A stretch of DNA of 64,000 nt from the NCBI RefSeq assembly GCF_030506325.1, contig NZ_CP120683.1, positions 744,001-808,000 on the forward strand, written 5' to 3'. The position numbers and the translations under genes are program-made. The notes beneath the pieces are model-generated. The model saw only the letters and a list, made by a program, of their open reading frames with translations. It had not been told where the DNA came from and made no database searches. Source of the DNA: Tunicatimonas pelagia (lineage in GTDB: Bacteria; Bacteroidota; Bacteroidia; Cytophagales; Cyclobacteriaceae). Positions 1 to 64,000 of this stretch are shown here, one piece after another (the stretch's first letter is position 1; each line of letters begins with the position of its first letter).

Positions 1-372
1 GTGGCTACGGTAGATTGGCTCTACATGACCTACCGACGGTTGGGTGAGGATGAGGTGGCCGAGCGTTTGCTAGCAGAAGTAGAACAGGAGATGGATATTG
101 TAGCCAACGAAGGCTACTTTGAACGGTTACTGATGTACAAGGGCATGATGGCACCAGACTCTTTGCTGCAAATACCTAAAACTGCTTCGCCGGATGATCG
201 GGCACTACAACTCGCTACTAAAGGCTACGGAGTGGCTAATTACTACTTAAATCAGGGCGATAGCAGCGCAGGAACCGAAATGATGAAAGATATTGTGGAT
301 GGTCGCTACTGGGCGGCCTTTGGCTATATTGCCGCTGAGGCTGACCTGGCTCGATTAGAAGAGGCTGAATAA
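1..372 (+). CDS. C-terminal part of a TPR-like helical protein (5' end outside window)
   Basis: The frame is open from base 1, so this is the tail of a longer gene; the GTG at base 1 is unlikely to be the true start. The 123 visible residues are helical, with short Ala/Leu/Tyr-rich pairs of helices (for example ATVDWLYMTYRRLGEDEVAE and GYGVANYYLNQGDSSAGTEM) that look like tetratricopeptide-type repeats. TPR proteins are scaffolds for protein contacts, and no catalytic residue is visible. The stop codon at 370-372 lies inside the reading frame of the truncated Rhs fragment on the opposite strand, so the toxin array abuts this gene directly. Function unknown; it could also be a Sel1-like or other superhelical protein. 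Confidence 0.5.
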   Translation: MATVDWLYMTYRRLGEDEVAERLLAEVEQEMDIVANEGYFERLLMYKGMMAPDSLLQIPKTASPDDRALQLATKGYGVANYYLNQGDSSAGTEMMKDIVDGRYWAAFGYIAAEADLARLEEAE

Positions 373-1146
373 ATTTTTATCACTCAGCACCTTCAGTGCA
401 ATAACCCTGTAGCATCTCGTCCCTTCAAAACTGAGTTCTAGCTTTTCGTGCGAAGGGGTAATCCCATCAGTCTCGGCACTGGCACTCACTTGCTGAAAGC
501 CTTGCTCGCTACTCACAAAATCATCGCTGACGAAGATGTAGTTTAAAAACGCTTTGGGCAACTGATCGTCAAACCCACCCTGGTCTTCGTACAAGGGGCC
601 ACTAGCTAACATGTCACTGATGGCATCCATACTGCCGGGTGCATCAATGGCCCCCGGGGTTTGCATCAGGGCATTCACAATGGCTGCTGCCGCCGCTGCC
701 CCTCCGGCCCCACTGGTGGGCGTAGGTTCGCCGTAGGTCGCCCACACTTCCATATTCACCTTGTCCCCCTTACGGATGCGTAGGCTTTTGGCCAACCCCG
801 TCACTTCCCCCGAGGCCCCACTGAGCCGTAGGCTGTACTCGGGACTGCCGGTGTTGGTGTGATCAAACACATCATTCGGAATAAACGTTACCTGATCATA
901 GTTGGCAAATAACTGGCTTTCTTCCCCTGAGACAGGTTCATCGATTTCCATCGTCGCTAGGTACTCATCCGTTACGGTCTCGGAACTAAAGGTCACTCGG
1001 GTATTGCCTAAATGATCCCGAATGTCGTAGTGATAGGCATAACCTGAGCCATCCGACCCCGTTCCGGGATTGGGCACTACTCGTCCTTTTTCATGCTGAA
1101 TGAGTTCTAGCAGCCGAGGTTCACTATCTACCTGGGTAAACTGCAT
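355..1146 (-). pseudogene. Rhs core fragment that has lost its toxin tip (orphan cassette 1)
   Basis: This fragment matches the Rhs core of the large gene at 12073-21810 from [14 protein letters not shown] through the Ala-rich stretch and the SHEKLELSFEGT segment. Homology then stops near base 424 and the frame reads into unrelated residues ending NLFSLF. It lacks the DPxG boundary and any toxin domain. In-frame homology extends upstream of the ATG to about base 1162, with a stop codon just before it, only about 12 bp after the end of the 1175-1918 gene. There is no signal peptide. I read it as the degraded distal end of the Rhs cassette array. About 220 bp (551-771) look identical to 7132-7351 in another cassette. 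Confidence 0.7.
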
Positions 1147-1174
1147 CCCCCCGATATAGACTGATAAGATTTAC

Positions 1175-1918
1175 CTAACTTGCATTTTCTAATGGCTTCA
1201 CATAAAATTCATACTCAAAAGGATATAGAGAAATAGATTTAGGCTCGTCAAATACTTCTATTGCAACGCCTCTTACAAAGTTTTTACCAGGTTCGATAGG
1301 TTTTTTCTCAATCTTCACAGTGAAATTATCTATCTTCTTTAAACGAGGTTTCCTGGCATATAGTAAGCTGTCTTCATGATAGTTACCTAATACAGCCTCG
1401 ACAGCTTGACCTTGGCGATTTCCTATACGTAAGTAAGCAGTAAAAGTCTCTGATAAGCTAATAGTATCAGACTCGGAAACAATCATTACCATCCGAGTGC
1501 TTTCAGCAGTATCTTGAACATTGTCTCTGGTAAACTTTTTATAGTCGAAAACTCGTTCTAAGCTATCATAATATTGTATTTCTTGAAGAGAGCCGTCTTC
1601 TCGGTATAGTACAGCAGAATCGGCTCTTTTTCCCATGTCATAGATCAATTTTTGCCTAACTTTACCATTCTTATGCAGTAATTCAGCATAGCCATTCTGT
1701 TTGCCATAATACCATGTAGAAAAACCTTCTTCTGCTCCATCAGGAAAGTAGTATTGCATCTTGCCATGATAAAGATTGTCTTTAACTGGTACAATAAATT
1801 TTACACTCCCATCTTCGTACTCCTCTTTGTAGTATTTTTGCCTTTCACACCCAAGCAAGAGAATACAGTTAATCACGGAAATGAATATAATGATCCTTTT
1901 AAAGTTCATACTTCTCAT
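1175..1918 (-). CDS. Predicted lipoprotein with MORN-like repeats; putative immunity protein of orphan cassette 2
   Basis: A 247-residue protein with an N-terminal hydrophobic segment and a lipobox (ILLLGC, Cys near residue 24), so it is probably a lipoprotein in the cell envelope. Residues about 30-125 hold short repeats of the type YxDGSVKF / YFPDGAEEG / YREDGSLQE, like the toxin-antitoxin or MORN_2 repeats of Bacteroidota. The ATG lies 2 bp after the stop of the Rhs tip gene 1921-3474, the place where Rhs immunity genes sit. The immunity role is inferred from position only. An envelope immunity protein would suit a toxin acting in the periplasm. The sequence is visibly more AT-rich than the Rhs core beside it. 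Confidence 0.6.
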   Translation of the reverse strand: MRSMNFKRIIIFISVINCILLLGCERQKYYKEEYEDGSVKFIVPVKDNLYHGKMQYYFPDGAEEGFSTWYYGKQNGYAELLHKNGKVRQKLIYDMGKRADSAVLYREDGSLQEIQYYDSLERVFDYKKFTRDNVQDTAESTRMVMIVSESDTISLSETFTAYLRIGNRQGQAVEAVLGNYHEDSLLYARKPRLKKIDNFTVKIEKKPIEPGKNFVRGVAIEVFDEPKSISLYPFEYEFYVKPLENAS

Positions 1919-1920
1919 TG

Positions 1921-3474
1921 TTATTCTTCTTCAATTTCGTAATTAGGCTTTTCACCAGTTATCTTTGAACGATCCCATAAATTAAGCGTATCAATTATTT
2001 GACCGTCTTTAAAAACGATTGTCTCAGTTATGGTTCCTGAATTAGTAGTCTGAGTAACCTTGATAGAATCTACCTCAATACTTTCTTGACTACCATCAGT
2101 ATTGCCACTTACTGCATCAACAACATCGCCAGTAGCCTCAACTACACCTATTGCGTTTGAAGGAGGACTAGCTCTACCATCGTCACTCATCTTACCCTGA
2201 GCCCCTAGAATTTGTGTCCCTTCTACAAACTCGTTTTCTATGCCTTGAGCGTTTTTAGCTTTGGTTTGTTCTACCACATCATTAGAGTTGCCACCTGTAA
2301 TATATACCCCCCACTCTCTTATCGATTTATCCCCAACAACAAAATCACCCGTTTTTATTTCATTGTAGAAATTAGATGCCCCCTCATAAATATCATTAAC
2401 TGCATCAGTTGCCGTATAGCTGTATGTTCTGGTCGACTTACTTCCTCCTCCAGAACCAAAATTAGCACCACGTATTCCACCTCCTGCTTTTTGATAGGGA
2501 CCGCCACAACATTCTTGAGGCAACATCCCATCAGGGTCAGTAAACCGAATCGGATTATCAAAAGCATAGTTATACGGAGAATGTCTTCGCATCAAATCTG
2601 CTGCCGGGTCTACATTGATAAATCGTCCAAGGACTGGGTCGTAAAAACGAGCTTGGTAATCATATAAGTCTAGGCTTAACTCATCCTGAAGTTCAAACCC
2701 ATTGTAAAGGTATTTGCTCGATGGGTCATTCAAAGGTTGGGTATGGGTTAACCCAAACGGGTAATAGCTTTCATCAGCAATCACTAAGCTATGCTCATGT
2801 TCTATTTTGAAGTCATCAAAGTAGGCCGGGGTCACCTGATTGCTTTCGTTGGACAGATACACATACAAATACCCACTGCTCGTTCCTTCAAAACTGAGTT
2901 CTAGCTTCTCATGGGCAGCATTAATCCCATCGGTCTCTCCTTCACTACTGACCTGCACAAAGCCGTAGTCAGTGTTGATAAAGTCATCCCCCACAAAGAT
3001 ATAGTTCAGAAACGCCTTCGGAAGCTGATCATCAAAGCCACCCTGGTCTTCGTACAAGGGGCCACTGGAGAGCAGGTCACTGATGGCATCCACACTACCG
3101 GGCGCATCAATGGCCCCCGGGGTTTGCATCAAGGCATTCACAATGGCGGCTGCCGCTGCTGCCCCTCCGGCCCCACTGGTGGGGGTAGGCTCGCCGTAAG
3201 TAGCGTACACTTCCATGTTTACCTTGTCCCCCTTGCGGATGCGTAGGCTCTTAGCTAGCCCGGTCACTTCACCGGAAGCCCCACTCAGCCGTAAACTATA
3301 CTCAGGACTACCGGTGTTGGTGTAATCAAACACATCATTGGAGATAAAGGTCACTTGGTCATAATTGGCAAATAGTTGGCTCTCTTCTAGCGAGACGGCT
3401 TCATCTATTTCCATCGTCGCCAAATAGGTATCCGTCACAGTTTCTGAGCTAAAGGTCACCCGGGTATTGCCCAA
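1921..3474 (-). CDS. Orphan Rhs core with unrecognised C-terminal tip (cassette 2)
   Basis: The 517-residue frame begins inside the Rhs core. Homology to the large Rhs gene actually starts at about 3519 ([10 protein letters not shown]), directly after an in-frame TAG, so there is no natural start or signal peptide. Residues 1-315 are Rhs core, including the Ala-rich segment and the terminal YDYQARFYDPVLGRFINVDP motif. The conserved part ends at DPDGM near residue 316. The variable tip (about 317-517) starts with LPQECCGGPY, is Gly/Ser/Thr/Asp-rich and acidic at its end, and shows no catalytic motif I recognise. The lipoprotein gene 1175-1918 follows after 2 bp. It is likely silent unless recombined onto a complete Rhs gene. 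Confidence 0.7.
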   Translation of the reverse strand: MGNTRVTFSSETVTDTYLATMEIDEAVSLEESQLFANYDQVTFISNDVFDYTNTGSPEYSLRLSGASGEVTGLAKSLRIRKGDKVNMEVYATYGEPTPTSGAGGAAAAAAIVNALMQTPGAIDAPGSVDAISDLLSSGPLYEDQGGFDDQLPKAFLNYIFVGDDFINTDYGFVQVSSEGETDGINAAHEKLELSFEGTSSGYLYVYLSNESNQVTPAYFDDFKIEHEHSLVIADESYYPFGLTHTQPLNDPSSKYLYNGFELQDELSLDLYDYQARFYDPVLGRFINVDPAADLMRRHSPYNYAFDNPIRFTDPDGMLPQECCGGPYQKAGGGIRGANFGSGGGSKSTRTYSYTATDAVNDIYEGASNFYNEIKTGDFVVGDKSIREWGVYITGGNSNDVVEQTKAKNAQGIENEFVEGTQILGAQGKMSDDGRASPPSNAIGVVEATGDVVDAVSGNTDGSQESIEVDSIKVTQTTNSGTITETIVFKDGQIIDTLNLWDRSKITGEKPNYEIEEE

Positions 3475-3646
3475 GTGATCCCGTAGATCGTAGTGGTAAG
3501 CATAGCCTGAATCATCCTAGGGGAGTCGGAAAGGGAAAATTGAGCAATAAACCAATAAAAAACTTTACCAAAACAAACTTCTCAGAAATGTACAATATTC
3601 AATCGCCCGTAAAGACCACAAATCTGACAACCTAAAGCAGGGGTAC

Positions 3647-4033
3647 TCACTCCTTCCATTTTTGTAGAAGTAAGACTGTATTCCAAATCGCATTCATAGT
3701 TCTCGTGTTCAATATCCAGATGCAATCTTGTTCAGTAATGTTAAGAAATTCAAACTCGGTAGTTTTACCAGTTTTCAAGGCATTACTTCTGAGAATTTCT
3801 GTAAACCTTCCATAAGAAATCTTTCTCTCAATTCCAGAATTACTTGAGTAGTAAACACATTCTTCACCTAAAACAGTATAAATTCCATCTCCTTTTTGAA
3901 TACCCAGTAACGCCTTTTTGTCTTCGTTATGTAAGCTTTTAATAAGTTGAGATTTCTCATCTCGATAGGATTCTCCAGCTAGCTTCTCGAGTTTATTGCG
4001 CCTGACTCTTGCTCTTAAAACGTCTATTTTCAT
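3647..4033 (-). CDS. Small cytoplasmic protein; putative immunity protein of orphan cassette 3
   Basis: A 128-residue protein with a basic N-terminus (VRARVRRNKLEKL region), no signal peptide and no membrane segment. It contains a motif-poor alpha/beta sequence ending in WNTVLLLQKWKE. Its ATG lies one base after the TAG of the Rhs tip gene 4035-5345, so it is almost certainly co-transcribed with that tip. Position is the only evidence for an immunity role; I do not recognise the family. A cytoplasmic immunity protein would suggest that the cognate tip acts in the cytoplasm of the target cell. The gene is AT-rich compared with the Rhs core. Confidence 0.55.
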   Translation of the reverse strand: MKIDVLRARVRRNKLEKLAGESYRDEKSQLIKSLHNEDKKALLGIQKGDGIYTVLGEECVYYSSNSGIERKISYGRFTEILRSNALKTGKTTEFEFLNITEQDCIWILNTRTMNAIWNTVLLLQKWKE

Positions 4034-4034
4034 G

Positions 4035-5345
4035 CTACAAAGTTTTTTCTAAAATAAACATATTATTAGGATTACCCGTTTTTACGATCTTAAACCCTTG
4101 ATAAGTTCTTCCCATTTCATACAATTTATTGAGGAAAGGGAGTAGCTTTTCTGTATTAATTATGGGGCCTGAATTTACTATGACTTTTGTAGCACCTAAT
4201 GACCGCAGACTTTCAAGTACCAGTCTGATATCACTAGGTTTAAAATTTGAGCTCCAAGTTATTGGAATTTCTGCTACACCATTCTTGATTGCTATATCTG
4301 ATGGATAAAAGCCTAAATTTTCTGCCGCCTTCGTAGCAGATTCACTAAACGTTATGCCACCTCTAGGTATATTTATATTTTTTGCGCTAAATCTCCGGAC
4401 AACTCTATTTGTCGTTTGTTCAAACACCTCATAGACCCATTTTCCACCACGGTTTACAAGCCGTATAGCATACTTACCTAGCCAACCAATAGGCCGAGCC
4501 AACGGAATAAGAAAAGATTCCAGTGTATAGTCTGGGTTAATACCATGATCTACATAAAGTTGATATTGATCGCCTGGTCTGTAATTTTTATTGGGGTCTT
4601 CATGCCCCACAATAGAAAGACCTGCTTTATCCTCTTCACTTCCTGTCGATACCCAGTCGCTTCCAATCAAGTAAACATTATTGTCGCCATCATCGCGATG
4701 TTCTACAACTTTCCCAGTTTCATCAATAAAAGTAGAAGCAAATTTGGTGGGACTTTGTCCCATCATACCCGATGGGTCATTATACGCTATTGGATTATCA
4801 TATGTATAATGATAAGGGCTGTACTCTTCTTGTAAAAACGATAATGGATCAATCACATACCACCTACCCAAATCCGGTTGATACATCCTAGCACCATAGT
4901 CATACCACCCTAGTCCTAACTCATCCTGTAACTCTTTCCCATTGTAGAGGTACTTGTTCGTTGGATCATTCAAAAGCTGTCGATGAGTGAGTCCGTACGG
5001 ATAATAGCTTTCATCGGCAATCACTGGAGCATGGGTATGCTCAACCTTAAAATCATCAAAGTAGACCGGAGTAGCCTGGGTACTTTCATTGGACAGATAG
5101 ATATACAAATACCCCGATTGGGTAGCGGTGTACTCTTCAAATAGCCGCTCATGGCTGACCGTCACAATACCTCCCGTCTCATTAAATCGCCCAGCTTCCG
5201 TCACTTGTTGGAACCCTTGGTCTTGCACGATGAAGTTGTCATTCACGAAGAAGAAGTTCAAATACGCCCTCGGAACGCTATTGCTTACCCCATCGTCATC
5301 ATCAAAGAGCGGCCCACTGGCAAACAAGTCACTGATGGCATCCAC
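4035..5345 (-). CDS. Orphan Rhs core with unrecognised C-terminal tip (cassette 3)
   Basis: This is the shortest core of the four tip-bearing fragments. Homology starts at about 5405 (AIANALIQTPGGIDAPG) after an in-frame stop; the ATG at 5345 is merely the first internal Met. Residues 1-193 are the end of the Rhs core ([18 protein letters not shown], then DPSGM). The core variant is diverged: the acidic loop reads FDDDDG where other copies have YEDQGG. The tip (about 194-436) contains a hydrophobic stretch LIPLARPIGWLGKYAIRLV and a C-terminal alpha/beta part ending in NPNNMFILEKTL. I do not recognise a toxin family. The 128-residue gene follows after one base. Confidence 0.7.
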   Translation of the reverse strand: MDAISDLFASGPLFDDDDGVSNSVPRAYLNFFFVNDNFIVQDQGFQQVTEAGRFNETGGIVTVSHERLFEEYTATQSGYLYIYLSNESTQATPVYFDDFKVEHTHAPVIADESYYPYGLTHRQLLNDPTNKYLYNGKELQDELGLGWYDYGARMYQPDLGRWYVIDPLSFLQEEYSPYHYTYDNPIAYNDPSGMMGQSPTKFASTFIDETGKVVEHRDDGDNNVYLIGSDWVSTGSEEDKAGLSIVGHEDPNKNYRPGDQYQLYVDHGINPDYTLESFLIPLARPIGWLGKYAIRLVNRGGKWVYEVFEQTTNRVVRRFSAKNINIPRGGITFSESATKAAENLGFYPSDIAIKNGVAEIPITWSSNFKPSDIRLVLESLRSLGATKVIVNSGPIINTEKLLPFLNKLYEMGRTYQGFKIVKTGNPNNMFILEKTL

Positions 5346-5537
5346 CGTTCCGGGGGCATCAATCCCGCCGGGGGTCTGGATTAAGGCATTGGCAATGGCT
5401 GTCTATTGCTGGTTGAATAAGCAGCTAGAACTGCTATATTGAATAAGTTTTAGTCAAAGTGGGTGTTGCTCAGATGACCTTATGAGCTGCAAATCCCTTC
5501 TTTAGCCTGTGGAAGGGCAAGCGGACAAGACCATTTG

Positions 5538-5957
5538 CTACTTAACCCAGCTTGCTATTCTCTCATTCTCTCCTAGATTCTCTTTTTTATAGTACAAAAC
5601 TTTATCAGTATTAAATTCTATGTCTTTCGCTGACACATAAAACGGCACTTTCATATCTTTTGCTATAATCTTAAATAGAGTGTTACCTTGCTCAATTTGA
5701 TAACTTATGTTTATGTTCACATGCTCACCATTATTTACTACATATAAAACTGTCTTAGAAGTGTCCACTTGCCACTCTGAATTAACAGACATATGAAAAA
5801 TATCTTGAAATATGATTTCTAACGAATGACCGTAAGTAAAATCCACACTACCAGCGATAAGGAGATTGCCACCATTCATTCCATGAATTTCCATATCTAG
5901 CCAGCTTTCTCTTGAGATAAGAGTGTTTATTCGTTCTACTTTTTCTTTTATTTCCAT
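5538..5957 (-). CDS. Small cytoplasmic protein; putative immunity protein of orphan cassette 4
   Basis: A 139-residue protein without signal peptide or membrane segment, starting MEIKEKVERINTLISRESWL. The composition suggests a small beta-rich fold of the kind common in immunity proteins (repeated short strands around DFTYGHSLEIIFQDIFHM). The ATG is 9 bp downstream of the stop of the Rhs tip gene 5967-7766. The immunity role rests on this placement and on the fact that the partner tip resembles a cytoplasmic RNase-type toxin, which needs a cytoplasmic inhibitor. No named family recognised. Confidence 0.55.
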   Translation of the reverse strand: MEIKEKVERINTLISRESWLDMEIHGMNGGNLLIAGSVDFTYGHSLEIIFQDIFHMSVNSEWQVDTSKTVLYVVNNGEHVNINISYQIEQGNTLFKIIAKDMKVPFYVSAKDIEFNTDKVLYYKKENLGENERIASWVK

Positions 5958-5966
5958 AATTCACGA

Positions 5967-7766
5967 TTAATAAGGGACGATAATATGCGTGTCCTCAGCC
6001 GCTTTTTGATTGAAATCAGGATTTATATTACCTTTTTTGCCAGGTTTCAAAGTTCTAGTATGGTGCCATTCGCCCTGTATGTCTACGTACTCCCAACCAT
6101 ATCCTTGTCCATTAGAATCAACACCAACCTTTCTTCTAGCCACACGGTAAACAGAACCATTTTTACCATATTTAGACTCTGCACTATGGATTCTAACTTC
6201 ATAGACGTATCCATTTTCACTCCATGACTCCCTTAAGCCAGCTCCTGGCTTACTCAGACCCTGACGTTTTAAAGCTTTATCCAAGTATGACTTTGGACCA
6301 TCTATATTATTAACAATATTACCATTTTTGTCAAAAGTATATAATTGCCTTAGCCTTTCTAGTTCCCTTTTTTCATCTTCACTAAGATTTTGATAGTTAC
6401 TTCTTTCAAGTTCATTAAATCTATCACGATCACCTTGATCACTATATTTAATTTCGTTTCTTGGCGAAGGTATCAAACTAAATGCAAATTCGTTATCATT
6501 AGATATTTTTTGCCAAATAGAAAGTAACCACACTATTGGATTTATAGTTTCTCTTGGTTTCGTTTTCGCAGGGGGATCAGGTTCAGTCTGGGCAGTTTGT
6601 TGATCAGCCGGACCTGCCGAGCCAATAAAGTCTTCCGGTACCATCCCATCAGGGTCAGTAAATCGGATAGGGTTATCAAAAGCATAGTTATACGGGGAAT
6701 ACCTACGCATTAAATCTGCTGCGGGGTCTACATTGATAAATCGACCAAGAGCTGGATCGTAATAACGGGCTAGATAATCATATAAATTTAGGTCTAACTC
6801 ATTCTGTAGCTCGAACCCATTAAACAAGTATTTATTGGTAGGATCATTCAAAGGCTGGGTATGAGTGAGACCGAACGGGTAGTACGACGCATCTTCAATC
6901 ACTGGTGAATGCTCATGTTCTATTTTGAAGTCATCAAAGTAGGCCGGGGTTACCTGATTACTTTCGTTGGACAGGTAGATATACAGATACCCACTGCTCG
7001 TTCCCTCAAAACTGAGTTCCAGTTTCTCATGCGAAGGATTGATGCCATCGGTCTCGGCACTGGCACTGACCTGCTGAAAGCCCTGGTCACTGCTGATGAA
7101 ATCATCGCTGACGAAGATATAGTTCAGAAATGCTTTGGGCAACTGATCGTCAAACCCACCCTGGTCTTCGTACAAGGGGCCACTAGCTAACATGTCACTG
7201 ATGGCATCCATACTGCCGGGTGCATCAATGGCCCCCGGGGTTTGCATCAGGGCATTCACAATGGCTGCTGCCGCCGCTGCCCCTCCGGCCCCACTGGTGG
7301 GCGTAGGTTCGCCGTAGGTCGCCCACACTTCCATATTCACCTTGTCCCCCTTGCGGATGCGTAGGCTTTTAGCTAGTCCGGTCACTTCACCCGTGGCTCC
7401 ACTTAGCCGTAGGCTGTACTCGGGACTGCCCCCATCGGTGTGGTCAAAGACATCATTAGCAATAAAAGTCACCTGATCGTAATTAGCGAACAGTTCGCTT
7501 TCCTCCCCCGAGATGGGTTCATCAATTTCCATCGTGGCTAGGTACTCATCCGTTTCGGTTTCGGAGCTAAAGGTCACCCGTGTATTGCCTAAGTGATCTC
7601 TCAGATCGTAGTGATAAGCGTAGCCCGAACCATCCGATTTGGGCACCACTCGCCCTTCTTCGTGCTGGATGAGTTCCAGCAGTCGAGGTTCACTGTCTAC
7701 CTGGGTAAACTGCATCCCCCCCATGTAATCCGTTGTCGTTACTTTACCTTCGTAACCGGTCACCAC
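5967..7766 (-). CDS. Orphan Rhs core with tip resembling polymorphic toxin type 30 (cassette 4)
   Basis: The frame starts with a GTG at 7766, but core homology continues in frame to about 7825 ([13 protein letters not shown]), where it meets the remnant of a plus-strand HTH gene. Residues 1-375 are Rhs core ending at DPDGM. The tip (about 376-599) has a Pro/Lys linker, a charged helical part, and a compact C-terminal domain with ESWSENGYVYEVRIH, GSVYRVARRK, GEWHHTRTLKPG and a terminal DTHIIVPY. From memory this pattern matches the predicted RNase domain called polymorphic toxin type 30 (Ntox30); I could not run a profile search. The putative immunity gene follows after 9 bp. There is no signal peptide, so it is not secreted as it stands. 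Confidence 0.7.
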   Translation of the reverse strand: MVTGYEGKVTTTDYMGGMQFTQVDSEPRLLELIQHEEGRVVPKSDGSGYAYHYDLRDHLGNTRVTFSSETETDEYLATMEIDEPISGEESELFANYDQVTFIANDVFDHTDGGSPEYSLRLSGATGEVTGLAKSLRIRKGDKVNMEVWATYGEPTPTSGAGGAAAAAAIVNALMQTPGAIDAPGSMDAISDMLASGPLYEDQGGFDDQLPKAFLNYIFVSDDFISSDQGFQQVSASAETDGINPSHEKLELSFEGTSSGYLYIYLSNESNQVTPAYFDDFKIEHEHSPVIEDASYYPFGLTHTQPLNDPTNKYLFNGFELQNELDLNLYDYLARYYDPALGRFINVDPAADLMRRYSPYNYAFDNPIRFTDPDGMVPEDFIGSAGPADQQTAQTEPDPPAKTKPRETINPIVWLLSIWQKISNDNEFAFSLIPSPRNEIKYSDQGDRDRFNELERSNYQNLSEDEKRELERLRQLYTFDKNGNIVNNIDGPKSYLDKALKRQGLSKPGAGLRESWSENGYVYEVRIHSAESKYGKNGSVYRVARRKVGVDSNGQGYGWEYVDIQGEWHHTRTLKPGKKGNINPDFNQKAAEDTHIIVPY

Positions 7767-7834
7767 TTTTCTGAGTTTAACCCCCGTAGCATCGTATAAA
7801 TAACGGATACTGGCCTGGTTTCTGATGGTCTTCC

Positions 7835-8041
7835 TACCCAGAACTTGCTAAGACCACCAAGGCCTTAGAAGTCTCGCTGGATTGTTTAGTAGGCATCACT
7901 TCGGAGCAGTTGAAAGACCAGACGATGTTACGGCGGTTGGATGATCTACGGCAACTGGACGAAGAGAAGCAGCGCACATTGTTTGATCTAATGGATACCT
8001 ATATCCGGGACTACAAAACCAGAAAGGCTTTTGCTTCTTAA
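7835..8041 (+). pseudogene. Remnant of an XRE-type HTH regulator (C-terminal 68 residues)
   Basis: A plus-strand frame of 68 codons running from YPELAKTTKALEVSLDCLVG to a TAA at 8039-8041. The start of the gene is missing: a stop codon lies at 7823-7825 and Rhs homology on the other strand begins there. The sequence fits the end of an XRE/Cro-like repressor: the last HTH helix (LAKTTKALEVSLDCLVG), then a helical tail (LDDLRQLDEEKQRTLFDLMD). It was probably cut by the recombination that placed Rhs cassette 4 here. It is therefore a marker of older DNA inserted between cassettes, not a working regulator. Confidence 0.55.
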
Positions 8042-8049
8042 TAAGAGAA

Positions 8050-8071
8050 AGCCCCTGATTTCTCAGAGGCT
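8050..8071 (-). terminator. Hairpin after the cassette 5 immunity gene
   Basis: Two 9-base arms (AGCCCCTGA at 8050-8058 and TCAGAGGCT at 8063-8071) pair with one mismatch around a TTTC loop. Read on the minus strand the stem is followed by a T-rich stretch, and it lies 9 bp past the stop codon of the 8080-8625 gene, so a factor-independent terminator is plausible. Confidence 0.4.
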
Positions 8072-8079
8072 CGAGTTAC

Positions 8080-8625
8080 TTATTGCTCGCAATTCAACGC
8101 CGGAGGGTCATAGTAACCCATTGCCTCCCTTGTTCTAACTTTCTTATATTTCAAAAGATTGTTTTTGCAAAAGTAATAATCAACTCCCTTTCTCGAATGA
8201 TCTATTGTACTTTCAGGGATATATGCATTTACAACCATTGTATCAATAAGATTGTATTTTGTAAGGGTAGATATTAAATCATTGCTTACAGTTTTGGTGG
8301 AATCATGCCAATAAAATAGCTTCTCCTTACTTTCAAAATGACCAGTGGGAAAACCACTATAACTGAACGTAACACTATCTTCAGTGCTAACCAGCACTTT
8401 ATCATAAGTTCCAAAAATGTTTACCCCTAATACTTCCGGATTGATATCTTTAGTGTAGATGTAAAAAACACTGTCTTTTTTGCTGAGTTTATCTGAATGT
8501 AGAAAATCATAAATAGCATTTTGAATAGCATCATTCTGGTTACCGTCAGCAACCATCACCTCTTTCCATGAAGAACAACTTCCAAAAAGAAAGATAAGGG
8601 TAATAATGAGATAAGCTAGCTTCAT
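8080..8625 (-). CDS. Predicted lipoprotein; putative immunity protein of orphan cassette 5
   Basis: A 181-residue protein with a clear lipoprotein signal: hydrophobic LAYLIITLIFLF followed by lipobox GSC (Cys17). The rest is soluble and beta-rich with no family I recognise. Its ATG overlaps the TGA of the Rhs tip gene 8625-11150 by one base (TGATG), which points to translational coupling. It therefore most likely neutralises the JAB-like tip, in the periplasm or at a membrane. The hairpin at 8050-8071 follows. Confidence 0.6.
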   Translation of the reverse strand: MKLAYLIITLIFLFGSCSSWKEVMVADGNQNDAIQNAIYDFLHSDKLSKKDSVFYIYTKDINPEVLGVNIFGTYDKVLVSTEDSVTFSYSGFPTGHFESKEKLFYWHDSTKTVSNDLISTLTKYNLIDTMVVNAYIPESTIDHSRKGVDYYFCKNNLLKYKKVRTREAMGYYDPPALNCEQ

Positions 8626-11150
8626 CAGTATTCGAATGGTTTTGGGTTGGTAATTATGAGATATTTAAGTGAAGGAAAGGACGCTGACTGCCTTTTTTTA
8701 TGACCTACATCTCCTCCTTTTGGCCCTAAGCTTGACGGCCGTAGCCTATCCGCATTACTAAATCTAGACAAATGCGTATGGTAATCCACTCGTACATCCA
8801 CATTGCCTACTAAATCCGGTCTTGTAGTATATAAATTAAATCCTGACCGTTCATTTTGAGCATCATTATTTGCGTAACGACCAACGTAGATATGACTTAT
8901 CGCATCCTGTCCTTTTGTAGAGAGATAGTATCCGCCTATCTCTTTGTCAACGTAGTTAGATAATTTCAACGCAAAATCTTCAAAGCCTTTCACAGTAGCC
9001 TGATTTTCTCCCCCTATATCAATTACATTATTATCTTCTTGGAAGTTAATACCATCTTTTAAAATCCCTTTTTCAATACCTCCAAATGCCACTTTAGCCT
9101 TACCTCTATTTTCTTCCTTAACCAAAAATCCTAAAACACCTTCACCTTTCCTTTTAACATTCCCATCTTTATCAGTTTTTAATACCCGGTCTGTTTCATC
9201 TTCAGTATCTTTAACTTTTTCCACTTCCCCTGTCTCTTTATTCAGCGTAAAGTCTGTCAGTCCAGTCGGATCAATTCTATTAATTGGATTACCTCTTACA
9301 AAATGATAGGGATTATAGGCTTCTGCAATATCAGCTAATGGGTCAATACTCGTAAATCTCCCCAAAGCCGCATCGTACATTCTCGCTCCATAGTCATACC
9401 ATCCCAGCCCTAAATCCGTCTGTAGCTCCTTCCCATTGTACAGGTAGTCCGTACCGTGGGCCTGCGAGGAGTGCAACCCACCGTAGGGGTAGTAACTTTC
9501 GTCGGCAACCACCGGGCTATGCTCGTGCTCAATCTTGAAATCATCAAAGTAGGTAGGAGTAACCTGGGCACTTTCGTTGGAAAGATAAATATACAAGTAC
9601 CCACTACGGGTACCCTCAAAGCTTAGTGCTAACTTCTCATGCGAAGGGGTCATCCCATCCGTCTCGGCACTGGCACTCACCTGCATAAAGCCCTGATCAC
9701 TGCTGATGAAATCATCCCCCACAAAGATGTAGTTCAGAAACGCCCGAGGTTGTAGGTCATCAAAGCCCTGCTGATCCTCGTAGAACGGCCCACTGGCCAG
9801 TAGGTCACCCACCGCATTGACACTACCGGGCGCATCAATCGCCTCGGGCGTTAACATCAGCGCATTGGTAATGGCTGCTGCCGCAGCGGCGGCTCCTGCC
9901 CCACTCGTTGGTGTCGGCTCGCCGTAGGTCGCCCACACTTCCATAGTCACCTGGTCGCCCTTGCGTATCCTTAGGCTTTTAGTGAGTCCTACTTCTTCCC
10001 CCGAAGCCCCACTCAGCCGTAAGCTATATTCGGGACTGCCTCCATTCGTATGGTCAAAGACAGTGTTGTTTATGAAAGTCACTTGATCGTAATTGGCGAA
10101 TAGCTGGCTTTCATCGCCTGATATATTCTCGTCAATTTCCATCGTAGCCAGATAGGTATCTGTTTCGGTCTCAGAACTAAACGTCACCCGCGTATTGCCC
10201 AAGTGGTCACGGATGTCGTAGTGATAGGCGTAGCCCGAACCATCCTGCTTCGGTACCACCCGACCTTCCTCATGCTGAATGAGTTCCAGTACCCGAGGTT
10301 CGCTATCCACCTGGGTGAACTGTATGCCCCCGATGTAATCCGTAGTGGTTACTTGGCCTTCGTAGTCGGTCACCGTCTTTCTAAGTTTTACCCCCGTAGC
10401 ATCGTATAAATAACGGATACTGGCTTGCTTTCCGTCTTTCTTGAAGATAATTTCTTCGGGCAAATTCAGCAGGTTGTACTTGATCTCATCTATATATTTG
10501 TTCTTATCCTTCTCTAGATTACCATTCGCATCGTACAGGTAATCATCGCCCGAAGTATTATAATCAGCAAAACCTTGGTGCGAGCCCGAGTTATCGGCTA
10601 CCGATATAAGTTGGTTTGTGGTATTATTGTTACCGTAGTTGTATACGAGTTCGTCAATAGAATGCCGACCACCTTGCCCCGAACGGCGGTTCCCGGTAAA
10701 GCGGGTGAGCCGTTCAATGTTACCATTTTCATCGTAGCCAATCGCATCCACACTGAAGTGTCCGGGATCCCTGCCCCAGGTAGTAGATGTATTACGCTCG
10801 GCGTAGCGAGCCGCCGTTAAGCGATTCACCGGGTCGTAGCGGAAGTAGTAGAGCTTTTCTTGTTTATCGTTCCAGCCCTGGCTGTTCCACTTAATGGCGG
10901 CAATATTACCGTTGTACTGCGGCTGGTAGTCCCCATCACGAATAGGTTCAGGCGTAGCCGTAGAATAGGTGGCCTGCCCAACCGCATTGGAGTATCCCGA
11001 ACGCTGAGTATTGTCCCCCCTCGAGCGGGCGTAGAGTTGATACGTATAGCGGGTAGCCGGGGTGAGGTTACTATCCACAAAGCTGGTTTCCCCGTTGGTC
11101 AGGGTAGTGAGTACCGAAAAGCCCCCTTCTGCGGTTTTGCGTTCAAGCAC
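8625..11150 (-). CDS. Orphan Rhs core with JAB-like toxin tip (cassette 5)
   Basis: This is the longest orphan fragment. Core homology starts at about 11205 ([16 protein letters not shown]) after an in-frame TAA; the ATG at 11150 is an internal Met. Residues 1-630 contain part of an FN3-like domain, YD repeats and the Rhs core up to DPTGL. The tip (about 632-841) starts TDFTLNKETGEVEKV and carries HTH (791-793) with a downstream D814 and two Ser before it, the zinc-binding pattern of JAB/MPN metallopeptidases. From memory it matches the JAB-like toxin 1 class common in Bacteroidota Rhs proteins. It overlaps the lipoprotein gene 8080-8625 by one base. There is no signal peptide. About 310 bp (10391-10706) look identical to 13890-14205 of the full-length gene. 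Confidence 0.75.
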   Translation of the reverse strand: MLERKTAEGGFSVLTTLTNGETSFVDSNLTPATRYTYQLYARSRGDNTQRSGYSNAVGQATYSTATPEPIRDGDYQPQYNGNIAAIKWNSQGWNDKQEKLYYFRYDPVNRLTAARYAERNTSTTWGRDPGHFSVDAIGYDENGNIERLTRFTGNRRSGQGGRHSIDELVYNYGNNNTTNQLISVADNSGSHQGFADYNTSGDDYLYDANGNLEKDKNKYIDEIKYNLLNLPEEIIFKKDGKQASIRYLYDATGVKLRKTVTDYEGQVTTTDYIGGIQFTQVDSEPRVLELIQHEEGRVVPKQDGSGYAYHYDIRDHLGNTRVTFSSETETDTYLATMEIDENISGDESQLFANYDQVTFINNTVFDHTNGGSPEYSLRLSGASGEEVGLTKSLRIRKGDQVTMEVWATYGEPTPTSGAGAAAAAAAITNALMLTPEAIDAPGSVNAVGDLLASGPFYEDQQGFDDLQPRAFLNYIFVGDDFISSDQGFMQVSASAETDGMTPSHEKLALSFEGTRSGYLYIYLSNESAQVTPTYFDDFKIEHEHSPVVADESYYPYGGLHSSQAHGTDYLYNGKELQTDLGLGWYDYGARMYDAALGRFTSIDPLADIAEAYNPYHFVRGNPINRIDPTGLTDFTLNKETGEVEKVKDTEDETDRVLKTDKDGNVKRKGEGVLGFLVKEENRGKAKVAFGGIEKGILKDGINFQEDNNVIDIGGENQATVKGFEDFALKLSNYVDKEIGGYYLSTKGQDAISHIYVGRYANNDAQNERSGFNLYTTRPDLVGNVDVRVDYHTHLSRFSNADRLRPSSLGPKGGDVGHKKRQSASFPSLKYLIITNPKPFEY

Positions 11151-11315
11151 AAAATCTACGGTACTGGCATTGCCCCCGTAGTTCCAGCCTAGTTCTAAAA
11201 AGTATTAAACAGAAATATAGAATTATTCTTATAGTCTACTCAAATGCAGCACATCCACAGCATCACTTATCGGCACATACATAGTCTTCACCTAGGAAGG
11301 CTATTTAGTTAGAAG

Positions 11316-12071
11316 TTAAATAGGTTTCTCTTCTAAATCATAAAATTTATACGAGTTGAGTAAATATGTCATTATATTTTTTAGCTGAAAAGGTGATTGA
11401 ACATCATAACTATCTATTTCAAAAGAGTAGACCTTACCTTTATTGTAGATAATCAACGTATGGACAGGGCTATGTACAGACCCTTGCAAATAATTATTAT
11501 TTAATGAATCTAAATTTATGTCCTCAATCAAGCTTTGAATATATCTAATTTCAGCGTTGGATAGCATGGCAAAATAATCGCTCTCATGTTGAATATTCTT
11601 TTCCCATTTAATGTGATAGTTCCCCTCAGAGCTAAGCATTATGACGAAAACAGGGCATGAATTTGGGCAATGTCCTGCACTGAATTCTAAACTATCAAAA
11701 GGCATACTATCAGATAATATTCTATCATTATTAGTGCTAATAAAGGATACAAAGTCAGCATTTTTTACCAGACTAAATGGTGCTGCTTTTAACGGTCGTA
11801 GTTTGAGTGTGTCGTCACTCAGACTTATAATCTGATATTTAGGAAGATATGAGGTTTTTTTCTTGCTAATTTCTTTCATGAAAATTGTATCCCTCTTAAC
11901 CCTAAACGTAGACACTGCACCAAAGCTAAAATCAAAAGCTAAAGAATCCTTGAGGATCAAATTTACCTCACCACTTTTCCATGTGCCTTCAAGAGTGCTA
12001 GGCTGGTATTCTAAAGTATGCTGTTCAACGCAGCTAAAAAAGCTGCAAATAAGAAAAACTATCTTCTTCAT
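11316..12071 (-). CDS. Lipoprotein with DUF6438-like domain; putative immunity protein of the full-length Rhs toxin
   Basis: A 251-residue protein with a short lipoprotein signal (IVFLICSFFSC, Cys14). An N-terminal beta-rich lipocalin-like part (LEGTWKSGEVNLIL) is followed by a region starting FSAGHCPNSCPVFVIMLSSE at about residue 130, whose paired cysteines and CP-V pattern fit the DUF6438 family as I remember it. The ATG lies 1 bp after the stop of the giant Rhs gene, so both should be on one transcript. An envelope-bound immunity protein fits a tip that looks like a zinc peptidase acting outside the cytoplasm. Function is inferred from position. Confidence 0.6.
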   Translation of the reverse strand: MKKIVFLICSFFSCVEQHTLEYQPSTLEGTWKSGEVNLILKDSLAFDFSFGAVSTFRVKRDTIFMKEISKKKTSYLPKYQIISLSDDTLKLRPLKAAPFSLVKNADFVSFISTNNDRILSDSMPFDSLEFSAGHCPNSCPVFVIMLSSEGNYHIKWEKNIQHESDYFAMLSNAEIRYIQSLIEDINLDSLNNNYLQGSVHSPVHTLIIYNKGKVYSFEIDSYDVQSPFQLKNIMTYLLNSYKFYDLEEKPI

Positions 12072-12072
12072 A

Positions 12073-15000
12073 CTAGTTATTCAATCTTCTATAAAATGTT
12101 TTCTTTTCTATTATATGCCTTCGATATAATTTGGTTATATTATTATACCTAGGAAGATCTCTTTGTTGTAGTTCATAAACTGCTGAATGAGGTTTGTTAG
12201 AACCATATCCTGGATATCCGTATCCTCGTTGACCATGACCAACTAATTCATGAGTTCCAAGCATACTTTCAACATTTGAGCGCGTAGTAAGAAAAGTTGA
12301 CCTGCCATTGAAATTCGCTGTTACTTTTATTGTGCCTTCCGGTGCTTCACCACGGCTCCATTCTTTTGTTCCTGCAACTGCTGTATTCGCATGGCTACCA
12401 TCTGCGCGTTCTGGATCGTTAGGCCCAAGAGGAATTAGTTCTGATTTATCATTTAGTGCAAGACCTTCATAAATAGATACTTTCCCATTGTGAAGTTGAC
12501 TTACATCAAATCCAGCTTTATCTAAGATGTCCGTAAAGATATTAGAAGCTGCTTCACCCGTAATTCCTGCTTCATTAATACCCTCGCTATTAGCTTCCAG
12601 TATTTTTCCATAGCTGTCCGTACCGTTCCCCTTCACTAAATTAGCCAAGTCTACCCCCTCATCACTCACGATCATGATATTATCGGTCTTCTTATTATCC
12701 GTATACAAGTAGTTACCTAACCGATCATAATAATCATCTATAGGCCTCATTCCATCCGGGTCAATAAAACGCAAAGGATTATTGAAAGCGTAACTATATG
12801 GGGAGTACCTTCGCATCTGATCAGCCAGCGGGTCAATCACATGCCACCGCCCAATCGCCGCATCATACATCCTAGCACCATAGTCATACCAATTCAAACC
12901 CAACTCATCCTGGATTTCCTTCCCATTATACAAGTATTTATTATTGAACTGCCTATCAGGTTTCTGATTATGTGTTAATCCAAACGGATAGTAGCTTTCA
13001 TCCGCAATCACCGGACTATGCTCATGGGTGATCTGAAAGTCATCAAAGTACGCCGGGGTCACTTGATTACTCTCATTGGATAAATAGATGTACAGATACC
13101 CTGACTGATTACCCTCAAAACTCAGTGCCAGCTTCTCATGCGAGGGGGTAATCCCGTCCGTCTCCGCACTGGCACTCACCTGCACAAAGCCCTGTTCGCT
13201 ACTGACAAAGTCTTCGCCTACAAAGATGTAGTTCAGAAAGGCCCGCGGTAGCTGATCGTCAAAGCCACCTTGGTCTTCGTACAAGGGGCCACTAGCCAGT
13301 AGGTCACTGATGGCATTGACGCTGCCCGGGGCATCAATGGCCCCGGGGGTTTGCATCAGGGCGTTCACAATGGCCGCGGCTGCCGCAGCTCCACCCGCCC
13401 CACTGGTCGGTGTCGGCTCACCGTAGGTCGCCCACACTTCCATAGCTACTTTGTCACCCTTGCGGATACGTAAGCTTTTGGCTAGTCCGGTGATCTCCCC
13501 CGAGGCCCCACTCAGCCGAAGACTATACTCCGGACTGCCCCCATCCGTATGGTCAAAGACATCATTGGGGATAAAGGTCACCTGATCGTAATTAGCGAAT
13601 AGTTCACTTTCTTCTTCCGAGACAGGCTCATCAATTTCCATCGTGGCTAGATAAGTATCCGTTTCGGTTTCGGAGCTAAAGGTCACCCGCGTGTTGCCTA
13701 AGTGATCTCGCAAATCGTAGTGATAAGCGTAGCCACTTCCATCCTGCTTCGGCACCACCCGCCCTTCTTCGTGCTGGATGAGTTCCAGCAGCCGGGGTTC
13801 ACTGTCCACCTGGGTGAACTGCATACCCCCGATGTAATCCGTTGTCGTTACTTTACCTTCGTAACCGGTCACCACTTTTCTGAGTTTAACCCCCGTAGCA
13901 TCGTATAAATAACGGATACTGGCTTGCTTTCCGTCTTTCTTGAAGATAATTTCTTCGGGCAAATTCAGCAGGTTGTACTTGATCTCATCTATATATTTGT
14001 TCTTATCCTTCTCTAGATTACCATTCGCATCGTACAGGTAATCATCGCCCGAAGTATTATAATCAGCAAAACCTTGGTGCGAGCCCGAGTTATCGGCTAC
14101 CGATATAAGTTGGTTTGTGGTATTATTGTTACCGTAGTTGTATACGAGTTCGTCAATAGAATGCCGACCACCTTGCCCCGAACGGCGGTTCCCGGTAAAG
14201 CGGGTTAGTTTTCTGATGTTACCATTTTCATCGTAGCCAATACCATCCACACTGAAGTGTCCGGGATCCTTGCCCCAGGTGGTAGGCGTATTACGCTCGG
14301 CGTAGCGGGCGGCTGTTAAACGGTTCACCGGGTCATAGCGGAAGTAGTAGAGCTTTTCCTGTTTGTCTTGCCAGCCTTGGCTGTTCCACTTAATGGCCGC
14401 AATATTGCCATTGTACTGCGCCTGATAGTCCCCATCGCTAATGGGTTCAGGCGTAGCCGTAGAGTAGGTGGCCTGCCCAACCGCATTGGAGTACCCCGAT
14501 CGCTGGGTATTGTCCCCCTTCAAGCGGGCGTAGAGTTGATACGTATAGCGGGTAGCCGGGGTCAGGTTGCGATCAACAAAGCGGGTCTCCCCGTTGGTCA
14601 GGGTAGTGAGTACCGAAAAGCCCCCTTCTGCGGTTTTGCGTTCTAGCACAAAATCTACGGTACTGGCATTGCCCCCGTAGTTCCAGCCTAGTTCTAATTC
14701 GGTGGTGGCGATCCGTACAATCATGGCTTGTGTGGGGGCAACTACCGTACTTACCCCGGGGGTGGTCACGGCAATATCGGCTTGGCGAAGGGTGGTGGTC
14801 TCACGTTGGGCCAACACGCGGTAAGTGTAGCGGGTATTGGCCTGTACGGTATTATCCCGGTAGGTGGTTACATCAGCCCCGGTACTGGCTACTGGTTCAA
14901 AGCTGCCGCTACCTTCTTCCCGAAGAAGTTGATAGCCCGTTTCCCCTTGAACATCCGACCAAGCTACATCCACTGTGGTGGCCGTCGGGGCTGTGGCGGC

Positions 15001-18000
15001 TAGGTTGGGCAGCAGCGGCCGGGTAGTAGCACTATATTGGGCCAGGTAGTTCTGCTGCACTTCAGCTAGCGAGAGTGCCCGGCTGTAGGCACTCACTAGG
15101 TAGTAGGTTCCCAGCCAAGGCCGCTCGGCCCCTTCTTCGTTACCCAATAGCAACGGATAAGCTGCCCAGTTAGAAAAGTTACCCGGTCGGTTTCCACTAG
15201 CCACTTCGCTTCCATCTACGTAGATTTTCTCCCTGCCATCTGCTTGCCGGGTATACACCACATGCTGAATGGCGGGGTTGGCATAACGGGCAGACTGAGC
15301 AAAGTTACCCCCGTTTAGGAGTCCGTTGTTATTGGTGCTATTGTCGCGGGTACGGGCCCGGGCGGCGTAAAAATAGCCACTAGCATCATAATCCTGTCCG
15401 AAGGTAATGTTGCGGGTAGACGAGCCTCCAGAAATGCTGATAATCCGGGCGGGGCCATCTTGCTGCACGGAAGCGGGCTGCACCCAGGCTTCCAGGGTAA
15501 TAGCTTCCGACGCTTCTACGGCCTCTATTATTTTAGTAGCCGCCTCTCCCGACCGAATCCGGGTAGCGGCCGTAAGGGTGAGTCCGCCCCCCGTAGGCCA
15601 GTTTACGTTAGCGGGGTTCTCAATCGTTAAATCTAGCGCACTGCCTTGCTCCGATACATCGGCTACGGTGCTGCCACTGCCTTCCTGAAAGGTATACAGT
15701 ACTTGCAAATCTTGGGTCACCCGGCCACTCGCCGAGGGGGGAGAATAGGTAGTGGCGGGCTGATTGCGGGTAAACCCCGAAACGCTGTTGATGTTGCTAT
15801 TGACTGCCCGTACCCGGTAGTAGTAGGTCGTACTGGCCGGAAGGTTACTATCGGTGTAGCTCGTCACACCAGCACCCACCGTAGCCAGTAATGTGCCGTC
15901 ACTGGCACTCGTACCCCGCCAAATCTCGTAGCTAGTTTCATCAGTGGCATTATCTACCCAGCTCAGCGTGATACTACCCGCCGCCAAAGCGGAAGCCAAT
16001 AGGTTGGTTGGGGTCGGTAGGGCGACGGGCGCTTCGCTAATGGTCGCACACAACTCATTGGATTGCTTAAAGCCATCATCCCAACGGGCAAAAACGACAA
16101 AGCAGTAGTCATTCGGAGCTGCCACTGTAAAGGTCATGGTCGGGTGAGTCTCGTTAGAGTACAGACGGGGGACAATATCCTCAAACGTCCGCTCACCATC
16201 CAGAATCAGTTCGTACCCTCCCTCCGGGGCATCGGGAGCGAGTATATTGGTGAAGTGCAGCGTAACTGCTAACCCCTGACTGGTGATACTATCTAACACC
16301 GGAGTCGTAGCCTCGGGTGGGGCTAGCGTGGTGGCACTTTGTTCGGTGGTAAAGTCCGAGGTGCTACTAAAACGATCATTAATCGCCCGTACCTGATAAA
16401 AGTAAGCGGTGTTGGCATCAAGCCCGGCGTCAGTATAAGTGGTCGTCCCGGCCAGTAGGGTGGTCAATATAGCTAAGTTACCACTGCTGCTGCCCCGCCA
16501 TATCTCATAGCCTGTTTCATTGGTGGCATTATCCGTCCAGGACAAACGGATACTGCTGGAAGCGGTAGCTGTGGCTACTAGGTTAGTCGGGGCAGCTATC
16601 GGAGGTGGGTCGCTAATGGTGGCACACACCTCGTTAGACTGCTTAAAGCCATCGTCCCAGCGGGCGTACACAATAAAGCAGTAGTTACCCGCCGTGGGCA
16701 AGGGGAAGATCATGGTCGGATTAGCTTCATCAGAATACAAACGGGGAATAATGTTATCAAACGTCCGCTCACCGTCCAGGATTAGTTCATAGCCACCTTC
16801 CGGAGCATCAGGAGCTAGCAGATTGGTGAAGTGCAAGGTCACACTCAGTCCCTGGTTCGTTACACTGTCTAACCGGGGAATCGGCGTAGCTATGGAAGTA
16901 GTCGCACTCAATCTGGGGGTAAACCCCGAAACGGTATTATTGTCGTTATTGACCGCCCGTACTCGGTAGTAGTAGGTCGTGCTGGCGGGGAGGTTACTAT
17001 CGGTGTAACTCGTTACATCAGCACCAACGGTGGCTAGCAGTGTGCCATTACTGGCACTAGTACCCCGCCATATCTCGTAGCTGGTTTCATCAGTGGCATT
17101 ATCCGTCCAACTCAGCGTGATAGTGCCTGCCTCTAGGGCGGAAGCCGACAGATTGGTTGGGGTCGGTAGGGCGACGGGCACTTCGCTGATGGTAGCACAT
17201 ACCTCATTGGATTGCTTAAAGCCGTCATCCCAACGGGCAAGAACGGTAAAGCAGTAGTCATTCGGGGCTGCTACGGTAAACGTCATGGTGGGGTGGGCCT
17301 CGTTAGAGTACAGGCGAGGAAGGATATTATCAAACGTCCGCTCGCCGTCTAGAATCAGTTCGTACCCTCCTTCGGGGGCATCGGGGGGCACCTGGTTGGT
17401 GAAGTGCAACGTCACTGCCAACCCCTGAGAGGTCACACTATCTAAGACGGGCGTGGCTAATAAAGAAGATAACGTAGTGGCACTTTGCTCGGTGGTAAAG
17501 CTAGAGGTGTTGTTGAAACTGCTATTAATAGCCCGTACCTGATAAAAGTAGGTAGTACTGACGGTCAGGCTCTCATCGGTGTAGTTAGTGGCATTGGCCG
17601 CTAGCGTTGTGAGCAACGATAGTCCACCGCTACTACTGCCCCGCCAGATTTCGTAGCCCGTTTCATTGGTGGCATTATCGGCCCAGGATAGATCAATTCT
17701 ACTGAAAGAGATAGCTGTCGCCACCAGAGTAGTCGGAGCGGCCACGGGAGAAGGGTCGCTGATGGTAGCACACACCTCATTGGATTGCCGAAAGCCATCG
17801 TCCCAGCGGGCGTACACAATAAAGCAGTAGTTACCCGCCGTGGGCAGGGGAAAGGTCATCGTCGGGTGGGCCTCGTTGGAGTACACACGGGGAATGATGC
17901 TATCAAATGTCCGTTCTCCGTCCAGCACCAATTCATAGCCGCCTTCCGGGGCATCGGGAGCCAGTAGGTTGGTGAAGTGCAAGGTCACACTCAGTCCCTG

Positions 18001-21000
18001 GCTCGTCACGCTATCCAATACCGGGGTAGTGGTAAAAAGCCTGTGGCTATTCGGTGCGTTGTTACGCTCCAGCGCAGTAAAACTTGATTCGGATGAACCT
18101 GCTCTTGCCAAACTGGCTGTTAAGCTTTCTTCCGGCGGGGCTTGAGGCAGAAATAGGTGTTTCCCCTCAGGATTGAGCTTGTCCAAGCCGAACCTATCCA
18201 GGCTGGGCCTCGCGAGGCCAATACGTTTTGGTGAATGATTATCTGGTACAGGATATTGAGAGGCTGGGGGACTTGCCGGGTCTGGGTGCTGCTGCCGTAT
18301 AAGCTCATCAGCTTCCTGAATAAGCTGATCGGTATCCATCGCTGGGGGTTGGGGAGCAAGTGGCTGAAGCAACGAAGTAGGGTTGGGTAGTCCGTCCATC
18401 GGGCTTTCGTAATGCAGCTCCATGCCGAAGTAGTCATCTTTCTCTACGGTGCTTTCCCCTTCAGGATCTAAAGCACTGTTGTTAATCCTGGTGAGCCAAC
18501 CCCGGATGTTATAGCGGTAATCGACGCTTTGGGTAAAAGTATCACCATCGGTGCTATGCAGCTTTTTATCGATTAGTTCACCGAGAGCGTTGTATTCGTG
18601 CTGCGCCAGGGTGATCTTATCTTCTCCGGCTAGTTGATGCGTCACGGAGAGCAACCGCTCGGCATGGTCATAGGTGTAGCGCTGCTCGTAGGTAATATCT
18701 GCTCCCCCGGCATGCTCACGCAGCATTCCCAGTACTAGTCCTCGGAAGTTATAACGGTTGAATATCCGGTCGGTACCGCCCAGTAGGTTTTCCTGCACGC
18801 TTTGAATGACGCGGTACTTTCTATCGTAGTAGGTCACACTATTCAGCCACGTATTTTGGTTAAAGACCTTGACTTTGCCCCCGGTGACTTGTCCAGTGGG
18901 TGCGCTCAACTGATCTTGGGTACTCGGATATGCGGTACTATTATCTAACCCTTGCTTACCTTCAATGAATTGGTAGACGGTAGCAGCAGATGCGTTTTCG
19001 GCATCCCAGTTGGTATAGCTTCTGAATGCGTAATCGTCATAATACGTAATAGTGAGTAGATTAGCTTCGGTAACGGTGGTAGGAAAGCAACCACTCAGCG
19101 TATAGCCTATTGAGTTATTAGTGCGAGTTTCGGCAAAAGTAATCATTGCATCGATGTCCGCCTGAAGGTCCGCCTGGTTTCGGTTTGGGGTGTAGGTGCC
19201 CGTTATCACCGGACGGTTTAGTACATCGTACTTGGTAAAGGTCCATTCTGGGGTGGGTTGCTGATCATCGGTTTTCCGCTGATTACCATCCTGAGTTAGT
19301 ACTAAGCGGTCCCGCTCATCGTAGAGCATCTTAATAGGTTCGGCCCCCGGTACCTGCTTTTGGGTCATGCGATTCCGTTCATCGTACGTGTAAACGAAGC
19401 ACAAATCACGAAGCACCTGACTGCTTAAGGTTGCACTGCCACTGGCAGGTAGGTTGGCTGAGGCTTTGGGGGGAATAACACAGCGAAGATTATCAAACTC
19501 ATCATATACGTAGTAGGTTAACAAGTACCCGGTAGCATCCTGCACTTTTTTAAGCACTACCTGCCCCCGCTTATTGGTATACTCCAGCATGATATGCCCA
19601 TTTTCGTCAGTGGTTTCTACTACCGAAAGTTGGCCTTCTGTATCGCCTTGTTGGGTATAAAAACGGTTACTAGTCACTTGGGTTGATGCATTATTGATGA
19701 TCCAGATACGTATTCTTTCGTCAGCATCGGTTTTGTATACGTAGCTCACCTTTTTATCTTGGTTATGCCACGCTTCACCCGCTCCATAGGTAGCTTTAAC
19801 CCGGTTCAAGGGTGATGGCTCATAGTCTGTCTCGCTGTAAGGCCGCGTATCGTTGGCTACTTTATCGGCATTTTGATAAAATGCTGCTTGCTCTACTAGA
19901 GCGTTGGTACGAAATGCCCCTCGGTCTCCTTCCGCATAAGGAAGATATTGGAAAACTTGACGGTTGTAGGCATCGTACTCGATAGGCCGCACCAGGTCTA
20001 TTTTCGCAGGGTTTGCTTGCGTAGACACTTCCTGCATGGGGCGGCCTAAGCCATCAAAGTAGACCGTTTGCTGGAGTCGGTGGTCATGATTAAATGTGCT
20101 GCTATTGCGCTGAATAACATCTTCTTCTGTTTTCACTCCCTCTTCCCGGACAGAATTTGTGATAATATAGTTGTAGTCATTTCCTTCTACAGCTATTATG
20201 CCAGAATATTCGCTATAATCAGACAGAGCACCCAGCTGCCAGCGCACCCTCGCCCGATAGTCACCACTCGGTACATTGGTGATTGTGGAAGTTGCCGCCT
20301 CATGCGGCTCCCAGTTTCCCCCATTTCTTCGGCGGCCCCACTCGTAAGTGTAAGTTCCATTCTCAGGGGTAGGTGGACTGACCGATGCTATGAGGGATGT
20401 CGTATTATTACCGAACGCCACCTCTCCCTCGGCCTGCAACGTAACCGAAGGTTTGTTGACTGTCAGCGTGGTACTCGCCTCATCATCGGCACGGGTGGTA
20501 CAGTTGCCAGCGACCGCCGCGCCGCGGCAAACAATGGTATATGTGCCAGAAACTGGCGTAGTGAGGGTGAACGGGTTACTGTTGCCCTCTTGGGCTACCC
20601 CATTGACTAACCAGGTGTAACTTCCTATATCACCAGCGGTTGCCGTGAATGTAGCGGATTGACCCAATGTGATAGTCTGGGCACCATTGATACGCACAAT
20701 AAAAGGGTTTCGTATCGGATTAACCTGAACGGTATGCGTAACCGAAGCTGGCCCACAGGGATCATTTCCGGTATAGCGAATCGTGGCTGTTCCGGAAAAA
20801 CCCGAGTTCCAGGTAACCTCTCCATTAGAGCTAATTTCGTTAGGAGAAGTAATTTCCCAAGAGTCACTATTCACCACATCCCCAGTCGCACTAAACTGAG
20901 AAGTGCCACTACCTTGACAACGCGACGTAAGGGAGGTGCCCCCGGTAAACCGAGGATTGACCCGTTCACCGGGTCGGTACACCCGTACGGAGTGAGTGAC

Positions 21001-21810
21001 CGATCGGGACTCGCCACAGGCATCATTGGCCGTGTAGCGAATAGTGGCCGTTCCCGAAAAATCCTCATCCCACGTAACAATCCCGTTTTCGTTAATCATA
21101 TTGGGCGAAGTAATGGTCCAGGTACGGGTGACTACATTGGTAGCGGTGGCATTAAAACTGGACGTTCCGCCCCCTTGGCAGCGCTCAGTAAGGGAGGTTC
21201 CCACCGTAAAACGGGGGTTAGAAACCGTACCGGGCTCACTTAACTGTGTAGAGCTGCTACCGAGTTGGTTACAACTGTTCCTTCCCTCCAGACGGTACGT
21301 ACCTGCTTCTTCGGCGATATAGGTGGTTCCCTCTGCTACATACACCCCGTTTTTGTACCATCGGTAGACAGGATTACTACTACGCCCGCCAATCGCCCGC
21401 AGGGTTGTACTACCATTTGGGCATATACGGTTCCCCGATGGAGGTAAGTCGATATTAATCCGACTACAAGGTGGGGGCGGGGCGGCAGTAACGGTAAACT
21501 GGTTGATTTTGCCTTCTATTACCCCCCATACCTCATAGGTTCCGGCGGAACGAACCGTCCAGACTATTGGCTCACTTCCTCCGGTGCCGATCTTATCCGA
21601 ACCGCTGATTGTTCCGCCTGACTTTCTAAGGTAATAGCGATAATTATTCTGGTGGCAGAGTAAAGTGATCTCAACCGAACTATTACTACCCGGTAGATTG
21701 GTTCCACTAATGAAAGCCCGGGGTGGGCATTGATTTCCCCCTTGAGCAGTAAGGTTGCTACTAATCATAGCAGCAGCCAGTACTAATAGGATAATCCGGA
21801 AGATGTTCAT
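12073..21810 (-). CDS. Giant secreted Rhs/YD-repeat polymorphic toxin, 3245 residues, with HELVGH tip
   Basis: Domains in order, with positions estimated from the sequence: signal peptide (1-22); Ig/PKD-like modules (about 120-530); a DUF6443-like segment (about 545-700, [19 protein letters not shown]); YD repeats (about 700-1180); four tandem Ig/FN3-like units of about 190 residues (about 1260-2027); a LamG-like domain (about 2030-2260); two FN3-like domains (about 2270-2440); more YD repeats and the Rhs core ending at DPDGM (about 2457-3022); and a variable tip (3023-3245). The tip holds HELVGHG with H3187, E3188 and H3192, an HExxxH arrangement that could bind zinc. Rhs shells of this kind enclose a toxin that is released at the DPxG boundary. 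The protein has no type IX C-terminal signal, so its export route is open. It follows the 1075-residue YD protein by 29 bp. Confidence 0.85.
12720..14700 (-). repeat. Rhs core repeat, reference copy in the full-length gene
   Basis: The core DNA ([10 protein letters not shown] to DPDGM) is repeated in part in five other places on the same strand: about 9260-11205, 6640-7825, 4765-5405, 2525-3519 and 424-1162. Each copy starts at a different point in the core but the four tip-bearing ones end at the same DPxG boundary, after which the sequences are unrelated. Long stretches look identical by eye, for example 13890-14205 against 10391-10706. Such direct repeats could allow tip exchange by homologous recombination. 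Confidence 0.8.
15730..18030 (-). repeat. Four tandem repeats of about 575 bp coding Ig/FN3-like modules
   Basis: The unit begins with [17 protein letters not shown] and contains GGYELxLDGERTF, YCFxVxARWDDGFxQSNE and an FN3-like second half with a YEIWRGxS motif. Unit starts lie near 18020, 17450, 16875 and 16300. The units are well conserved at the DNA level, which suggests recent duplication or homogenisation. They form an extracellular-type insertion between the two YD-repeat parts of the Rhs protein. Confidence 0.75.
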
Positions 21811-21839
21811 AGTTATTGACTTTCAGTGAAAATAAGCCG

Positions 21840-24800
21840 TTAGCGCTGCCCAGCGTAATTGTATTGGTAGTGTTCTACAATGTCTTTATTGAAATCTTTG
21901 ACTATCTGTAACCGCCCTAAGCCATCGTAATCGTAATATGTGATTATCCCAGCGGGATCGGTTTGGGAAGTGATGCCTCGTAGCGGGTCATAGGTATACG
22001 TTGACACTTGAGCTGGCTTCAATTCATCCCGTAGTGTTTGTATTTGCGTAGCACTCAAGCTTGCTGTCCCCGCATTAAAGCCGATGCCAAAACCATCAAT
22101 ACCTTCTATTTTATCAAATGTAACCCCTACGATCTTAGCTACGGGTAGGGTTTGGTTGTAGCCCCAGATATAAGAGATAGGTACGCCATCTTGTCCTAGT
22201 ACCTGAATGATATTTCTAAAATTATCGTGTTTATAATCAACTTTAGTTTTCTCACTGGTTCCCGTAGGAAACTGATCTACGAACACTGGCAATACTAATC
22301 CGTTTTTTGTAGTGTACGTAGTAGTCACCTTTTGGGTAGGCACCTCATTGACTGTGCTAGTCTGTTCCAACACCTGGCTGTACATGTGGCTAGCCCTTAA
22401 ATAGTTACTGCCATACTTGTTTGCTGCATTGTCAGTGAAATCTTCAGCATATTGATACCTCGTTTTATGGGCCTTTTGATCGCTATTTATGATCTCTTCT
22501 GAGGCTACATTGCCCCAACCATCATCACTATACTCATATTTTCTTACTGTTTGCACGTTATCCAAATCCTCGGTAATAATCCACTGTTTCCACCAATCCG
22601 ACTTAAAGGGAGTATATTCTATACGAAACAAACCATCAATGCCCGAACCAGGTATTATCACTTTTGCTGACATGGAAAGAAACTCTGATTGTTCAATGCG
22701 CTGGTAAGCATATTCGGTATTGCGAATAACATCATCTAAATTATCTTTTTGCTTTACGCTGCGTACTAAGCCGTTCTTATTATTAAGGTAGCTGTATGAC
22801 ACCCGGCCTGCTTGGGGGTTGTAGAATGTCTCGTAGTTATGAAACTGATAGTGCTCACTACCGTTGATCCTCTCGTTGGCCTGATCTGTTTCAGTATCAC
22901 TTTCCTCTACGACTACGGTGTTGTAGCCTACCGAATTTGGTATCAAGAATGACTGATTGTAGTTTGTGCCCGATCCCGTCCATATGTGATAGTAAAAGAC
23001 GTCGGTTTCATTAGTAGTAGATCCACTATTATTTTGAACAACCATGTAGCGTTGAACTTGCCAAAAATTTATCGGCTCCAGTAGCTTCCCCCCCTCATAG
23101 CTAAATTTCTTTCTGCTTATAAAATTATTATCACTGTCGTAGTTTATCATTTCCTTTATTCGTAGTCCTGCCCCTCTGCTGTCCACCGTAGTAGGGCCAT
23201 TATAATTCTCCCGATATTTACCGCTGTAACCTATGTCATCTGCCTCAATGATATAGTCCCCAAAGTCACTTGAAGGGTTAAAATAATGAGGTTCAAAATT
23301 AAACGTAGTATGTCCTTTAGTAGGATAGGTAATTTTCTGTAGTACTCCCTGCTCCATATGAGCTATACTTACTCCCCGGTTACTATTCGATCTGGTTCTT
23401 AAATCCACATCCAATCGTACTGCATCTACTAAGGCATCATCGGCAAACAAACCAGCTTCGTACATTTGACTTTCATCAGGTATTAATCCTCGGTTACTGT
23501 GCTGACCGTTATAGTAACCCCAGTAGTCTTGGGCGAACGTAAGGGGAGGTGCCAAGCCAATGTCTTCCGCGTAAGAAAATAAATAAGGAGGCGTATATTC
23601 TTTATTCGTATCTTGAATTCCATATTCTCTTAAGGTCGTGAGCTTATATTTGATGAAGTTGCCCTCGTCGCCAAAAAAGTTAGTAAACAAGCCGTTGCTG
23701 CCCCAGCGGTTCCATTGATTCCACTGGGTAAAAAAATCAGCCTTTTTAAACTCTGAGAAGCCAAACTCAAAACCTTTCTTTACACCAGAGTCTACCCTTG
23801 ATTGTATCTCCAGTTTTTGTAATCGGGGTTTAGTTTCTCCAGGATATAAAGTAAAATCGATTTGATACTTCGGCGAAGTAATTCCCGTTAGCACCTTTAC
23901 GGTATTTATCACTTCTATTGGTCGGCGATTACCATTACAGGAAAAGTTCTGAAAGGGCGGGTTGAATGGATCGCGCTGTAGTTGATTATGGGCAAAATCT
24001 TCTTGGGTTAGAAACGCCGCTCGATCGACATTGGCTATTGTGGCGGTGCTGTAAGTACGAGAAGTATAGCTAAATACTATCTCACGTTTGTTATTGAGCA
24101 CTATGCGATTGATCCTCCAGGTTAGAGAAGGGTCTCCACTGGTACAACTAGACACCGCTTGCTCAACACTTTCAATTTCCTGAAAGTATACTTCTATTCC
24201 GTTCGGTAGTTTAGCTATCCAACCGTCTTCTTCAGGATTCCAACTCGTATTGTTTTTATCTTTTTCAAAGGTGATGGCATCTTTCTTATTCATTATAACT
24301 GCCAAGTCAGTCTGGGGGTTGATATAAAATTGCCCTGAGTAGCCTAAGAAGTTGAAGGAGTAGATATCAGGCTGAAAATAATTCGCTGATTGCGCCCAAG
24401 CAGACATAGATTCTACTGGGAACTGCGGTAGTGTGACTTGAATACCCTCACCAGGATTAGGTGCTGCCTCTATATCGCACCCTAAAAAGGCATATGTGGT
24501 AGGGTGAACAGGTGTATTTACATCGTAATATATTCTTACATAATCACAGTCAGTACCTCCGCCCCAATATTCTCGTATAGCATTGTACACTCTAGGGTTA
24601 TGGTTGTCTTGTTCATTCCCCACGACGATACGTGATATTGATCCGCCCGGCGATAGGTTCCAACCTAATCCTACCCAAGTAGAGTAGTCGGCTACTCGGA
24701 TTCCATTAGCACTATATGCTAGGGTTATAGGTAAGTCTAAACCATATTCATCCAATACAAACAATGGTACAGAAATATTAGGACTACCGGTGTAGTAGCT

Positions 24801-25067
24801 TACAGGAAAGTTTCCAAATCTGCCCAACATTGCTACTTCTGGCGCGGAAGGCACCATAGTCCGCAGTTGAAATGGAATATTGATGGCTGGCACTCCGGTA
24901 TAACTATTTACTGGAATATCTGCGTACTTTACCAATGATGCGGCAATTGGTGAAGGTGGTATCAACTGTGGTATTGCTAAATTATCATTGTCATTCTGTG
25001 CATTAGCTGTTGGGTAGAAACTTAGACAGCATAAAAGAAAAGAAAATAGCCATTGATAAGAACCCAT
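21840..25067 (-). CDS. Secreted YD-repeat (Rhs-family) partner protein, 1075 residues
   Basis: The protein starts with a signal peptide (WLFSFLLCCLSFYPTANAQ) and continues with the N-terminal region typical of Bacteroidota Rhs-type proteins (SPGGSISR, GLGWNLSPGG), then a beta-rich body. YD-type repeats lie near the C-terminus (YDPLRGITSQTDPAG, YDYDGLGRLQIVKD). It has no core end, no DPxG boundary and no toxin tip. It lies first in the operon and 29 bp ahead of the giant Rhs gene, so it is probably a structural or delivery partner of it. Paired long YD proteins of this kind are frequent in Bacteroidota. The upstream gap of 400 bp holds the promoter region. Confidence 0.75.
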   Translation of the reverse strand: MGSYQWLFSFLLCCLSFYPTANAQNDNDNLAIPQLIPPSPIAASLVKYADIPVNSYTGVPAINIPFQLRTMVPSAPEVAMLGRFGNFPVSYYTGSPNISVPLFVLDEYGLDLPITLAYSANGIRVADYSTWVGLGWNLSPGGSISRIVVGNEQDNHNPRVYNAIREYWGGGTDCDYVRIYYDVNTPVHPTTYAFLGCDIEAAPNPGEGIQVTLPQFPVESMSAWAQSANYFQPDIYSFNFLGYSGQFYINPQTDLAVIMNKKDAITFEKDKNNTSWNPEEDGWIAKLPNGIEVYFQEIESVEQAVSSCTSGDPSLTWRINRIVLNNKREIVFSYTSRTYSTATIANVDRAAFLTQEDFAHNQLQRDPFNPPFQNFSCNGNRRPIEVINTVKVLTGITSPKYQIDFTLYPGETKPRLQKLEIQSRVDSGVKKGFEFGFSEFKKADFFTQWNQWNRWGSNGLFTNFFGDEGNFIKYKLTTLREYGIQDTNKEYTPPYLFSYAEDIGLAPPLTFAQDYWGYYNGQHSNRGLIPDESQMYEAGLFADDALVDAVRLDVDLRTRSNSNRGVSIAHMEQGVLQKITYPTKGHTTFNFEPHYFNPSSDFGDYIIEADDIGYSGKYRENYNGPTTVDSRGAGLRIKEMINYDSDNNFISRKKFSYEGGKLLEPINFWQVQRYMVVQNNSGSTTNETDVFYYHIWTGSGTNYNQSFLIPNSVGYNTVVVEESDTETDQANERINGSEHYQFHNYETFYNPQAGRVSYSYLNNKNGLVRSVKQKDNLDDVIRNTEYAYQRIEQSEFLSMSAKVIIPGSGIDGLFRIEYTPFKSDWWKQWIITEDLDNVQTVRKYEYSDDGWGNVASEEIINSDQKAHKTRYQYAEDFTDNAANKYGSNYLRASHMYSQVLEQTSTVNEVPTQKVTTTYTTKNGLVLPVFVDQFPTGTSEKTKVDYKHDNFRNIIQVLGQDGVPISYIWGYNQTLPVAKIVGVTFDKIEGIDGFGIGFNAGTASLSATQIQTLRDELKPAQVSTYTYDPLRGITSQTDPAGIITYYDYDGLGRLQIVKDFNKDIVEHYQYNYAGQR

Positions 25068-25409
25068 AAAATTAAAACAATCAGTAGAATTACTTAAATA
25101 TGAATAGTATCCCAGAAGGTATACTCTATAAACTGCTTATATTTTACAACATATGCTTTTAAACCCCGCTGATACACCGATACTGCTCCCTGTATAAAGC
25201 ACATGACAATTCATACTGACAAAACTGCCAGTACATTTAGCGCAATAGTTAGTAGGGGATTGTGTAGCAAGGATAAAGGCAAAGGTAGGGTGATTTTACT
25301 CATTTCAAAACGCCCTTCTGGGCAACATATCTCCAATTCTTACTCAGCTTAGTATTTCGCTAAGATGCAGCATAAATCTCACTATTTATATTTATTTTAC
25401 TATAATATA

Positions 25410-25438
25410 TTGTAATAATTATATTTTTATTACCTTTG
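25410..25438 (+). promoter_or_regulatory. Bacteroidota-type promoter for the 25468 gene
   Basis: TACCTTTG at 25431-25438 fits the Bacteroidota -7 consensus TAnnTTTG. TTG at 25410-25412 lies 18 bp upstream, as expected for the -33 element. The ATG follows after 29 bp. The remainder of the gap 25068-25467 is AT-rich; I found no gene and no clear -7 match for the divergent Rhs operon there. Confidence 0.55.
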
Positions 25439-25467
25439 TAGTATATCGCATAAATTTGCTTGCTTGT

Positions 25468-26976
25468 ATGAACGTATCTTTTTACCCCTTTCTTACTCGC
25501 TTATCCGTTTTCCTTACACTAGGGGGCTTTTGGGCTTTTTCATCTTTAGCTCAATCGGTTACGGGTGCTTCTGAAGGGGTAAATCCAGTACCTAATACAA
25601 TTGATTCTTTAGCCCAATCAGAGGAAGAAAAGTGGCAGCCGGTAGATACCACCTTGCAACATACCAACCAACACTTAGATACTTTAGAACAGGTTACCGA
25701 TATTGATGCCAGCACGAAGAAACTAACTTCCCCCGTAGCGGATTCACTGAATAGCGTAGAGCAAACCGTTACCCAGCCCGTGGAATCGGTAATAGATACG
25801 ACTCACCAACTACTAGATAAACTCGATGTCATCAAACAAACGAACCGTAAAGTTCAATCAGCCGAAGGGAAACTTAAAAGCAAAGTAACGAATACCAAAC
25901 CTGTCCAAGATACCCAAAGCGCACTGGATAATATTGAACGAGAAACCGACCTTGCTGCCCCCGGTGCTGATCTCCCCAACGTTCCCGGATTAGCGGGGGA
26001 TGGCCTGCCGGGTCAACCGGATCTTTCTACGGGTACGTTTCAAGAAATAAAGGCTCTTCCGGGAGAACACTTAGGTGAGGTAAAAGGCGTGGGTGATATC
26101 CAGCAAGCGAGTGAGCATCTGGGTACGGCGAAAGATATTACCGGAAAAGTAGGCACCTACGGTAAGGATGCCAAAGCCATTTCCCAAGGGAAGCTCAATG
26201 AGGTTGAACAGTTGCCCCAGGCGGGTGAGAAAGCCTTGTCAGGTACCAAAGAAATCCAGGCATTGAAAGAACAGGAAGGGGCACTAAAAGCGGTGCAAGG
26301 CCAGCCCGAAGAGCTCAAAGGGCAAATCAGCCAGTACGGTGATCAGGAATTTCTCAAGCAGAAAGCGAAACAAAAGCTCATTGAACAGTCCGTAGACCAC
26401 TTTGCCGGGCGTACCCAAGAACTACAGGCCGCCCAACAGCAACTGTCCAAACTCAAGCGCAAATATTCCCACGTCAACACCCAAACGGGTAAGCTGGTGA
26501 AGCGCACTTCCCTCAAGGGCAAGTCGTTAAAAGAACGATTGACGGGTGGTTTTACCCTGCAAATCCATCAGGGGCCACCCACTGCTTTTGATATTTCCCC
26601 TTTCGTTGGGTATAAGTTGTCCAAACGTTGGTCATCGGGTATTGGGGGCACGTATCGTCTCGCCTTTGATGGCAATAATCGTCTCATTTGGGATTATCCG
26701 GTCTACGGCTTTCGGGGCTATACCCAGTGCCAACTGTTTAAGAAGTTTTTACTGCATGCCGAGTACGAGCGGCTACGGGCGTTAGTACCGAACCCCGCTA
26801 CTTCACCGGATAATACTCAGCGGCAGTGGGTGGATGGTGTACTCGTTGGCGGGGGCAAACGGTACAATGTGACCAAGAAGATTAAAGGTAACGTGCTCTT
26901 CTTGCGTAACTTCACCTACCTTTCGCAAGGGCCGTACTCACTAAAGTGGAATATCCGGATGGGATTCTACATATAA
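25468..26976 (+). CDS. Outer-membrane protein with long helical region and C-terminal beta-barrel
   Basis: I chose the ATG at 25468 rather than the TTG at 25456 because it gives a standard signal peptide (MNVSFYPFLTRLSVFLTLGG, cleavage near SLAQS). Residues about 30-345 are low in hydrophobic residues, rich in Gln/Glu/Lys and predicted helical or coiled, with repeated GEVKG / GEKAL / QEFLKQKAK motifs. The last 150 residues (from GFTLQIHQGPPTAFDISPFV) show alternating strands ending in WNIRMGFYI, typical of an outer-membrane barrel. Similar proteins in Bacteroidota sit next to giant secreted adhesin-like genes. It is divergent from the Rhs operon and may help to anchor or export those proteins; that role is inference. 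Confidence 0.6.
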   Translation: MNVSFYPFLTRLSVFLTLGGFWAFSSLAQSVTGASEGVNPVPNTIDSLAQSEEEKWQPVDTTLQHTNQHLDTLEQVTDIDASTKKLTSPVADSLNSVEQTVTQPVESVIDTTHQLLDKLDVIKQTNRKVQSAEGKLKSKVTNTKPVQDTQSALDNIERETDLAAPGADLPNVPGLAGDGLPGQPDLSTGTFQEIKALPGEHLGEVKGVGDIQQASEHLGTAKDITGKVGTYGKDAKAISQGKLNEVEQLPQAGEKALSGTKEIQALKEQEGALKAVQGQPEELKGQISQYGDQEFLKQKAKQKLIEQSVDHFAGRTQELQAAQQQLSKLKRKYSHVNTQTGKLVKRTSLKGKSLKERLTGGFTLQIHQGPPTAFDISPFVGYKLSKRWSSGIGGTYRLAFDGNNRLIWDYPVYGFRGYTQCQLFKKFLLHAEYERLRALVPNPATSPDNTQRQWVDGVLVGGGKRYNVTKKIKGNVLFLRNFTYLSQGPYSLKWNIRMGFYI

Positions 26977-27067
26977 GCAGTAGAGCCTATCACAGCCTAC
27001 TGGCTTTCTATAAAGGAGATATACTTCAGTGAAGAGAAATGGTAAGACAATTCTTGCTCCTAGAAGC

Positions 27068-27160
27068 TCAACGAGACTTTATCAACAACTTTGCGTAACT
27101 CCTATGACCGTAAGTTGAAAGCAACACTCCCCACATAAGTGCTGCTAGCAATAGTTTCAT
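27068..27160 (-). CDS. Possible 30-residue ORF with signal-peptide-like sequence (doubtful)
   Basis: The reading frame begins MKLLLAALMWGVLLSTYGHR and stops after 30 codons. The N-terminus resembles a signal peptide, but nothing follows it, so this may be the remnant of a lost secreted-protein gene. It is the only coding-like signal in the 295-bp gap 26977-27271. Confidence 0.15.
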   Translation of the reverse strand: MKLLLAALMWGVLLSTYGHRSYAKLLIKSR

Positions 27161-27258
27161 ATCTTGAATCTAGCAATAAATTTCTAATACTTAGGCCCGA
27201 CTAGCCCCCTCTTGCGGAAAACATCTTGGTAAGATTATCTTTTCCCCGGGGGAGTTAT

Positions 27259-27266
27259 TAGTTTTG
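27259..27266 (+). promoter_or_regulatory. Candidate -7 element of the cca gene
   Basis: TAGTTTTG matches TAnnTTTG and lies 5 bp ahead of the ATG at 27272, which would give a nearly leaderless transcript. I see no TTG at the right distance upstream, so support is weak. Confidence 0.25.
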
Positions 27267-27271
27267 TAGGT

Positions 27272-28705
27272 ATGAATTTAGCTGAGGCGCTCCGTACTAA
27301 TCCGATATTTGCGCTAGTAGCGAAAGCTGCCCAAGAGATGCAACGGGAAACTTACGTGGTAGGCGGTTACGTGCGCGACCTGTTGTTGAAACGCCCTTCT
27401 AAAGATATTGACTTTGTATGCGTAGGCGATGGTATTTCGCTAGCAAAAAAAGTAGCCGAACACCTAAAAACCCAAGCAGGTCATACCACTGATGTTACCG
27501 TTTTTAAAAACTTCGGTACCGCTATGGTTCGGCACCAAGACTATGAGCTAGAGTTTGTAGGAGCGCGCAAGGAATCGTACCAGCGCGATTCTCGCAAGCC
27601 GATTGTAGAAAATGGCACACTGCAAGACGACCAAAATCGGCGGGATTTCACCATTAATGCCTTGGCCATAAGCCTCAATAATGAAAACTACGGTGAGTTA
27701 ATTGATCCATTTGACGGTGTAGGTGACCTAAAGCGTAAAACGATCAAAACTCCGCTTGATCCGGCGATTACTTTTTCTGATGATCCGCTACGGATGATGC
27801 GAGCGGTTCGCTTTGCCTCTCAGCTTTCGTTTGATATTGCCCCCAAAACCTTTGATGCGCTGATTGACCACGCCGAACGGCTTCAGATCGTTTCGCAGGA
27901 GCGAATTACTACTGAACTGAATAAGATTATTCTGTCGTCTCTGCCTTCCTACGGCTTCAAGCTTCTGTTTCACAGCCAATTACTTCATCAGTTTTTTTCT
28001 GAAATGGTGGCTTTGCAGGGAGTAGAAACCATTAACGGCAAATCACATAAAGATAATTTTTACCATACGCTACAGGTGTTGGACAATGTGAGTCAGGTGA
28101 CGGATGACTTATGGCTACGCTGGGCCGCTATTCTGCACGACATCGCTAAACCGCCTACCAAACGTTTTCATCCTAAAGCGGGCTGGACGTTTCATGGGCA
28201 CGAAGACCGAGGGGCTCGGATGGTTCCGCATATATTCCGACGGCTAAAGCTACCACTCGATCAGAAAATGAAGTTTGTGCAAAAACTAGTACGGCTACAC
28301 CTACGCCCCATCGCCCTAGTGAAAAAGGAGGTGACCGACTCAGCAGTACGTCGCCTACTGTACGAAGCTGGCGATGATATTGAAGCGCTGATGAAACTAT
28401 GCCGAGCCGATATTACCTCAAAAAACCACAGCCGGGTAAAACGATACTTGCAAAACTTTGATCGGGTAGAAGAAAAGATGCAGCTTGTAGAAGAAAAAGA
28501 TCATCTGCGAAATTTTCAGCCAGTAATTACCGGAGAGGATATTATGGAAACTTTTAACTTGAAACCATCCCGCATTGTGGGTGATATTAAAAATGAGCTG
28601 AGAGAGGCGGTATTGGATGGCAAAATTCGTAACGAGCGAGAAGAGGCGTATGCCTACATGCTAAAGATTGCTACGGCCAAAGGGTTGCGACCTATTGATA
28701 ATTGA
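27272..28705 (+). CDS. cca: CCA-adding tRNA nucleotidyltransferase with HD domain
   Basis: The enzyme adds or repairs the CCA end of tRNA in the cytoplasm. The 477-residue protein has a class II polymerase-beta nucleotidyltransferase head: GGYVRD at residues 31-36 and the metal-binding DID at 45-47. An RRDFTINALA motif (about 123-132) and DDPLRMMRAVRFA (about 170-182) follow. An HD phosphohydrolase domain (H289-D290 within AAILHDIAKP) comes next. This domain set is the normal one for Bacteroidota CCA enzymes. A poly(A) polymerase activity cannot be excluded from sequence alone. It is convergent with the MntA-like gene, with 16 bp between them. Confidence 0.85.
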   Translation: MNLAEALRTNPIFALVAKAAQEMQRETYVVGGYVRDLLLKRPSKDIDFVCVGDGISLAKKVAEHLKTQAGHTTDVTVFKNFGTAMVRHQDYELEFVGARKESYQRDSRKPIVENGTLQDDQNRRDFTINALAISLNNENYGELIDPFDGVGDLKRKTIKTPLDPAITFSDDPLRMMRAVRFASQLSFDIAPKTFDALIDHAERLQIVSQERITTELNKIILSSLPSYGFKLLFHSQLLHQFFSEMVALQGVETINGKSHKDNFYHTLQVLDNVSQVTDDLWLRWAAILHDIAKPPTKRFHPKAGWTFHGHEDRGARMVPHIFRRLKLPLDQKMKFVQKLVRLHLRPIALVKKEVTDSAVRRLLYEAGDDIEALMKLCRADITSKNHSRVKRYLQNFDRVEEKMQLVEEKDHLRNFQPVITGEDIMETFNLKPSRIVGDIKNELREAVLDGKIRNEREEAYAYMLKIATAKGLRPIDN

Positions 28706-28721
28706 CTTTACAAAATAAAAT

Positions 28722-29051
28722 TTATCTTTCGAGAGATTGAGGTAAACAATCTTTCGTGTAAAAGACTTTTCCGACCTGATCAATATGACGTTTCAAGTCA
28801 GTGTTTTTAATACTTTGATAACAAGAAATATCGAATTCATAAGGTAATAAGAGATCGTCTATTTCACTCTCTACCTTTGCTAATAATGATAAGCTAAGGT
28901 TGGTTCCCATTAGAGTAATATCTATATCCGAGCTTCGGCGGTAATTATTTCGAGCGCGAGAACCATACAAAATTGCTTTATCTATCTGAGGATAATGGGT
29001 AAAAACTTCTTGTATAGACCGTATGGTTTTGCTGCTTAATCCGTAGGTCAT
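28722..29051 (-). CDS. MntA-type minimal nucleotidyltransferase (antitoxin of a HepT/MntA pair)
   Basis: A 109-residue protein with the minimal nucleotidyltransferase signature GSRARNNYRRSSDIDITL (about residues 30-47), where GS and the two Asp of SDID are the catalytic elements. MntA enzymes neutralise the HEPN toxin HepT by adding AMP to it. The ATG overlaps the end of the upstream HepT-like gene by 4 bp, so the two are coupled. This family (HI0073-like) is also annotated simply as nucleotidyltransferase domain protein; the antitoxin function is from the family, not shown here. Confidence 0.75.
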   Translation of the reverse strand: MTYGLSSKTIRSIQEVFTHYPQIDKAILYGSRARNNYRRSSDIDITLMGTNLSLSLLAKVESEIDDLLLPYEFDISCYQSIKNTDLKRHIDQVGKVFYTKDCLPQSLER

Positions 29052-29527
29052 ACTGAGTCAAGTAAATCCTCCTGGCTACCACCTCGTTTTTCTTCCATCT
29101 TTTCCCGAAACGCCAAAAATTGAGGATGGTAATCATTCATAATTTTGGTAAATATTTCGTCCGCTGTCTCTTCGTTATAAGTATGAGTGGTTAGGTTCCG
29201 ACTTCTAATCATCTCCATCCACACCTCACCATCTGTAATTAAACCTGTGGAAAAAGCATTCCGAGTAGCATCTCTTGAACCACCTATATCAGTAAATCCC
29301 TGGTAATTAGCGTAATCCTTCATCACCTTCCAGGCTAACTCATGGGTATACTCAAAGCGTTGTATCAACCCTTCTTTGAGCATATCGTCCAAAAAATCGT
29401 CAGTATTTAGCACACCATTCTCATCCGTATACTCTGTCGTTATCGTATTTACAGCTTGGTCTAGTTTTTCCAACGCTTTGTTGTAGTTGCTAAATCGCTG
29501 CTCCCATCGTACATTTTGCTCACTCAT
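29048..29527 (-). CDS. HepT-like HEPN protein (HI0074 family), toxin of a HepT/MntA pair
   Basis: A 159-residue helical protein of the nucleotidyltransferase-substrate-binding (HI0074) family. The HEPN RNase motif RxxxxH is present as RNLTTH, followed by TYNE, the Tyr region that MntA modifies in studied pairs. HEPN toxins cleave RNA, so this gene is the likely toxin. It lies just upstream of, and overlaps by 4 bp, the MntA-like gene. It is longer than the shortest members because of an acidic insert near residues 28-50 (TTEYTDENGVLNTDDFLDD). Confidence 0.75.
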   Translation of the reverse strand: MSEQNVRWEQRFSNYNKALEKLDQAVNTITTEYTDENGVLNTDDFLDDMLKEGLIQRFEYTHELAWKVMKDYANYQGFTDIGGSRDATRNAFSTGLITDGEVWMEMIRSRNLTTHTYNEETADEIFTKIMNDYHPQFLAFREKMEEKRGGSQEDLLDSV

Positions 29528-29635
29528 TACTTACCTTAAACAGTTTACGCATTTCTACTTTTAGCTATTTAACAAACTCAAGCAATAATTCAAAGCGACT
29601 AATTTCGTTTTCCTATACCCAAAGGCCACCCATTA

Positions 29636-32600
29636 CTATTCAACCATGGTCTCTTCCCGCACACGCTCGGCTACGGGTTGCATACCAATGCTGGACTTGA
29701 TTCCGCTGAGCAGACTACGCCACCAGTAGCTAAAAATAGATCGGCTGGGGTCGCGCTCGTGTTCTATCTCCCCGACCCTAAAGAAGATTGCTTTCGGGTT
29801 ATCGGCCTTTACTACAAACGCATTAGCGATCAGCGAACCCACTCGCTCGTCTAACCCGGGACGCCCTTTATTTTTATCAACCAGCAGAATGTTCAGATCA
29901 TTGTAGTTGAAGCGCAATTCTCCGGTGGAGCGATCTCGGTTGCCCTGTACATAAAACCGCATACTGTTGGCTTGCCCTTCCCGAATATGAACAAAAGCCG
30001 AGTGCTCTAGTATGGGATTAATGGCTTTCAAATCCATAGAATCTAATTCTCCGTTCACAGTAAAGCTCATATCCTTATCGGTCATCGGAAACCTGAAGGA
30101 AACTTTGAGGTCACCCTGGCCCATCACCTGTGTTTTGGCAGTCATAGTAAAAACCACACTATCCTTTAAACGATCTGGATGATTGGTTGCATTGGTCAAT
30201 AGGGCATTGAATTGCTCAAAGGTAATAATTCCGTCTTGGCTGGCATCAGGAACGCGTTCGGCGTAATTAATAAAACCGTTGGTTACCTGAATAGTATCTA
30301 GCGTTAGCAAGAAGTCCAGATCAAGCAGCATTTCCTGGTGCATGGGCAAGGTGCGCTCGTGGTTCCGGGGCACCCGAGCGTCTTTAAACGCATCTATCTG
30401 AATATCATCCAGTATCAGAGAGTGAGCATGAAGATGGCGTTGCTTTATCAACTCCTCAAAATCAATATCGTTAAAGCGAATGGTTTCAATCTGAGCGGCT
30501 ACTCGTGTCTTTTGAAGAGGAAAAACCTTTTTATACAGGTAACGTGGTACCCGGGGAGCCAGCACAAACCCACTAATTTTGAGTTCAGGATTCTTGGTGG
30601 ATAAGCTAATCTGATCAGCCTTGGCCGTATACAACGTATCGCTTAGCGCAAGTTGATAGTCATGAACCCGAACCAGCAAATCATCCGCTAACAGTAGTTT
30701 TCGGGTAATATTTTTTCTACTATCCTGCTCTGAAGGTTTGGTAATAAATTGATGATACGCCAGACTGTCTACTTGCAGTCCGATTAAGCTCAGGTCAACA
30801 CGCTCCGCCCCGAACGCCGGCCTATCATCATCTTGGTTTTGGTAGATAGTTACCGTGCCGTTCGTAAAGTTAATATTATCAATGTTGTACGCTTCCAGGT
30901 AGGGAGAAGCTATCTCCGACCAAGCCAGGGGGGAGCTACTACTTGCCGAAGAATCCTTGCCGAATTGATAAACTTCAATAGCCGGGTTCATAATATTGAC
31001 TCTTTCTACGTCTAGTTCGCCTTGCGTGAACATTTTTTCTACATCCAAATCAACTATGTGCAATGAGGGAGTAGCGAGCGATACCAGATTCTGCTGGGGG
31101 TAGTCACTAAAATTGGTAGCCTGAAAACCATATGGTTTAATAGCTAGGTCGCTTACCGATATTCGTTCATCCTGATTGGATAACACAACCTCCTTCGCTT
31201 GGATACTCTGATGAGCCTCGGGCAAACGTAGTAGATAATCGCTGATGTGGATATTAAAGTTAAGCTTATCAGCAAAAAGCATCTTGGCTTGCTGTTGCTG
31301 ACTCAGCGAATCTATCGCCAGTTGGTACGCATTCAGTAATAACGTGTCGGCCTGAATATAGTGCAGCGTGTCTGAATCTGTTTGTACGTAGGAGAACACC
31401 CCTTCTTCTACCGAAAGCTGATTCACGTAAATTCCTTCGGTTACCGATTTGATTTTAGGATATATTTCTGCTTGCAATACACGACCTGGTTTAGTTGAAC
31501 GCTTTGCTTGCCCTTTTTTTGTTGCGATAGATACATTAGGACGACGTACAATTACCTTTTCTACTTCCATTTCATTTTTGGTGAAGTAGCGAAAAAAGTT
31601 CATGCGGTGCAGAGCAAGCTGAGTTACTTGAAGATCGGTAGTATTATCTGCTGCATCTACGCTATCCTCTACCAAAAGTAGATTGTCAATAGTAAGTCGG
31701 TCGGAGTAAGAAGAGTACAGAAACCGCTCGGCAGTAAAGTTTTCGTCTTCTTCATCTACTGGCAAACTAAAATCAAATTTACCCATTGCAATTCGCGCCT
31801 CTTGGGCGTAGAACGGTCGCTCAGGAATGACGGTGGTCACTCGGTCTAACAGAAAATCGATGATACTCACATCTAATGAGGTGGTTGAGAACCGAACTTG
31901 AGGATCGTCATCATCAGACCGAAGGGTAATTGCTGCTTGCTGAATTTCTAACTTATTCACTGCTAGTTGATCGAGATAAGGCTCTACTTGCAGATATAGT
32001 TCCGGCATAGAAAAATCACTATTCCGACTTCTTTGCCCTTCCCCTACTTTCATGCTGATAGTAGGCGAAATAAGAGAAATTCGGTCGAGTTTAGCAACTT
32101 GAAGATTGTACAACTCGCCAAAATTAATTCCTTCTATGGCAAAGTAAGGAATTTCCATCTGCTCCATCTGGGTGGGCGATGACCGAACCGCTCGCCGATT
32201 AGGCCAAAACCTAACATCCTGCACATAGCCTTTAGCACCGAGCGTGGATAACCCTACCTCTTCGGCCTCCAACCATCCGCCTGATACTGCGCTAGCACGG
32301 TTGTAGGGAAACTGAAACCAGCTTCCTTTCATAGTCATATCTACCTCATCGGCAAATACGGCCACCTGAGATGAATACCGTACCACATCATCAATAGCAA
32401 TAAGTGGATGAGCCTCGTTTCCGATACTTACATTTTCGTAGTAGCCCCGGAACTTATCTACGTGGGCTATCTTGGTGAAACCATCCTTCCGATTATTCAT
32501 GTTCATGATCTCAACGTGACCATGATCTAGGTTTAGCATTTTTACTAGCATCTGCTCTAGCCAAGCATTGGTTCGGTTAGGGGCGATTACCGGATATAAA

Positions 32601-34303
32601 TTAAGGCGAGCGTGACTCCAATTGTAGAATATTTGCTTAATGGTAATATCAGAGGTATCGGTTGCAGCAGGTGATATTTGGCGGGGCAAATTGCCGAAAG
32701 GCGTATCCGAAAAGTTGGCAATTGCCACTTCGGGCTGGCTTACCCAAATGCTATCAATATCAGCAAACTTAGTGAAGGACAGATTTTCCAGATCGATACC
32801 AAAAATTTTCACTTGAGAGGTTCGAATATCATAGCCCAGATTCGGGGGTTGAGAATCAATTAGAAAAAGGGCTAGTGAGTCAACCCGAGGTTGCACTCGG
32901 GCTGAGTCGAAGACCAAGTTACAGGCGTAGCGAGCCTGCCGATTGGTTTGTATACTAAATTGATCTACCGTAAAATAATGCTGAAAATCGGCGAACCAGA
33001 TGCGAATATTTTTTCCCTCTCCATCAATACTATCCATCGGCAATACGTGGCTCAGCGAATCCACCTTCCGTTGACTCACCGTAGAATCGAGCTGAAAATC
33101 GTTGAAGGATAGCGAATACTGGGGCACATCGAGCCATGATACTGTATCGGTATCTACCTGAAAAAACTGCAACTGCCCATCGGTAAGGCTAAACTGATTA
33201 ATGCTGATGCGCTTCCACTGCTCACTGATGAGAGCATACAAAGTGTCAGGATGAACCCTCGACAGATGCGACAACGATCGCTCAGACTCTTTTTCCGAAG
33301 AAGCAGCGACCCGTGAGTAGCCTTTTATCTGAGGAAATTTCAGGAGTAACGTATCAACCGAGATTGTTTTTTCTCGGTAAATCTCCAGCAGATCTATGTC
33401 GGTCATCTCCAGCAAAGGTACGGTTAAAGAGTACCACTGAGCAGAATCTTGGACTCGTAACGGCTTGAGTTCTAAATTCTGAAAAGTGAGTGCTTTCTTC
33501 TGAGTAGAAAAAGATAAAGTATCGGCTACTACGGCGTAGCTGCTATCGGGTAGCACCACCCGGTAGTCTCCTAGCTTTACTTGAATATCTTCGGTAAACA
33601 ACAATCGGCTTTTTTCTTGCCGAACTGTTGAATCAATCCAGAAATTTTGCAGCACAATCGTTACCCGATGGGCAAACCAGTCGCTCTGTTGAGCAGTAAG
33701 TGTGTCGATTTCAGCAACGGGCGTAGTTCGCTTGTCCAGAAAAAAAGAGGCATTGGCAATTTCCAGTTTATCGAAGGAGAAGAGATCAACGTACTCCCGC
33801 ACCGCGTTATAGATTTGAGTTTCTTGCTCCCTAATAACTTGCTGCAACTGTTCGTCCTCCGAAGTATCGCCTGTTTTCGAGGTATCTACCACTTGCACCG
33901 CGATAATTTCGGGCGACTCCAGATATATTTCTTCTAATTGAATCTGACTACTACGATACACCTCCCACAAATGTAACCCACTAACACTGAGGGTTGGCAC
34001 GGAAATACGATAATTGGTTTGAGGATCTTTTAAATCGTTCGAGATGGGTAGCCCGCTGTGGTAGGCTAAATCCGTTACACCGATTGTCCCACCCAGTAGG
34101 TTTAACCGTAGCTCACCAAAATCTAACTCAGGCATTCGTTCCGGATGAAAGCGCGCTTTGGCGTATTCGCGAAAAGCCACCAGAATAGATTCTCGCAAAA
34201 TTTCGTCACCCAAAAAGAAAAGTAATGACTGTAACAATAAGACCAACCCTACGGTGCTGCCGGTAATCCACAAAAAAATAGAATGTGCTTTCTTCTTTTT
34301 CAA
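29636..34303 (-). CDS. AsmA-like / DUF748-type envelope protein, 1555 residues
   Basis: One N-terminal membrane segment (about residues 8-30) is followed by about 1500 residues of beta-rich repeats, each with a pattern like LxLEEIYLESPEI or INxxxLxDGxxxF. The C-terminal part (NGELDSMDLKAINPILEHSA, GELRFNYNDLNILLVD) matches the end of AsmA-family proteins. Such proteins bridge the periplasm and are linked to phospholipid or outer-membrane homeostasis in other bacteria. It would be anchored in the inner membrane. It is last in a same-strand run after parE, parC and a small membrane protein, with a 177-bp gap that argues for its own promoter. The substrate is unknown. Confidence 0.65.
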   Translation of the reverse strand: MKKKKAHSIFLWITGSTVGLVLLLQSLLFFLGDEILRESILVAFREYAKARFHPERMPELDFGELRLNLLGGTIGVTDLAYHSGLPISNDLKDPQTNYRISVPTLSVSGLHLWEVYRSSQIQLEEIYLESPEIIAVQVVDTSKTGDTSEDEQLQQVIREQETQIYNAVREYVDLFSFDKLEIANASFFLDKRTTPVAEIDTLTAQQSDWFAHRVTIVLQNFWIDSTVRQEKSRLLFTEDIQVKLGDYRVVLPDSSYAVVADTLSFSTQKKALTFQNLELKPLRVQDSAQWYSLTVPLLEMTDIDLLEIYREKTISVDTLLLKFPQIKGYSRVAASSEKESERSLSHLSRVHPDTLYALISEQWKRISINQFSLTDGQLQFFQVDTDTVSWLDVPQYSLSFNDFQLDSTVSQRKVDSLSHVLPMDSIDGEGKNIRIWFADFQHYFTVDQFSIQTNRQARYACNLVFDSARVQPRVDSLALFLIDSQPPNLGYDIRTSQVKIFGIDLENLSFTKFADIDSIWVSQPEVAIANFSDTPFGNLPRQISPAATDTSDITIKQIFYNWSHARLNLYPVIAPNRTNAWLEQMLVKMLNLDHGHVEIMNMNNRKDGFTKIAHVDKFRGYYENVSIGNEAHPLIAIDDVVRYSSQVAVFADEVDMTMKGSWFQFPYNRASAVSGGWLEAEEVGLSTLGAKGYVQDVRFWPNRRAVRSSPTQMEQMEIPYFAIEGINFGELYNLQVAKLDRISLISPTISMKVGEGQRSRNSDFSMPELYLQVEPYLDQLAVNKLEIQQAAITLRSDDDDPQVRFSTTSLDVSIIDFLLDRVTTVIPERPFYAQEARIAMGKFDFSLPVDEEDENFTAERFLYSSYSDRLTIDNLLLVEDSVDAADNTTDLQVTQLALHRMNFFRYFTKNEMEVEKVIVRRPNVSIATKKGQAKRSTKPGRVLQAEIYPKIKSVTEGIYVNQLSVEEGVFSYVQTDSDTLHYIQADTLLLNAYQLAIDSLSQQQQAKMLFADKLNFNIHISDYLLRLPEAHQSIQAKEVVLSNQDERISVSDLAIKPYGFQATNFSDYPQQNLVSLATPSLHIVDLDVEKMFTQGELDVERVNIMNPAIEVYQFGKDSSASSSSPLAWSEIASPYLEAYNIDNINFTNGTVTIYQNQDDDRPAFGAERVDLSLIGLQVDSLAYHQFITKPSEQDSRKNITRKLLLADDLLVRVHDYQLALSDTLYTAKADQISLSTKNPELKISGFVLAPRVPRYLYKKVFPLQKTRVAAQIETIRFNDIDFEELIKQRHLHAHSLILDDIQIDAFKDARVPRNHERTLPMHQEMLLDLDFLLTLDTIQVTNGFINYAERVPDASQDGIITFEQFNALLTNATNHPDRLKDSVVFTMTAKTQVMGQGDLKVSFRFPMTDKDMSFTVNGELDSMDLKAINPILEHSAFVHIREGQANSMRFYVQGNRDRSTGELRFNYNDLNILLVDKNKGRPGLDERVGSLIANAFVVKADNPKAIFFRVGEIEHERDPSRSIFSYWWRSLLSGIKSSIGMQPVAERVREETMVE

Positions 34304-34480
34304 ACCAAATGCACTTGAGTTCCGAACGGCTAGCTAGTGGATAGTATAGTAGAAGTGCCTCAATAAAGGAAATAATTTAGATTTCACCAACACTCCCGTT
34401 GTTGAAACTCCAACGGAACTCAAGCTAAAAAGCTATCTGGATAGCACCACATCGGAACCAGATTGCCTCTCTTTTCCTGA

Positions 34481-34687
34481 TTAATTGCGGCGTGAACCTG
34501 TCCAAAGAATTATCCCGATAACCAGTACAATAACGCTTATGATAAGCGGGGTATAATTAGCCTGACTTACTACTACATCCATACCCAACACACTGAAGCT
34601 ATCGGAGTCTTCCAGTACCTGCATTCCGGTAATGGTAGTGCTGACTAGGCCGATTAGAGTAAGTATGATACCAATGGTTCGTTTCAT
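34481..34687 (-). CDS. Small membrane protein with two transmembrane segments
   Basis: A 68-residue protein: first membrane helix (TIGIILTLIGLVSTTITGMQ), a short polar loop (LEDSDSFSVLGMDVVVSQ) and a second helix (PLIISVIVLVIGIILW). The layout resembles DUF3185-type small membrane proteins, but I cannot assign it with confidence. It lies 41 bp downstream of parC on the same strand and might be cotranscribed. Confidence 0.55.
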   Translation of the reverse strand: MKRTIGIILTLIGLVSTTITGMQVLEDSDSFSVLGMDVVVSQANYTPLIISVIVLVIGIILWTGSRRN

Positions 34688-34728
34688 GCAATGTTTATTA
34701 AGTTAGACGAAGGCGAGCTACCCTCTCA

Positions 34729-37353
34729 TCAGAATAAATTCATCTGGTCTTTTTTCTTACCCTTAAAGTCCCATACCACTTCATCTCCGGTAGTTTTGTA
34801 CGGATCTTTTTTTTCGGTAGCCGTATCATCCTCTTCATCGCTTTTCTGCGGGGCAGCGGTGGGTTGAGTAGCCAGTAATTTTACATCTTTCACTTTATGC
34901 TTGGACAAGCGATTGCCTAAGGCTCGCCAGCCTTTCACATCGACCAGCACATCTAAATCAAAGGTTTGGTGTTCGTGTTTACGACTGCCATCCCGAATAA
35001 AGGTGAGATCAATTTGAGGTTGGCGGTCGGTAGAAGCTACCAGTAGTTTTGAACTGCGGGCATCGGTAATAAATGAGAACCGCCGATCAGGCGTAGTGGT
35101 TTCTACCAAAAAGCGCTTCACGTAGTACTGCTTGGAGTTACCGTCGTAGTACACGGCAGATATTGGCTTGTTCTTATCAAATTTCTCGAGCAGTACCGTC
35201 TGGTTAGGATCAAACTTGTTGGTGAGTTCGTAATTTTTCAGCTCGTAAGAACCGTCTTTAAAGATGGCCATCAGCTTGTCATCTCCTTCAAAGGTGCCCA
35301 GAAAGCGGCCTCGCTTATCGGTGTTCAGTGTACCGACGATATCGTCGTACCAGATTTCGATGCCACCTAGCGTAGATTCTCCGTCGACAATCTTTTCAAT
35401 CTTGCGGATCGGGTACTTGGTTAGAATATTACCATTGGCTCCGCGCCCTTTTATATCTAACGTGGCAAAATCAAAGTCAAACTTTTTGATCTTGGCTCGG
35501 GCCCGCGCCGACAAACTCACGGAGATTACTTCGGCCTCGGCATTGGGGTTGGCGGTGAAGTAGAGTACTTTTGAGCCTTTGCTACCCTTAGTCAGATCGT
35601 ATTCTTTATCGCGGGTGACGGCCAGTACCTGGAATCGTTTAATCATAGATCGGCCACTGGCTCCGTCAAGGTAAACCAAGTTGTAGACCCGTCGTTCGTC
35701 ATTTTTACGGAATACATCGGCGTGAAGAATATTCTTGCCCACAAATACTTTATCGGAAATTCGGGTCACTACGCATTTTCCGTCTTGCCGGAATACAATG
35801 ATATCGTCAATATCCGAGCATTCGGTAACCATTTCCACATCGTTTCCTTTCTTAAGACCGTAGCCAATGAAGCCATCTTTATAATTGACGTACAGCTTTT
35901 CGTTGTTCGCCGCTACAATATTCGCACTAATCGTATCAAACGTTTTGATCTCAGTTTTGCGCTCCCGCCCTTTTCCGTACTTGCTCAGTAGCTTTTTGTA
36001 GTAGGCAATGGCGTATTCTTTGATGTGCTCCAGATCGTGTCGGGTTTGCGCTAAGTCGTCTTGCAAGCGTTTCATCAACTCGTCGGCCTTAAAGCTATCG
36101 TACTTAGAAATTCGCTTAATTTTGATTTCAGTGAGGCGAACCAGATCGTCTTCCGTAATCTCCCGGTAAAATTGTTTTTTGAAGGGCTGTAAGCCTTTAT
36201 CAATTCGGCTTAGCACTTCTTCCCAGGTTTCGGCTTCCTCAATATCGCGGTAAATACGATTTTCAATGAATATTTTCTCCAATGAGGCAAACAGAATTTT
36301 CTCTAACAGCTCTCCCTCTTTGATTTGAAGCTCCTGCCGAAGTAGATCCACTGTTTGCTCCGTCGATTGTTTGAGCAACTCGTTGATGGTGACAAAACGC
36401 GGTTTATCGTCTACAATGATGCAGGCATTGGGGGAAATAGAAACTTCGCAATCGGTGAATTTATAGAGCGCATCTTTAGTAATTTCCGGCGATTGCCCGG
36501 GAGCCAACTGCACCAGTATTTCTACCTCTTTGGCGGTGTTGTCTACCACCTTCTTAATTTTGATTTTCCCCTTATCGTTGGCTTTGATGATAGAGTCAAT
36601 TAGGCTGTTGGTGGTAGTTCCGAACGGAATATCACGAATTACGAGGGTTTTCTTATCGTACTCCTCCATCGTAGCCCGTACCCGAACCTTTCCCCCTCGC
36701 TTGCCCTGGTTGTAGTCCGTTACGTCAATAGTACCTCCGGTAGCAAAATCGGGGAATAAACTGACTTTCTTGTTACGAATGGTATCGATACAGCCCTGAA
36801 TTAGCTCAACGAAGTTGTGAGGCAAAATTCGGGTAGAAAGCCCCACGGCAATTCCTTCTACTCCCTGCGCCAGTAATAGTGGGAATTTTACCGGAAAGGT
36901 AATGGGCTCCCGCTTCCGCCCATCGTAAGATAATTGCCAACCGGTAGTCTGCGGATTAAATATTACATCCAGCGCAAATTTAGATAGCCGAGTTTCAATA
37001 TAGCGAGCCGCCGCCGCCCGGTCTCCCGTCCGAATATCTCCCCAGTTTCCCTGAGTATCTAGCAGTAGGTTTTTCTGACCCAGCCCCACCATCGCATCAC
37101 CGATGGAAGCATCACCGTGCGGGTGGAATTGCATAGTTTGACCAATGACATTGGCTACTTTATGAAAGCGCCCGTCGTCCATTTCCTTGAGGGCGTGCAA
37201 GATGCGTCGCTGTACTGGCTTCATGCCATCTTCTATCGCCGGAACGGCTCGCTCTAGTATTACGTAAGATGCGTAGTCGAGGAAATAATCCTCGTACATC
37301 TGATCTAAGCTTTCCAGGTTTTCTAATCCACCGTCTGCGGTCAATTCACTCAT
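34729..37353 (-). CDS. parC: DNA topoisomerase IV subunit A
   Basis: This is the DNA-breaking subunit that, with ParE, decatenates chromosomes. The N-terminal winged-helix domain carries RRILHALKEM and the active-site Tyr118 in ARYIETRLSKFALD. HPHGDASIGDAM (77-88) forms part of the quinolone-resistance region: Ser and acidic positions are occupied by A82-S83-I84-G85-D86. The coiled-coil tower and a long C-terminal beta-pinwheel (about 500-840) follow, then a charged tail ending in KKKDQMNLF. The length (874) is usual for Bacteroidota ParC. It lies downstream of parE, with one small gene between. Confidence 0.85.
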   Translation of the reverse strand: MSELTADGGLENLESLDQMYEDYFLDYASYVILERAVPAIEDGMKPVQRRILHALKEMDDGRFHKVANVIGQTMQFHPHGDASIGDAMVGLGQKNLLLDTQGNWGDIRTGDRAAAARYIETRLSKFALDVIFNPQTTGWQLSYDGRKREPITFPVKFPLLLAQGVEGIAVGLSTRILPHNFVELIQGCIDTIRNKKVSLFPDFATGGTIDVTDYNQGKRGGKVRVRATMEEYDKKTLVIRDIPFGTTTNSLIDSIIKANDKGKIKIKKVVDNTAKEVEILVQLAPGQSPEITKDALYKFTDCEVSISPNACIIVDDKPRFVTINELLKQSTEQTVDLLRQELQIKEGELLEKILFASLEKIFIENRIYRDIEEAETWEEVLSRIDKGLQPFKKQFYREITEDDLVRLTEIKIKRISKYDSFKADELMKRLQDDLAQTRHDLEHIKEYAIAYYKKLLSKYGKGRERKTEIKTFDTISANIVAANNEKLYVNYKDGFIGYGLKKGNDVEMVTECSDIDDIIVFRQDGKCVVTRISDKVFVGKNILHADVFRKNDERRVYNLVYLDGASGRSMIKRFQVLAVTRDKEYDLTKGSKGSKVLYFTANPNAEAEVISVSLSARARAKIKKFDFDFATLDIKGRGANGNILTKYPIRKIEKIVDGESTLGGIEIWYDDIVGTLNTDKRGRFLGTFEGDDKLMAIFKDGSYELKNYELTNKFDPNQTVLLEKFDKNKPISAVYYDGNSKQYYVKRFLVETTTPDRRFSFITDARSSKLLVASTDRQPQIDLTFIRDGSRKHEHQTFDLDVLVDVKGWRALGNRLSKHKVKDVKLLATQPTAAPQKSDEEDDTATEKKDPYKTTGDEVVWDFKGKKKDQMNLF

Positions 37354-37420
37354 AATGGGTTTTCTCTATTGCTTAATTGTTAATTGCAGGGGATGTTTTG
37401 CACATTACTAACTTTCATTG

Positions 37421-37660
37421 TCATTGTTCGGGCGTACGGATGCGCTCCTCAAAATCATCAATCTTCTTGGTCTTTTCCATCCATGCTTGAACAATGTCCG
37501 TCAAAGCATTTACTGAAGCAATCATTCGTTCACCGTACTCCTTTTGCTGCTTTTCAGATTTGTCCATACGATCAACTAATTGTGAAAGAAGCCCGCTATG
37601 CTGATCTTGACGTTTTAGACTCTCAGCTAGAAGCTCGACTATTCTATCCTCATTTTTCAT
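37421..37660 (-). CDS. Small coiled-coil protein between parE and parC
   Basis: A 79-residue, highly charged helical protein (VELLAESLKRQDQHSGLLSQ then KSEKQQKEYGERM) with heptad-like spacing and no signal peptide. It lies 18 bp after parE and 67 bp before parC on the same strand, so it is probably on the same transcript. I do not recognise a family. It may be a lineage-specific insertion into the parE-parC operon. Confidence 0.5.
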   Translation of the reverse strand: MKNEDRIVELLAESLKRQDQHSGLLSQLVDRMDKSEKQQKEYGERMIASVNALTDIVQAWMEKTKKIDDFEERIRTPEQ

Positions 37661-37678
37661 AATATTAAAAGTTTAACT

Positions 37679-39550
37679 TTAGACTATCTCTTCCACCAAA
37701 TCCTTTTCTACCCGCAGTCTATCAATAATAAACTCTTGGCGGTTAGAGGTGTTCTTTCCCATGTAAAACGTTAGTAGCTTTTTGGTGTTGGTTTCATCGT
37801 CAAGTAGTACTGGCTCTAGCCGAATGTCTTCGCCAATAAACTGCCCAAACTCGTCGGGAGAAATCTCACCTAAACCTTTAAATCGGGTAATTTCGGGCTT
37901 GCTGCCCAGCTTTTCCATCGCTCGTTGCTTTTCTTCTTCGTTGTAGCAATAAATGGTTTCTTTTTTATTCCGAACCCGGAAGAGCGGAGTCTCTAGAATA
38001 AATACGTGCCCCTGCCGTACCAAATCGGGGAAGAACTGCAAGAAGAACGTTAGCAGCAACAAGCGAATATGCATTCCGTCTACGTCGGCATCCGTGGCTA
38101 CAATAATTTTTTGGTAACGCAAACCGTCTAGCCCATCCTCAATATTCAAAGCGTGTTGCAACAGGTTGAACTCCTCATTTTCGTACACCACTTTCTTCGT
38201 TAGTGAGAAGCAGTTTAGTGGTTTTCCCCGCAGACTAAACACCGCCTGAGTTTGCACATCGCGGGCTTTGGTGATAGAACCACTGGCCGAATCTCCCTCG
38301 GTGATGAACACCATCGTATCCGGTCGACGATCTTCTCCTTTGCCATTGTGCTTATCGTCCAAATGGATGCGACAATCGCGTAGTTTCTTATTATGTAAGT
38401 TCGCTTTTTTAGCCCGTTCGTTGGCTAGCTTTTTGATACCCGCAATTTCCTTGCGCTCCCGTTCCGACTGTTTAATTCGTTTTTCCAGTGCCTCAGCTAC
38501 GGGTTTATTGCGGTGCAGAAAATTATCTAGCCGTTGCTTAATAAAATCGCCCACAAACTGCCGCATTGATGGCCCTTTGGGAGCCACATTGAGTGAACCT
38601 AGCTTGGTCTTCGTCTGTGATTCAAACACCGGTTCCTGCACTCGTACTGAAACTGCCGCCACAATGCTGTTGCGAATGTCCTGTACATCATACTGCTTGT
38701 TGTAGTGCTTCCGCACGGTTTCTACAATGGCTTCGCGGAAGGCTTGCAGGTGGGTTCCACCTTGCGTAGTATACTGTCCGTTGACAAAGGAATAGTACTC
38801 TTCGCCGTACTGGTCAGAATGAGAAAGAGCCACTTCAATGTCATCACCCTGGAGGTGAATGATAGGGTAGCGTAGGCTTTCTTCTTTGGTTTTCTTTTCC
38901 AGCAGATCTTTTAAGCCATTTTCCGAGCGGAACTTCTTCCCATTGAAAATAATGGTAAGCCCAGCGTTGAGAAAAGCGTAGTTCCAGATTTGATTTTCAA
39001 TATACTGCGGGCGGAAGTGAAAATTCTTAAATACCTTACCGTCGGGTTCGAAGACGATAGAGGTTCCGTTTTTCTGATCAGATTTACCAATACGGGCATC
39101 TTTTATAACGTCGCCTCGGTCAAACTCAGCGAGTTTCGTTTTTCCATCTCGGAACGATTGTACCTTGAAGTAGGTAGAAAGCGCGTTCACGGCCTTAGTT
39201 CCCACTCCGTTCAGCCCTACCGACTTTTGGAACGCTGCCGAATCGTACTTACCGCCGGTGTTAATTTTAGAAACACAATCTACCACTTTTCCGAGCGGAA
39301 TGCCCCGCCCGTAGTCGCGCACCTCTACCCGATGGTCGGTAATGCTGATTTCAATGGTTTTACCAAAGCCCATCACGTACTCATCAATACTGTTGTCAAT
39401 GACTTCTTTCAGTAGTACGTAGATACCATCATCGGCCGAAGAACCATCACCCAGCTTACCAATGTACATACCGGGTCGTAGGCGAATATGCTCGCGCCAA
39501 TCTAAGGATCGGATACTATCTTCGTTGTATGTTGCGGTGTTATTTGCCAT
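37679..39550 (-). CDS. parE: DNA topoisomerase IV subunit B
   Basis: The ATPase subunit of topoisomerase IV. The GHKL ATP site shows EVIDNSIDE (metal-binding Asn), GRGIPLG and [14 protein letters not shown]. The TOPRIM domain shows [11 protein letters not shown] and the DxD of ATDADVDG. The length of 623 residues fits a type IIA ParE without the gyrase-specific insert, and the pairing with the downstream parC supports ParE rather than GyrB. The 190-bp AT-rich upstream region (39551-39741) should contain its promoter, though I found no clear TAnnTTTG. Confidence 0.85.
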
Positions 39551-39741
39551 AGTTAGTAGTTATGATCTTCAATATTAAAGAACCTATTTGTTTTGAAGAA
39601 CGGAAACTGAAAAAAATAATTTGATTTGAAAGTTCAAATATACTTAAAAAAAGTATTTTATACTCATAATAATTATTTTATTCAATAATATTTTTGGCGG
39701 TCTAAAGATATCTGAGTCTTGAACGGCCGAACACCACAGTG

Positions 39742-40503
39742 CTAAACGGTGATTGTCAACCCATCGTAAGCAATTTGCACATTACCGGGCAGTTCTTTTT
39801 CTACATTGCGATGGGTTCCCATACGGTGGCTAAGATGGGTAAAGTAAGCTTGCTTTGGTTGCAGTTCTTCTACCATCGCCAGGGCTTCGTCAAGCGTAAA
39901 ATGAGAGATGTGGGGTTGTTTTTGCAGGGCGTTGAGTACTAAAACTTTACTGCCTCTAATTTTCTCTTTTTCCTCTTCAGCAATAGTTTTAGCATCGGTA
40001 ATGTAGGTGAAGTCATGAACCCGAAAACCTAAAACCGGAAGTTTGTAATGCATCACTTCTACCGGTTGAAGGGTAACACCCGCTGCTTGAAAAGGGGCTA
40101 AGCCAATTGAGTGCAAATCAATTTGGGGCACGCCCGGATATTTTTTTTCGGCAAAAACGTAAGAAAACTCCCGCTTTAGGCTTTCCTGTACCCGGGGGTG
40201 GGCATAAACGGGCATTGAACGCTGTTGCAAGAAATTAAAGCTCCTTACATCGTCCATTCCGGCGGTATGGTCTTTGTGCTCATGGGTAAACACTAGCGCA
40301 TCTAATTGGCGGATACGATTAGCCAGCACCTGCTGCCGAAAGTCCGGTCCCGAGTCAATAATGATACTTTTCCCATTTACTTCGATATGCACTGAAGTCC
40401 GCAGCCGTTTATCGCGAAAATCTACCGAAGTACACACCTCGCAACTGCACCCAATCACTGGCACACCCTGAGAGGTGCCCGTACCTAAAAATGTTACTTT
40501 CAA
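39742..40503 (-). CDS. MBL-fold metallo-hydrolase (PhnP-like phosphodiesterase family)
   Basis: A 253-residue metallo-beta-lactamase-fold enzyme. It starts FLGTGTSQGVPVIGCSCEVC, where the Cys cluster marks the PhnP/RNase Z-like subgroup and its structural zinc. The catalytic motif THEHKDH lies near residues 74-80. Further ligands are near VMHYKL, TDAK and THLSHRMG. PhnP relatives hydrolyse cyclic phosphodiesters; the substrate here is unknown and there are no phn genes nearby. It overlaps the upstream 91-residue gene by 4 bp. Confidence 0.75.
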   Translation of the reverse strand: MKVTFLGTGTSQGVPVIGCSCEVCTSVDFRDKRLRTSVHIEVNGKSIIIDSGPDFRQQVLANRIRQLDALVFTHEHKDHTAGMDDVRSFNFLQQRSMPVYAHPRVQESLKREFSYVFAEKKYPGVPQIDLHSIGLAPFQAAGVTLQPVEVMHYKLPVLGFRVHDFTYITDAKTIAEEEKEKIRGSKVLVLNALQKQPHISHFTLDEALAMVEELQPKQAYFTHLSHRMGTHRNVEKELPGNVQIAYDGLTITV

Positions 40504-40775
40504 AGTGGATTAGGTATTTCCAGCAGATCTACTAATAGTTTTCGTTGCTTAGGCGATAGCTTTTCCGGGTCAATATCTAACTGCCGGACTATTTCCAGCA
40601 AGCAATTAATTTTTCCTTCCAGCGTGTAGTACTTATTCACGATCACCAAGCAGGTATCGCGCAAGATGCAATAGCCTGATTTAAAACTCCCCTTCTCGTA
40701 ACGCAGCACATAGCCCGACTCATTGAGCAATTCTTCTAGTTTGCGAAGATAATGAGGGGTGTATTTTATTTGCAT
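40500..40775 (-). CDS. Conserved small hypothetical protein coupled to the MBL hydrolase
   Basis: A 91-residue soluble protein beginning MQIKYTPHYLRKLEELLNES with alternating helices and strands (GYCILRDTCLVIVNKYYTLE). Its stop overlaps the start of the MBL-fold gene by 4 bp, so translation of the two is coupled. I do not recognise a domain; in Bacteroidota a protein like this is often seen beside the same MBL gene, which suggests a shared role. Confidence 0.55.
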   Translation of the reverse strand: MQIKYTPHYLRKLEELLNESGYVLRYEKGSFKSGYCILRDTCLVIVNKYYTLEGKINCLLEIVRQLDIDPEKLSPKQRKLLVDLLEIPNPL

Positions 40776-40783
40776 AGCTTGTT

Positions 40784-40832
40784 GATGAATAATGACTGAT
40801 GATTAGTGTCTTTCATCAGTCATTAATCATTA
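40784..40832. repeat. Intergenic palindrome
   Basis: AATGACTGATGA (40791-40802) pairs exactly with TCATCAGTCATT (40813-40824) around a 10-base loop, and pairing continues outward with one mismatch and one G-T pair to about 40784/40832. It lies between the response regulator and the small gene 40500-40775, both on the minus strand. Its right arm shares CATTAATCATT with the palindrome at 45879-45955, so the two may belong to one repeat family. Confidence 0.45.
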
Positions 40833-40843
40833 TTCATTCGTCA

Positions 40844-41221
40844 TTATTCAGTGTGTTTTTTAACTACTTCTACTAAATGGTCGAAGTTGATTGGCTTAGG
40901 AATGTACTCATCCATACCCGCTTTTTGAAAATCTTCTTCGGTGTAATTACTAGCATTGCCAGAAATGGCAATAATGGGTACCTGCGACTTCTTATCATCA
41001 TCCATGCTACGGATTTGCTTACTGCATTCCATACCATTCATCTTTGGCATATTAATATCCATTAGAATGATGTCGTAGTTTTTCTGCTTCAGCATATCCA
41101 GCACTTGCTGTCCATCGCGAGCTGATTCAATATCGTAATTTTGGAACTGAAGGACTTTCTTGGTAAGGTTCTGTATTACCGAACTATCTTCGGCTACAAG
41201 CACTTGTTTTCTATCAGACAT
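40844..41221 (-). CDS. Single-domain response regulator (CheY-like)
   Basis: A 125-residue receiver domain without output domain. The acidic pocket is in VAEDSS (near residue 11), the phosphoacceptor is Asp55 in ILMDINMPKMNGM, the switch Ser in IAISGNA, and the conserved Lys in YIPKPINF. It lies 29 bp downstream of the hybrid histidine kinase and most likely receives phosphate from it, perhaps through the kinase's HPt domain. Confidence 0.8.
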   Translation of the reverse strand: MSDRKQVLVAEDSSVIQNLTKKVLQFQNYDIESARDGQQVLDMLKQKNYDIILMDINMPKMNGMECSKQIRSMDDDKKSQVPIIAISGNASNYTEEDFQKAGMDEYIPKPINFDHLVEVVKKHTE

Positions 41222-41250
41222 GATCTTAATTTTTCTGGTTGATACATAGG

Positions 41251-44200
41251 TTATTCTTTGTAACTCTCCTGGAATCGGACAAATTCCCGAGTGAGGGTTT
41301 TAAAATCCTGATGAAGGTTGTTCAGTTTGTTTTCTTTCACGTTTGATTCAATGAGTTTAGTATAATACGCAATACTTTCCAAACCCAACGTGCCAGCGTT
41401 GCCTTTCAATGTGTGCAATTTAGATAAAATTTGCTGATAATCGCGCTTTTCTATCCCTACCGCCGCATCAGCCAATAATTCTTTCGCCTCCATTTCAAAC
41501 TCTTGCAAGCTCTCTACTACCAACTCCCTACCCCCGTATTTTTCCAGCGTTTTCAGTGTATCCCAATTGATTAGTTGCTGGTGGGCATCCGCTGCTTCGT
41601 AAATACTCGACGGGTCCTCTTCTTGTCCCACCCCTAGCAAAGCAGCAGTTTTGGTAATAATATTTTTTCTAATAGGCTTAGCCAAATAATCATCCATCCC
41701 CGCCTTCATAAATTTTTCTTTATCGCCCGGTAGCGAGTAAGCAGTGAGAGCAATAATAGGGGGAACTTCTGCAAGGTTCAATGCCCGAATCCGACGGGTT
41801 GCTTCAATACCGTCCATACCGGGCATCTGGATATCCATGTAAATAACATCAAATGTTTGCTGTTGCACAATGCCGATAGCCTCTTCGCCGCTACTGGCCA
41901 ATACTACCTCGCAGCCGCTCTTTTTAAGCATCTGGTACACCACCTTACGATTAATGGCATTATCATCTACCACCAACACTTGCGGAGTGCTATCGGTAAA
42001 GTAGATAGTAGCGTCTTCGACCGAAGTTGGCTGAACCTCGTCAGCTTGTGCTTCCTGAGCTACGAAGGTAAACCAAAAAGTACTGCCCTGATCCGGTTCG
42101 GAATACACTCCGATATCGCCCTGCATTAGGCTAGTGAGTTGCCGGGCAATGGATAAGCCTAGCCCCGTACCCTTGTATTTCTTCGAGGTAGATGGGTCTA
42201 CCTGATTAAAGCTTTCAAACAGCTCATCTTGGTCTTTCTGAGATATACCAATACCAGAGTCCTGCACTAAAACTTTGATTGTGTGCTGGTTGGCTGGAGT
42301 ATCACTCTCCCCCTCAAGAATAACTTTCTCTACCTGAACAAGCACTTGCCCGTGTTCAGTAAATTTAATAGCGTTAGAAGTAAGATTAGATAATATTTGT
42401 AGCAGCCGGATTTCGTCTACCCAAATATGCTTAGGCAAGTCTGCTTCGATCTGATACGCAAACCGGATATTTTTAGAGGCAGCTTGCTGAGCAAAAAGAT
42501 TATGGTTTTTCTCCAGTATTCTTTCTAGCGGCAGGGCGGTGAAGTGCAACTGCATTTTGCCCGCTTCTATTTTAGATAAATCTAGAATATCATTTAGAAT
42601 GGTGAGCAGCGTTTCGGAAGAATACTTAATAGTTTGCACATAGTCGGCCTGCTCTTCGTTCAAACGGGTATCGGCCAGCATATCCACCATGCTGATTACT
42701 CCGTTCATCGGAGTCCGAATTTCGTGACTCATATTGGCTAGGAAGGCTTCTTTGGCTTTTAAGGATTGCTCCGCCACATCTTTGGCTTTTTGCAGCGCGC
42801 GGGTGGTTTCTTTCAGTTGGGTGATGTCGCGCAGCACCCCTTCTATTTCGGTGGTTTTACCCGATAAGTTGCCGATTAATCGTACGTTGCAGATACAAGG
42901 AATTAGCTTACCCGATTTGCTAATTACAGTGGCCTCAAAGTTTCGCACCCGCTTGTTTTTCACCAATTGACGAATAAGGTTTTTGGTTTTCTTATCGTAC
43001 AGATAGTAGTTGGTAATATCTTTTCCCTGTACCTCGTCTACGGCATAGGCCGTAAGCTCCTGTACCGACGGGCTAATCATCGTCATTGTTCCGTCTAAGC
43101 GGCAGCGGAAGTAAATATCTTGAAATGACTCAAAGATGGTTCGGAACTTTTCTTCACTCTCGGTTAAGGCTTGCTCTGACTGACGACGCTGGGTAATATC
43201 GTGGGCAATACCCGAAACCTCCCGAATGCTACCATCTTCGCGGTAGATCGGGTTCAGAAAAACTGATTTCCAGATCACTACGTCCTTACCAAAGCGCATC
43301 TTCGCCTCAAAGTGGGCAATATCTCCTTCAAATACTTGCAAGTATTTTTCCCTCCACTGCTCCAGATACCGCTCCGTGGTTTTTTCATCTAACGGATTAT
43401 ATACCTCACCCACCATTGGCTCTACCCCGAAGTGAGAGCGAAAAGTGTTCTTGAAATTACGATTAAAGGTAGTAAGGCGTAAATCTTGGTCTACTGACCA
43501 AATAAGATGCGTGCTACTTTCAAAGATTGCCCTTAACTGCCCCGTGTAATCTCGTAAGGCTTCTTCGCTTCGCTTTCGTTCTACAATCAGGGCAATTTGC
43601 CCGGAAACAAAATCAAGCAGCTCAAAATCATTAATGCCTACTTGGTTGGCTTGATCAAAATTTTGCAAAGCAAGTATTCCCACTACTGTACCCCGAATTT
43701 TGAGCGGAATGCCTATCCAGATTTTAGGAATCATAGGCGCAGCCGGAATCTTTTTTGACTGCTGTAGCTCAAGAATATCAGACTGATGCAGGAATAGCGG
43801 TCGGTTTACGAGTATGGTGTACTGGCAAAGTGCTTCTAAGGCTTTGTGCTGACTTTCGTGCTCGTAACGCTCAGTATCTTGGCCTTTTTCATAGACAAAG
43901 TTTAACTGATCTTCCCGCCAAGTAGCGATAATTAAATCTTCGGTAGCTACGGTTCTATTCAGCTCTCGGTGGATATTTGGATACAAATTATCCAAGGTCG
44001 GGCTTTGTAACACTAGGTTTGAAATGCTGTAGTACAAGCTCCGGGACTGATCTGCCCGCACCTGCTCGCTAACATCATGAAAAACACCTCGCACCCGCGT
44101 TTTTCCATCCTGTAAGCTAGCCGTTAGTGTGCCAGAAACGTGAATAAGTTCACCCCGACTCGAGGTAAATGCAAACCGAAAATTATCTGATTGCTCTTGG

Positions 44201-44883
44201 ATTAAGATTCGCTGCCAGAATGCCTGAAACTGTTCTCGGTAATTGACCGCAACAATATCGAGCAAGGATACTTTCTCTATTTCGGCGTCCCGATACTTTA
44301 GCTTTACGTGAAAAGCTTTATTAGCCATCAAAACTTTTCCCTCCTCATCCGCTACCACAATCAGATCGTAAGAGCGGTTGTAGAGTTCCGCCAACTGCCG
44401 ATTACTTTGTTGCAGCTTCTTTCGCACTTGTTTGTACTGTGTAATATCTTCAGCAATGATTGTAAGCCCCTGGCTACCTTCCTGATGAAGAATGATGCTT
44501 TGGATATTGATGGTCAGTTTATGGCCAGATAAGGTGCGAATGAATCGCTTAATACTACTATTTTCTTTACGTGTTTTAGTTAGCTTAATAAATTGCCCAA
44601 TCGTAAGCTTCTCACCCCGTAGCGGCTCCAGCTCATCGAACAAATTATGACCCTGCATCTGTTCTGATGACCGTCCTACTGCGTGAGCAAAAGCATGATT
44701 ACAATACGTGATTTCCCCCAACTGATTAGTAGACACCACTAGTAGCTCAGCGTGCAGTAACGAGTTTTGCAGGTGAGTCAGCGAGACCGCCTCCATCTGC
44801 TCGCTGCGTTGCATCTGGGCAATTTCTGCCTTCAGTTGCTGGTTCTCTTGTTCTAAAGATGATATTTTCTCAATACTCGCCAT
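41251..44883 (-). CDS. Multi-PAS hybrid sensor histidine kinase with receiver and HPt domains
   Basis: A 1210-residue soluble protein with no membrane segment, hence a cytoplasmic sensor. In order: N-terminal coiled coil (1-35), PAS (about 36-150), PAS (165-275), GAF (285-440), PAS (448-565), PAS (575-690), HisKA with His720 in ANMSHEIRTPMNGV, HATPase (about 820-945) with DSGIGIS and GTGLGLSI, receiver (about 967-1085) with Asp1017 in IYMDIQMPGMDG, and HPt (about 1105-1210) with His1157 in LHTLKGNAGTLG. This is a complete phosphorelay in one chain. The stand-alone receiver 40844-41221 follows after 29 bp and is the probable last partner. The signal is unknown. Confidence 0.85.
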   Translation of the reverse strand: MASIEKISSLEQENQQLKAEIAQMQRSEQMEAVSLTHLQNSLLHAELLVVSTNQLGEITYCNHAFAHAVGRSSEQMQGHNLFDELEPLRGEKLTIGQFIKLTKTRKENSSIKRFIRTLSGHKLTINIQSIILHQEGSQGLTIIAEDITQYKQVRKKLQQSNRQLAELYNRSYDLIVVADEEGKVLMANKAFHVKLKYRDAEIEKVSLLDIVAVNYREQFQAFWQRILIQEQSDNFRFAFTSSRGELIHVSGTLTASLQDGKTRVRGVFHDVSEQVRADQSRSLYYSISNLVLQSPTLDNLYPNIHRELNRTVATEDLIIATWREDQLNFVYEKGQDTERYEHESQHKALEALCQYTILVNRPLFLHQSDILELQQSKKIPAAPMIPKIWIGIPLKIRGTVVGILALQNFDQANQVGINDFELLDFVSGQIALIVERKRSEEALRDYTGQLRAIFESSTHLIWSVDQDLRLTTFNRNFKNTFRSHFGVEPMVGEVYNPLDEKTTERYLEQWREKYLQVFEGDIAHFEAKMRFGKDVVIWKSVFLNPIYREDGSIREVSGIAHDITQRRQSEQALTESEEKFRTIFESFQDIYFRCRLDGTMTMISPSVQELTAYAVDEVQGKDITNYYLYDKKTKNLIRQLVKNKRVRNFEATVISKSGKLIPCICNVRLIGNLSGKTTEIEGVLRDITQLKETTRALQKAKDVAEQSLKAKEAFLANMSHEIRTPMNGVISMVDMLADTRLNEEQADYVQTIKYSSETLLTILNDILDLSKIEAGKMQLHFTALPLERILEKNHNLFAQQAASKNIRFAYQIEADLPKHIWVDEIRLLQILSNLTSNAIKFTEHGQVLVQVEKVILEGESDTPANQHTIKVLVQDSGIGISQKDQDELFESFNQVDPSTSKKYKGTGLGLSIARQLTSLMQGDIGVYSEPDQGSTFWFTFVAQEAQADEVQPTSVEDATIYFTDSTPQVLVVDDNAINRKVVYQMLKKSGCEVVLASSGEEAIGIVQQQTFDVIYMDIQMPGMDGIEATRRIRALNLAEVPPIIALTAYSLPGDKEKFMKAGMDDYLAKPIRKNIITKTAALLGVGQEEDPSSIYEAADAHQQLINWDTLKTLEKYGGRELVVESLQEFEMEAKELLADAAVGIEKRDYQQILSKLHTLKGNAGTLGLESIAYYTKLIESNVKENKLNNLHQDFKTLTREFVRFQESYKE

Positions 44884-44961
44884 AGAGGAGTTATGGATTT
44901 TTCTAATTTACGGAATAAGCAAGTACAAATCCAAAGTCTGGTATTTTCCGTAATGCTGGTT

Positions 44962-45894
44962 ATGACATCATCAACGCTTATTATGGTCGTGGGACCTACT
45001 GCCGTAGGAAAAACGAAAGTGTGTATTCGGTTAGCTCAACACTATCAAACCGAAATTGTCTCCACTGATTCCCGGCAGTTTTACCGCGAGATGACGATAG
45101 GAACCGCTAAGCCAAACCCTGATGAGTTGGCTCAAGTTCCGCACCATTTGGTTAATAGTTTACCAATTACCCAAGCGTACGACGTAAAGCAGTTCGAGCA
45201 AGATGCGTTATCACTTACTGAGCAACTGTTCCGAAAATACTCATTCGTAGTAGCCACTGGCGGCTCGGGCTTATACGTGAAAACGCTCTGCGAAGGGATA
45301 GATGCTATGCCAGATATTTCGGAAGAATCGCGTAACTTTTGGCAGGAGCAATATCAAACCAAGGGGTTAAATTTCTTACTGGAAGAACTTCGGCGAATCG
45401 ATCCGATTTACTACGAGCAGATAGATCAGCAAAACCACCGTCGCGTACTGCGAGCATTAGAGGTTTACCGTAGTTCGGGGAAGCCTTTTTCTGAATTTAG
45501 GAACCAGCGAAAACCCCTACAACCCCGTCCGTTTCAAATTATCAAAATTGGGCTTACTATGAACCGTGATACGCTCTACCAACGAATTAATCAGCGGGTA
45601 GACCAGATGATTGAAGCCGGATTAGAAGCCGAAGCCAAGACCTTGTTACCGTATCAACACCTGAATGCGCTACGTACGGTAGGCTACCAAGAATGGTTTC
45701 CGTACTTTGCAGGACAATACGACCGGGATGAAGCCATTCGCCTGATTAAACGTAATAGCCGGCGTTACGCCAAACGGCAGTGGACCTGGTTTAACCAAGA
45801 TCCGGAAATCAAATGGTTTGACTCCGATCTATTGAGCGGTCAGTTGCTCTCTAGCCTGATTAAGCACATCGACAATCAAATGATTAATGAATGA
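44962..45894 (+). CDS. miaA: tRNA dimethylallyltransferase
   Basis: The enzyme transfers a dimethylallyl group to A37 of tRNAs that read U-starting codons. The P-loop GPTAVGKT is close to the N-terminus, followed by STDSRQFYREMTIGTAKP, PHHLV, and the catalytic ATGGSGLYVK region; QQNHRRVLRALEVY and RTVGYQEW are also typical. I prefer the ATG at 44962 (MTSSTLIMVVGPTAVGKT, 310 residues) because it gives the family's usual short N-terminus; the frame is open from an ATG at 44893, which would add 23 residues. The gene is divergent from the histidine kinase. The last codons form one arm of the palindrome at 45879-45955. Confidence 0.85.
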   Translation: MTSSTLIMVVGPTAVGKTKVCIRLAQHYQTEIVSTDSRQFYREMTIGTAKPNPDELAQVPHHLVNSLPITQAYDVKQFEQDALSLTEQLFRKYSFVVATGGSGLYVKTLCEGIDAMPDISEESRNFWQEQYQTKGLNFLLEELRRIDPIYYEQIDQQNHRRVLRALEVYRSSGKPFSEFRNQRKPLQPRPFQIIKIGLTMNRDTLYQRINQRVDQMIEAGLEAEAKTLLPYQHLNALRTVGYQEWFPYFAGQYDRDEAIRLIKRNSRRYAKRQWTWFNQDPEIKWFDSDLLSGQLLSSLIKHIDNQMINE

Positions 45895-45955
45895 TGAGTG
45901 GTGATTGATGTCTACCACGTAGCTATAGTTCATTAATCATTGTTCATTAATCATT
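45879..45955. repeat. Palindrome spanning the end of miaA, with a duplicated right arm
   Basis: AATGATTAATGAA (45879-45891, inside the last miaA codons) is an exact reverse complement of TTCATTAATCATT at 45929-45941, which is repeated directly at 45943-45955. It lies 8 bp before the start of the next gene. It could act as an RNA hairpin at the end of miaA. It is related in sequence to the palindrome at 40784-40832. Confidence 0.45.
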
Positions 45956-45963
45956 ACCCTTCT

Positions 45964-47523
45964 ATGCACCATAACTATTACTTTTTACGTCAGCTCACCA
46001 ATGTACTTCGCGATCAGTTGCTCGGCTGGAAATTAGGGGCGTGCTTTAGTCAGAATAAAGACGAGCTGATTTTGGGGTTCTACCACGCGTCCAATCAGAA
46101 AGAGCTTTTCATTAAAGCCCACTTCGCTTCTTATTTCTGTTGTCTACAGTTTCCGGTTCAGTTTCATCGGGCTAAGCGCAACAGCATTGATTTATTTTCG
46201 CAACTTCTGGATCAGGAAATCACTGAAATTCAGCAGTTTACTAACGAACGCAGTTTTTGGTTGCATTTTGGCGAACAGGGTTTATTATTCAAGATGCACG
46301 GCAACCGGGCGAACGTGCTGCTTACCGAAGGTAACCAAGTTACTGATGTTTTTCGCAGCAGCTTGGCTAACGATTATTCGCTGGACATTTCTTCTCTAAA
46401 CCGTCCGCTCGCTATTGACCGCACTACGTTTGATGCTGTTGAGGGAAATATCCGGCAGCTTTACCCCACCTTTGGGACAATTCCTCTCGCTTATTTGCAG
46501 CAGCAAGATTACGAAAACAAATCGCCCGACGAGCAGTGGCAGTTACTCCAGTCACTTCTTACCCAACTGGAGAACCCTGACCAATACTTGGTAGTAGAGT
46601 GGCAGGGCAAGCTGCACCTAAGCTTACTTTCAATAGGAAGCATAGTGGCACAGTTTGCCGAATCAATACCCGCCCTGAATGATTTTTTTCTTCGTAAAAT
46701 CAAGCGTATTCGGCTCGATAGCCTGAAAGGGAAATTGCTGCAGAAACTAGAGAAGCAAAAAAAACAAAGTGAGCAGTATATCAGGAAAAATCAGCGTACT
46801 TTAGAAAAACTGGAAACCGGACTGCAACATCAGCAGATAGCGGATATTCTGATGGCCAACCTGCACCAAATTTCGGAAGGAGCCACGGAAGTAGCGTTGT
46901 ACGATTTTTATCACGACCAAACGGTAACTATCAAGCTGAACCAACGGCTTTCGCCTCAGAAAAATGCTGAGCGTTACTACCGTAAAGCCAAAAACCAAAA
47001 AATAGAGATTGCCCAACTTCGCAAAAATATTGAGCAGAAAGAGACCCAGCAAATCGATACCGAAGTTCACTTGGAACATCTAGAACCATTGGCTGATTTA
47101 TCGAAAATTCAACAATACGCTGAGGAATATCAGTTGCTGAGTGGAAAGGCCGAAGAAGAAAGAAGCTTTCCGTTTCGGGTGTTTGATCTGGACGGCTACA
47201 CGGTTTGGGTGGGAAAGAGCGCTAAAAACAACGACGAACTACTTCGGAACTACTCCCGTAAGGATGATCTATGGTTACACGCCAAAGACGTGACCGGCTC
47301 GCACGTTATTATTAAACAACAAGGCAACCAACCTCCCCCACCCTACATTATTGAGCAAGCTGCCCAAATTGCCGCTTACTACTCTAAACGAAAAAGTGAT
47401 TCTCTCTGCCCTGTGATTGTTACCCCTCGCAAATACGTTCGCAAATCTAAGAACTTACCTCCGGGCGCCGTGATGGTTGACCGCGAAGAAGTAGTAATGG
47501 TGGAGCCAAAATTGCCGAAGTAG
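45964..47523 (+). CDS. NFACT RNA-binding protein (RqcH / Rqc2 family)
   Basis: Members of this family bind stalled large ribosomal subunits and take part in ribosome quality control. I chose the ATG at 45964 (MHHNYYFLRQLTNVLRDQLL) rather than the upstream TTG at 45940 because it matches the family start. The order is NFACT-N (about 1-190), a middle domain with a coiled coil (about 240-370, LLQKLEKQKKQSEQYIRKNQ) and a C-terminal NFACT-R domain with DDLWLHAKDVTGSHVII, NLPPGAVMVDREE. The length of 519 residues is usual. Older annotation calls such proteins fibronectin-binding. A candidate cassette island starts just behind its stop codon. Confidence 0.8.
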   Translation: MHHNYYFLRQLTNVLRDQLLGWKLGACFSQNKDELILGFYHASNQKELFIKAHFASYFCCLQFPVQFHRAKRNSIDLFSQLLDQEITEIQQFTNERSFWLHFGEQGLLFKMHGNRANVLLTEGNQVTDVFRSSLANDYSLDISSLNRPLAIDRTTFDAVEGNIRQLYPTFGTIPLAYLQQQDYENKSPDEQWQLLQSLLTQLENPDQYLVVEWQGKLHLSLLSIGSIVAQFAESIPALNDFFLRKIKRIRLDSLKGKLLQKLEKQKKQSEQYIRKNQRTLEKLETGLQHQQIADILMANLHQISEGATEVALYDFYHDQTVTIKLNQRLSPQKNAERYYRKAKNQKIEIAQLRKNIEQKETQQIDTEVHLEHLEPLADLSKIQQYAEEYQLLSGKAEEERSFPFRVFDLDGYTVWVGKSAKNNDELLRNYSRKDDLWLHAKDVTGSHVIIKQQGNQPPPPYIIEQAAQIAAYYSKRKSDSLCPVIVTPRKYVRKSKNLPPGAVMVDREEVVMVEPKLPK

Positions 47524-47761
47524 TTTATGGTGTTACCGTTAGCAGTGTCTTGACAGAAATCAGTATCTATTTTTGTATATTCACATACGGCAACGGTATA
47601 GCGAGAAAAGATCAGTCGGGAGTAAACGATTGTAAATGTTTTCAAGCGTTTAATCTATTTAAAATGAATAGCCCACACCCTCTAAGAAAAGTAATAACTA
47701 ATATTTTTTTCTTAGTAAATTTAGGCATTAATCCAACGAAAACATCATAGATATATGACAA

Positions 47762-47783
47762 ATAAACGCACCGGTGCGTTTAT
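47762..47783. promoter_or_regulatory. Perfect 22-bp palindrome upstream of the methyltransferase
   Basis: A gap-free palindrome centred on CGCACCGGTGCG, with TAAA/TTTA outer arms, ends 61 bp before the methyltransferase start. There is no T-run after it, so it does not look like a terminator. A dimeric protein could bind here; control of the restriction-modification genes, possibly by the methyltransferase itself, is plausible but unproven. Confidence 0.4.
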
Positions 47784-47787
47784 ACAG

Positions 47788-47803
47788 TTGTTGTGCCTAA
47801 TGT
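47788..47803. repeat. Left inverted repeat bracketing the restriction-modification pair
   Basis: TTGTTGTGCCTAATGT is, with one mismatch, the reverse complement of ACACTAGGCACAACAA at 49873-49888, which lies directly after the endonuclease gene and runs into the attC-like site. The two repeats enclose exactly the methyltransferase and endonuclease genes. Confidence 0.5.
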
Positions 47804-47844
47804 GAAGAAATAGAAACCACATTACAAATTCGTAACTTTCGAGA

Positions 47845-48876
47845 ATGGAATATTGGGAAGAGATAAATGAAAAGTTGAAGCCTTGGGTGGACTCTGATTT
47901 GAATAAAACAGTAGTTGACCTTTTTGCGGGTTGCGGTGGGCTTTCCCTTGGTTTCGAAGCTCATGGGTTTCGAACGATTGGTTATGAAATGGACGAACCA
48001 GCCACCCAGACATACAATAAGAACTTGATTGGACAATGCTTCAACGAAAAGCTGACAGTAGAATCGGTATACCCAAAGGCGGATGTCGTGATTGGTGGAC
48101 CACCTTGTCAGCCATTTAGTGTTGGTGGCAAGCAGCTTGGCTTGAAAGATTCTAGAGATGGATTCCCAATTTTCTTATCTGCAATCAGACAACTTGACCC
48201 TGAAGTCCTGTTATTTGAGAATGTTCGTGGAATGCTTTACAAGAATAAATGGTATTTGAAGGAAGTCATAGAAGAACTTGAAAGCTTAGGGTATTTTATC
48301 AATTATGCCCTTTTGAATGCTCTGAACTACGAAGTACCACAGAACAGAGAACGAGTTATAGTAATCGGGTCAAAGAAAAAAATAAACCTACCAAAAAAGG
48401 TAAATAGAAAGGTAACGGCAGGTCAAGCATTAGGGGAGCTCGCTTTTCAATTTGATGAAGATTCTAAGTTCTTTACTGAATCCATGGACAGATATGTCGC
48501 CAAGTATGAAAAGGCTTCCAAGTGCATAAATCCAAGAGACTTATACTTAGATAGACCTGCAAGAACATTGACATGTAGAAATTTAGCGGGTGCAACAGGA
48601 GACATGCATCGAGTTCGATTAAAGGATGGGAGAAGACGCAGAATTACGGTTAGAGAAGCTGCGAGACTTCAAAGTTTTCCTGATTGGTTTGAATTCTCAG
48701 GAACAGAAACACATCAGTTTAACCAAATCGGAAATGCTGTTGCACCTTACTTCGCATATCATTTGGCACTAAACATCAAAAATCATTTGACAGACGGTGT
48801 TGAAGCCCACTATATCACTACGGAAAACGACCAATTAAAATTATTTGAGAATGAAGCAGTATATCAGTCCCGATAA
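47845..48876 (+). CDS. DNA (cytosine-5)-methyltransferase of a type II restriction-modification system
   Basis: The enzyme methylates C5 of cytosine in a specific DNA site and protects it from the partner endonuclease. Motifs are in the standard order: I (DLFAGCGGLSLGFEAHG), IV with catalytic Cys88 in GGPPCQPFS, VI (FENVRG), VIII (QNRERVIVIG), a target-recognition region containing RTLTCRN, IX (REAARLQSFPDWF) and X (QIGNAVAP). At 343 residues it is compact. The start of the endonuclease gene overlaps its last 26 bp. The target sequence cannot be read from the sequence. Confidence 0.85.
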   Translation: MEYWEEINEKLKPWVDSDLNKTVVDLFAGCGGLSLGFEAHGFRTIGYEMDEPATQTYNKNLIGQCFNEKLTVESVYPKADVVIGGPPCQPFSVGGKQLGLKDSRDGFPIFLSAIRQLDPEVLLFENVRGMLYKNKWYLKEVIEELESLGYFINYALLNALNYEVPQNRERVIVIGSKKKINLPKKVNRKVTAGQALGELAFQFDEDSKFFTESMDRYVAKYEKASKCINPRDLYLDRPARTLTCRNLAGATGDMHRVRLKDGRRRRITVREAARLQSFPDWFEFSGTETHQFNQIGNAVAPYFAYHLALNIKNHLTDGVEAHYITTENDQLKLFENEAVYQSR

Positions 48877-49870
48877 ATCCAAAACCTTTAGGGAGAAAAG
48901 CAAACAGGTACAGGAACTGATAAACACCACACTTTTTATTCTTGAGACATTTGGAATTCCATTGGATTCAACCCCGAGAAGGTTGGAAAGAATGGCAATC
49001 GCATTTCTAGCAAGTGGTGACATCAAAAAACTTTCGGATTTTAAACGTGCAAAAGACCTAAATAGTGGTCATTCCTTGAAAACAAGGGATATAATCATCT
49101 ATGTTAACAAGCATTTTGGAGAAGACATTAGCTCGGGTTCTTATGATGACATTCGAAGAAAAGACCTCAAGTTGCTAACGGTTGCAGAAATCGTTTTACA
49201 ATCTAGCCCAAACTCAGCAACCAACGACTCGACAAGGGGCTATTCAATCAACCCAACATATGCCGAACTTCTTAGAGCATTTGGCTCAAAGAATTGGGAG
49301 AAAATGGTATCTGACAAGCTCAAGAATATCGAGCCTATCAGTAAAAAACTTAAACGCCAAAGGGAAATGGCAAAAGTTAATGTAACTCTTCCTTCGGGTG
49401 GCGAACTAACTTTTTCCGCGGGAGAACACAACGATTTACAAAAGGCAATAATTGAAGATTTTCTTCCAAGATATGGACATGGTGCAGAAATCCTTTATGT
49501 TGGCGACACTTCTGACAAATATCTGTATTTGGAGAAAGAAAAACTTGAAAAATTGAACTTCTTCGAAATTTCACACGAAGAATTACCAGATGTGATTGCC
49601 TGTTCCAAGAAAAAGAATTGGCTTTACTTGATTGAAGCAGTGCATTCATCAGGGCCAATCAGTGAATTACGGTTGATTCAACTTCAAAAGTTGACTAAGG
49701 GCTGTAAAGCAGACATTGTATATGTAACTGCATTTTTGAACAGACCAAAGTTTCGACAATTTATGGCTGACATTGCTTGGGAAACTGAAGTTTGGATAGC
49801 AGATAATCCTGACCGCTTGGTTCACTTCAATGGGGATAAGTTTTTGGGTCCATATAAGGAAGAAAAGTAA
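48851..49870 (+). CDS. BsuBI/PstI-family type II restriction endonuclease
   Basis: The C-terminal part carries the family hallmark LPDVIACSKKKNWLYLIEAV then HSSGPISELR, YVTAFLNR, DIAWETEVWIAD and HFNGDKFLGPY. The Asp of PDV and the Glu-Ala-Val element form the probable PD-(D/E)xK-type metal site. The N-terminal half (ETFGIPLDSTPRRLERMAIA) fits the winged-helix part of the same family. I took the ATG at 48851, which overlaps the methyltransferase by 26 bp; a TTG two codons upstream is less likely. BsuBI and PstI cut CTGCAG and are paired with adenine methyltransferases, whereas this gene sits behind a cytosine-C5 enzyme, so the site may differ. Confidence 0.85.
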   Translation: MKQYISPDKSKTFREKSKQVQELINTTLFILETFGIPLDSTPRRLERMAIAFLASGDIKKLSDFKRAKDLNSGHSLKTRDIIIYVNKHFGEDISSGSYDDIRRKDLKLLTVAEIVLQSSPNSATNDSTRGYSINPTYAELLRAFGSKNWEKMVSDKLKNIEPISKKLKRQREMAKVNVTLPSGGELTFSAGEHNDLQKAIIEDFLPRYGHGAEILYVGDTSDKYLYLEKEKLEKLNFFEISHEELPDVIACSKKKNWLYLIEAVHSSGPISELRLIQLQKLTKGCKADIVYVTAFLNRPKFRQFMADIAWETEVWIADNPDRLVHFNGDKFLGPYKEEK

Positions 49871-49880
49871 AAACACTAGG

Positions 49881-49946
49881 CACAACAATGCATATAGTGC
49901 ATGGCTTCCTAACGTCAGCCACGACACCATATGCGAGCCGTTATGC
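49881..49946 (+). other. attC-like site after the restriction-modification pair
   Basis: AACAA (49884-49888) at the left and CCGTTA (49938-49943) at the right enclose two arms that pair imperfectly: GCATATAGTG-CATGGCT on the left matches the reverse complement of the right arm GCATATGGTGTCGTGGCT with a bulge and two substitutions. The size of about 60 bp, the unpaired base and the AAC/GTT ends are features of integron attC sites. It begins about 10 bp after the endonuclease stop. Confidence 0.55.
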
Positions 49947-50875
49947 GAAATAAGAATATTCAAATGCAATTAGCACACGAAGACAGAAAACTTTCAATTA
50001 ATCAGCATGCTTCAAAAATTCATCCTGATATTGGTGATGTCCTCACGCTGAGTGATGGTAGAAAAGTTGGTTATTTGGATGTAGGAGATCCAAATGGTGC
50101 ACCAGTGTTTTATAATCACGGTGCAGCCAGTTCACGTATTGAAGCGTTGTTTTTTGCTGAATCAGCCGCCAACCTTAATATTCGGATAATTGGTGTTGAT
50201 CGTCCAGGAATGGGACTTTCTGATTATCAGGAAGGTTTGACATTCTTAAGCTGGGCCTCTGATTTAGCAGAAGTAGCAGATTATCTCAACATTAAACGAT
50301 TTTCTGTTGCTGGAACTTCTGGTGGCGGGGCTTATGCTTGTGCATGTGGAGCTCATCAAAACTTAGCTAATAGAATTAATGCCATCATTTTGATTGCTGG
50401 TATGCTGCCTGCAACAAAAGAAGAAAAAAGAGCGCAAAGTGCTGCTACAAAATGGACACTTAAACTTGCAGATAGTGTACCATTTCTCTGTGGGCTGATT
50501 ATGCAGAGTCTTAAAGGTGTTGCTAAAAGATCAGTGCAGACAGGGGATTTTATGGGGCGTAAGGGATGGGGTTCGATAATGGGATATGCCCAACTATCAT
50601 CTTTCCGTAATGGAACAAAAGGTGCAGTAAGAGACGCAGCACTCTATGCTCACCCTTTAGGGTTCGAATTAAAAGAAATCGGTGTACCAGTAATGGTTTT
50701 TGTAGGGACAGAAGATACGAATGTTCCAATAGGGATAGCAAAAAGAGTAGTGAGAGAAGTGAAAAATAGCAAACTGCATATCTTTGATGGAGAGGATCAT
50801 CAGGGTATTCTAGGAAGAGGTCAAGAAATACTCGAAGCGTCTATAAAGTTTGCGAAAGCATTGAAAGAGAATTAA
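49943..50875 (+). CDS. Alpha/beta-hydrolase
   Basis: A 310-residue soluble alpha/beta-hydrolase fold enzyme. The oxyanion-hole motif is YNHGAASSR (about 57-65), the nucleophile is Ser126 in AGTSGGGA, the acid is probably Asp258 in VGTEDTNVP and the base His286 in GEDHQGIL. The sequence suggests an esterase or related hydrolase; the substrate is unknown. I chose the ATG at 49943, which begins at the end of the attC-like site (CCGTTATG); an ATG at 49931 would start inside the palindrome, and another lies at 49964. The gene lies alone between two attC-like sites, as a cassette gene would. Confidence 0.75.
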   Translation: MRNKNIQMQLAHEDRKLSINQHASKIHPDIGDVLTLSDGRKVGYLDVGDPNGAPVFYNHGAASSRIEALFFAESAANLNIRIIGVDRPGMGLSDYQEGLTFLSWASDLAEVADYLNIKRFSVAGTSGGGAYACACGAHQNLANRINAIILIAGMLPATKEEKRAQSAATKWTLKLADSVPFLCGLIMQSLKGVAKRSVQTGDFMGRKGWGSIMGYAQLSSFRNGTKGAVRDAALYAHPLGFELKEIGVPVMVFVGTEDTNVPIGIAKRVVREVKNSKLHIFDGEDHQGILGRGQEILEASIKFAKALKEN

Positions 50876-50880
50876 AACTC

Positions 50881-50947
50881 CACACAACAAAAGCTAAACA
50901 GCAATAGCCCTATACAGGGCCACTGCGTTTAGCTAAACCGTTACATG
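50881..50947 (+). other. attC-like site after the alpha/beta-hydrolase
   Basis: AACAA (50886-50890) and CCGTTA (50938-50943) enclose the arms AGCTAAACAGCAATAGCCC and GGCCACTGCGTTTAGCT, which pair with one bulged base and a few mismatches around a short loop. The start lies 5 bp past the hydrolase stop. The arms differ from those of the site at 49881-49946 but the ends are the same, which is the usual behaviour of attC sites. Confidence 0.55.
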
Positions 50948-50981
50948 CATGCCGCTCCACCAAATTCGCACCAAAATACTG

Positions 50982-51725
50982 TCACAATAGCTCAACCTGC
51001 TCCTCAGTCACATCGGCATTGTGGTAGACCTTCGCAACGTCGTCATCGTCTTCCAGCACGTCAATAAGCTTCATCACACTGAGCAGAGCTTCATCATCTA
51101 GCGTTACGCTGGTGGTAGGAATGCGCTGAAGTTCGGCATTTTCCGGTTCTATGGATAGCGCATCTAGTTTGGATTGTAGGGAACCGAAATCTTCCATCGC
51201 GCTGGTTACTTGTACTAGTCCTTCTTCGTAAGCTACATCTTCGGCTCCGCCATCAATCAGTTCCAGCATTAGCTCATCTTCACTCATACGTTCGGGGTGG
51301 GGAAAGAGAAATACTCCTTTGCGGTCGAACAGATATTCTACCGAGCCATTTTTACTCAAGCTACCCCCGTGTTTGGTAAACGTAGCTCGTACATTCGCTA
51401 CCGTACGGTTGAGGTTATCGGTGGTGCATTCTAGAAACACCGCCACCCCGTGCGGGGCGTAGCCTTCGTAGGTTACTTCTTGGTAGTCGTCACCATCCGC
51501 TCCTGAGCCTTTGCTCACCGCCCGCTCAATGGTATCTTTGGGCATATTAGCCCCTTTGGCATTCTGAATAGCGAGGCGCAAGCGTGGGTTTCCGTCCGGG
51601 TCAGCACCACCTTCTTTGGCTGATACGGTTATTTCTTTGATGAGCTTGGTAAATATTTTACCTCGTTTAGCATCTTGGGCACCCTTTCGCCGCTTTATGT
51701 TTGCCCATTTACTGTGTCCGGCCAT
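50982..51725 (-). CDS. yebC: YebC/PmpR-family DNA-binding protein
   Basis: A 247-residue protein with the family start AGHSKWANIKRRKGAQDAKR and the conserved GGADPDGNPRLRLAI and YEGYAPHGVAVFLE segments. Family members act as transcription regulators or, as shown for some, help ribosomes through difficult peptide stretches; which applies here is open. It lies convergent to the hydrolase cassette, with its stop 41 bp behind the end of the second attC-like site, and 14 bp downstream of porV on the same strand. Confidence 0.85.
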   Translation of the reverse strand: MAGHSKWANIKRRKGAQDAKRGKIFTKLIKEITVSAKEGGADPDGNPRLRLAIQNAKGANMPKDTIERAVSKGSGADGDDYQEVTYEGYAPHGVAVFLECTTDNLNRTVANVRATFTKHGGSLSKNGSVEYLFDRKGVFLFPHPERMSEDELMLELIDGGAEDVAYEEGLVQVTSAMEDFGSLQSKLDALSIEPENAELQRIPTTSVTLDDEALLSVMKLIDVLEDDDDVAKVYHNADVTEEQVELL

Positions 51726-51739
51726 ACTGCGAACGTCTT

Positions 51740-52999
51740 TTAATTCAGATCTGATTCTTCACCGATGGTTTCGGTAGGAGTAGCATCGATGTTAAAATGC
51801 AATGAGATACGAAGGGTTTCTTGCAGTGGATGGTTCTGATCCTGGGGCAGCAAGTAGGCAAAGTCTACCCCAAACACTTGGTAGCGCAATCCTAAACCAG
51901 CAGTAAAGTACTTACGATTCCCTTTACTCTCGTGCTCGTAAAAATAGCCCGTTCGCACGGCAAACAAATTATTATACCAGTATTCTACTCCCGCCGAGAT
52001 CATCACTTCCCGCAACTCTTCGCTGAATCCATCCGGGGCATCGGCAAAGGAGCCAAACATAGCCGATAGAAAGGGGCGATCAGGATCTTTCCCACCGCCA
52101 GGTGCAATTATCGGATCATTATTAGCATTAACGATTACCCGATCTGTGATTGAATCTCGTAAATAAATTGGTGTTGTTGGCACTAATAGCTTATTAAAAT
52201 CTACCGCAAACGTAAGTTTGTTGTAAGGGTCAAGGTAGGTGGTGAACGCACCGCCAAGTCTTAAGTTAGTCGGGATGAAATCAGCTTGATTTTCGTCCAA
52301 GTAGGTGATTCTAGCTCCAACATTGGATAGATTCGCTCCAAATGCCCAGTTTCCTTCATTACCATTGAACACAACATCCTTGGTATAGTAAACCCCTAAA
52401 TCTGCCGCTCCACTGATCCCGGCCTGACCTTCCGTGCCATTAGAACCCGTATTTGATAATAAGTTAGAGTGGATAAAGCGACCGGTTAGTCCGGCACTGA
52501 GATTTTCGCCCAACTGCAATGCAAAAGTGGCTGCTAAAGAAAATTCACGAGGACTCACCAAGTTTAGTAGTCCGCCTTGCTGGTCAGTTAACTGAATATC
52601 GCCCAAATCGAAGTAGCGCATAGATAACCCTAACGCTTGCTGCTGATTAATTTTTTTGTAGGCTGAAAGGTACGAGATTGACATATCGTTCACGACCTTG
52701 GATAGCCAGGGAGTAAAAGAAGCCGAAACCCCAAAGCTAGGCTCCAGAAATGCTAGCTTAGCCGGATTCCAGTGAGTAGCGTTGGCATCGGGCGTAGTAG
52801 CTACCCCCACATCTCCCATACCACTAGCGCGAGAATCGGGTGAGATAGCTAAAAAGGGTACTGCTGTAGTGATTACTCTTCGGGTATCGTCTTGCCCCAA
52901 AACAGTAGCTGCACCGCCCTGAGCCAGTACGTGTTGACTAATCCCTAGGCTAGCCAATGCGACGATTAGGGTAAAGCTGTAACGAATAAAATACTTCAT
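51740..52999 (-). CDS. porV: Type IX secretion system outer-membrane protein PorV
   Basis: PorV (LptO) is a FadL-like outer-membrane barrel that carries type IX cargo to the PorU sortase complex. The frame is open further upstream, but the ATG at 52999 gives a signal peptide (YFIRYSFTLIVALASLGISQ) and lies 1 bp after the porU stop. The N-terminus of the mature form holds VITTAVPFLAISPDSRASGM and GDVGVATTPDANATHWNPAK, the family signature. Barrel strands run to the end (ETLRISLHFNID). The tight spacing with porU indicates translation coupling. Confidence 0.85.
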   Translation of the reverse strand: MKYFIRYSFTLIVALASLGISQHVLAQGGAATVLGQDDTRRVITTAVPFLAISPDSRASGMGDVGVATTPDANATHWNPAKLAFLEPSFGVSASFTPWLSKVVNDMSISYLSAYKKINQQQALGLSMRYFDLGDIQLTDQQGGLLNLVSPREFSLAATFALQLGENLSAGLTGRFIHSNLLSNTGSNGTEGQAGISGAADLGVYYTKDVVFNGNEGNWAFGANLSNVGARITYLDENQADFIPTNLRLGGAFTTYLDPYNKLTFAVDFNKLLVPTTPIYLRDSITDRVIVNANNDPIIAPGGGKDPDRPFLSAMFGSFADAPDGFSEELREVMISAGVEYWYNNLFAVRTGYFYEHESKGNRKYFTAGLGLRYQVFGVDFAYLLPQDQNHPLQETLRISLHFNIDATPTETIGEESDLN

Positions 53000-53000
53000 A

Positions 53001-56000
53001 CTAATGAGCAATAATGAGTTGATGCGTTTTTTGTTCAACAGTGTTCGATTGTGTACTTCTAATCCTAATATTAGCATAATAAACCCCGGAAGGCAAATGC
53101 GCCCCAGCGGTAGTTCGTCCATCCCAGTATAGATCAGCCAACCGAGTAGTTACTTCTGGCTGAGTGGTCTGCATCTGGTGGACTAACTCTCCCTGATTAT
53201 TGTAGATTTGTATGGTAACGTCTAAAATAGTGCCCGGTTGGTTATGATCTAGCACAAACCGGGTTTCTTCGGAGAAAGGATTGGGGTAATTATAAACATT
53301 TGTAACCCAAAATGTTCCTTCTTCGCCTACCCAAAACGAAAGTTCTGCTTCTCCCGAATTATTATACGTGTCCCAAGCTTGTAGTGTCAACCGATATTTG
53401 CCCTCTTCCAACCCATCCATCGGATAACGAATCCATCCCGACTGAAAATTATCTACATCAGCTTGGTAAAAATCATTTAGCACGAAAGTACGACTTTCTT
53501 CAGTTTCTTCATAGAAGAGCTCGGCAGTAATTGTTTGACCCAAGCCACTCGAGCTAATAGATATGCCGTGTTCATCGTTTAGCTGAGCCAGCAATAACGA
53601 ATTAGTTCCGGTAAGCCCTCCGTCCACAAAAGTGGTATCATCCATAAAAAGCGTAATGGCCGGAGCCACAGCATCCTCCACTGTCGAACGCTGGCTTCCG
53701 CCTATGATAAAATCAACCGAGGCTCCGTGGGCGTCCCCACCTTCTTCAGCTCGGGCGCTACTGGCGTAAGCAGTAATTTTACCCTGGCCGGTTTGATAAA
53801 CAATATTTTTGGGCACTACAAAGTTTAACATAAACTGCCCGTCCACAACGCGGGCTTTTCCCCGGTGAATAACGGAGTTTCGCTCCTCAAATTGCATGAA
53901 CGTTCCCTCATTTCCTTGCGTACGTCGTAAAGTGCTCTTATCTAGCACCTCTACCTCCACCGTTCCACTGAAGTTGATAAGAACTTGCTGGGTAGCGGGC
54001 GAAACCACCGTACCCGTCAATTGCACATAATCTAGTGCCCGCAGCGTATCCGTAACGATGAACTGTTCATTAGCCTGTCGCACTGCTAACTGCTCTATGC
54101 TTACCCGAGCCTGCGGATAGGCCAAAACCATACTAGGGTCGCCGAGTAACGAAAAATTACGATTTACTGGCCCATTCAGTCCGTTGTTTTTAGTACGACG
54201 AAAAATTTCGCCCAAGGTAAGCGGTTGCCCGCCCTCCCGCCGAAACACTTCATCGTAAAAAGCGCGATTGAGTAAGAAATTAGAATTAGAGAATACCGGA
54301 CGCGAAGTGGTTACCAGGCCAATTGCACCGCCCTCTTCACTCAAAATTAGCTTTTCAGCTCCGGATATTTCTTGGGGGCTATCGTGCCGACCAAATTCGC
54401 AGGTAGCGGTTACAAAAAAGGGCAACCGATCGTAATTGCGAAAGCGGTTAATCATGCCCGTGGTCAAAATACTCTCCTGCGCCCAGCGGGTTTCGCTACC
54501 GTGCCCGGTGTAGTTCATAATAAGTGCCCCTTGCTTAATAGCATCTTCAATCTCTCGGCTAACTTCGGGGGCTTCTTCCCTTCCCGGAAGCTGCAATTGC
54601 TCGAAGGCATCGGTATAAATTTTTCGGATAGAGAACGAAACGTAAGCGGTATCTACAAACTGAGCCAAGCGTTCCGCGTCGCGCTGGTGTTTATCATTAT
54701 CACCATCGTCGGCTACAAATACTAGCTGGTTTCGCCATTGCCCAAAGGTGGCTTCACTGGTTTGGTAGTGAATCAATTTATCCACTACACTCGTAGCTTC
54801 AGTGGCATTTTTAACCGGTAACCGTCCCACACCAATATCTAGCGTATGATCTCCGGCAAAACTTTCTACCCACTCTCCTTCATCATCTTCTAAAAACCCG
54901 AAGTAATCGTCCGAGGCGTAGCTGTAAATAGGGTGCACCGAATTTCGGGACTGATAAATCGGCACAATATTCGTATTGTTCTCAGTGTACTCTTTGTAGT
55001 CGTAAGAACCTTTGCCAAAAAGCAGCACCGCCTGAAGCTGATCGGGCTGACGGTCGTACAAGTACTTCAGATAGTTCCGTAGAGCGGTAACATCGGGGGT
55101 TCCTGAAGAAAATTCGTTGTATATCTGCTGGTTGGTGACTACCTGCACACTAATCTGGTTGAAAGTGCGTCGAAAATCGGCTAGCCGTTGCGCTTCCGGC
55201 ACTAAATCTTCTCGGGTAACAATTACCAAATTGGGCACATCGCCGCCCTTCAGGTTTTGATTTGCTACCGTTCCAGAGAACGTTGGAGATAAAAAGCCGG
55301 TGGAAGTTCCCGCTACAAATTCTTTCAGTATATCTCTGGTAACCGTGGCGAAAGCCCACTGACTATTAGTTGCGTTTACCGTTAGTAGGGTTGGTTCCTG
55401 CGGATTAGACACATCCCAGACGACCGGAGTTTGATCGGCACTGAGGCGGAACTGCGTAGTAGGATAACTCGTACTTTCCAGATTACGAAAGCGGACAGGT
55501 TTATCGGCTGGAATTGTTAGTGCGCGCGCGCCCTCCAAAATTAATTGATCCAGATTGGCTCGGGCTTGATTACCACTCAGCGATAAGGTAACCGTAGCAT
55601 CACCCGACTGATCAGCATTGGCCGAAAAGGAGGCTTGACTGATCTTTCCCTTCTGAGTGTAGGTTCCCGAAAGAACCGGATCTAATGATATTTCTCCTAT
55701 CGCATTCCCGTTGACTGAAATTTGCACTTCGGCTGAACTTTCGGATCGCCCTACTACTCGGGTATGCACCCGCAGGGACTGTTCGGAACGCCAAGTTACT
55801 GCAGGCAAGCTAACCTCTCTCGATTCTCCGGTGGTTAGTTCTTCACCCAACCACTCTCGCCCCGAGCCGCCCTGCCAGTAGGTCTGGAGCAAATTATACA
55901 GTTCTTCTTCGTGTACCAGCGCATCTTGGTAGTAATCCGTAGTCCAGGCGGGATTGTCTACTCCCGCAGCCGATTGAACTCGTTTGCCTAAATTGCTTCC

Positions 56001-56462
56001 TAAGGTCAAGAAATAGTAAGCAGTATCGCTGTACAGATTTTTTTGATAAGTAGGTCGATGCCCTAGCTCATCATCTGAGGCAAAATGAAGATTATGAGGA
56101 GATTGTCCGTAAAAAAGCAGGTAATCGTCAGCATCCAGACGGTCGTCGTCCCCGTCTTCTACCCAGATAGCTACTTCGGGCAGATCGTTTGAGCGAGGTT
56201 CTGCCAGCGACTGTGGTAACATTCCCCCTCCTTGGCCGAACACTTGAATAGTTGCTGATGAAACAGATGATACATCAACACCTAAAGCAGCCAGTTCGCT
56301 ACCAGATAGGCGATACAGACCATCTTCGGTAACTGCAAACTTATACCAGTTTCCTTCGGCTAGCACCGAAGCATTCTGAGCCCAACTTCGGACCGATAGT
56401 AGTTCAATAATTAGAAATAGTAAAAGTACCCGCATCATGACCCGGTTCGTCAATCCATTCAC
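53001..56462 (-). CDS. porU: Type IX secretion system sortase PorU
   Basis: PorU is the gingipain-like (C25) enzyme on the cell surface that removes C-terminal signals from type IX cargo and attaches the proteins to lipid. The 1153-residue protein has a signal peptide (LLLFLIIELLSVRSWAQ), a beta-rich N-terminal region, and a C25 catalytic domain (about 400-790) with His654 in NYTGHGSE and Cys688 in TATCEFGRHD. It ends with a type IX C-terminal domain (about 1065-1153, starting VYNYPNPFSEETRFVLDH and ending GVYYANIRI), as PorU itself does. It is directly upstream of porV. The first of three close Met codons may not be the real start. Confidence 0.85.
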   Translation of the reverse strand: MNGLTNRVMMRVLLLFLIIELLSVRSWAQNASVLAEGNWYKFAVTEDGLYRLSGSELAALGVDVSSVSSATIQVFGQGGGMLPQSLAEPRSNDLPEVAIWVEDGDDDRLDADDYLLFYGQSPHNLHFASDDELGHRPTYQKNLYSDTAYYFLTLGSNLGKRVQSAAGVDNPAWTTDYYQDALVHEEELYNLLQTYWQGGSGREWLGEELTTGESREVSLPAVTWRSEQSLRVHTRVVGRSESSAEVQISVNGNAIGEISLDPVLSGTYTQKGKISQASFSANADQSGDATVTLSLSGNQARANLDQLILEGARALTIPADKPVRFRNLESTSYPTTQFRLSADQTPVVWDVSNPQEPTLLTVNATNSQWAFATVTRDILKEFVAGTSTGFLSPTFSGTVANQNLKGGDVPNLVIVTREDLVPEAQRLADFRRTFNQISVQVVTNQQIYNEFSSGTPDVTALRNYLKYLYDRQPDQLQAVLLFGKGSYDYKEYTENNTNIVPIYQSRNSVHPIYSYASDDYFGFLEDDEGEWVESFAGDHTLDIGVGRLPVKNATEATSVVDKLIHYQTSEATFGQWRNQLVFVADDGDNDKHQRDAERLAQFVDTAYVSFSIRKIYTDAFEQLQLPGREEAPEVSREIEDAIKQGALIMNYTGHGSETRWAQESILTTGMINRFRNYDRLPFFVTATCEFGRHDSPQEISGAEKLILSEEGGAIGLVTTSRPVFSNSNFLLNRAFYDEVFRREGGQPLTLGEIFRRTKNNGLNGPVNRNFSLLGDPSMVLAYPQARVSIEQLAVRQANEQFIVTDTLRALDYVQLTGTVVSPATQQVLINFSGTVEVEVLDKSTLRRTQGNEGTFMQFEERNSVIHRGKARVVDGQFMLNFVVPKNIVYQTGQGKITAYASSARAEEGGDAHGASVDFIIGGSQRSTVEDAVAPAITLFMDDTTFVDGGLTGTNSLLLAQLNDEHGISISSSGLGQTITAELFYEETEESRTFVLNDFYQADVDNFQSGWIRYPMDGLEEGKYRLTLQAWDTYNNSGEAELSFWVGEEGTFWVTNVYNYPNPFSEETRFVLDHNQPGTILDVTIQIYNNQGELVHQMQTTQPEVTTRLADLYWDGRTTAGAHLPSGVYYANIRIRSTQSNTVEQKTHQLIIAH

Positions 56463-56519
56463 GTTTTTTTGGGGACTTTAGTATAAATAGCTGGCGGAAA
56501 AACAGGCTAAAACTTACGT

Positions 56520-56771
56520 TTACCCGGCTGCTAATTCGTACTCGTAGCTTTCCATAATCAAATTAGCCAACAGCTTCTGACAGGCTTCTTCCACCATTTG
56601 CTTCGCCTGAGCTTCATCACTAGCCGAAAGCTGTACGGTAATGTGCCGCCCTACCCTAACATCTTCAACACTATTCAACCCTAGGTTTTCCAGCCCAAGA
56701 CGAACGGCTTTTCCCTGTGGGTCTAAGATTTCCTTCTTGGGCATTACATTGATTTTAGCAATAAATTCCAT
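56520..56771 (-). CDS. purS: Phosphoribosylformylglycinamidine synthase subunit PurS
   Basis: PurS is the small subunit that joins PurL and PurQ in the fourth step of purine synthesis. The 83-residue protein has the family's start (FIAKINVMPKKEILDPQGKA), the conserved LENLGLNSVEDVRVGRHI and a C-terminal helix with strand (NLIMESYEYEL). It stands alone between porU and pssA; purL and purQ are not in the window. Confidence 0.85.
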   Translation of the reverse strand: MEFIAKINVMPKKEILDPQGKAVRLGLENLGLNSVEDVRVGRHITVQLSASDEAQAKQMVEEACQKLLANLIMESYEYELAAG

Positions 56772-56789
56772 ATAAATTAGATGTGAGAT

Positions 56790-56890
56790 ATGAAAATGGA
56801 GGACGGAAAAGGGAAAAAGGAGAACGGGTTGTAGTTGTAGGAACTCCGTTCTCCATCCTCCGTCTTCCTTTTTTCTTTTTCATCGGCAAA
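56790..56890 (-). terminator. Long inverted repeat between pssA and purS
   Basis: GGAGAACGG (56819-56827) pairs exactly with CCGTTCTCC (56846-56854). Outside this stem the two flanks remain imperfectly complementary for about 30 further bases (purine-rich on one side, pyrimidine-rich on the other). On the minus strand the stem is followed by a T-rich stretch, so it can terminate pssA transcription before purS. Confidence 0.5.
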
Positions 56891-56903
56891 AGTAAATAAT
56901 TTT

Positions 56904-57614
56904 CTACTCGGTTGTTGGGTCACGGGTTGACTTTGTTGAAACAATTACTGAAACGATAATATACAGCACCAAAACTACGGGAATAGCTACCGACCGCAGC
57001 AACACAAACAAAATAATTGATAGTATCATGAAAATATATTTGAGCTGATTATCAGCCCAGCTATAATTCTTGAACTTAAACGCCAGCAGCTCAATACTGG
57101 CCACCAACAAATAGGCATCTACTAGAGCCAGAATAATCAGAAAGCCCGGACTAGCAATCAACATTTGAAACCAAGGAAGAGTACCCAATGGTAAAGCACT
57201 GATTAATAGCGCACTAGATGGGGTGGGTAAGCCGATGAATTTATCAGTCTGGCGAGTATCCACATTGAAAATGGCCAAGCGTAATGCCGAAAATGCCGCG
57301 ATCACGAAGGCCAGATAGGGAATCCAGGTACCTTTTACCTCCAGCGCACTTTCTATCAGGCCAAACATAATAAAGGAAGGCAGCACCCCAAAGCTTACCA
57401 TATCGGCTAGGGAGTCGAGGTCGCCCCCAATAGAAGAGTATGCTTTTAGTGCTCGGGCTACTAAGCCATCGGCAAAGTCTAGCAAGGCCGCAATCCAAAT
57501 AAAGTAGGCGGCCATCTCCAAATCGCCTCGGGTAGCCGCTACAATGCCAAAACATCCGCTGAGCAAGTTGCTGAGCGTAATGGTATTAGGAATATATTTG
57601 GTGAGGTAGGTCAA
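56904..57614 (-). CDS. pssA: CDP-diacylglycerol-serine O-phosphatidyltransferase
   Basis: This inner-membrane enzyme makes phosphatidylserine, the precursor of phosphatidylethanolamine. The 236-residue protein has the CDP-alcohol phosphotransferase motif in DFADGLVARALKAYSSIGGD followed by LDSLAD, with all conserved Asp and Gly residues. Six to eight hydrophobic segments span the rest. The early TNTITLSNLLSG-like start (PNTITLSNLLSGCFGIVA) marks the PssA rather than the PgsA subfamily. It is divergent from the oxidoreductase gene 57660-58724, with 45 bp between. Confidence 0.8.
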   Translation of the reverse strand: MTYLTKYIPNTITLSNLLSGCFGIVAATRGDLEMAAYFIWIAALLDFADGLVARALKAYSSIGGDLDSLADMVSFGVLPSFIMFGLIESALEVKGTWIPYLAFVIAAFSALRLAIFNVDTRQTDKFIGLPTPSSALLISALPLGTLPWFQMLIASPGFLIILALVDAYLLVASIELLAFKFKNYSWADNQLKYIFMILSIILFVLLRSVAIPVVLVLYIIVSVIVSTKSTRDPTTE

Positions 57615-57659
57615 TCTTTTTTTGGCAACTTATCAACTTGTTAGCTGGTTTACAAGAAT

Positions 57660-58724
57660 ATGACAAAAGTAGATGTTTTAGTGGTTGGGCAGGGCTTGGC
57701 CGGTACCGCGCTAAGTTACTATCTGATGCAAGCCGGCTGCCGCGTTCAAATCATCAACCATAGCAAACCCGAAACTGCTTCGCGAGCCGCCGCCGGATTG
57801 TACAATCCAATTACCGGGCGAAAGATGGTAAAAACCTGGTTGGCCGATAAAATTTTTCCAGAAATTGAGCCGTTTTACCGCCAATTAGAGTCGCTCACCC
57901 AGCAACGGTTTCTGCACCCAATGCCCATTTATCGGCCTTTTCTCACCAATGCCGAACGTTCTGACTGGAGTATTCTGGCTCCTCAGTCTATCTATCAGCC
58001 CTACATCAGTCAGGTATTTCAGCACAGCAACTTTGGCGACTATATTAATGATCCGCTGGGAGGTATTCTACTTCGGCAATCAGGCTACGTAGATTTGCCA
58101 ACACTTTTATCGGCAATGCAGCAGTATTTTCGTGAGCAGACTGTATACCAGGAAGAAATTTTTGACGTTACACGATTACGACTAGAAAAAACAGGGGTTC
58201 AATACGGAGATTACCACAGTCGTTGGCTCATTTTCTGCGATGGTGCCGACGGATACCGCAATTCTTTCTTTCGTTGGTTGCCTTATCAGCCCGTGAAAGG
58301 GGAAATACTCTTGATTGATACTGAAAAAAAGAGTAACATCGTCTTCAATAGAGGAATATTTGTGATGCCATTCGGTGATAAGTATAAAGTAGGTTCTACC
58401 TACGACCATCAGGATTTAACGTTTGCCCCTACTGAAAAAGGGAGAAACACTTTGCAGAACAAACTGGATAAGCTACTAACCACGCCCTACCGGGTGGTGA
58501 ACCAGTGGGCGGGAGTGCGTCCCGCTACTCGCGACCGCCGACCTTTTATCGGAATGCACCCTAACCATAAAACATTAGGTATTTTTAATGGGTTAGGCAC
58601 CAAGGGAGTGTCATTAGCCCCCTATTTTGCCCAACACTTCACCCGCTTTCTAACTGAATCAGCCACCTTACATCCGGAAACCGATATTCAACGTTTTGAA
58701 AGTTTTTACCACGCCGTGAGCTAA
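57660..58724 (+). CDS. FAD-dependent oxidoreductase (DAO family)
   Basis: A 354-residue enzyme with an N-terminal FAD-binding motif (VLVVGQGLAGTALSYYLMQA, GxGxxG) and a second flavin-contact element (AGVRPATRDRRPFIGMHP). The C-terminal GLGTKGVSLAPYFA closes the FAD site. It belongs to the D-amino-acid/glycine oxidase fold family; the substrate cannot be told. Its TAA overlaps the ATG of the next gene by one base (TAATG), so the two are translationally coupled even though their products seem unrelated. Confidence 0.75.
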   Translation: MTKVDVLVVGQGLAGTALSYYLMQAGCRVQIINHSKPETASRAAAGLYNPITGRKMVKTWLADKIFPEIEPFYRQLESLTQQRFLHPMPIYRPFLTNAERSDWSILAPQSIYQPYISQVFQHSNFGDYINDPLGGILLRQSGYVDLPTLLSAMQQYFREQTVYQEEIFDVTRLRLEKTGVQYGDYHSRWLIFCDGADGYRNSFFRWLPYQPVKGEILLIDTEKKSNIVFNRGIFVMPFGDKYKVGSTYDHQDLTFAPTEKGRNTLQNKLDKLLTTPYRVVNQWAGVRPATRDRRPFIGMHPNHKTLGIFNGLGTKGVSLAPYFAQHFTRFLTESATLHPETDIQRFESFYHAVS

Positions 58725-61700
58725 TGAATGGAATAAATCTACTAAAATACACCCTTCTGTTAAGTCTACTCTGCGGATTTATAGGAGAGTCGCACGCTCA
58801 AATTAACCGGGAGCGCTTCGGCAAAAACCGGGTACAATTCAAAAATTTCAACTGGCGCTACTACAGTTCTGACAACTTCGACGTATACTTTTACGACGGT
58901 GGCCAGGATAATGCCCTCATTGCTGCCAAATTTTTGGAGAAGGAATTTGAACGCATTACTGATGTAATTGGATACGCCCCCTATACCAAGACCAAAATTT
59001 TTCTTTACAACTCTACGGTTGACCTCCAACAGAGTAATGTAGGAGTAAAAGGTAAGTCTTACACCGTGGGTGGCCAGACTGATTTTGTGAAGTCGCAGGT
59101 AGAAGTAGCGTACCCCGGTAGTATGGTAGCGTTTAGAAACGAGTTAGTACAGCAAATATCCGAAATGCTCATTAACGACATGATGTTTGGCGGTAGCCTT
59201 ACTGACATGTTTCAATCGGCTTATTTGCTAACGTTACCCGAGTGGTTTATTCAGGGGGCGGCTCGCTACATTGCTCAGGGTTGGAGCATTGAGATGGACG
59301 ATTTTATGCGGGAGCTGTTCCACGAAAAACGAAACGTTAAGCTTACCAAATTCACTGGCGAAGAGTCTGCTATTGTGGGTCAGTCGGTTTGGAATTTTAT
59401 TGCTGCCCGTTACGGTCGCAGTAGTATTTCCAATATACTGAACCTTACCCGCATTATTCGTAATGAAGAAAGCAGTATTGTCAATACGCTAGGCATCCCC
59501 TTTCGCCTGTTTTCACGACAATGGCAGTCTTTCTACGCCGAAATGTCGAGCCAAACGGCTGATGTTTACCAGTACCCGCTAGATGATGATCGGATACGTA
59601 ATAAAAACCGCCAGTCTCTAAAGTACAATCAAGTGGCGTTTAGCCCTAGCGGACGGTTTTTGGCTTATTCTGAAAATAAAAATGGTCGTTATAAAGTAAT
59701 TATCCGCGACCTAGAGCGCAAGAGAGCCAAAACCATACATACTAGCGGTTTTCAGCTTATTGACCAAGATATTGACCAAGATGTGCCATTGCTGGATTGG
59801 GCCAACGACCAAATACTGGGCATTGTTGGGACTGAGCGAGGGCAAAATTACTTGTGGCTGTACGATCAGGGCAACAAACGAAAACGCGCTATTCAGTTAC
59901 GCCGGTTTAACCAAGTAAAGGATTTTGATCTTAACGAAAGTGCCCGCTTAGCAGTAATGAGTGCTGACTTGAACGGTCGGAACGACTTGTTTCTGTACAA
60001 CCCTAATCGCAATACCTTCAAACGCATCACTACCGATATTTACGATGACCTACACCCGCGCTTTATACCCAAGAGCGATGAAATTATTTTTAGCAGCAAT
60101 CGCCCCAATGACTCCCTATATTTCGCCTCTACCAAAGCCCGGGATGTTCAGCTTAATCAAGACATTGAGGATAACTTCAACATTTTCCGGTACGATCCTG
60201 AATCAGACCCTACCGACTCACTACTGTCGCGCATCACCAACACCATAAGTAAAGATATCAAACCTATTCCCGAAGACGAGAATACCATTTATTACCTCAG
60301 CGACCAGCAAGGTATTTACAATCTATACCGATACCAGATTCGTGATAGCTTGTTTACCCAAATTTCTAACTACGCCGTCAGCTTACAAGATTTTGATATC
60401 GACTTTAAAAATAATCGGATTGGGTACATCATGCTGGCTGATGAACGAGATTATGTGTTTTTGGAGGAGGGTGTTAATTTGGATCAAAGTACATTCACCC
60501 CTAAAACTCAGCGGCAACAGGCTATTCAGGCCCGAATGGTTTCTCAGCGCCTAGCCGAAAATCAGAAGCAAAGAAGAACCTCAACTGCTTCTTCCGATTC
60601 AACTTCGTTCCCCAAATCTTTTGTCCCTCGCGACTCCCTCACTGTTCAACCCGAAGTAGACTTAGACAGTCTAACTACTCCGAACGATGCTCTTCAGATT
60701 AACGCTGATACGCTACCGAAAGACCTTATTGATACCGATGCCTATTCGTTTGGCGAACGAGAGGCCCCTCAATTGGAAGAGGGAATGATTGATACGGACA
60801 ATTACGCCTTTGATGCTAAGAGTCCAGCGACCGACGAAGCCATATCTACGGATGGGTTTCGGTTTGAGAGTGATCAGAAACAACCCGCAAGCGAAGGAAA
60901 CTCATTTCTGTCGCGTTACCGCCGCCTACGACGTGAAACCCGCATCGATGGCCCTGTTCCGTACGAGACCCGCTTTAGTGCCGACAATGTGATTACTTCC
61001 TTAACGATAGACCCGCTGCGGAATTTTGGTTTTCATATTCAGGTACAGATGAACGATATGCTGGAGAACCATCGCTTTTCCGGGGGTATTGTACAATTTA
61101 CTGACTTGCGGAGTGCCAGCGTTTTTGCGGAGTATCAGTACCTGAAAAATCGGGTAGATTTCACATTTCGCTACGAACGCGACGGGATATTCCGGGATGC
61201 CAACGACCAGAACATTCAGAAGTATACTATGAACCACTTCCAGGTAGGGGCTTCGGTGCCGTTTAATGTTTCTACCCGCCTGGAGATCAATCCATTTATT
61301 GCCAATACTCATTATATTGACCTTGATCCCAACCCCCCTGCCCCACCAGCCCCCTTACCTGAATCGGAGAATACGGTTTTCTTCGGAGGGCTAAAAACGG
61401 GCTTAGTTTTCGACAACACCCTCAACTACGGCCTCAACAAATACGAAGGAACTAAAGCTCGAGCGTTCTTCACCCACTATCAGGGGTTGAATGATGTGTC
61501 TCGCAGCTTTAGTAACATTGAGGTAGACATTCGTCACTACCAAAAAATACACCGCGAACTAACCTTGGTTGGCCGACTCTACTACGGGAATTTCTTCGGA
61601 AACAATCCGCAGTCGTATCTGCTAGGAGGCATGCACAACTGGATATTTAACCGTACTGATGATTCAGAAGAGGAAGATCCGCTGGCTATCCAACAAAATG

Positions 61701-62137
61701 TGGATAATAGCAACATCTTGTTTACCGAGTTTGTCGATCTGCGGGGTTTCAACTACAATAAGTTTAACGGTACTGATGTGCTAACTTTTACCGCTGAATT
61801 GCGATTTCCGGTGGTTCGTTACTTCTACCGCGGCCCTATTGCCTCTAACTTTTTCCGTAACCTAGAATTTATCGGTTTCTACGATATTGGCTCGTCTTGG
61901 ACTGGCCCCAGTCCGTTTCGAGAAGAAAATAGCATCAATACGGAGGTGATCAGCGATGGCGGCCCCTTTGTTGCTGAAATCCAGAACTTTAAATTTCCCT
62001 GGCTTATGAGCTACGGTGCCGGAATACGTACCGTGTTATTAGGCTACTATCTCAAGTTTGACCTAGCTTACCCTATTGAAGACCGTGTAGTAGCTGACGA
62101 TCCAAGATTTTACTTCACACTAGGGTACGATTTTTGA
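58724..62137 (+). CDS. Large envelope protein: peptidase-MA-like, beta-propeller and C-terminal barrel
   Basis: A 1137-residue protein with a signal peptide (LLKYTLLLSLLCGFIGESHA). Residues about 30-280 resemble the peptidase MA-like fold (LPEWFIQGAARYIAQGWSIE), but the HExxH position reads NELVQQISEML, so the peptidase is probably inactive. Residues about 290-600 show beta-propeller repeats of the TolB/PD40 type (FSPSGRFLAYSENKNGRYKV, FIPKSDEIIFSSNRPNDS). A low-complexity acidic linker follows (about 620-740) and then strands of an outer-membrane barrel ending FYFTLGYDF. Bacteroidota genomes carry such TolB-like surface-antigen fusions, with unknown function. It overlaps the oxidoreductase gene by one base. 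Confidence 0.65.
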   Translation: MNGINLLKYTLLLSLLCGFIGESHAQINRERFGKNRVQFKNFNWRYYSSDNFDVYFYDGGQDNALIAAKFLEKEFERITDVIGYAPYTKTKIFLYNSTVDLQQSNVGVKGKSYTVGGQTDFVKSQVEVAYPGSMVAFRNELVQQISEMLINDMMFGGSLTDMFQSAYLLTLPEWFIQGAARYIAQGWSIEMDDFMRELFHEKRNVKLTKFTGEESAIVGQSVWNFIAARYGRSSISNILNLTRIIRNEESSIVNTLGIPFRLFSRQWQSFYAEMSSQTADVYQYPLDDDRIRNKNRQSLKYNQVAFSPSGRFLAYSENKNGRYKVIIRDLERKRAKTIHTSGFQLIDQDIDQDVPLLDWANDQILGIVGTERGQNYLWLYDQGNKRKRAIQLRRFNQVKDFDLNESARLAVMSADLNGRNDLFLYNPNRNTFKRITTDIYDDLHPRFIPKSDEIIFSSNRPNDSLYFASTKARDVQLNQDIEDNFNIFRYDPESDPTDSLLSRITNTISKDIKPIPEDENTIYYLSDQQGIYNLYRYQIRDSLFTQISNYAVSLQDFDIDFKNNRIGYIMLADERDYVFLEEGVNLDQSTFTPKTQRQQAIQARMVSQRLAENQKQRRTSTASSDSTSFPKSFVPRDSLTVQPEVDLDSLTTPNDALQINADTLPKDLIDTDAYSFGEREAPQLEEGMIDTDNYAFDAKSPATDEAISTDGFRFESDQKQPASEGNSFLSRYRRLRRETRIDGPVPYETRFSADNVITSLTIDPLRNFGFHIQVQMNDMLENHRFSGGIVQFTDLRSASVFAEYQYLKNRVDFTFRYERDGIFRDANDQNIQKYTMNHFQVGASVPFNVSTRLEINPFIANTHYIDLDPNPPAPPAPLPESENTVFFGGLKTGLVFDNTLNYGLNKYEGTKARAFFTHYQGLNDVSRSFSNIEVDIRHYQKIHRELTLVGRLYYGNFFGNNPQSYLLGGMHNWIFNRTDDSEEEDPLAIQQNVDNSNILFTEFVDLRGFNYNKFNGTDVLTFTAELRFPVVRYFYRGPIASNFFRNLEFIGFYDIGSSWTGPSPFREENSINTEVISDGGPFVAEIQNFKFPWLMSYGAGIRTVLLGYYLKFDLAYPIEDRVVADDPRFYFTLGYDF

Positions 62138-62198
62138 CAACTTACACCACAAGAGCCTTCCTGCACAATTTTAAGGCATTAGAAACGTATAGGAAGAA

Positions 62199-62246
62199 GG
62201 TTACTTACCATGAGCTATCGTAAACTGTTCGGATGGTAGCGTAACC
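62199..62246 (+). other. Hairpin in the 345-bp intergenic stretch
   Basis: GGTTAC-TT-ACCAT (62199-62211) pairs with ATGGT-AGC-GTAACC (62233-62246), giving 11 base pairs with a small internal loop. A second hairpin, TTCGCT-CTA-AGCGAA at 62283-62298, follows. Neither has a T-run. The rest of 62138-62482 holds no gene I can support, and I saw no clear promoter box for the gene at 62483. Confidence 0.3.
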
Positions 62247-62482
62247 ACCAAATCGTGCATAAATTTTCGTTTGAGAAACGCTTTCGCTCTAAGCGAAGAC
62301 TGGAAAAGGTTCGGGCGTTAAATAACAGAAAGCCCTTTACTTAGGAGTAAGTTACTTTTATATAAACTTTAATCAGGCTGATTATTGACCAAAAATTACT
62401 GTAGACAAATGGGTACAATCCCTAGTGCACAAACACTAATGATTAAATCAATTAACCGTTTACTTACGTAAATTTTCTTATT

Positions 62483-63100
62483 ATGAAACAGGTGTGTTTA
62501 GTATTAATAGCCGTAGGCTTATCAATAAGTAGCTACGGACAGTTTGCTACCTTAGGCCCCAAGGTAGGAATAAGCCATTCAACGCTAACTGAAAGCGATG
62601 CCCAGGCTATTGCTGGGGGAGATGCCTCAGCAGGATTTCATGCCGGACTTTTTGCCCGCTTCTCAGTCTTAGGTTTCTATGTACAGCCGGAAGCACTCTT
62701 CACTTCCACCGGAGGCGAAATTGTGATTGATAGCGACAACATAAATGCTAATGTTGATCAAGTAAAAAGCATTCGGTACAATAAGTTTGATGTTCCGATA
62801 CTATTTGGCTTTAAAATAGGCCCATTGTTTCGGGTGAATGCCGGGCCATCTTTTAGCTTACTGCTAAATTCTGATGCCCGAGATGGCAACGCTCAAAATG
62901 AAATTGAAGAAAACTACAATGATGCTACCGTCGGTTTCCAGGCAGGAATTGGGTTAGATATTTCTAAATTAACCTTTGATTTGCGCTACGAAAATAACCT
63001 CAGTACGCTAGGCGAAGAAGTTTCCTTGGGTGGACGACAATTTAATACCGATCTTAGAAATCAGCAGTGGTTGTTCTCACTAGGATTTAAACTTTTTTAA
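62483..63100 (+). CDS. Small outer-membrane beta-barrel protein (PorT/OMP_b-brl type)
   Basis: A 205-residue protein with a signal peptide (VCLVLIAVGLSISSYGQ) and eight or so alternating strands, starting LGPKVGISHS and ending LFSLGFKLF with terminal Phe, a signal for outer-membrane insertion. The GFHAGLFARFSVLGFYVQPE and FGFKIGPLFRVNAGPSFSLL segments are typical of small Bacteroidota barrels of the PorT-like group. Function unknown. A strong terminator follows its stop. Confidence 0.75.
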   Translation: MKQVCLVLIAVGLSISSYGQFATLGPKVGISHSTLTESDAQAIAGGDASAGFHAGLFARFSVLGFYVQPEALFTSTGGEIVIDSDNINANVDQVKSIRYNKFDVPILFGFKIGPLFRVNAGPSFSLLLNSDARDGNAQNEIEENYNDATVGFQAGIGLDISKLTFDLRYENNLSTLGEEVSLGGRQFNTDLRNQQWLFSLGFKLF

Positions 63101-63123
63101 ATAATCACTTTCAATTTGCAACT

Positions 63124-63153
63124 ACCGCCTTCTACTGCGAGGGCGGTTTTTTT
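63124..63153 (+). terminator. Factor-independent terminator between convergent genes
   Basis: ACCGCC and GGCGGT form the stem, with the run of T directly behind it, after the 62483-63100 gene. It overlaps the last codon of the convergent MFS gene and may serve both strands. Confidence 0.7.
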
Positions 63154-64000
63154 AGGCACTGGCCACAGCTTGCTTTGGTTTGGCAACGACCATAAATATC
63201 AAAGCAACGAGTGACAACAAGCTGGCCACCACAAAAGCGTAAGGCAATCGCTCCAGCTCATTGCTATATAACCAGCCAGAAGTCAACGCGCCCAATCCAA
63301 TACCCACCTCCAACGAAATATACATAGTAGCAATGGCCCTCCCCCGCCGCTCCGGATGACTCAGATCAATCGTCCAGGCATAAATTGTAGGAGTGTTCAT
63401 TCCCACAGCTAACCCGAAGATGGCCCCGGCTACTAGCAGCCAGAAACCAGAGGGGGCGTACCCTAAAAACAAGCATCCTATTATCAAAATGCCCGCGGCC
63501 CACTTCAACACAATAACTCTTCCGTAGCGATCTGAAGCTTTTCCGGCAAAGAAACGTACCGCTACCGAAGCAATGGTCATGTACATAAATACCAGCCCAC
63601 GGTTATCAATGCCCGATGCATCGCTCTGGTCGGGCAGTAAAGTTAACGCTACTCCGAATGAGTAGGTAGTCAATAGCATAACCACACAGGGTGCCCACAC
63701 GCGAGGCTCAATTACTTCGCTCCAGTCGAGCCGAAGCAGCTTAAACCGAAAGGGCTCGCGGTCTACTAGCGTTTCACGCATTCCGGCTAAGATCAGTACC
63801 GACATGATAGCCGAAATGGACGAAGCGTAGAAGGTCACCTCTAACGAATATAGGTTAGCCAGCGTACTGCCGATAGCCGGACCACTGGCCATTCCCAGGC
63901 TTCCGCATAATCCTAAGACTCCCATTGCTTCGCCCCGACGGCTGGCCGGAATTACGTCGGCTACGTAAGCAGCGGTTCCCGTGGGCTTGAACCCCGTAGA
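63152..64000 (-). CDS. MFS transporter (N-terminal part outside window)
   Basis: The frame is open on the minus strand through base 64000, so the start is missing; the first internal Met at 63925 is not the real start. Visible segments begin with STGFKPTGTAAYVADVIPAS and include the loop motif RRGEAMGVLGLCG and a later cytoplasmic loop FFAGKASDRYGR typical of the major facilitator superfamily. About eight membrane helices remain, ending KPKQAVASA. The substrate cannot be inferred; the type resembles drug or sugar efflux carriers. Confidence 0.75.
   Translation of the reverse strand, partial: STGFKPTGTAAYVADVIPASRRGEAMGVLGLCGSLGMASGPAIGSTLANLYSLEVTFYASSISAIMSVLILAGMRETLVDREPFRFKLLRLDWSEVIEPRVWAPCVVMLLTTYSFGVALTLLPDQSDASGIDNRGLVFMYMTIASVAVRFFAGKASDRYGRVIVLKWAAGILIIGCLFLGYAPSGFWLLVAGAIFGLAVGMNTPTIYAWTIDLSHPERRGRAIATMYISLEVGIGLGALTSGWLYSNELERLPYAFVVASLLSLVALIFMVVAKPKQAVASA

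What the first reader, a model, noticed from the sequence alone, without database searches (positions are those of the whole stretch)
355..25067. Rhs polymorphic-toxin locus with a string of displaced toxin/immunity cassettes
The sequence shows one complete secreted Rhs gene and five downstream core fragments on the same strand; four carry a different tip and a different small gene within 0-9 bp (one overlapping by one base). Each fragment begins at a different point in the core, directly after a non-homologous junction with no signal peptide. Displaced Rhs and CDI tips are known in Proteobacteria; an array this long behind a Bacteroidota Rhs gene with FN3/LamG inserts seems unusual. Inference: a silent reservoir that lets the cell change its toxin by recombination in the core.
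Basis: partly seen in the sequence, partly recalled or inferred. Interest (0 to 1): 0.9.

Follow-up and report, generated by a model that had tools for sequence, protein, structure and literature searches.

The report
Rhs toxin array with spare tips
A Bacteroidota bacterium carries one complete Rhs toxin gene followed by four displaced toxin endings, each with its own probable antidote gene, and debris between them points to a mobile element that seems to swap such endings.

Summary
In detail: one full-length Rhs gene (21810-12073, minus strand), four displaced core-tip fragments each with a small gene at most 9 bp away, and one tipless core scrap; all five junctions differ. Such arrays ('C-terminal displacement') are known, also in Bacteroidota. 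Beyond that: (1) core copies recombined recently: 317 bp are identical between main gene and fragment 1, and 221 bp between fragments 2 and 5, in DNA otherwise about 81% alike. (2) Tips sit in other places elsewhere: displaced tip 2 with its small gene is on a full-length Rhs gene in another genome; the main tip here is on short fragments in another. (3) The spacer after cassette 1 holds the tail of an XRE-type gene that, intact, accompanies a primase and two tyrosine recombinases. In another Rhs locus of this genome that set occurs twice in tandem, with a 45-bp repeat inside the Rhs core at all three junctions, a new tip fused in frame and another tip left behind. Of 74 best-scoring loci of its primase across species, 65 hold Rhs core ends. 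I propose a tip-swapping integrative element as one source of these arrays; the window array itself is not a clean insertion of it.

The parts
21840..25067 (-). first Rhs-type gene (1075 aa, signal-peptide-like start by eye, weak Rhs repeat at its end), directly upstream of the main gene
12073..21810 (-). main Rhs gene, 3245 aa: signal-peptide-like start (by eye), DUF6443, FN3 and LamG domains, Rhs-associated core (TIGR03696)
12076..12747 (-). main tip (224 aa); HE..GH motif in 6 of 6 aligned sequences (own included), so perhaps a zinc-peptidase-like toxin; no family model over cut-off
11316..12071 (-). small gene of the main tip (DUF6438, lipoprotein-like start by eye); a 45% homologue follows the same tip in G122
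8625..11204 (-). displaced fragment f1: core from 11198, tip 9257-8628 with an H-T-H triplet in 4 of 4 aligned sequences (JAMM-like by recall)
8080..8625 (-). small gene of f1 (lipoprotein-like by eye), 1-bp overlap with the tip; 31% homologue follows the same tip in G090
7847..8038 (+). 3' remnant (64 codons) of an XRE-type HTH gene; 92% aa identity to the intact gene that follows an Rhs gene and its small gene in G002
5967..7847 (-). displaced fragment f2: core from 7822, tip 6641-5970 (weak Ntox30 match, E 0.018, below cut-off)
5538..5957 (-). small gene of f2; 64% homologue follows the same tip on a full-length gene in G306
4035..5402 (-). displaced fragment f3: core from 5401, tip 4763-4038, no family found
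3647..4033 (-). small gene of f3
1921..3517 (-). displaced fragment f4: core from 3517, tip 2523-1924, no relative in the other 294 of 295 genomes searched
1175..1918 (-). small gene of f4 (lipoprotein-like by eye, weak MORN repeats below cut-off)
355..1170 (-). f5: core scrap from 1158 to about 416 without tip, cut at both ends
13889..14205 (-). 317-bp tract in main identical to f1 10390-10706
10390..10706 (-). 317-bp tract in f1 identical to main
7132..7352 (-). 221-bp tract in f2 identical to f5 551-771
551..771 (-). 221-bp tract in f5 identical to f2
7723..7814 (-). 92-bp tract at the 5' end of f2 identical to main 13832-13923

Best explanation
This is an Rhs polymorphic-toxin locus that has changed its toxin tip several times. 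Each change put new 'core end + tip + small gene' DNA onto the full-length gene and pushed the old tip, with a piece of core, downstream. Here the joins are at a different core point each time, so these steps most likely used core homology on one side and illegitimate joining (or inherited junctions) on the other. At least one incoming piece (f1) came from an Rhs locus that carried a tip-swapping integrative element, whose regulator tail is still in the spacer. The core copies have recombined recently, so displaced tips could be recalled, and their small genes may protect against relatives that use those tips. Shown: anatomy, identical tracts, places of tips in other genomes, the scar. Inferred: order of events, recall in this strain, toxin and immunity function, source of f1.
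For: Five abrupt, different junctions. Cores differ from the main gene by 16-29%, with dN/dS 0.035-0.21 and dS 0.6-3.3 in the 13 of 15 pairs that gave a ratio. f1-f4 are open from junction to tip end (2471 codons); under neutral drift this bounds change since displacement at about 0.9% per site. So the copies probably diverged while functional and were displaced recently. Identical tracts of 317, 221 and 92 bp, each matched by 0 of 500 shuffles, the 221-bp run by 0 of 2000. f2 tip and small gene together on a 2690-codon Rhs gene with a signal-peptide-like start in G306 (72% over 116 residues; 64%); main tip on two short fragments in G122 (70%, 52%) and on frames of 309-316 codons in G103, G173, G144; f1 tip first in a 4-member array in G090 and at the end of a 689-codon protein with a signal-peptide-like start in G223. 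XRE scar. G003 and G002, same genus by the tool, have other content between the same two flanking genes.
Against: A test that a fragment's first 100 bp match the main gene better than the next 200 bp is not significant (13 against 8 of the 21 fragments long enough, p 0.38), although f1 and f2 here show it. The tract between main and f1 could date from the displacement itself. Core divergence does not rise steadily with distance from the main gene. G090's array head lacks a signal peptide, and in the stretch of G122 read, the long gene before the fragments showed no Rhs core, so only f2/G306 is a clean displaced-versus-main pair. The main tip also has partial matches (first 55-72 residues) on longer frames in G122:C42, G207 and G259. 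f4's tip has no relative and f3's only partial ones. No strain series was available.
Confidence: 0.82

Rival explanations
1. The window array itself was built by site-specific integration of tip elements in the core, followed by loss of the element genes.
For: XRE scar between f1's small gene and f2; intact element in another Rhs locus of the genome; XRE tails next to core pieces in G122 and G034; G002, the closest core outside this genome, has the XRE gene and a 66-residue primase-like start after its small gene.
Against: No recombinase or primase match in the window. Fragments start about 0.4-1.7 kb upstream of the core-end motif where the element's repeats lie (from the alignments), at five points. 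The primase frame in G002 is only 106 codons, so that copy may be broken.
Confidence: 0.25
2. The fragments are expressed genes in their own right (or read through from the main promoter), a multi-toxin arsenal rather than spare parts.
For: All four tip frames and their small genes are open; orphan Rhs tips are transcribed in Snodgrassella (PMC5727410, passages).
Against: No signal-peptide-like start; frames begin inside core without a clear start codon; the one promoter pattern on this strand lies before the first gene, and that count is at chance level.
Confidence: 0.15
3. The fragments are plain tandem duplicates of the main gene's 3' end, decaying without function.
For: Same core family, same strand.
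Against: DNA similarity between copies stops at the core end, and three of the five tips have clear relatives elsewhere; low dN/dS and open frames.
Confidence: 0.05
4. Assembly error of a repeat-rich region.
For: Long identical tracts, and an exact 7969-bp tandem repeat in another locus.
Against: Contig of 7.17 Mb; unique tips and spacers between cores; comparable arrays and tandem units in independent genomes, several with non-identical copies.
Confidence: 0.03

Closest known systems
Rhs 'C-terminal displacement' arrays in Enterobacteriaceae (Jackson et al. 2009, PMC2935791; passages)
   Same: Full-length gene, then core fragments of variable length with foreign tips; tips attached in one genome, dissociated in another.
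   [quoted passage not shown] here cores differ by 16-29% with patches of identity, and the scar of a recombinase-bearing element lies at one junction.
Orphan Rhs of Salmonella LT2 (Koskiniemi et al. 2014, PMC3967940; passages)
   Same: Orphan lacks start and export signals; main/orphan recombination through shared core can deploy it (there 522 bp, 95%).
   Different: One orphan there; four plus a scrap here. Here 317 bp at 100% inside 1846 bp at 84%; switching not observed.
Displaced tip arrays in Ornithobacterium hominis (PMC6421346, PMC13183296; passages)
   Different: No tip-carrying element or core exchange tracts described in the passages read.
Polymorphic toxin loci with standalone cassettes (Zhang et al. 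2012, PMC3482391; passages)
   Same: Arrays of toxin cassettes, often with adjacent immunity genes, as the typical layout.
   Different: XerC/D recombinases are mentioned there beside polyimmunity loci, not as tip swappers (passages read; text held to 300,000 characters).
Rhs-associated integrase-like genes of bee-gut bacteria (Steele et al. 2017, PMC5727410; passages)
   Same: Same array layout; an integrase near Rhs genes is suggested to help transfer and capture.
   Different: No attachment site in the core or tip fusion is shown in the passages read; whether those integrases are related was not tested here.
rAID immunity arrays of Bacteroidales (PMC12247911; passages)
   Same: Tyrosine recombinase linked to an array of predicted immunity genes.
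   Different: Orphan immunity genes without toxin tips, as described there; no Rhs core.

Membership tests
Rhs polymorphic toxin locus with displaced tips | Rhs-associated core domain in the head gene and in the fragments | tested here: met
   TIGR03696 over cut-off in main, f1, f2, f3 and at the f4 place; f5 lacks that part of the core
Rhs polymorphic toxin locus with displaced tips | core fragments of variable length with non-homologous tips, same strand, downstream of a full-length gene | tested here: met
Rhs polymorphic toxin locus with displaced tips | tip and adjacent gene travel as a pair | tested here: met
   3 of 5 pairs found together elsewhere: main (G122), f1 (G090), f2 (G306, G280); f3 and f4 pairs not seen elsewhere
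Rhs polymorphic toxin locus with displaced tips | same tip attached in one genome and displaced in another | tested here: met
   f2 displaced here, on a full-length gene in G306; the other cases are less clean
Rhs polymorphic toxin locus with displaced tips | toxicity of tips and cognate protection by the small genes | not testable with these tools
   needs expression
Rhs polymorphic toxin locus with displaced tips | identical core in head and fragments (as reported for enterobacteria; a described trait, not a strict definition) | tested here: not met
   71-84% DNA identity to the main gene, with identical patches
Tip-swapping integrative element (proposed here) | paired tyrosine recombinases and primase in the unit | tested here: not met
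   no match in the window; present in L051 and L052
Tip-swapping integrative element (proposed here) | convergent XRE gene after the small gene | tested here: inconclusive
   only a 64-codon 3' remnant in the window, 7847-8038
Tip-swapping integrative element (proposed here) | fragment begins at a repeat inside the core-end motif | tested here: not met
   window fragments start upstream of it and at five points; met for L051 (45 bp)
Silent-cassette conversion systems (pilE/pilS, vlsE type) | silent copies without start, and tracts of identity between copies | tested here: met
   likeness in working only, silence itself not shown
Silent-cassette conversion systems (pilE/pilS, vlsE type) | frequent programmed switching of the expressed copy | not testable with these tools
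   needs strain series or long reads

The most novel reading that the evidence does not exclude
Bacteroidota harbour a widespread class of integrative elements whose attachment site lies inside the conserved 3' end of Rhs core genes. The element carries its own core end, tip and immunity gene plus an XRE regulator, a primase-like protein and two tyrosine recombinases. Integration fuses the new tip in frame to the resident gene and leaves the old tip behind as a fragment. Serial and tandem integration, element decay and core recombination then yield displaced-tip arrays, of which the window is an eroded example.
Probability: 0.72. Interest if true: 0.88.

Novelty: new variant of a known kind. 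Interest (0 to 1): 0.72.

Why it matters
How Rhs tips are exchanged without losing the old one has been open since 2009, when a circular intermediate was proposed and no integrase was known to go with Rhs (PMC2935791, passages); a 2017 paper on effector-immunity arrays likewise saw no evidence that an integrase helps insertion (PMC5361080, passages). A recombinase-borne tip swap would be a direct, testable answer for Bacteroidota, would help to explain how tips move between distant Rhs cores, and would give a marker (XRE tails in spacers) for reading the history of such arrays.

Tried and rejected
Relatives of the window's own core in named genomes: a scan of genome contigs with the core alignment A1 found none (two peptide patterns, near genomes may be left out). 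Promoters: one pattern on the array strand, before the first gene, count at chance level. A general 5'-end identity signature of fragments: not significant. Shared junction sequences between loci, as a fixed site would give: none seen outside core and genes, apart from L059 and L095, where copies of one locus match upstream of the frame. Tip identification: no Pfam or NCBIfam model over cut-off and no PADLOC match for any of the 5 tips; 2 of 5 tips compared with PDB sequences, nothing useful. The divergent gene 25456-26976 as a fixed partner: homologues stand beside Rhs-type genes in G002:C518, G003:C34 and G003:C23, not followed. XRE tails end at about the same codon in several arrays; I could not decide between a hot spot and the detection limit.

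Results against the element idea: 9 of 74 loci hold no Rhs core end (7 of the 9 are contigs under 8 kb). The 74 are the best of 179 relatives, and L154 is the same contig as L052, which was in the query and in the training set, so they are not a random or fully independent sample. Of 28 units with a core end on both sides, 4 show no DNA homology between the two ends and 10 no identical run over 19 bp. Of 16 loci checked for repeats, 6 show tandem units bounded at a core-end motif. Of 15 uncut first-in-line upstream frames, 8 are short (frames cut by contig ends were dropped and not counted). Of 17 strong primase places in 59 relatives, 4 have no Rhs core end within 4.5 kb in the listed matches (of which the lists of 23 and 24 are capped). 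Three full junctions with an exact repeat are shown for one locus (L051); L201 shows the same layout with about 32 bp and a few mismatches.
Full report
What is there. The locus lies on the minus strand between a TPR-type gene (ends at 372, plus strand; name by eye) and a divergent gene at 25456-26976. It starts with an Rhs-type gene (25067-21840) and the main Rhs gene (21810-12073; signal-peptide-like start by eye, DUF6443, FN3 and LamG domains, Rhs-associated core). Downstream follow f1 to f4, each core plus tip plus small gene, and f5, a core scrap that runs into the TPR-type gene. Spacings of tip and small gene are 1, -1, 9, 1 and 2 bp. The five fragments begin at five different core points.

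Age and traffic of the copies. Core DNA differs from the main gene by 16-29%. For the 13 of 15 copy pairs that gave a ratio, dS is 0.6-3.3 (the higher values saturated) and dN/dS 0.035-0.21, so the copies diverged under selection. f1-f4 are open from junction to tip end, 2471 codons; under neutral drift since displacement, more than about 0.9% change per site would have left a stop with 95% probability (indels and selection not modelled). Against this background three tracts are identical: 317 bp main/f1 (13889-14205 and 10390-10706), 221 bp f2/f5 (7132-7352 and 551-771) and 92 bp main/f2 (13832-13923 and 7723-7814). Each run was matched by 0 of 500 shuffles of alignment triplets; the 221-bp run also by 0 of 2000. 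Of the 15 copy pairs of the window, these three reached p 0.002. Recent recombination in the cores is the simplest reading. The two tracts shared with the main gene lie toward the 5' side of f1 and f2, as expected if part of the old core was doubled when the old tip was displaced, but over 16 loci this is not a significant rule (13 against 8 of the 21 fragments long enough, 42 given).

Tips elsewhere. The five tips were searched one by one in 295 genomes of the same family, own genome included. Genomes with a match: main 7, f1 5, f2 3, f3 4 (the other three partial), f4 1 (own only). The f2 tip and its small gene stand together on a 2690-codon Rhs gene with a signal-peptide-like start in G306 (72% over 116 residues; 64%), and more distantly in G280 (40%; 29%). 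The main tip stands on two short fragments in G122 (70%, 52%), one followed by a homologue of its small gene (45%), and on frames of 309-316 codons in G103, G173 and G144; G207, G259 and a second G122 contig match its first 55-72 residues only. The f1 tip is first in a four-member array in G090 (no signal peptide seen), ends a 689-codon protein with a signal-peptide-like start in G223, and occurs in G011 on a frame cut by the contig; G029 has 31 residues. So tip and small gene do travel in pairs, and the same tip can be attached in one genome and displaced in another; f2 is the clean case. In the six aligned main-type tips (own included) HE..GH is kept; in the four f1-type tips an H-T-H triplet. 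Both look like metal sites, by recall; no family model passed its cut-off.

The site. In two genomes of the same genus (by the tool) both flanking genes stand on one contig without this locus between them: G003 has one 326-codon frame, G002 about 9 kb with eight frames over 150 codons, none with a match in this genome's stretch. G001's contig also goes on with unmatched frames but ends before the second flank. The locus is an island at a variable site. Among 59 relatives (own included), 40 have core matches; of the matching places, 20 stretches were fetched and read, and a long frame followed by short same-strand core frames is common in them. Three further loci of this genome have such a layout. 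G022, of the same family, has a contig that equals record CANLOE010000063.1, titled uncultured Cyclobacteriaceae, over the 19.6 kb compared and in length, which places the window roughly.

The scar. The spacer between the f1 small gene and f2 holds, convergently, the last 64 codons of an XRE-type gene: 92% identical in protein and 86% in DNA (193 bp) to an intact gene in G002. There it stands 2 bp after the small gene of the Rhs gene whose core is the closest to ours outside this genome, and a 66-residue primase-like start follows. That primase frame is only 106 codons, so the copy may be broken or cut. Tails of such genes lie in or beside other arrays too.

The element. In this genome's locus at C1:2379-2399 kb (L051) a 7969-bp unit is present twice: Rhs core end, tip A, a small frame, a RelE-like gene, the XRE gene, a CHC2/Toprim primase (908 aa) and two phage-integrase-family recombinases, then the core end again. 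The identical stretch is 8014 bp, so 45 bp stand at three junctions: resident core|45 bp|tip A, element end|45 bp|tip A, element end|45 bp|tip B. The main frame runs in frame across the repeat into tip A. A related set (XRE, primase half, two recombinases) sits between cassettes in G022.

How general. An alignment of three primases (A3) was searched in a collection of 84,980 species genomes: 179 relatives, the best 80 kept, 74 distinct loci. 65 of the 74 hold an Rhs core end by a profile built here. Counting units (90 in the 74 loci): of 50 with more than 3.5 kb held upstream, 46 have a same-strand core end within 4.5 kb; of 39 with both recombinases and 2.5 kb or more held downstream, 31 have one within 5 kb; an XRE match upstream is convergent in 69 and parallel in none. 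For scale, this genome has 14 core ends in 7.29 Mb. All 36 downstream frames are at most 1248 nt, while 7 of 15 uncut, first-in-line upstream frames exceed 4.3 kb. Tandem units whose border falls at a core-end motif (FELRQYD in L051; YYPFG, YYPGGM or YRYGFNGKE read by eye from the printed letters) occur in 6 of 16 loci checked: L051, L138, L186, L192, L195, L201. In 59 relatives, own included, 8 genomes hold strong primase matches (E below 1e-70; the many weaker ones are mostly 600-700-codon frames, probably ordinary DnaG), 17 places, 13 of them with an Rhs core end within 4.5 kb in the listed matches. By recalled motif patterns, 74 of 81 A-type recombinases have the HxLRH-type box and 3 of 74 B-type do, so A may be the main catalyst.

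Mechanism and limits. I read the window as an array made by serial tip replacement, with core homology at one side and illegitimate or inherited junctions at the other, fed at least once by DNA from an element-bearing locus. The window has no recombinase or primase match, and its fragments start upstream of where the element's repeats lie, so it is not an example of clean site-specific insertion. Whether displaced tips are recalled in this strain, and whether they are toxic, is not shown.

What is known. Arrays and displacement are known (PMC2935791, PMC3482391, PMC3967940, PMC5727410; passages), in Bacteroidota too (PMC6421346, PMC13183296; passages). Homology-facilitated illegitimate recombination was proposed for such arrays (PMC5361080; passages). 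I found no description of a tip-swapping element with paired recombinases in the held open-access library (searches: listings, and passages of the papers named); most subscription papers and preprints are not held, so it may be in print.

Noticed in passing
L051 (C1:2379000-2398900 of the same genome), 1575-17557: Two exact tandem copies (7969 bp) of a recombinase/primase element inside an Rhs gene end, with a 45-bp repeat at three junctions; apparent swap of the toxin tip.
   Followed up: yes
L186, L192, L195, L201, L138: Tandem tip-carrying units in Salegentibacter, Aquimarina (two), Subsaximicrobium and Chitinophaga records, left borders at Rhs core-end motifs.
   Followed up: partly
window 7847-8038; L091 8593-8805; L055 9220-9450 and 11783-12004; L060 5204-5395; L068 10236-10445; L121 1527-1688: XRE-gene tails in or beside Rhs arrays, cut at nearly the same codon, three of them (window, L091, L055) directly followed by a core piece; unexplained.
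   Followed up: partly
window 25456-26976: Divergent gene (506 aa) with homologues next to Rhs-type genes in G002:C518, G003:C34 and G003:C23; possible partner of the Rhs system.
   Followed up: partly
L092 6044-8110 (G223): f1-type tip on a 689-codon protein with a signal-peptide-like start and only the last part of an Rhs core: a tip on another carrier.
   Followed up: no
window 15765-18030: Internal repeats of about 575 bp in the main gene (FN3 region), 71-85% alike.
   Followed up: no
window 47845-49870: Cytosine-methyltransferase-like gene with a possible restriction-enzyme neighbour at lower GC (0.39), judged by eye.
   Followed up: no
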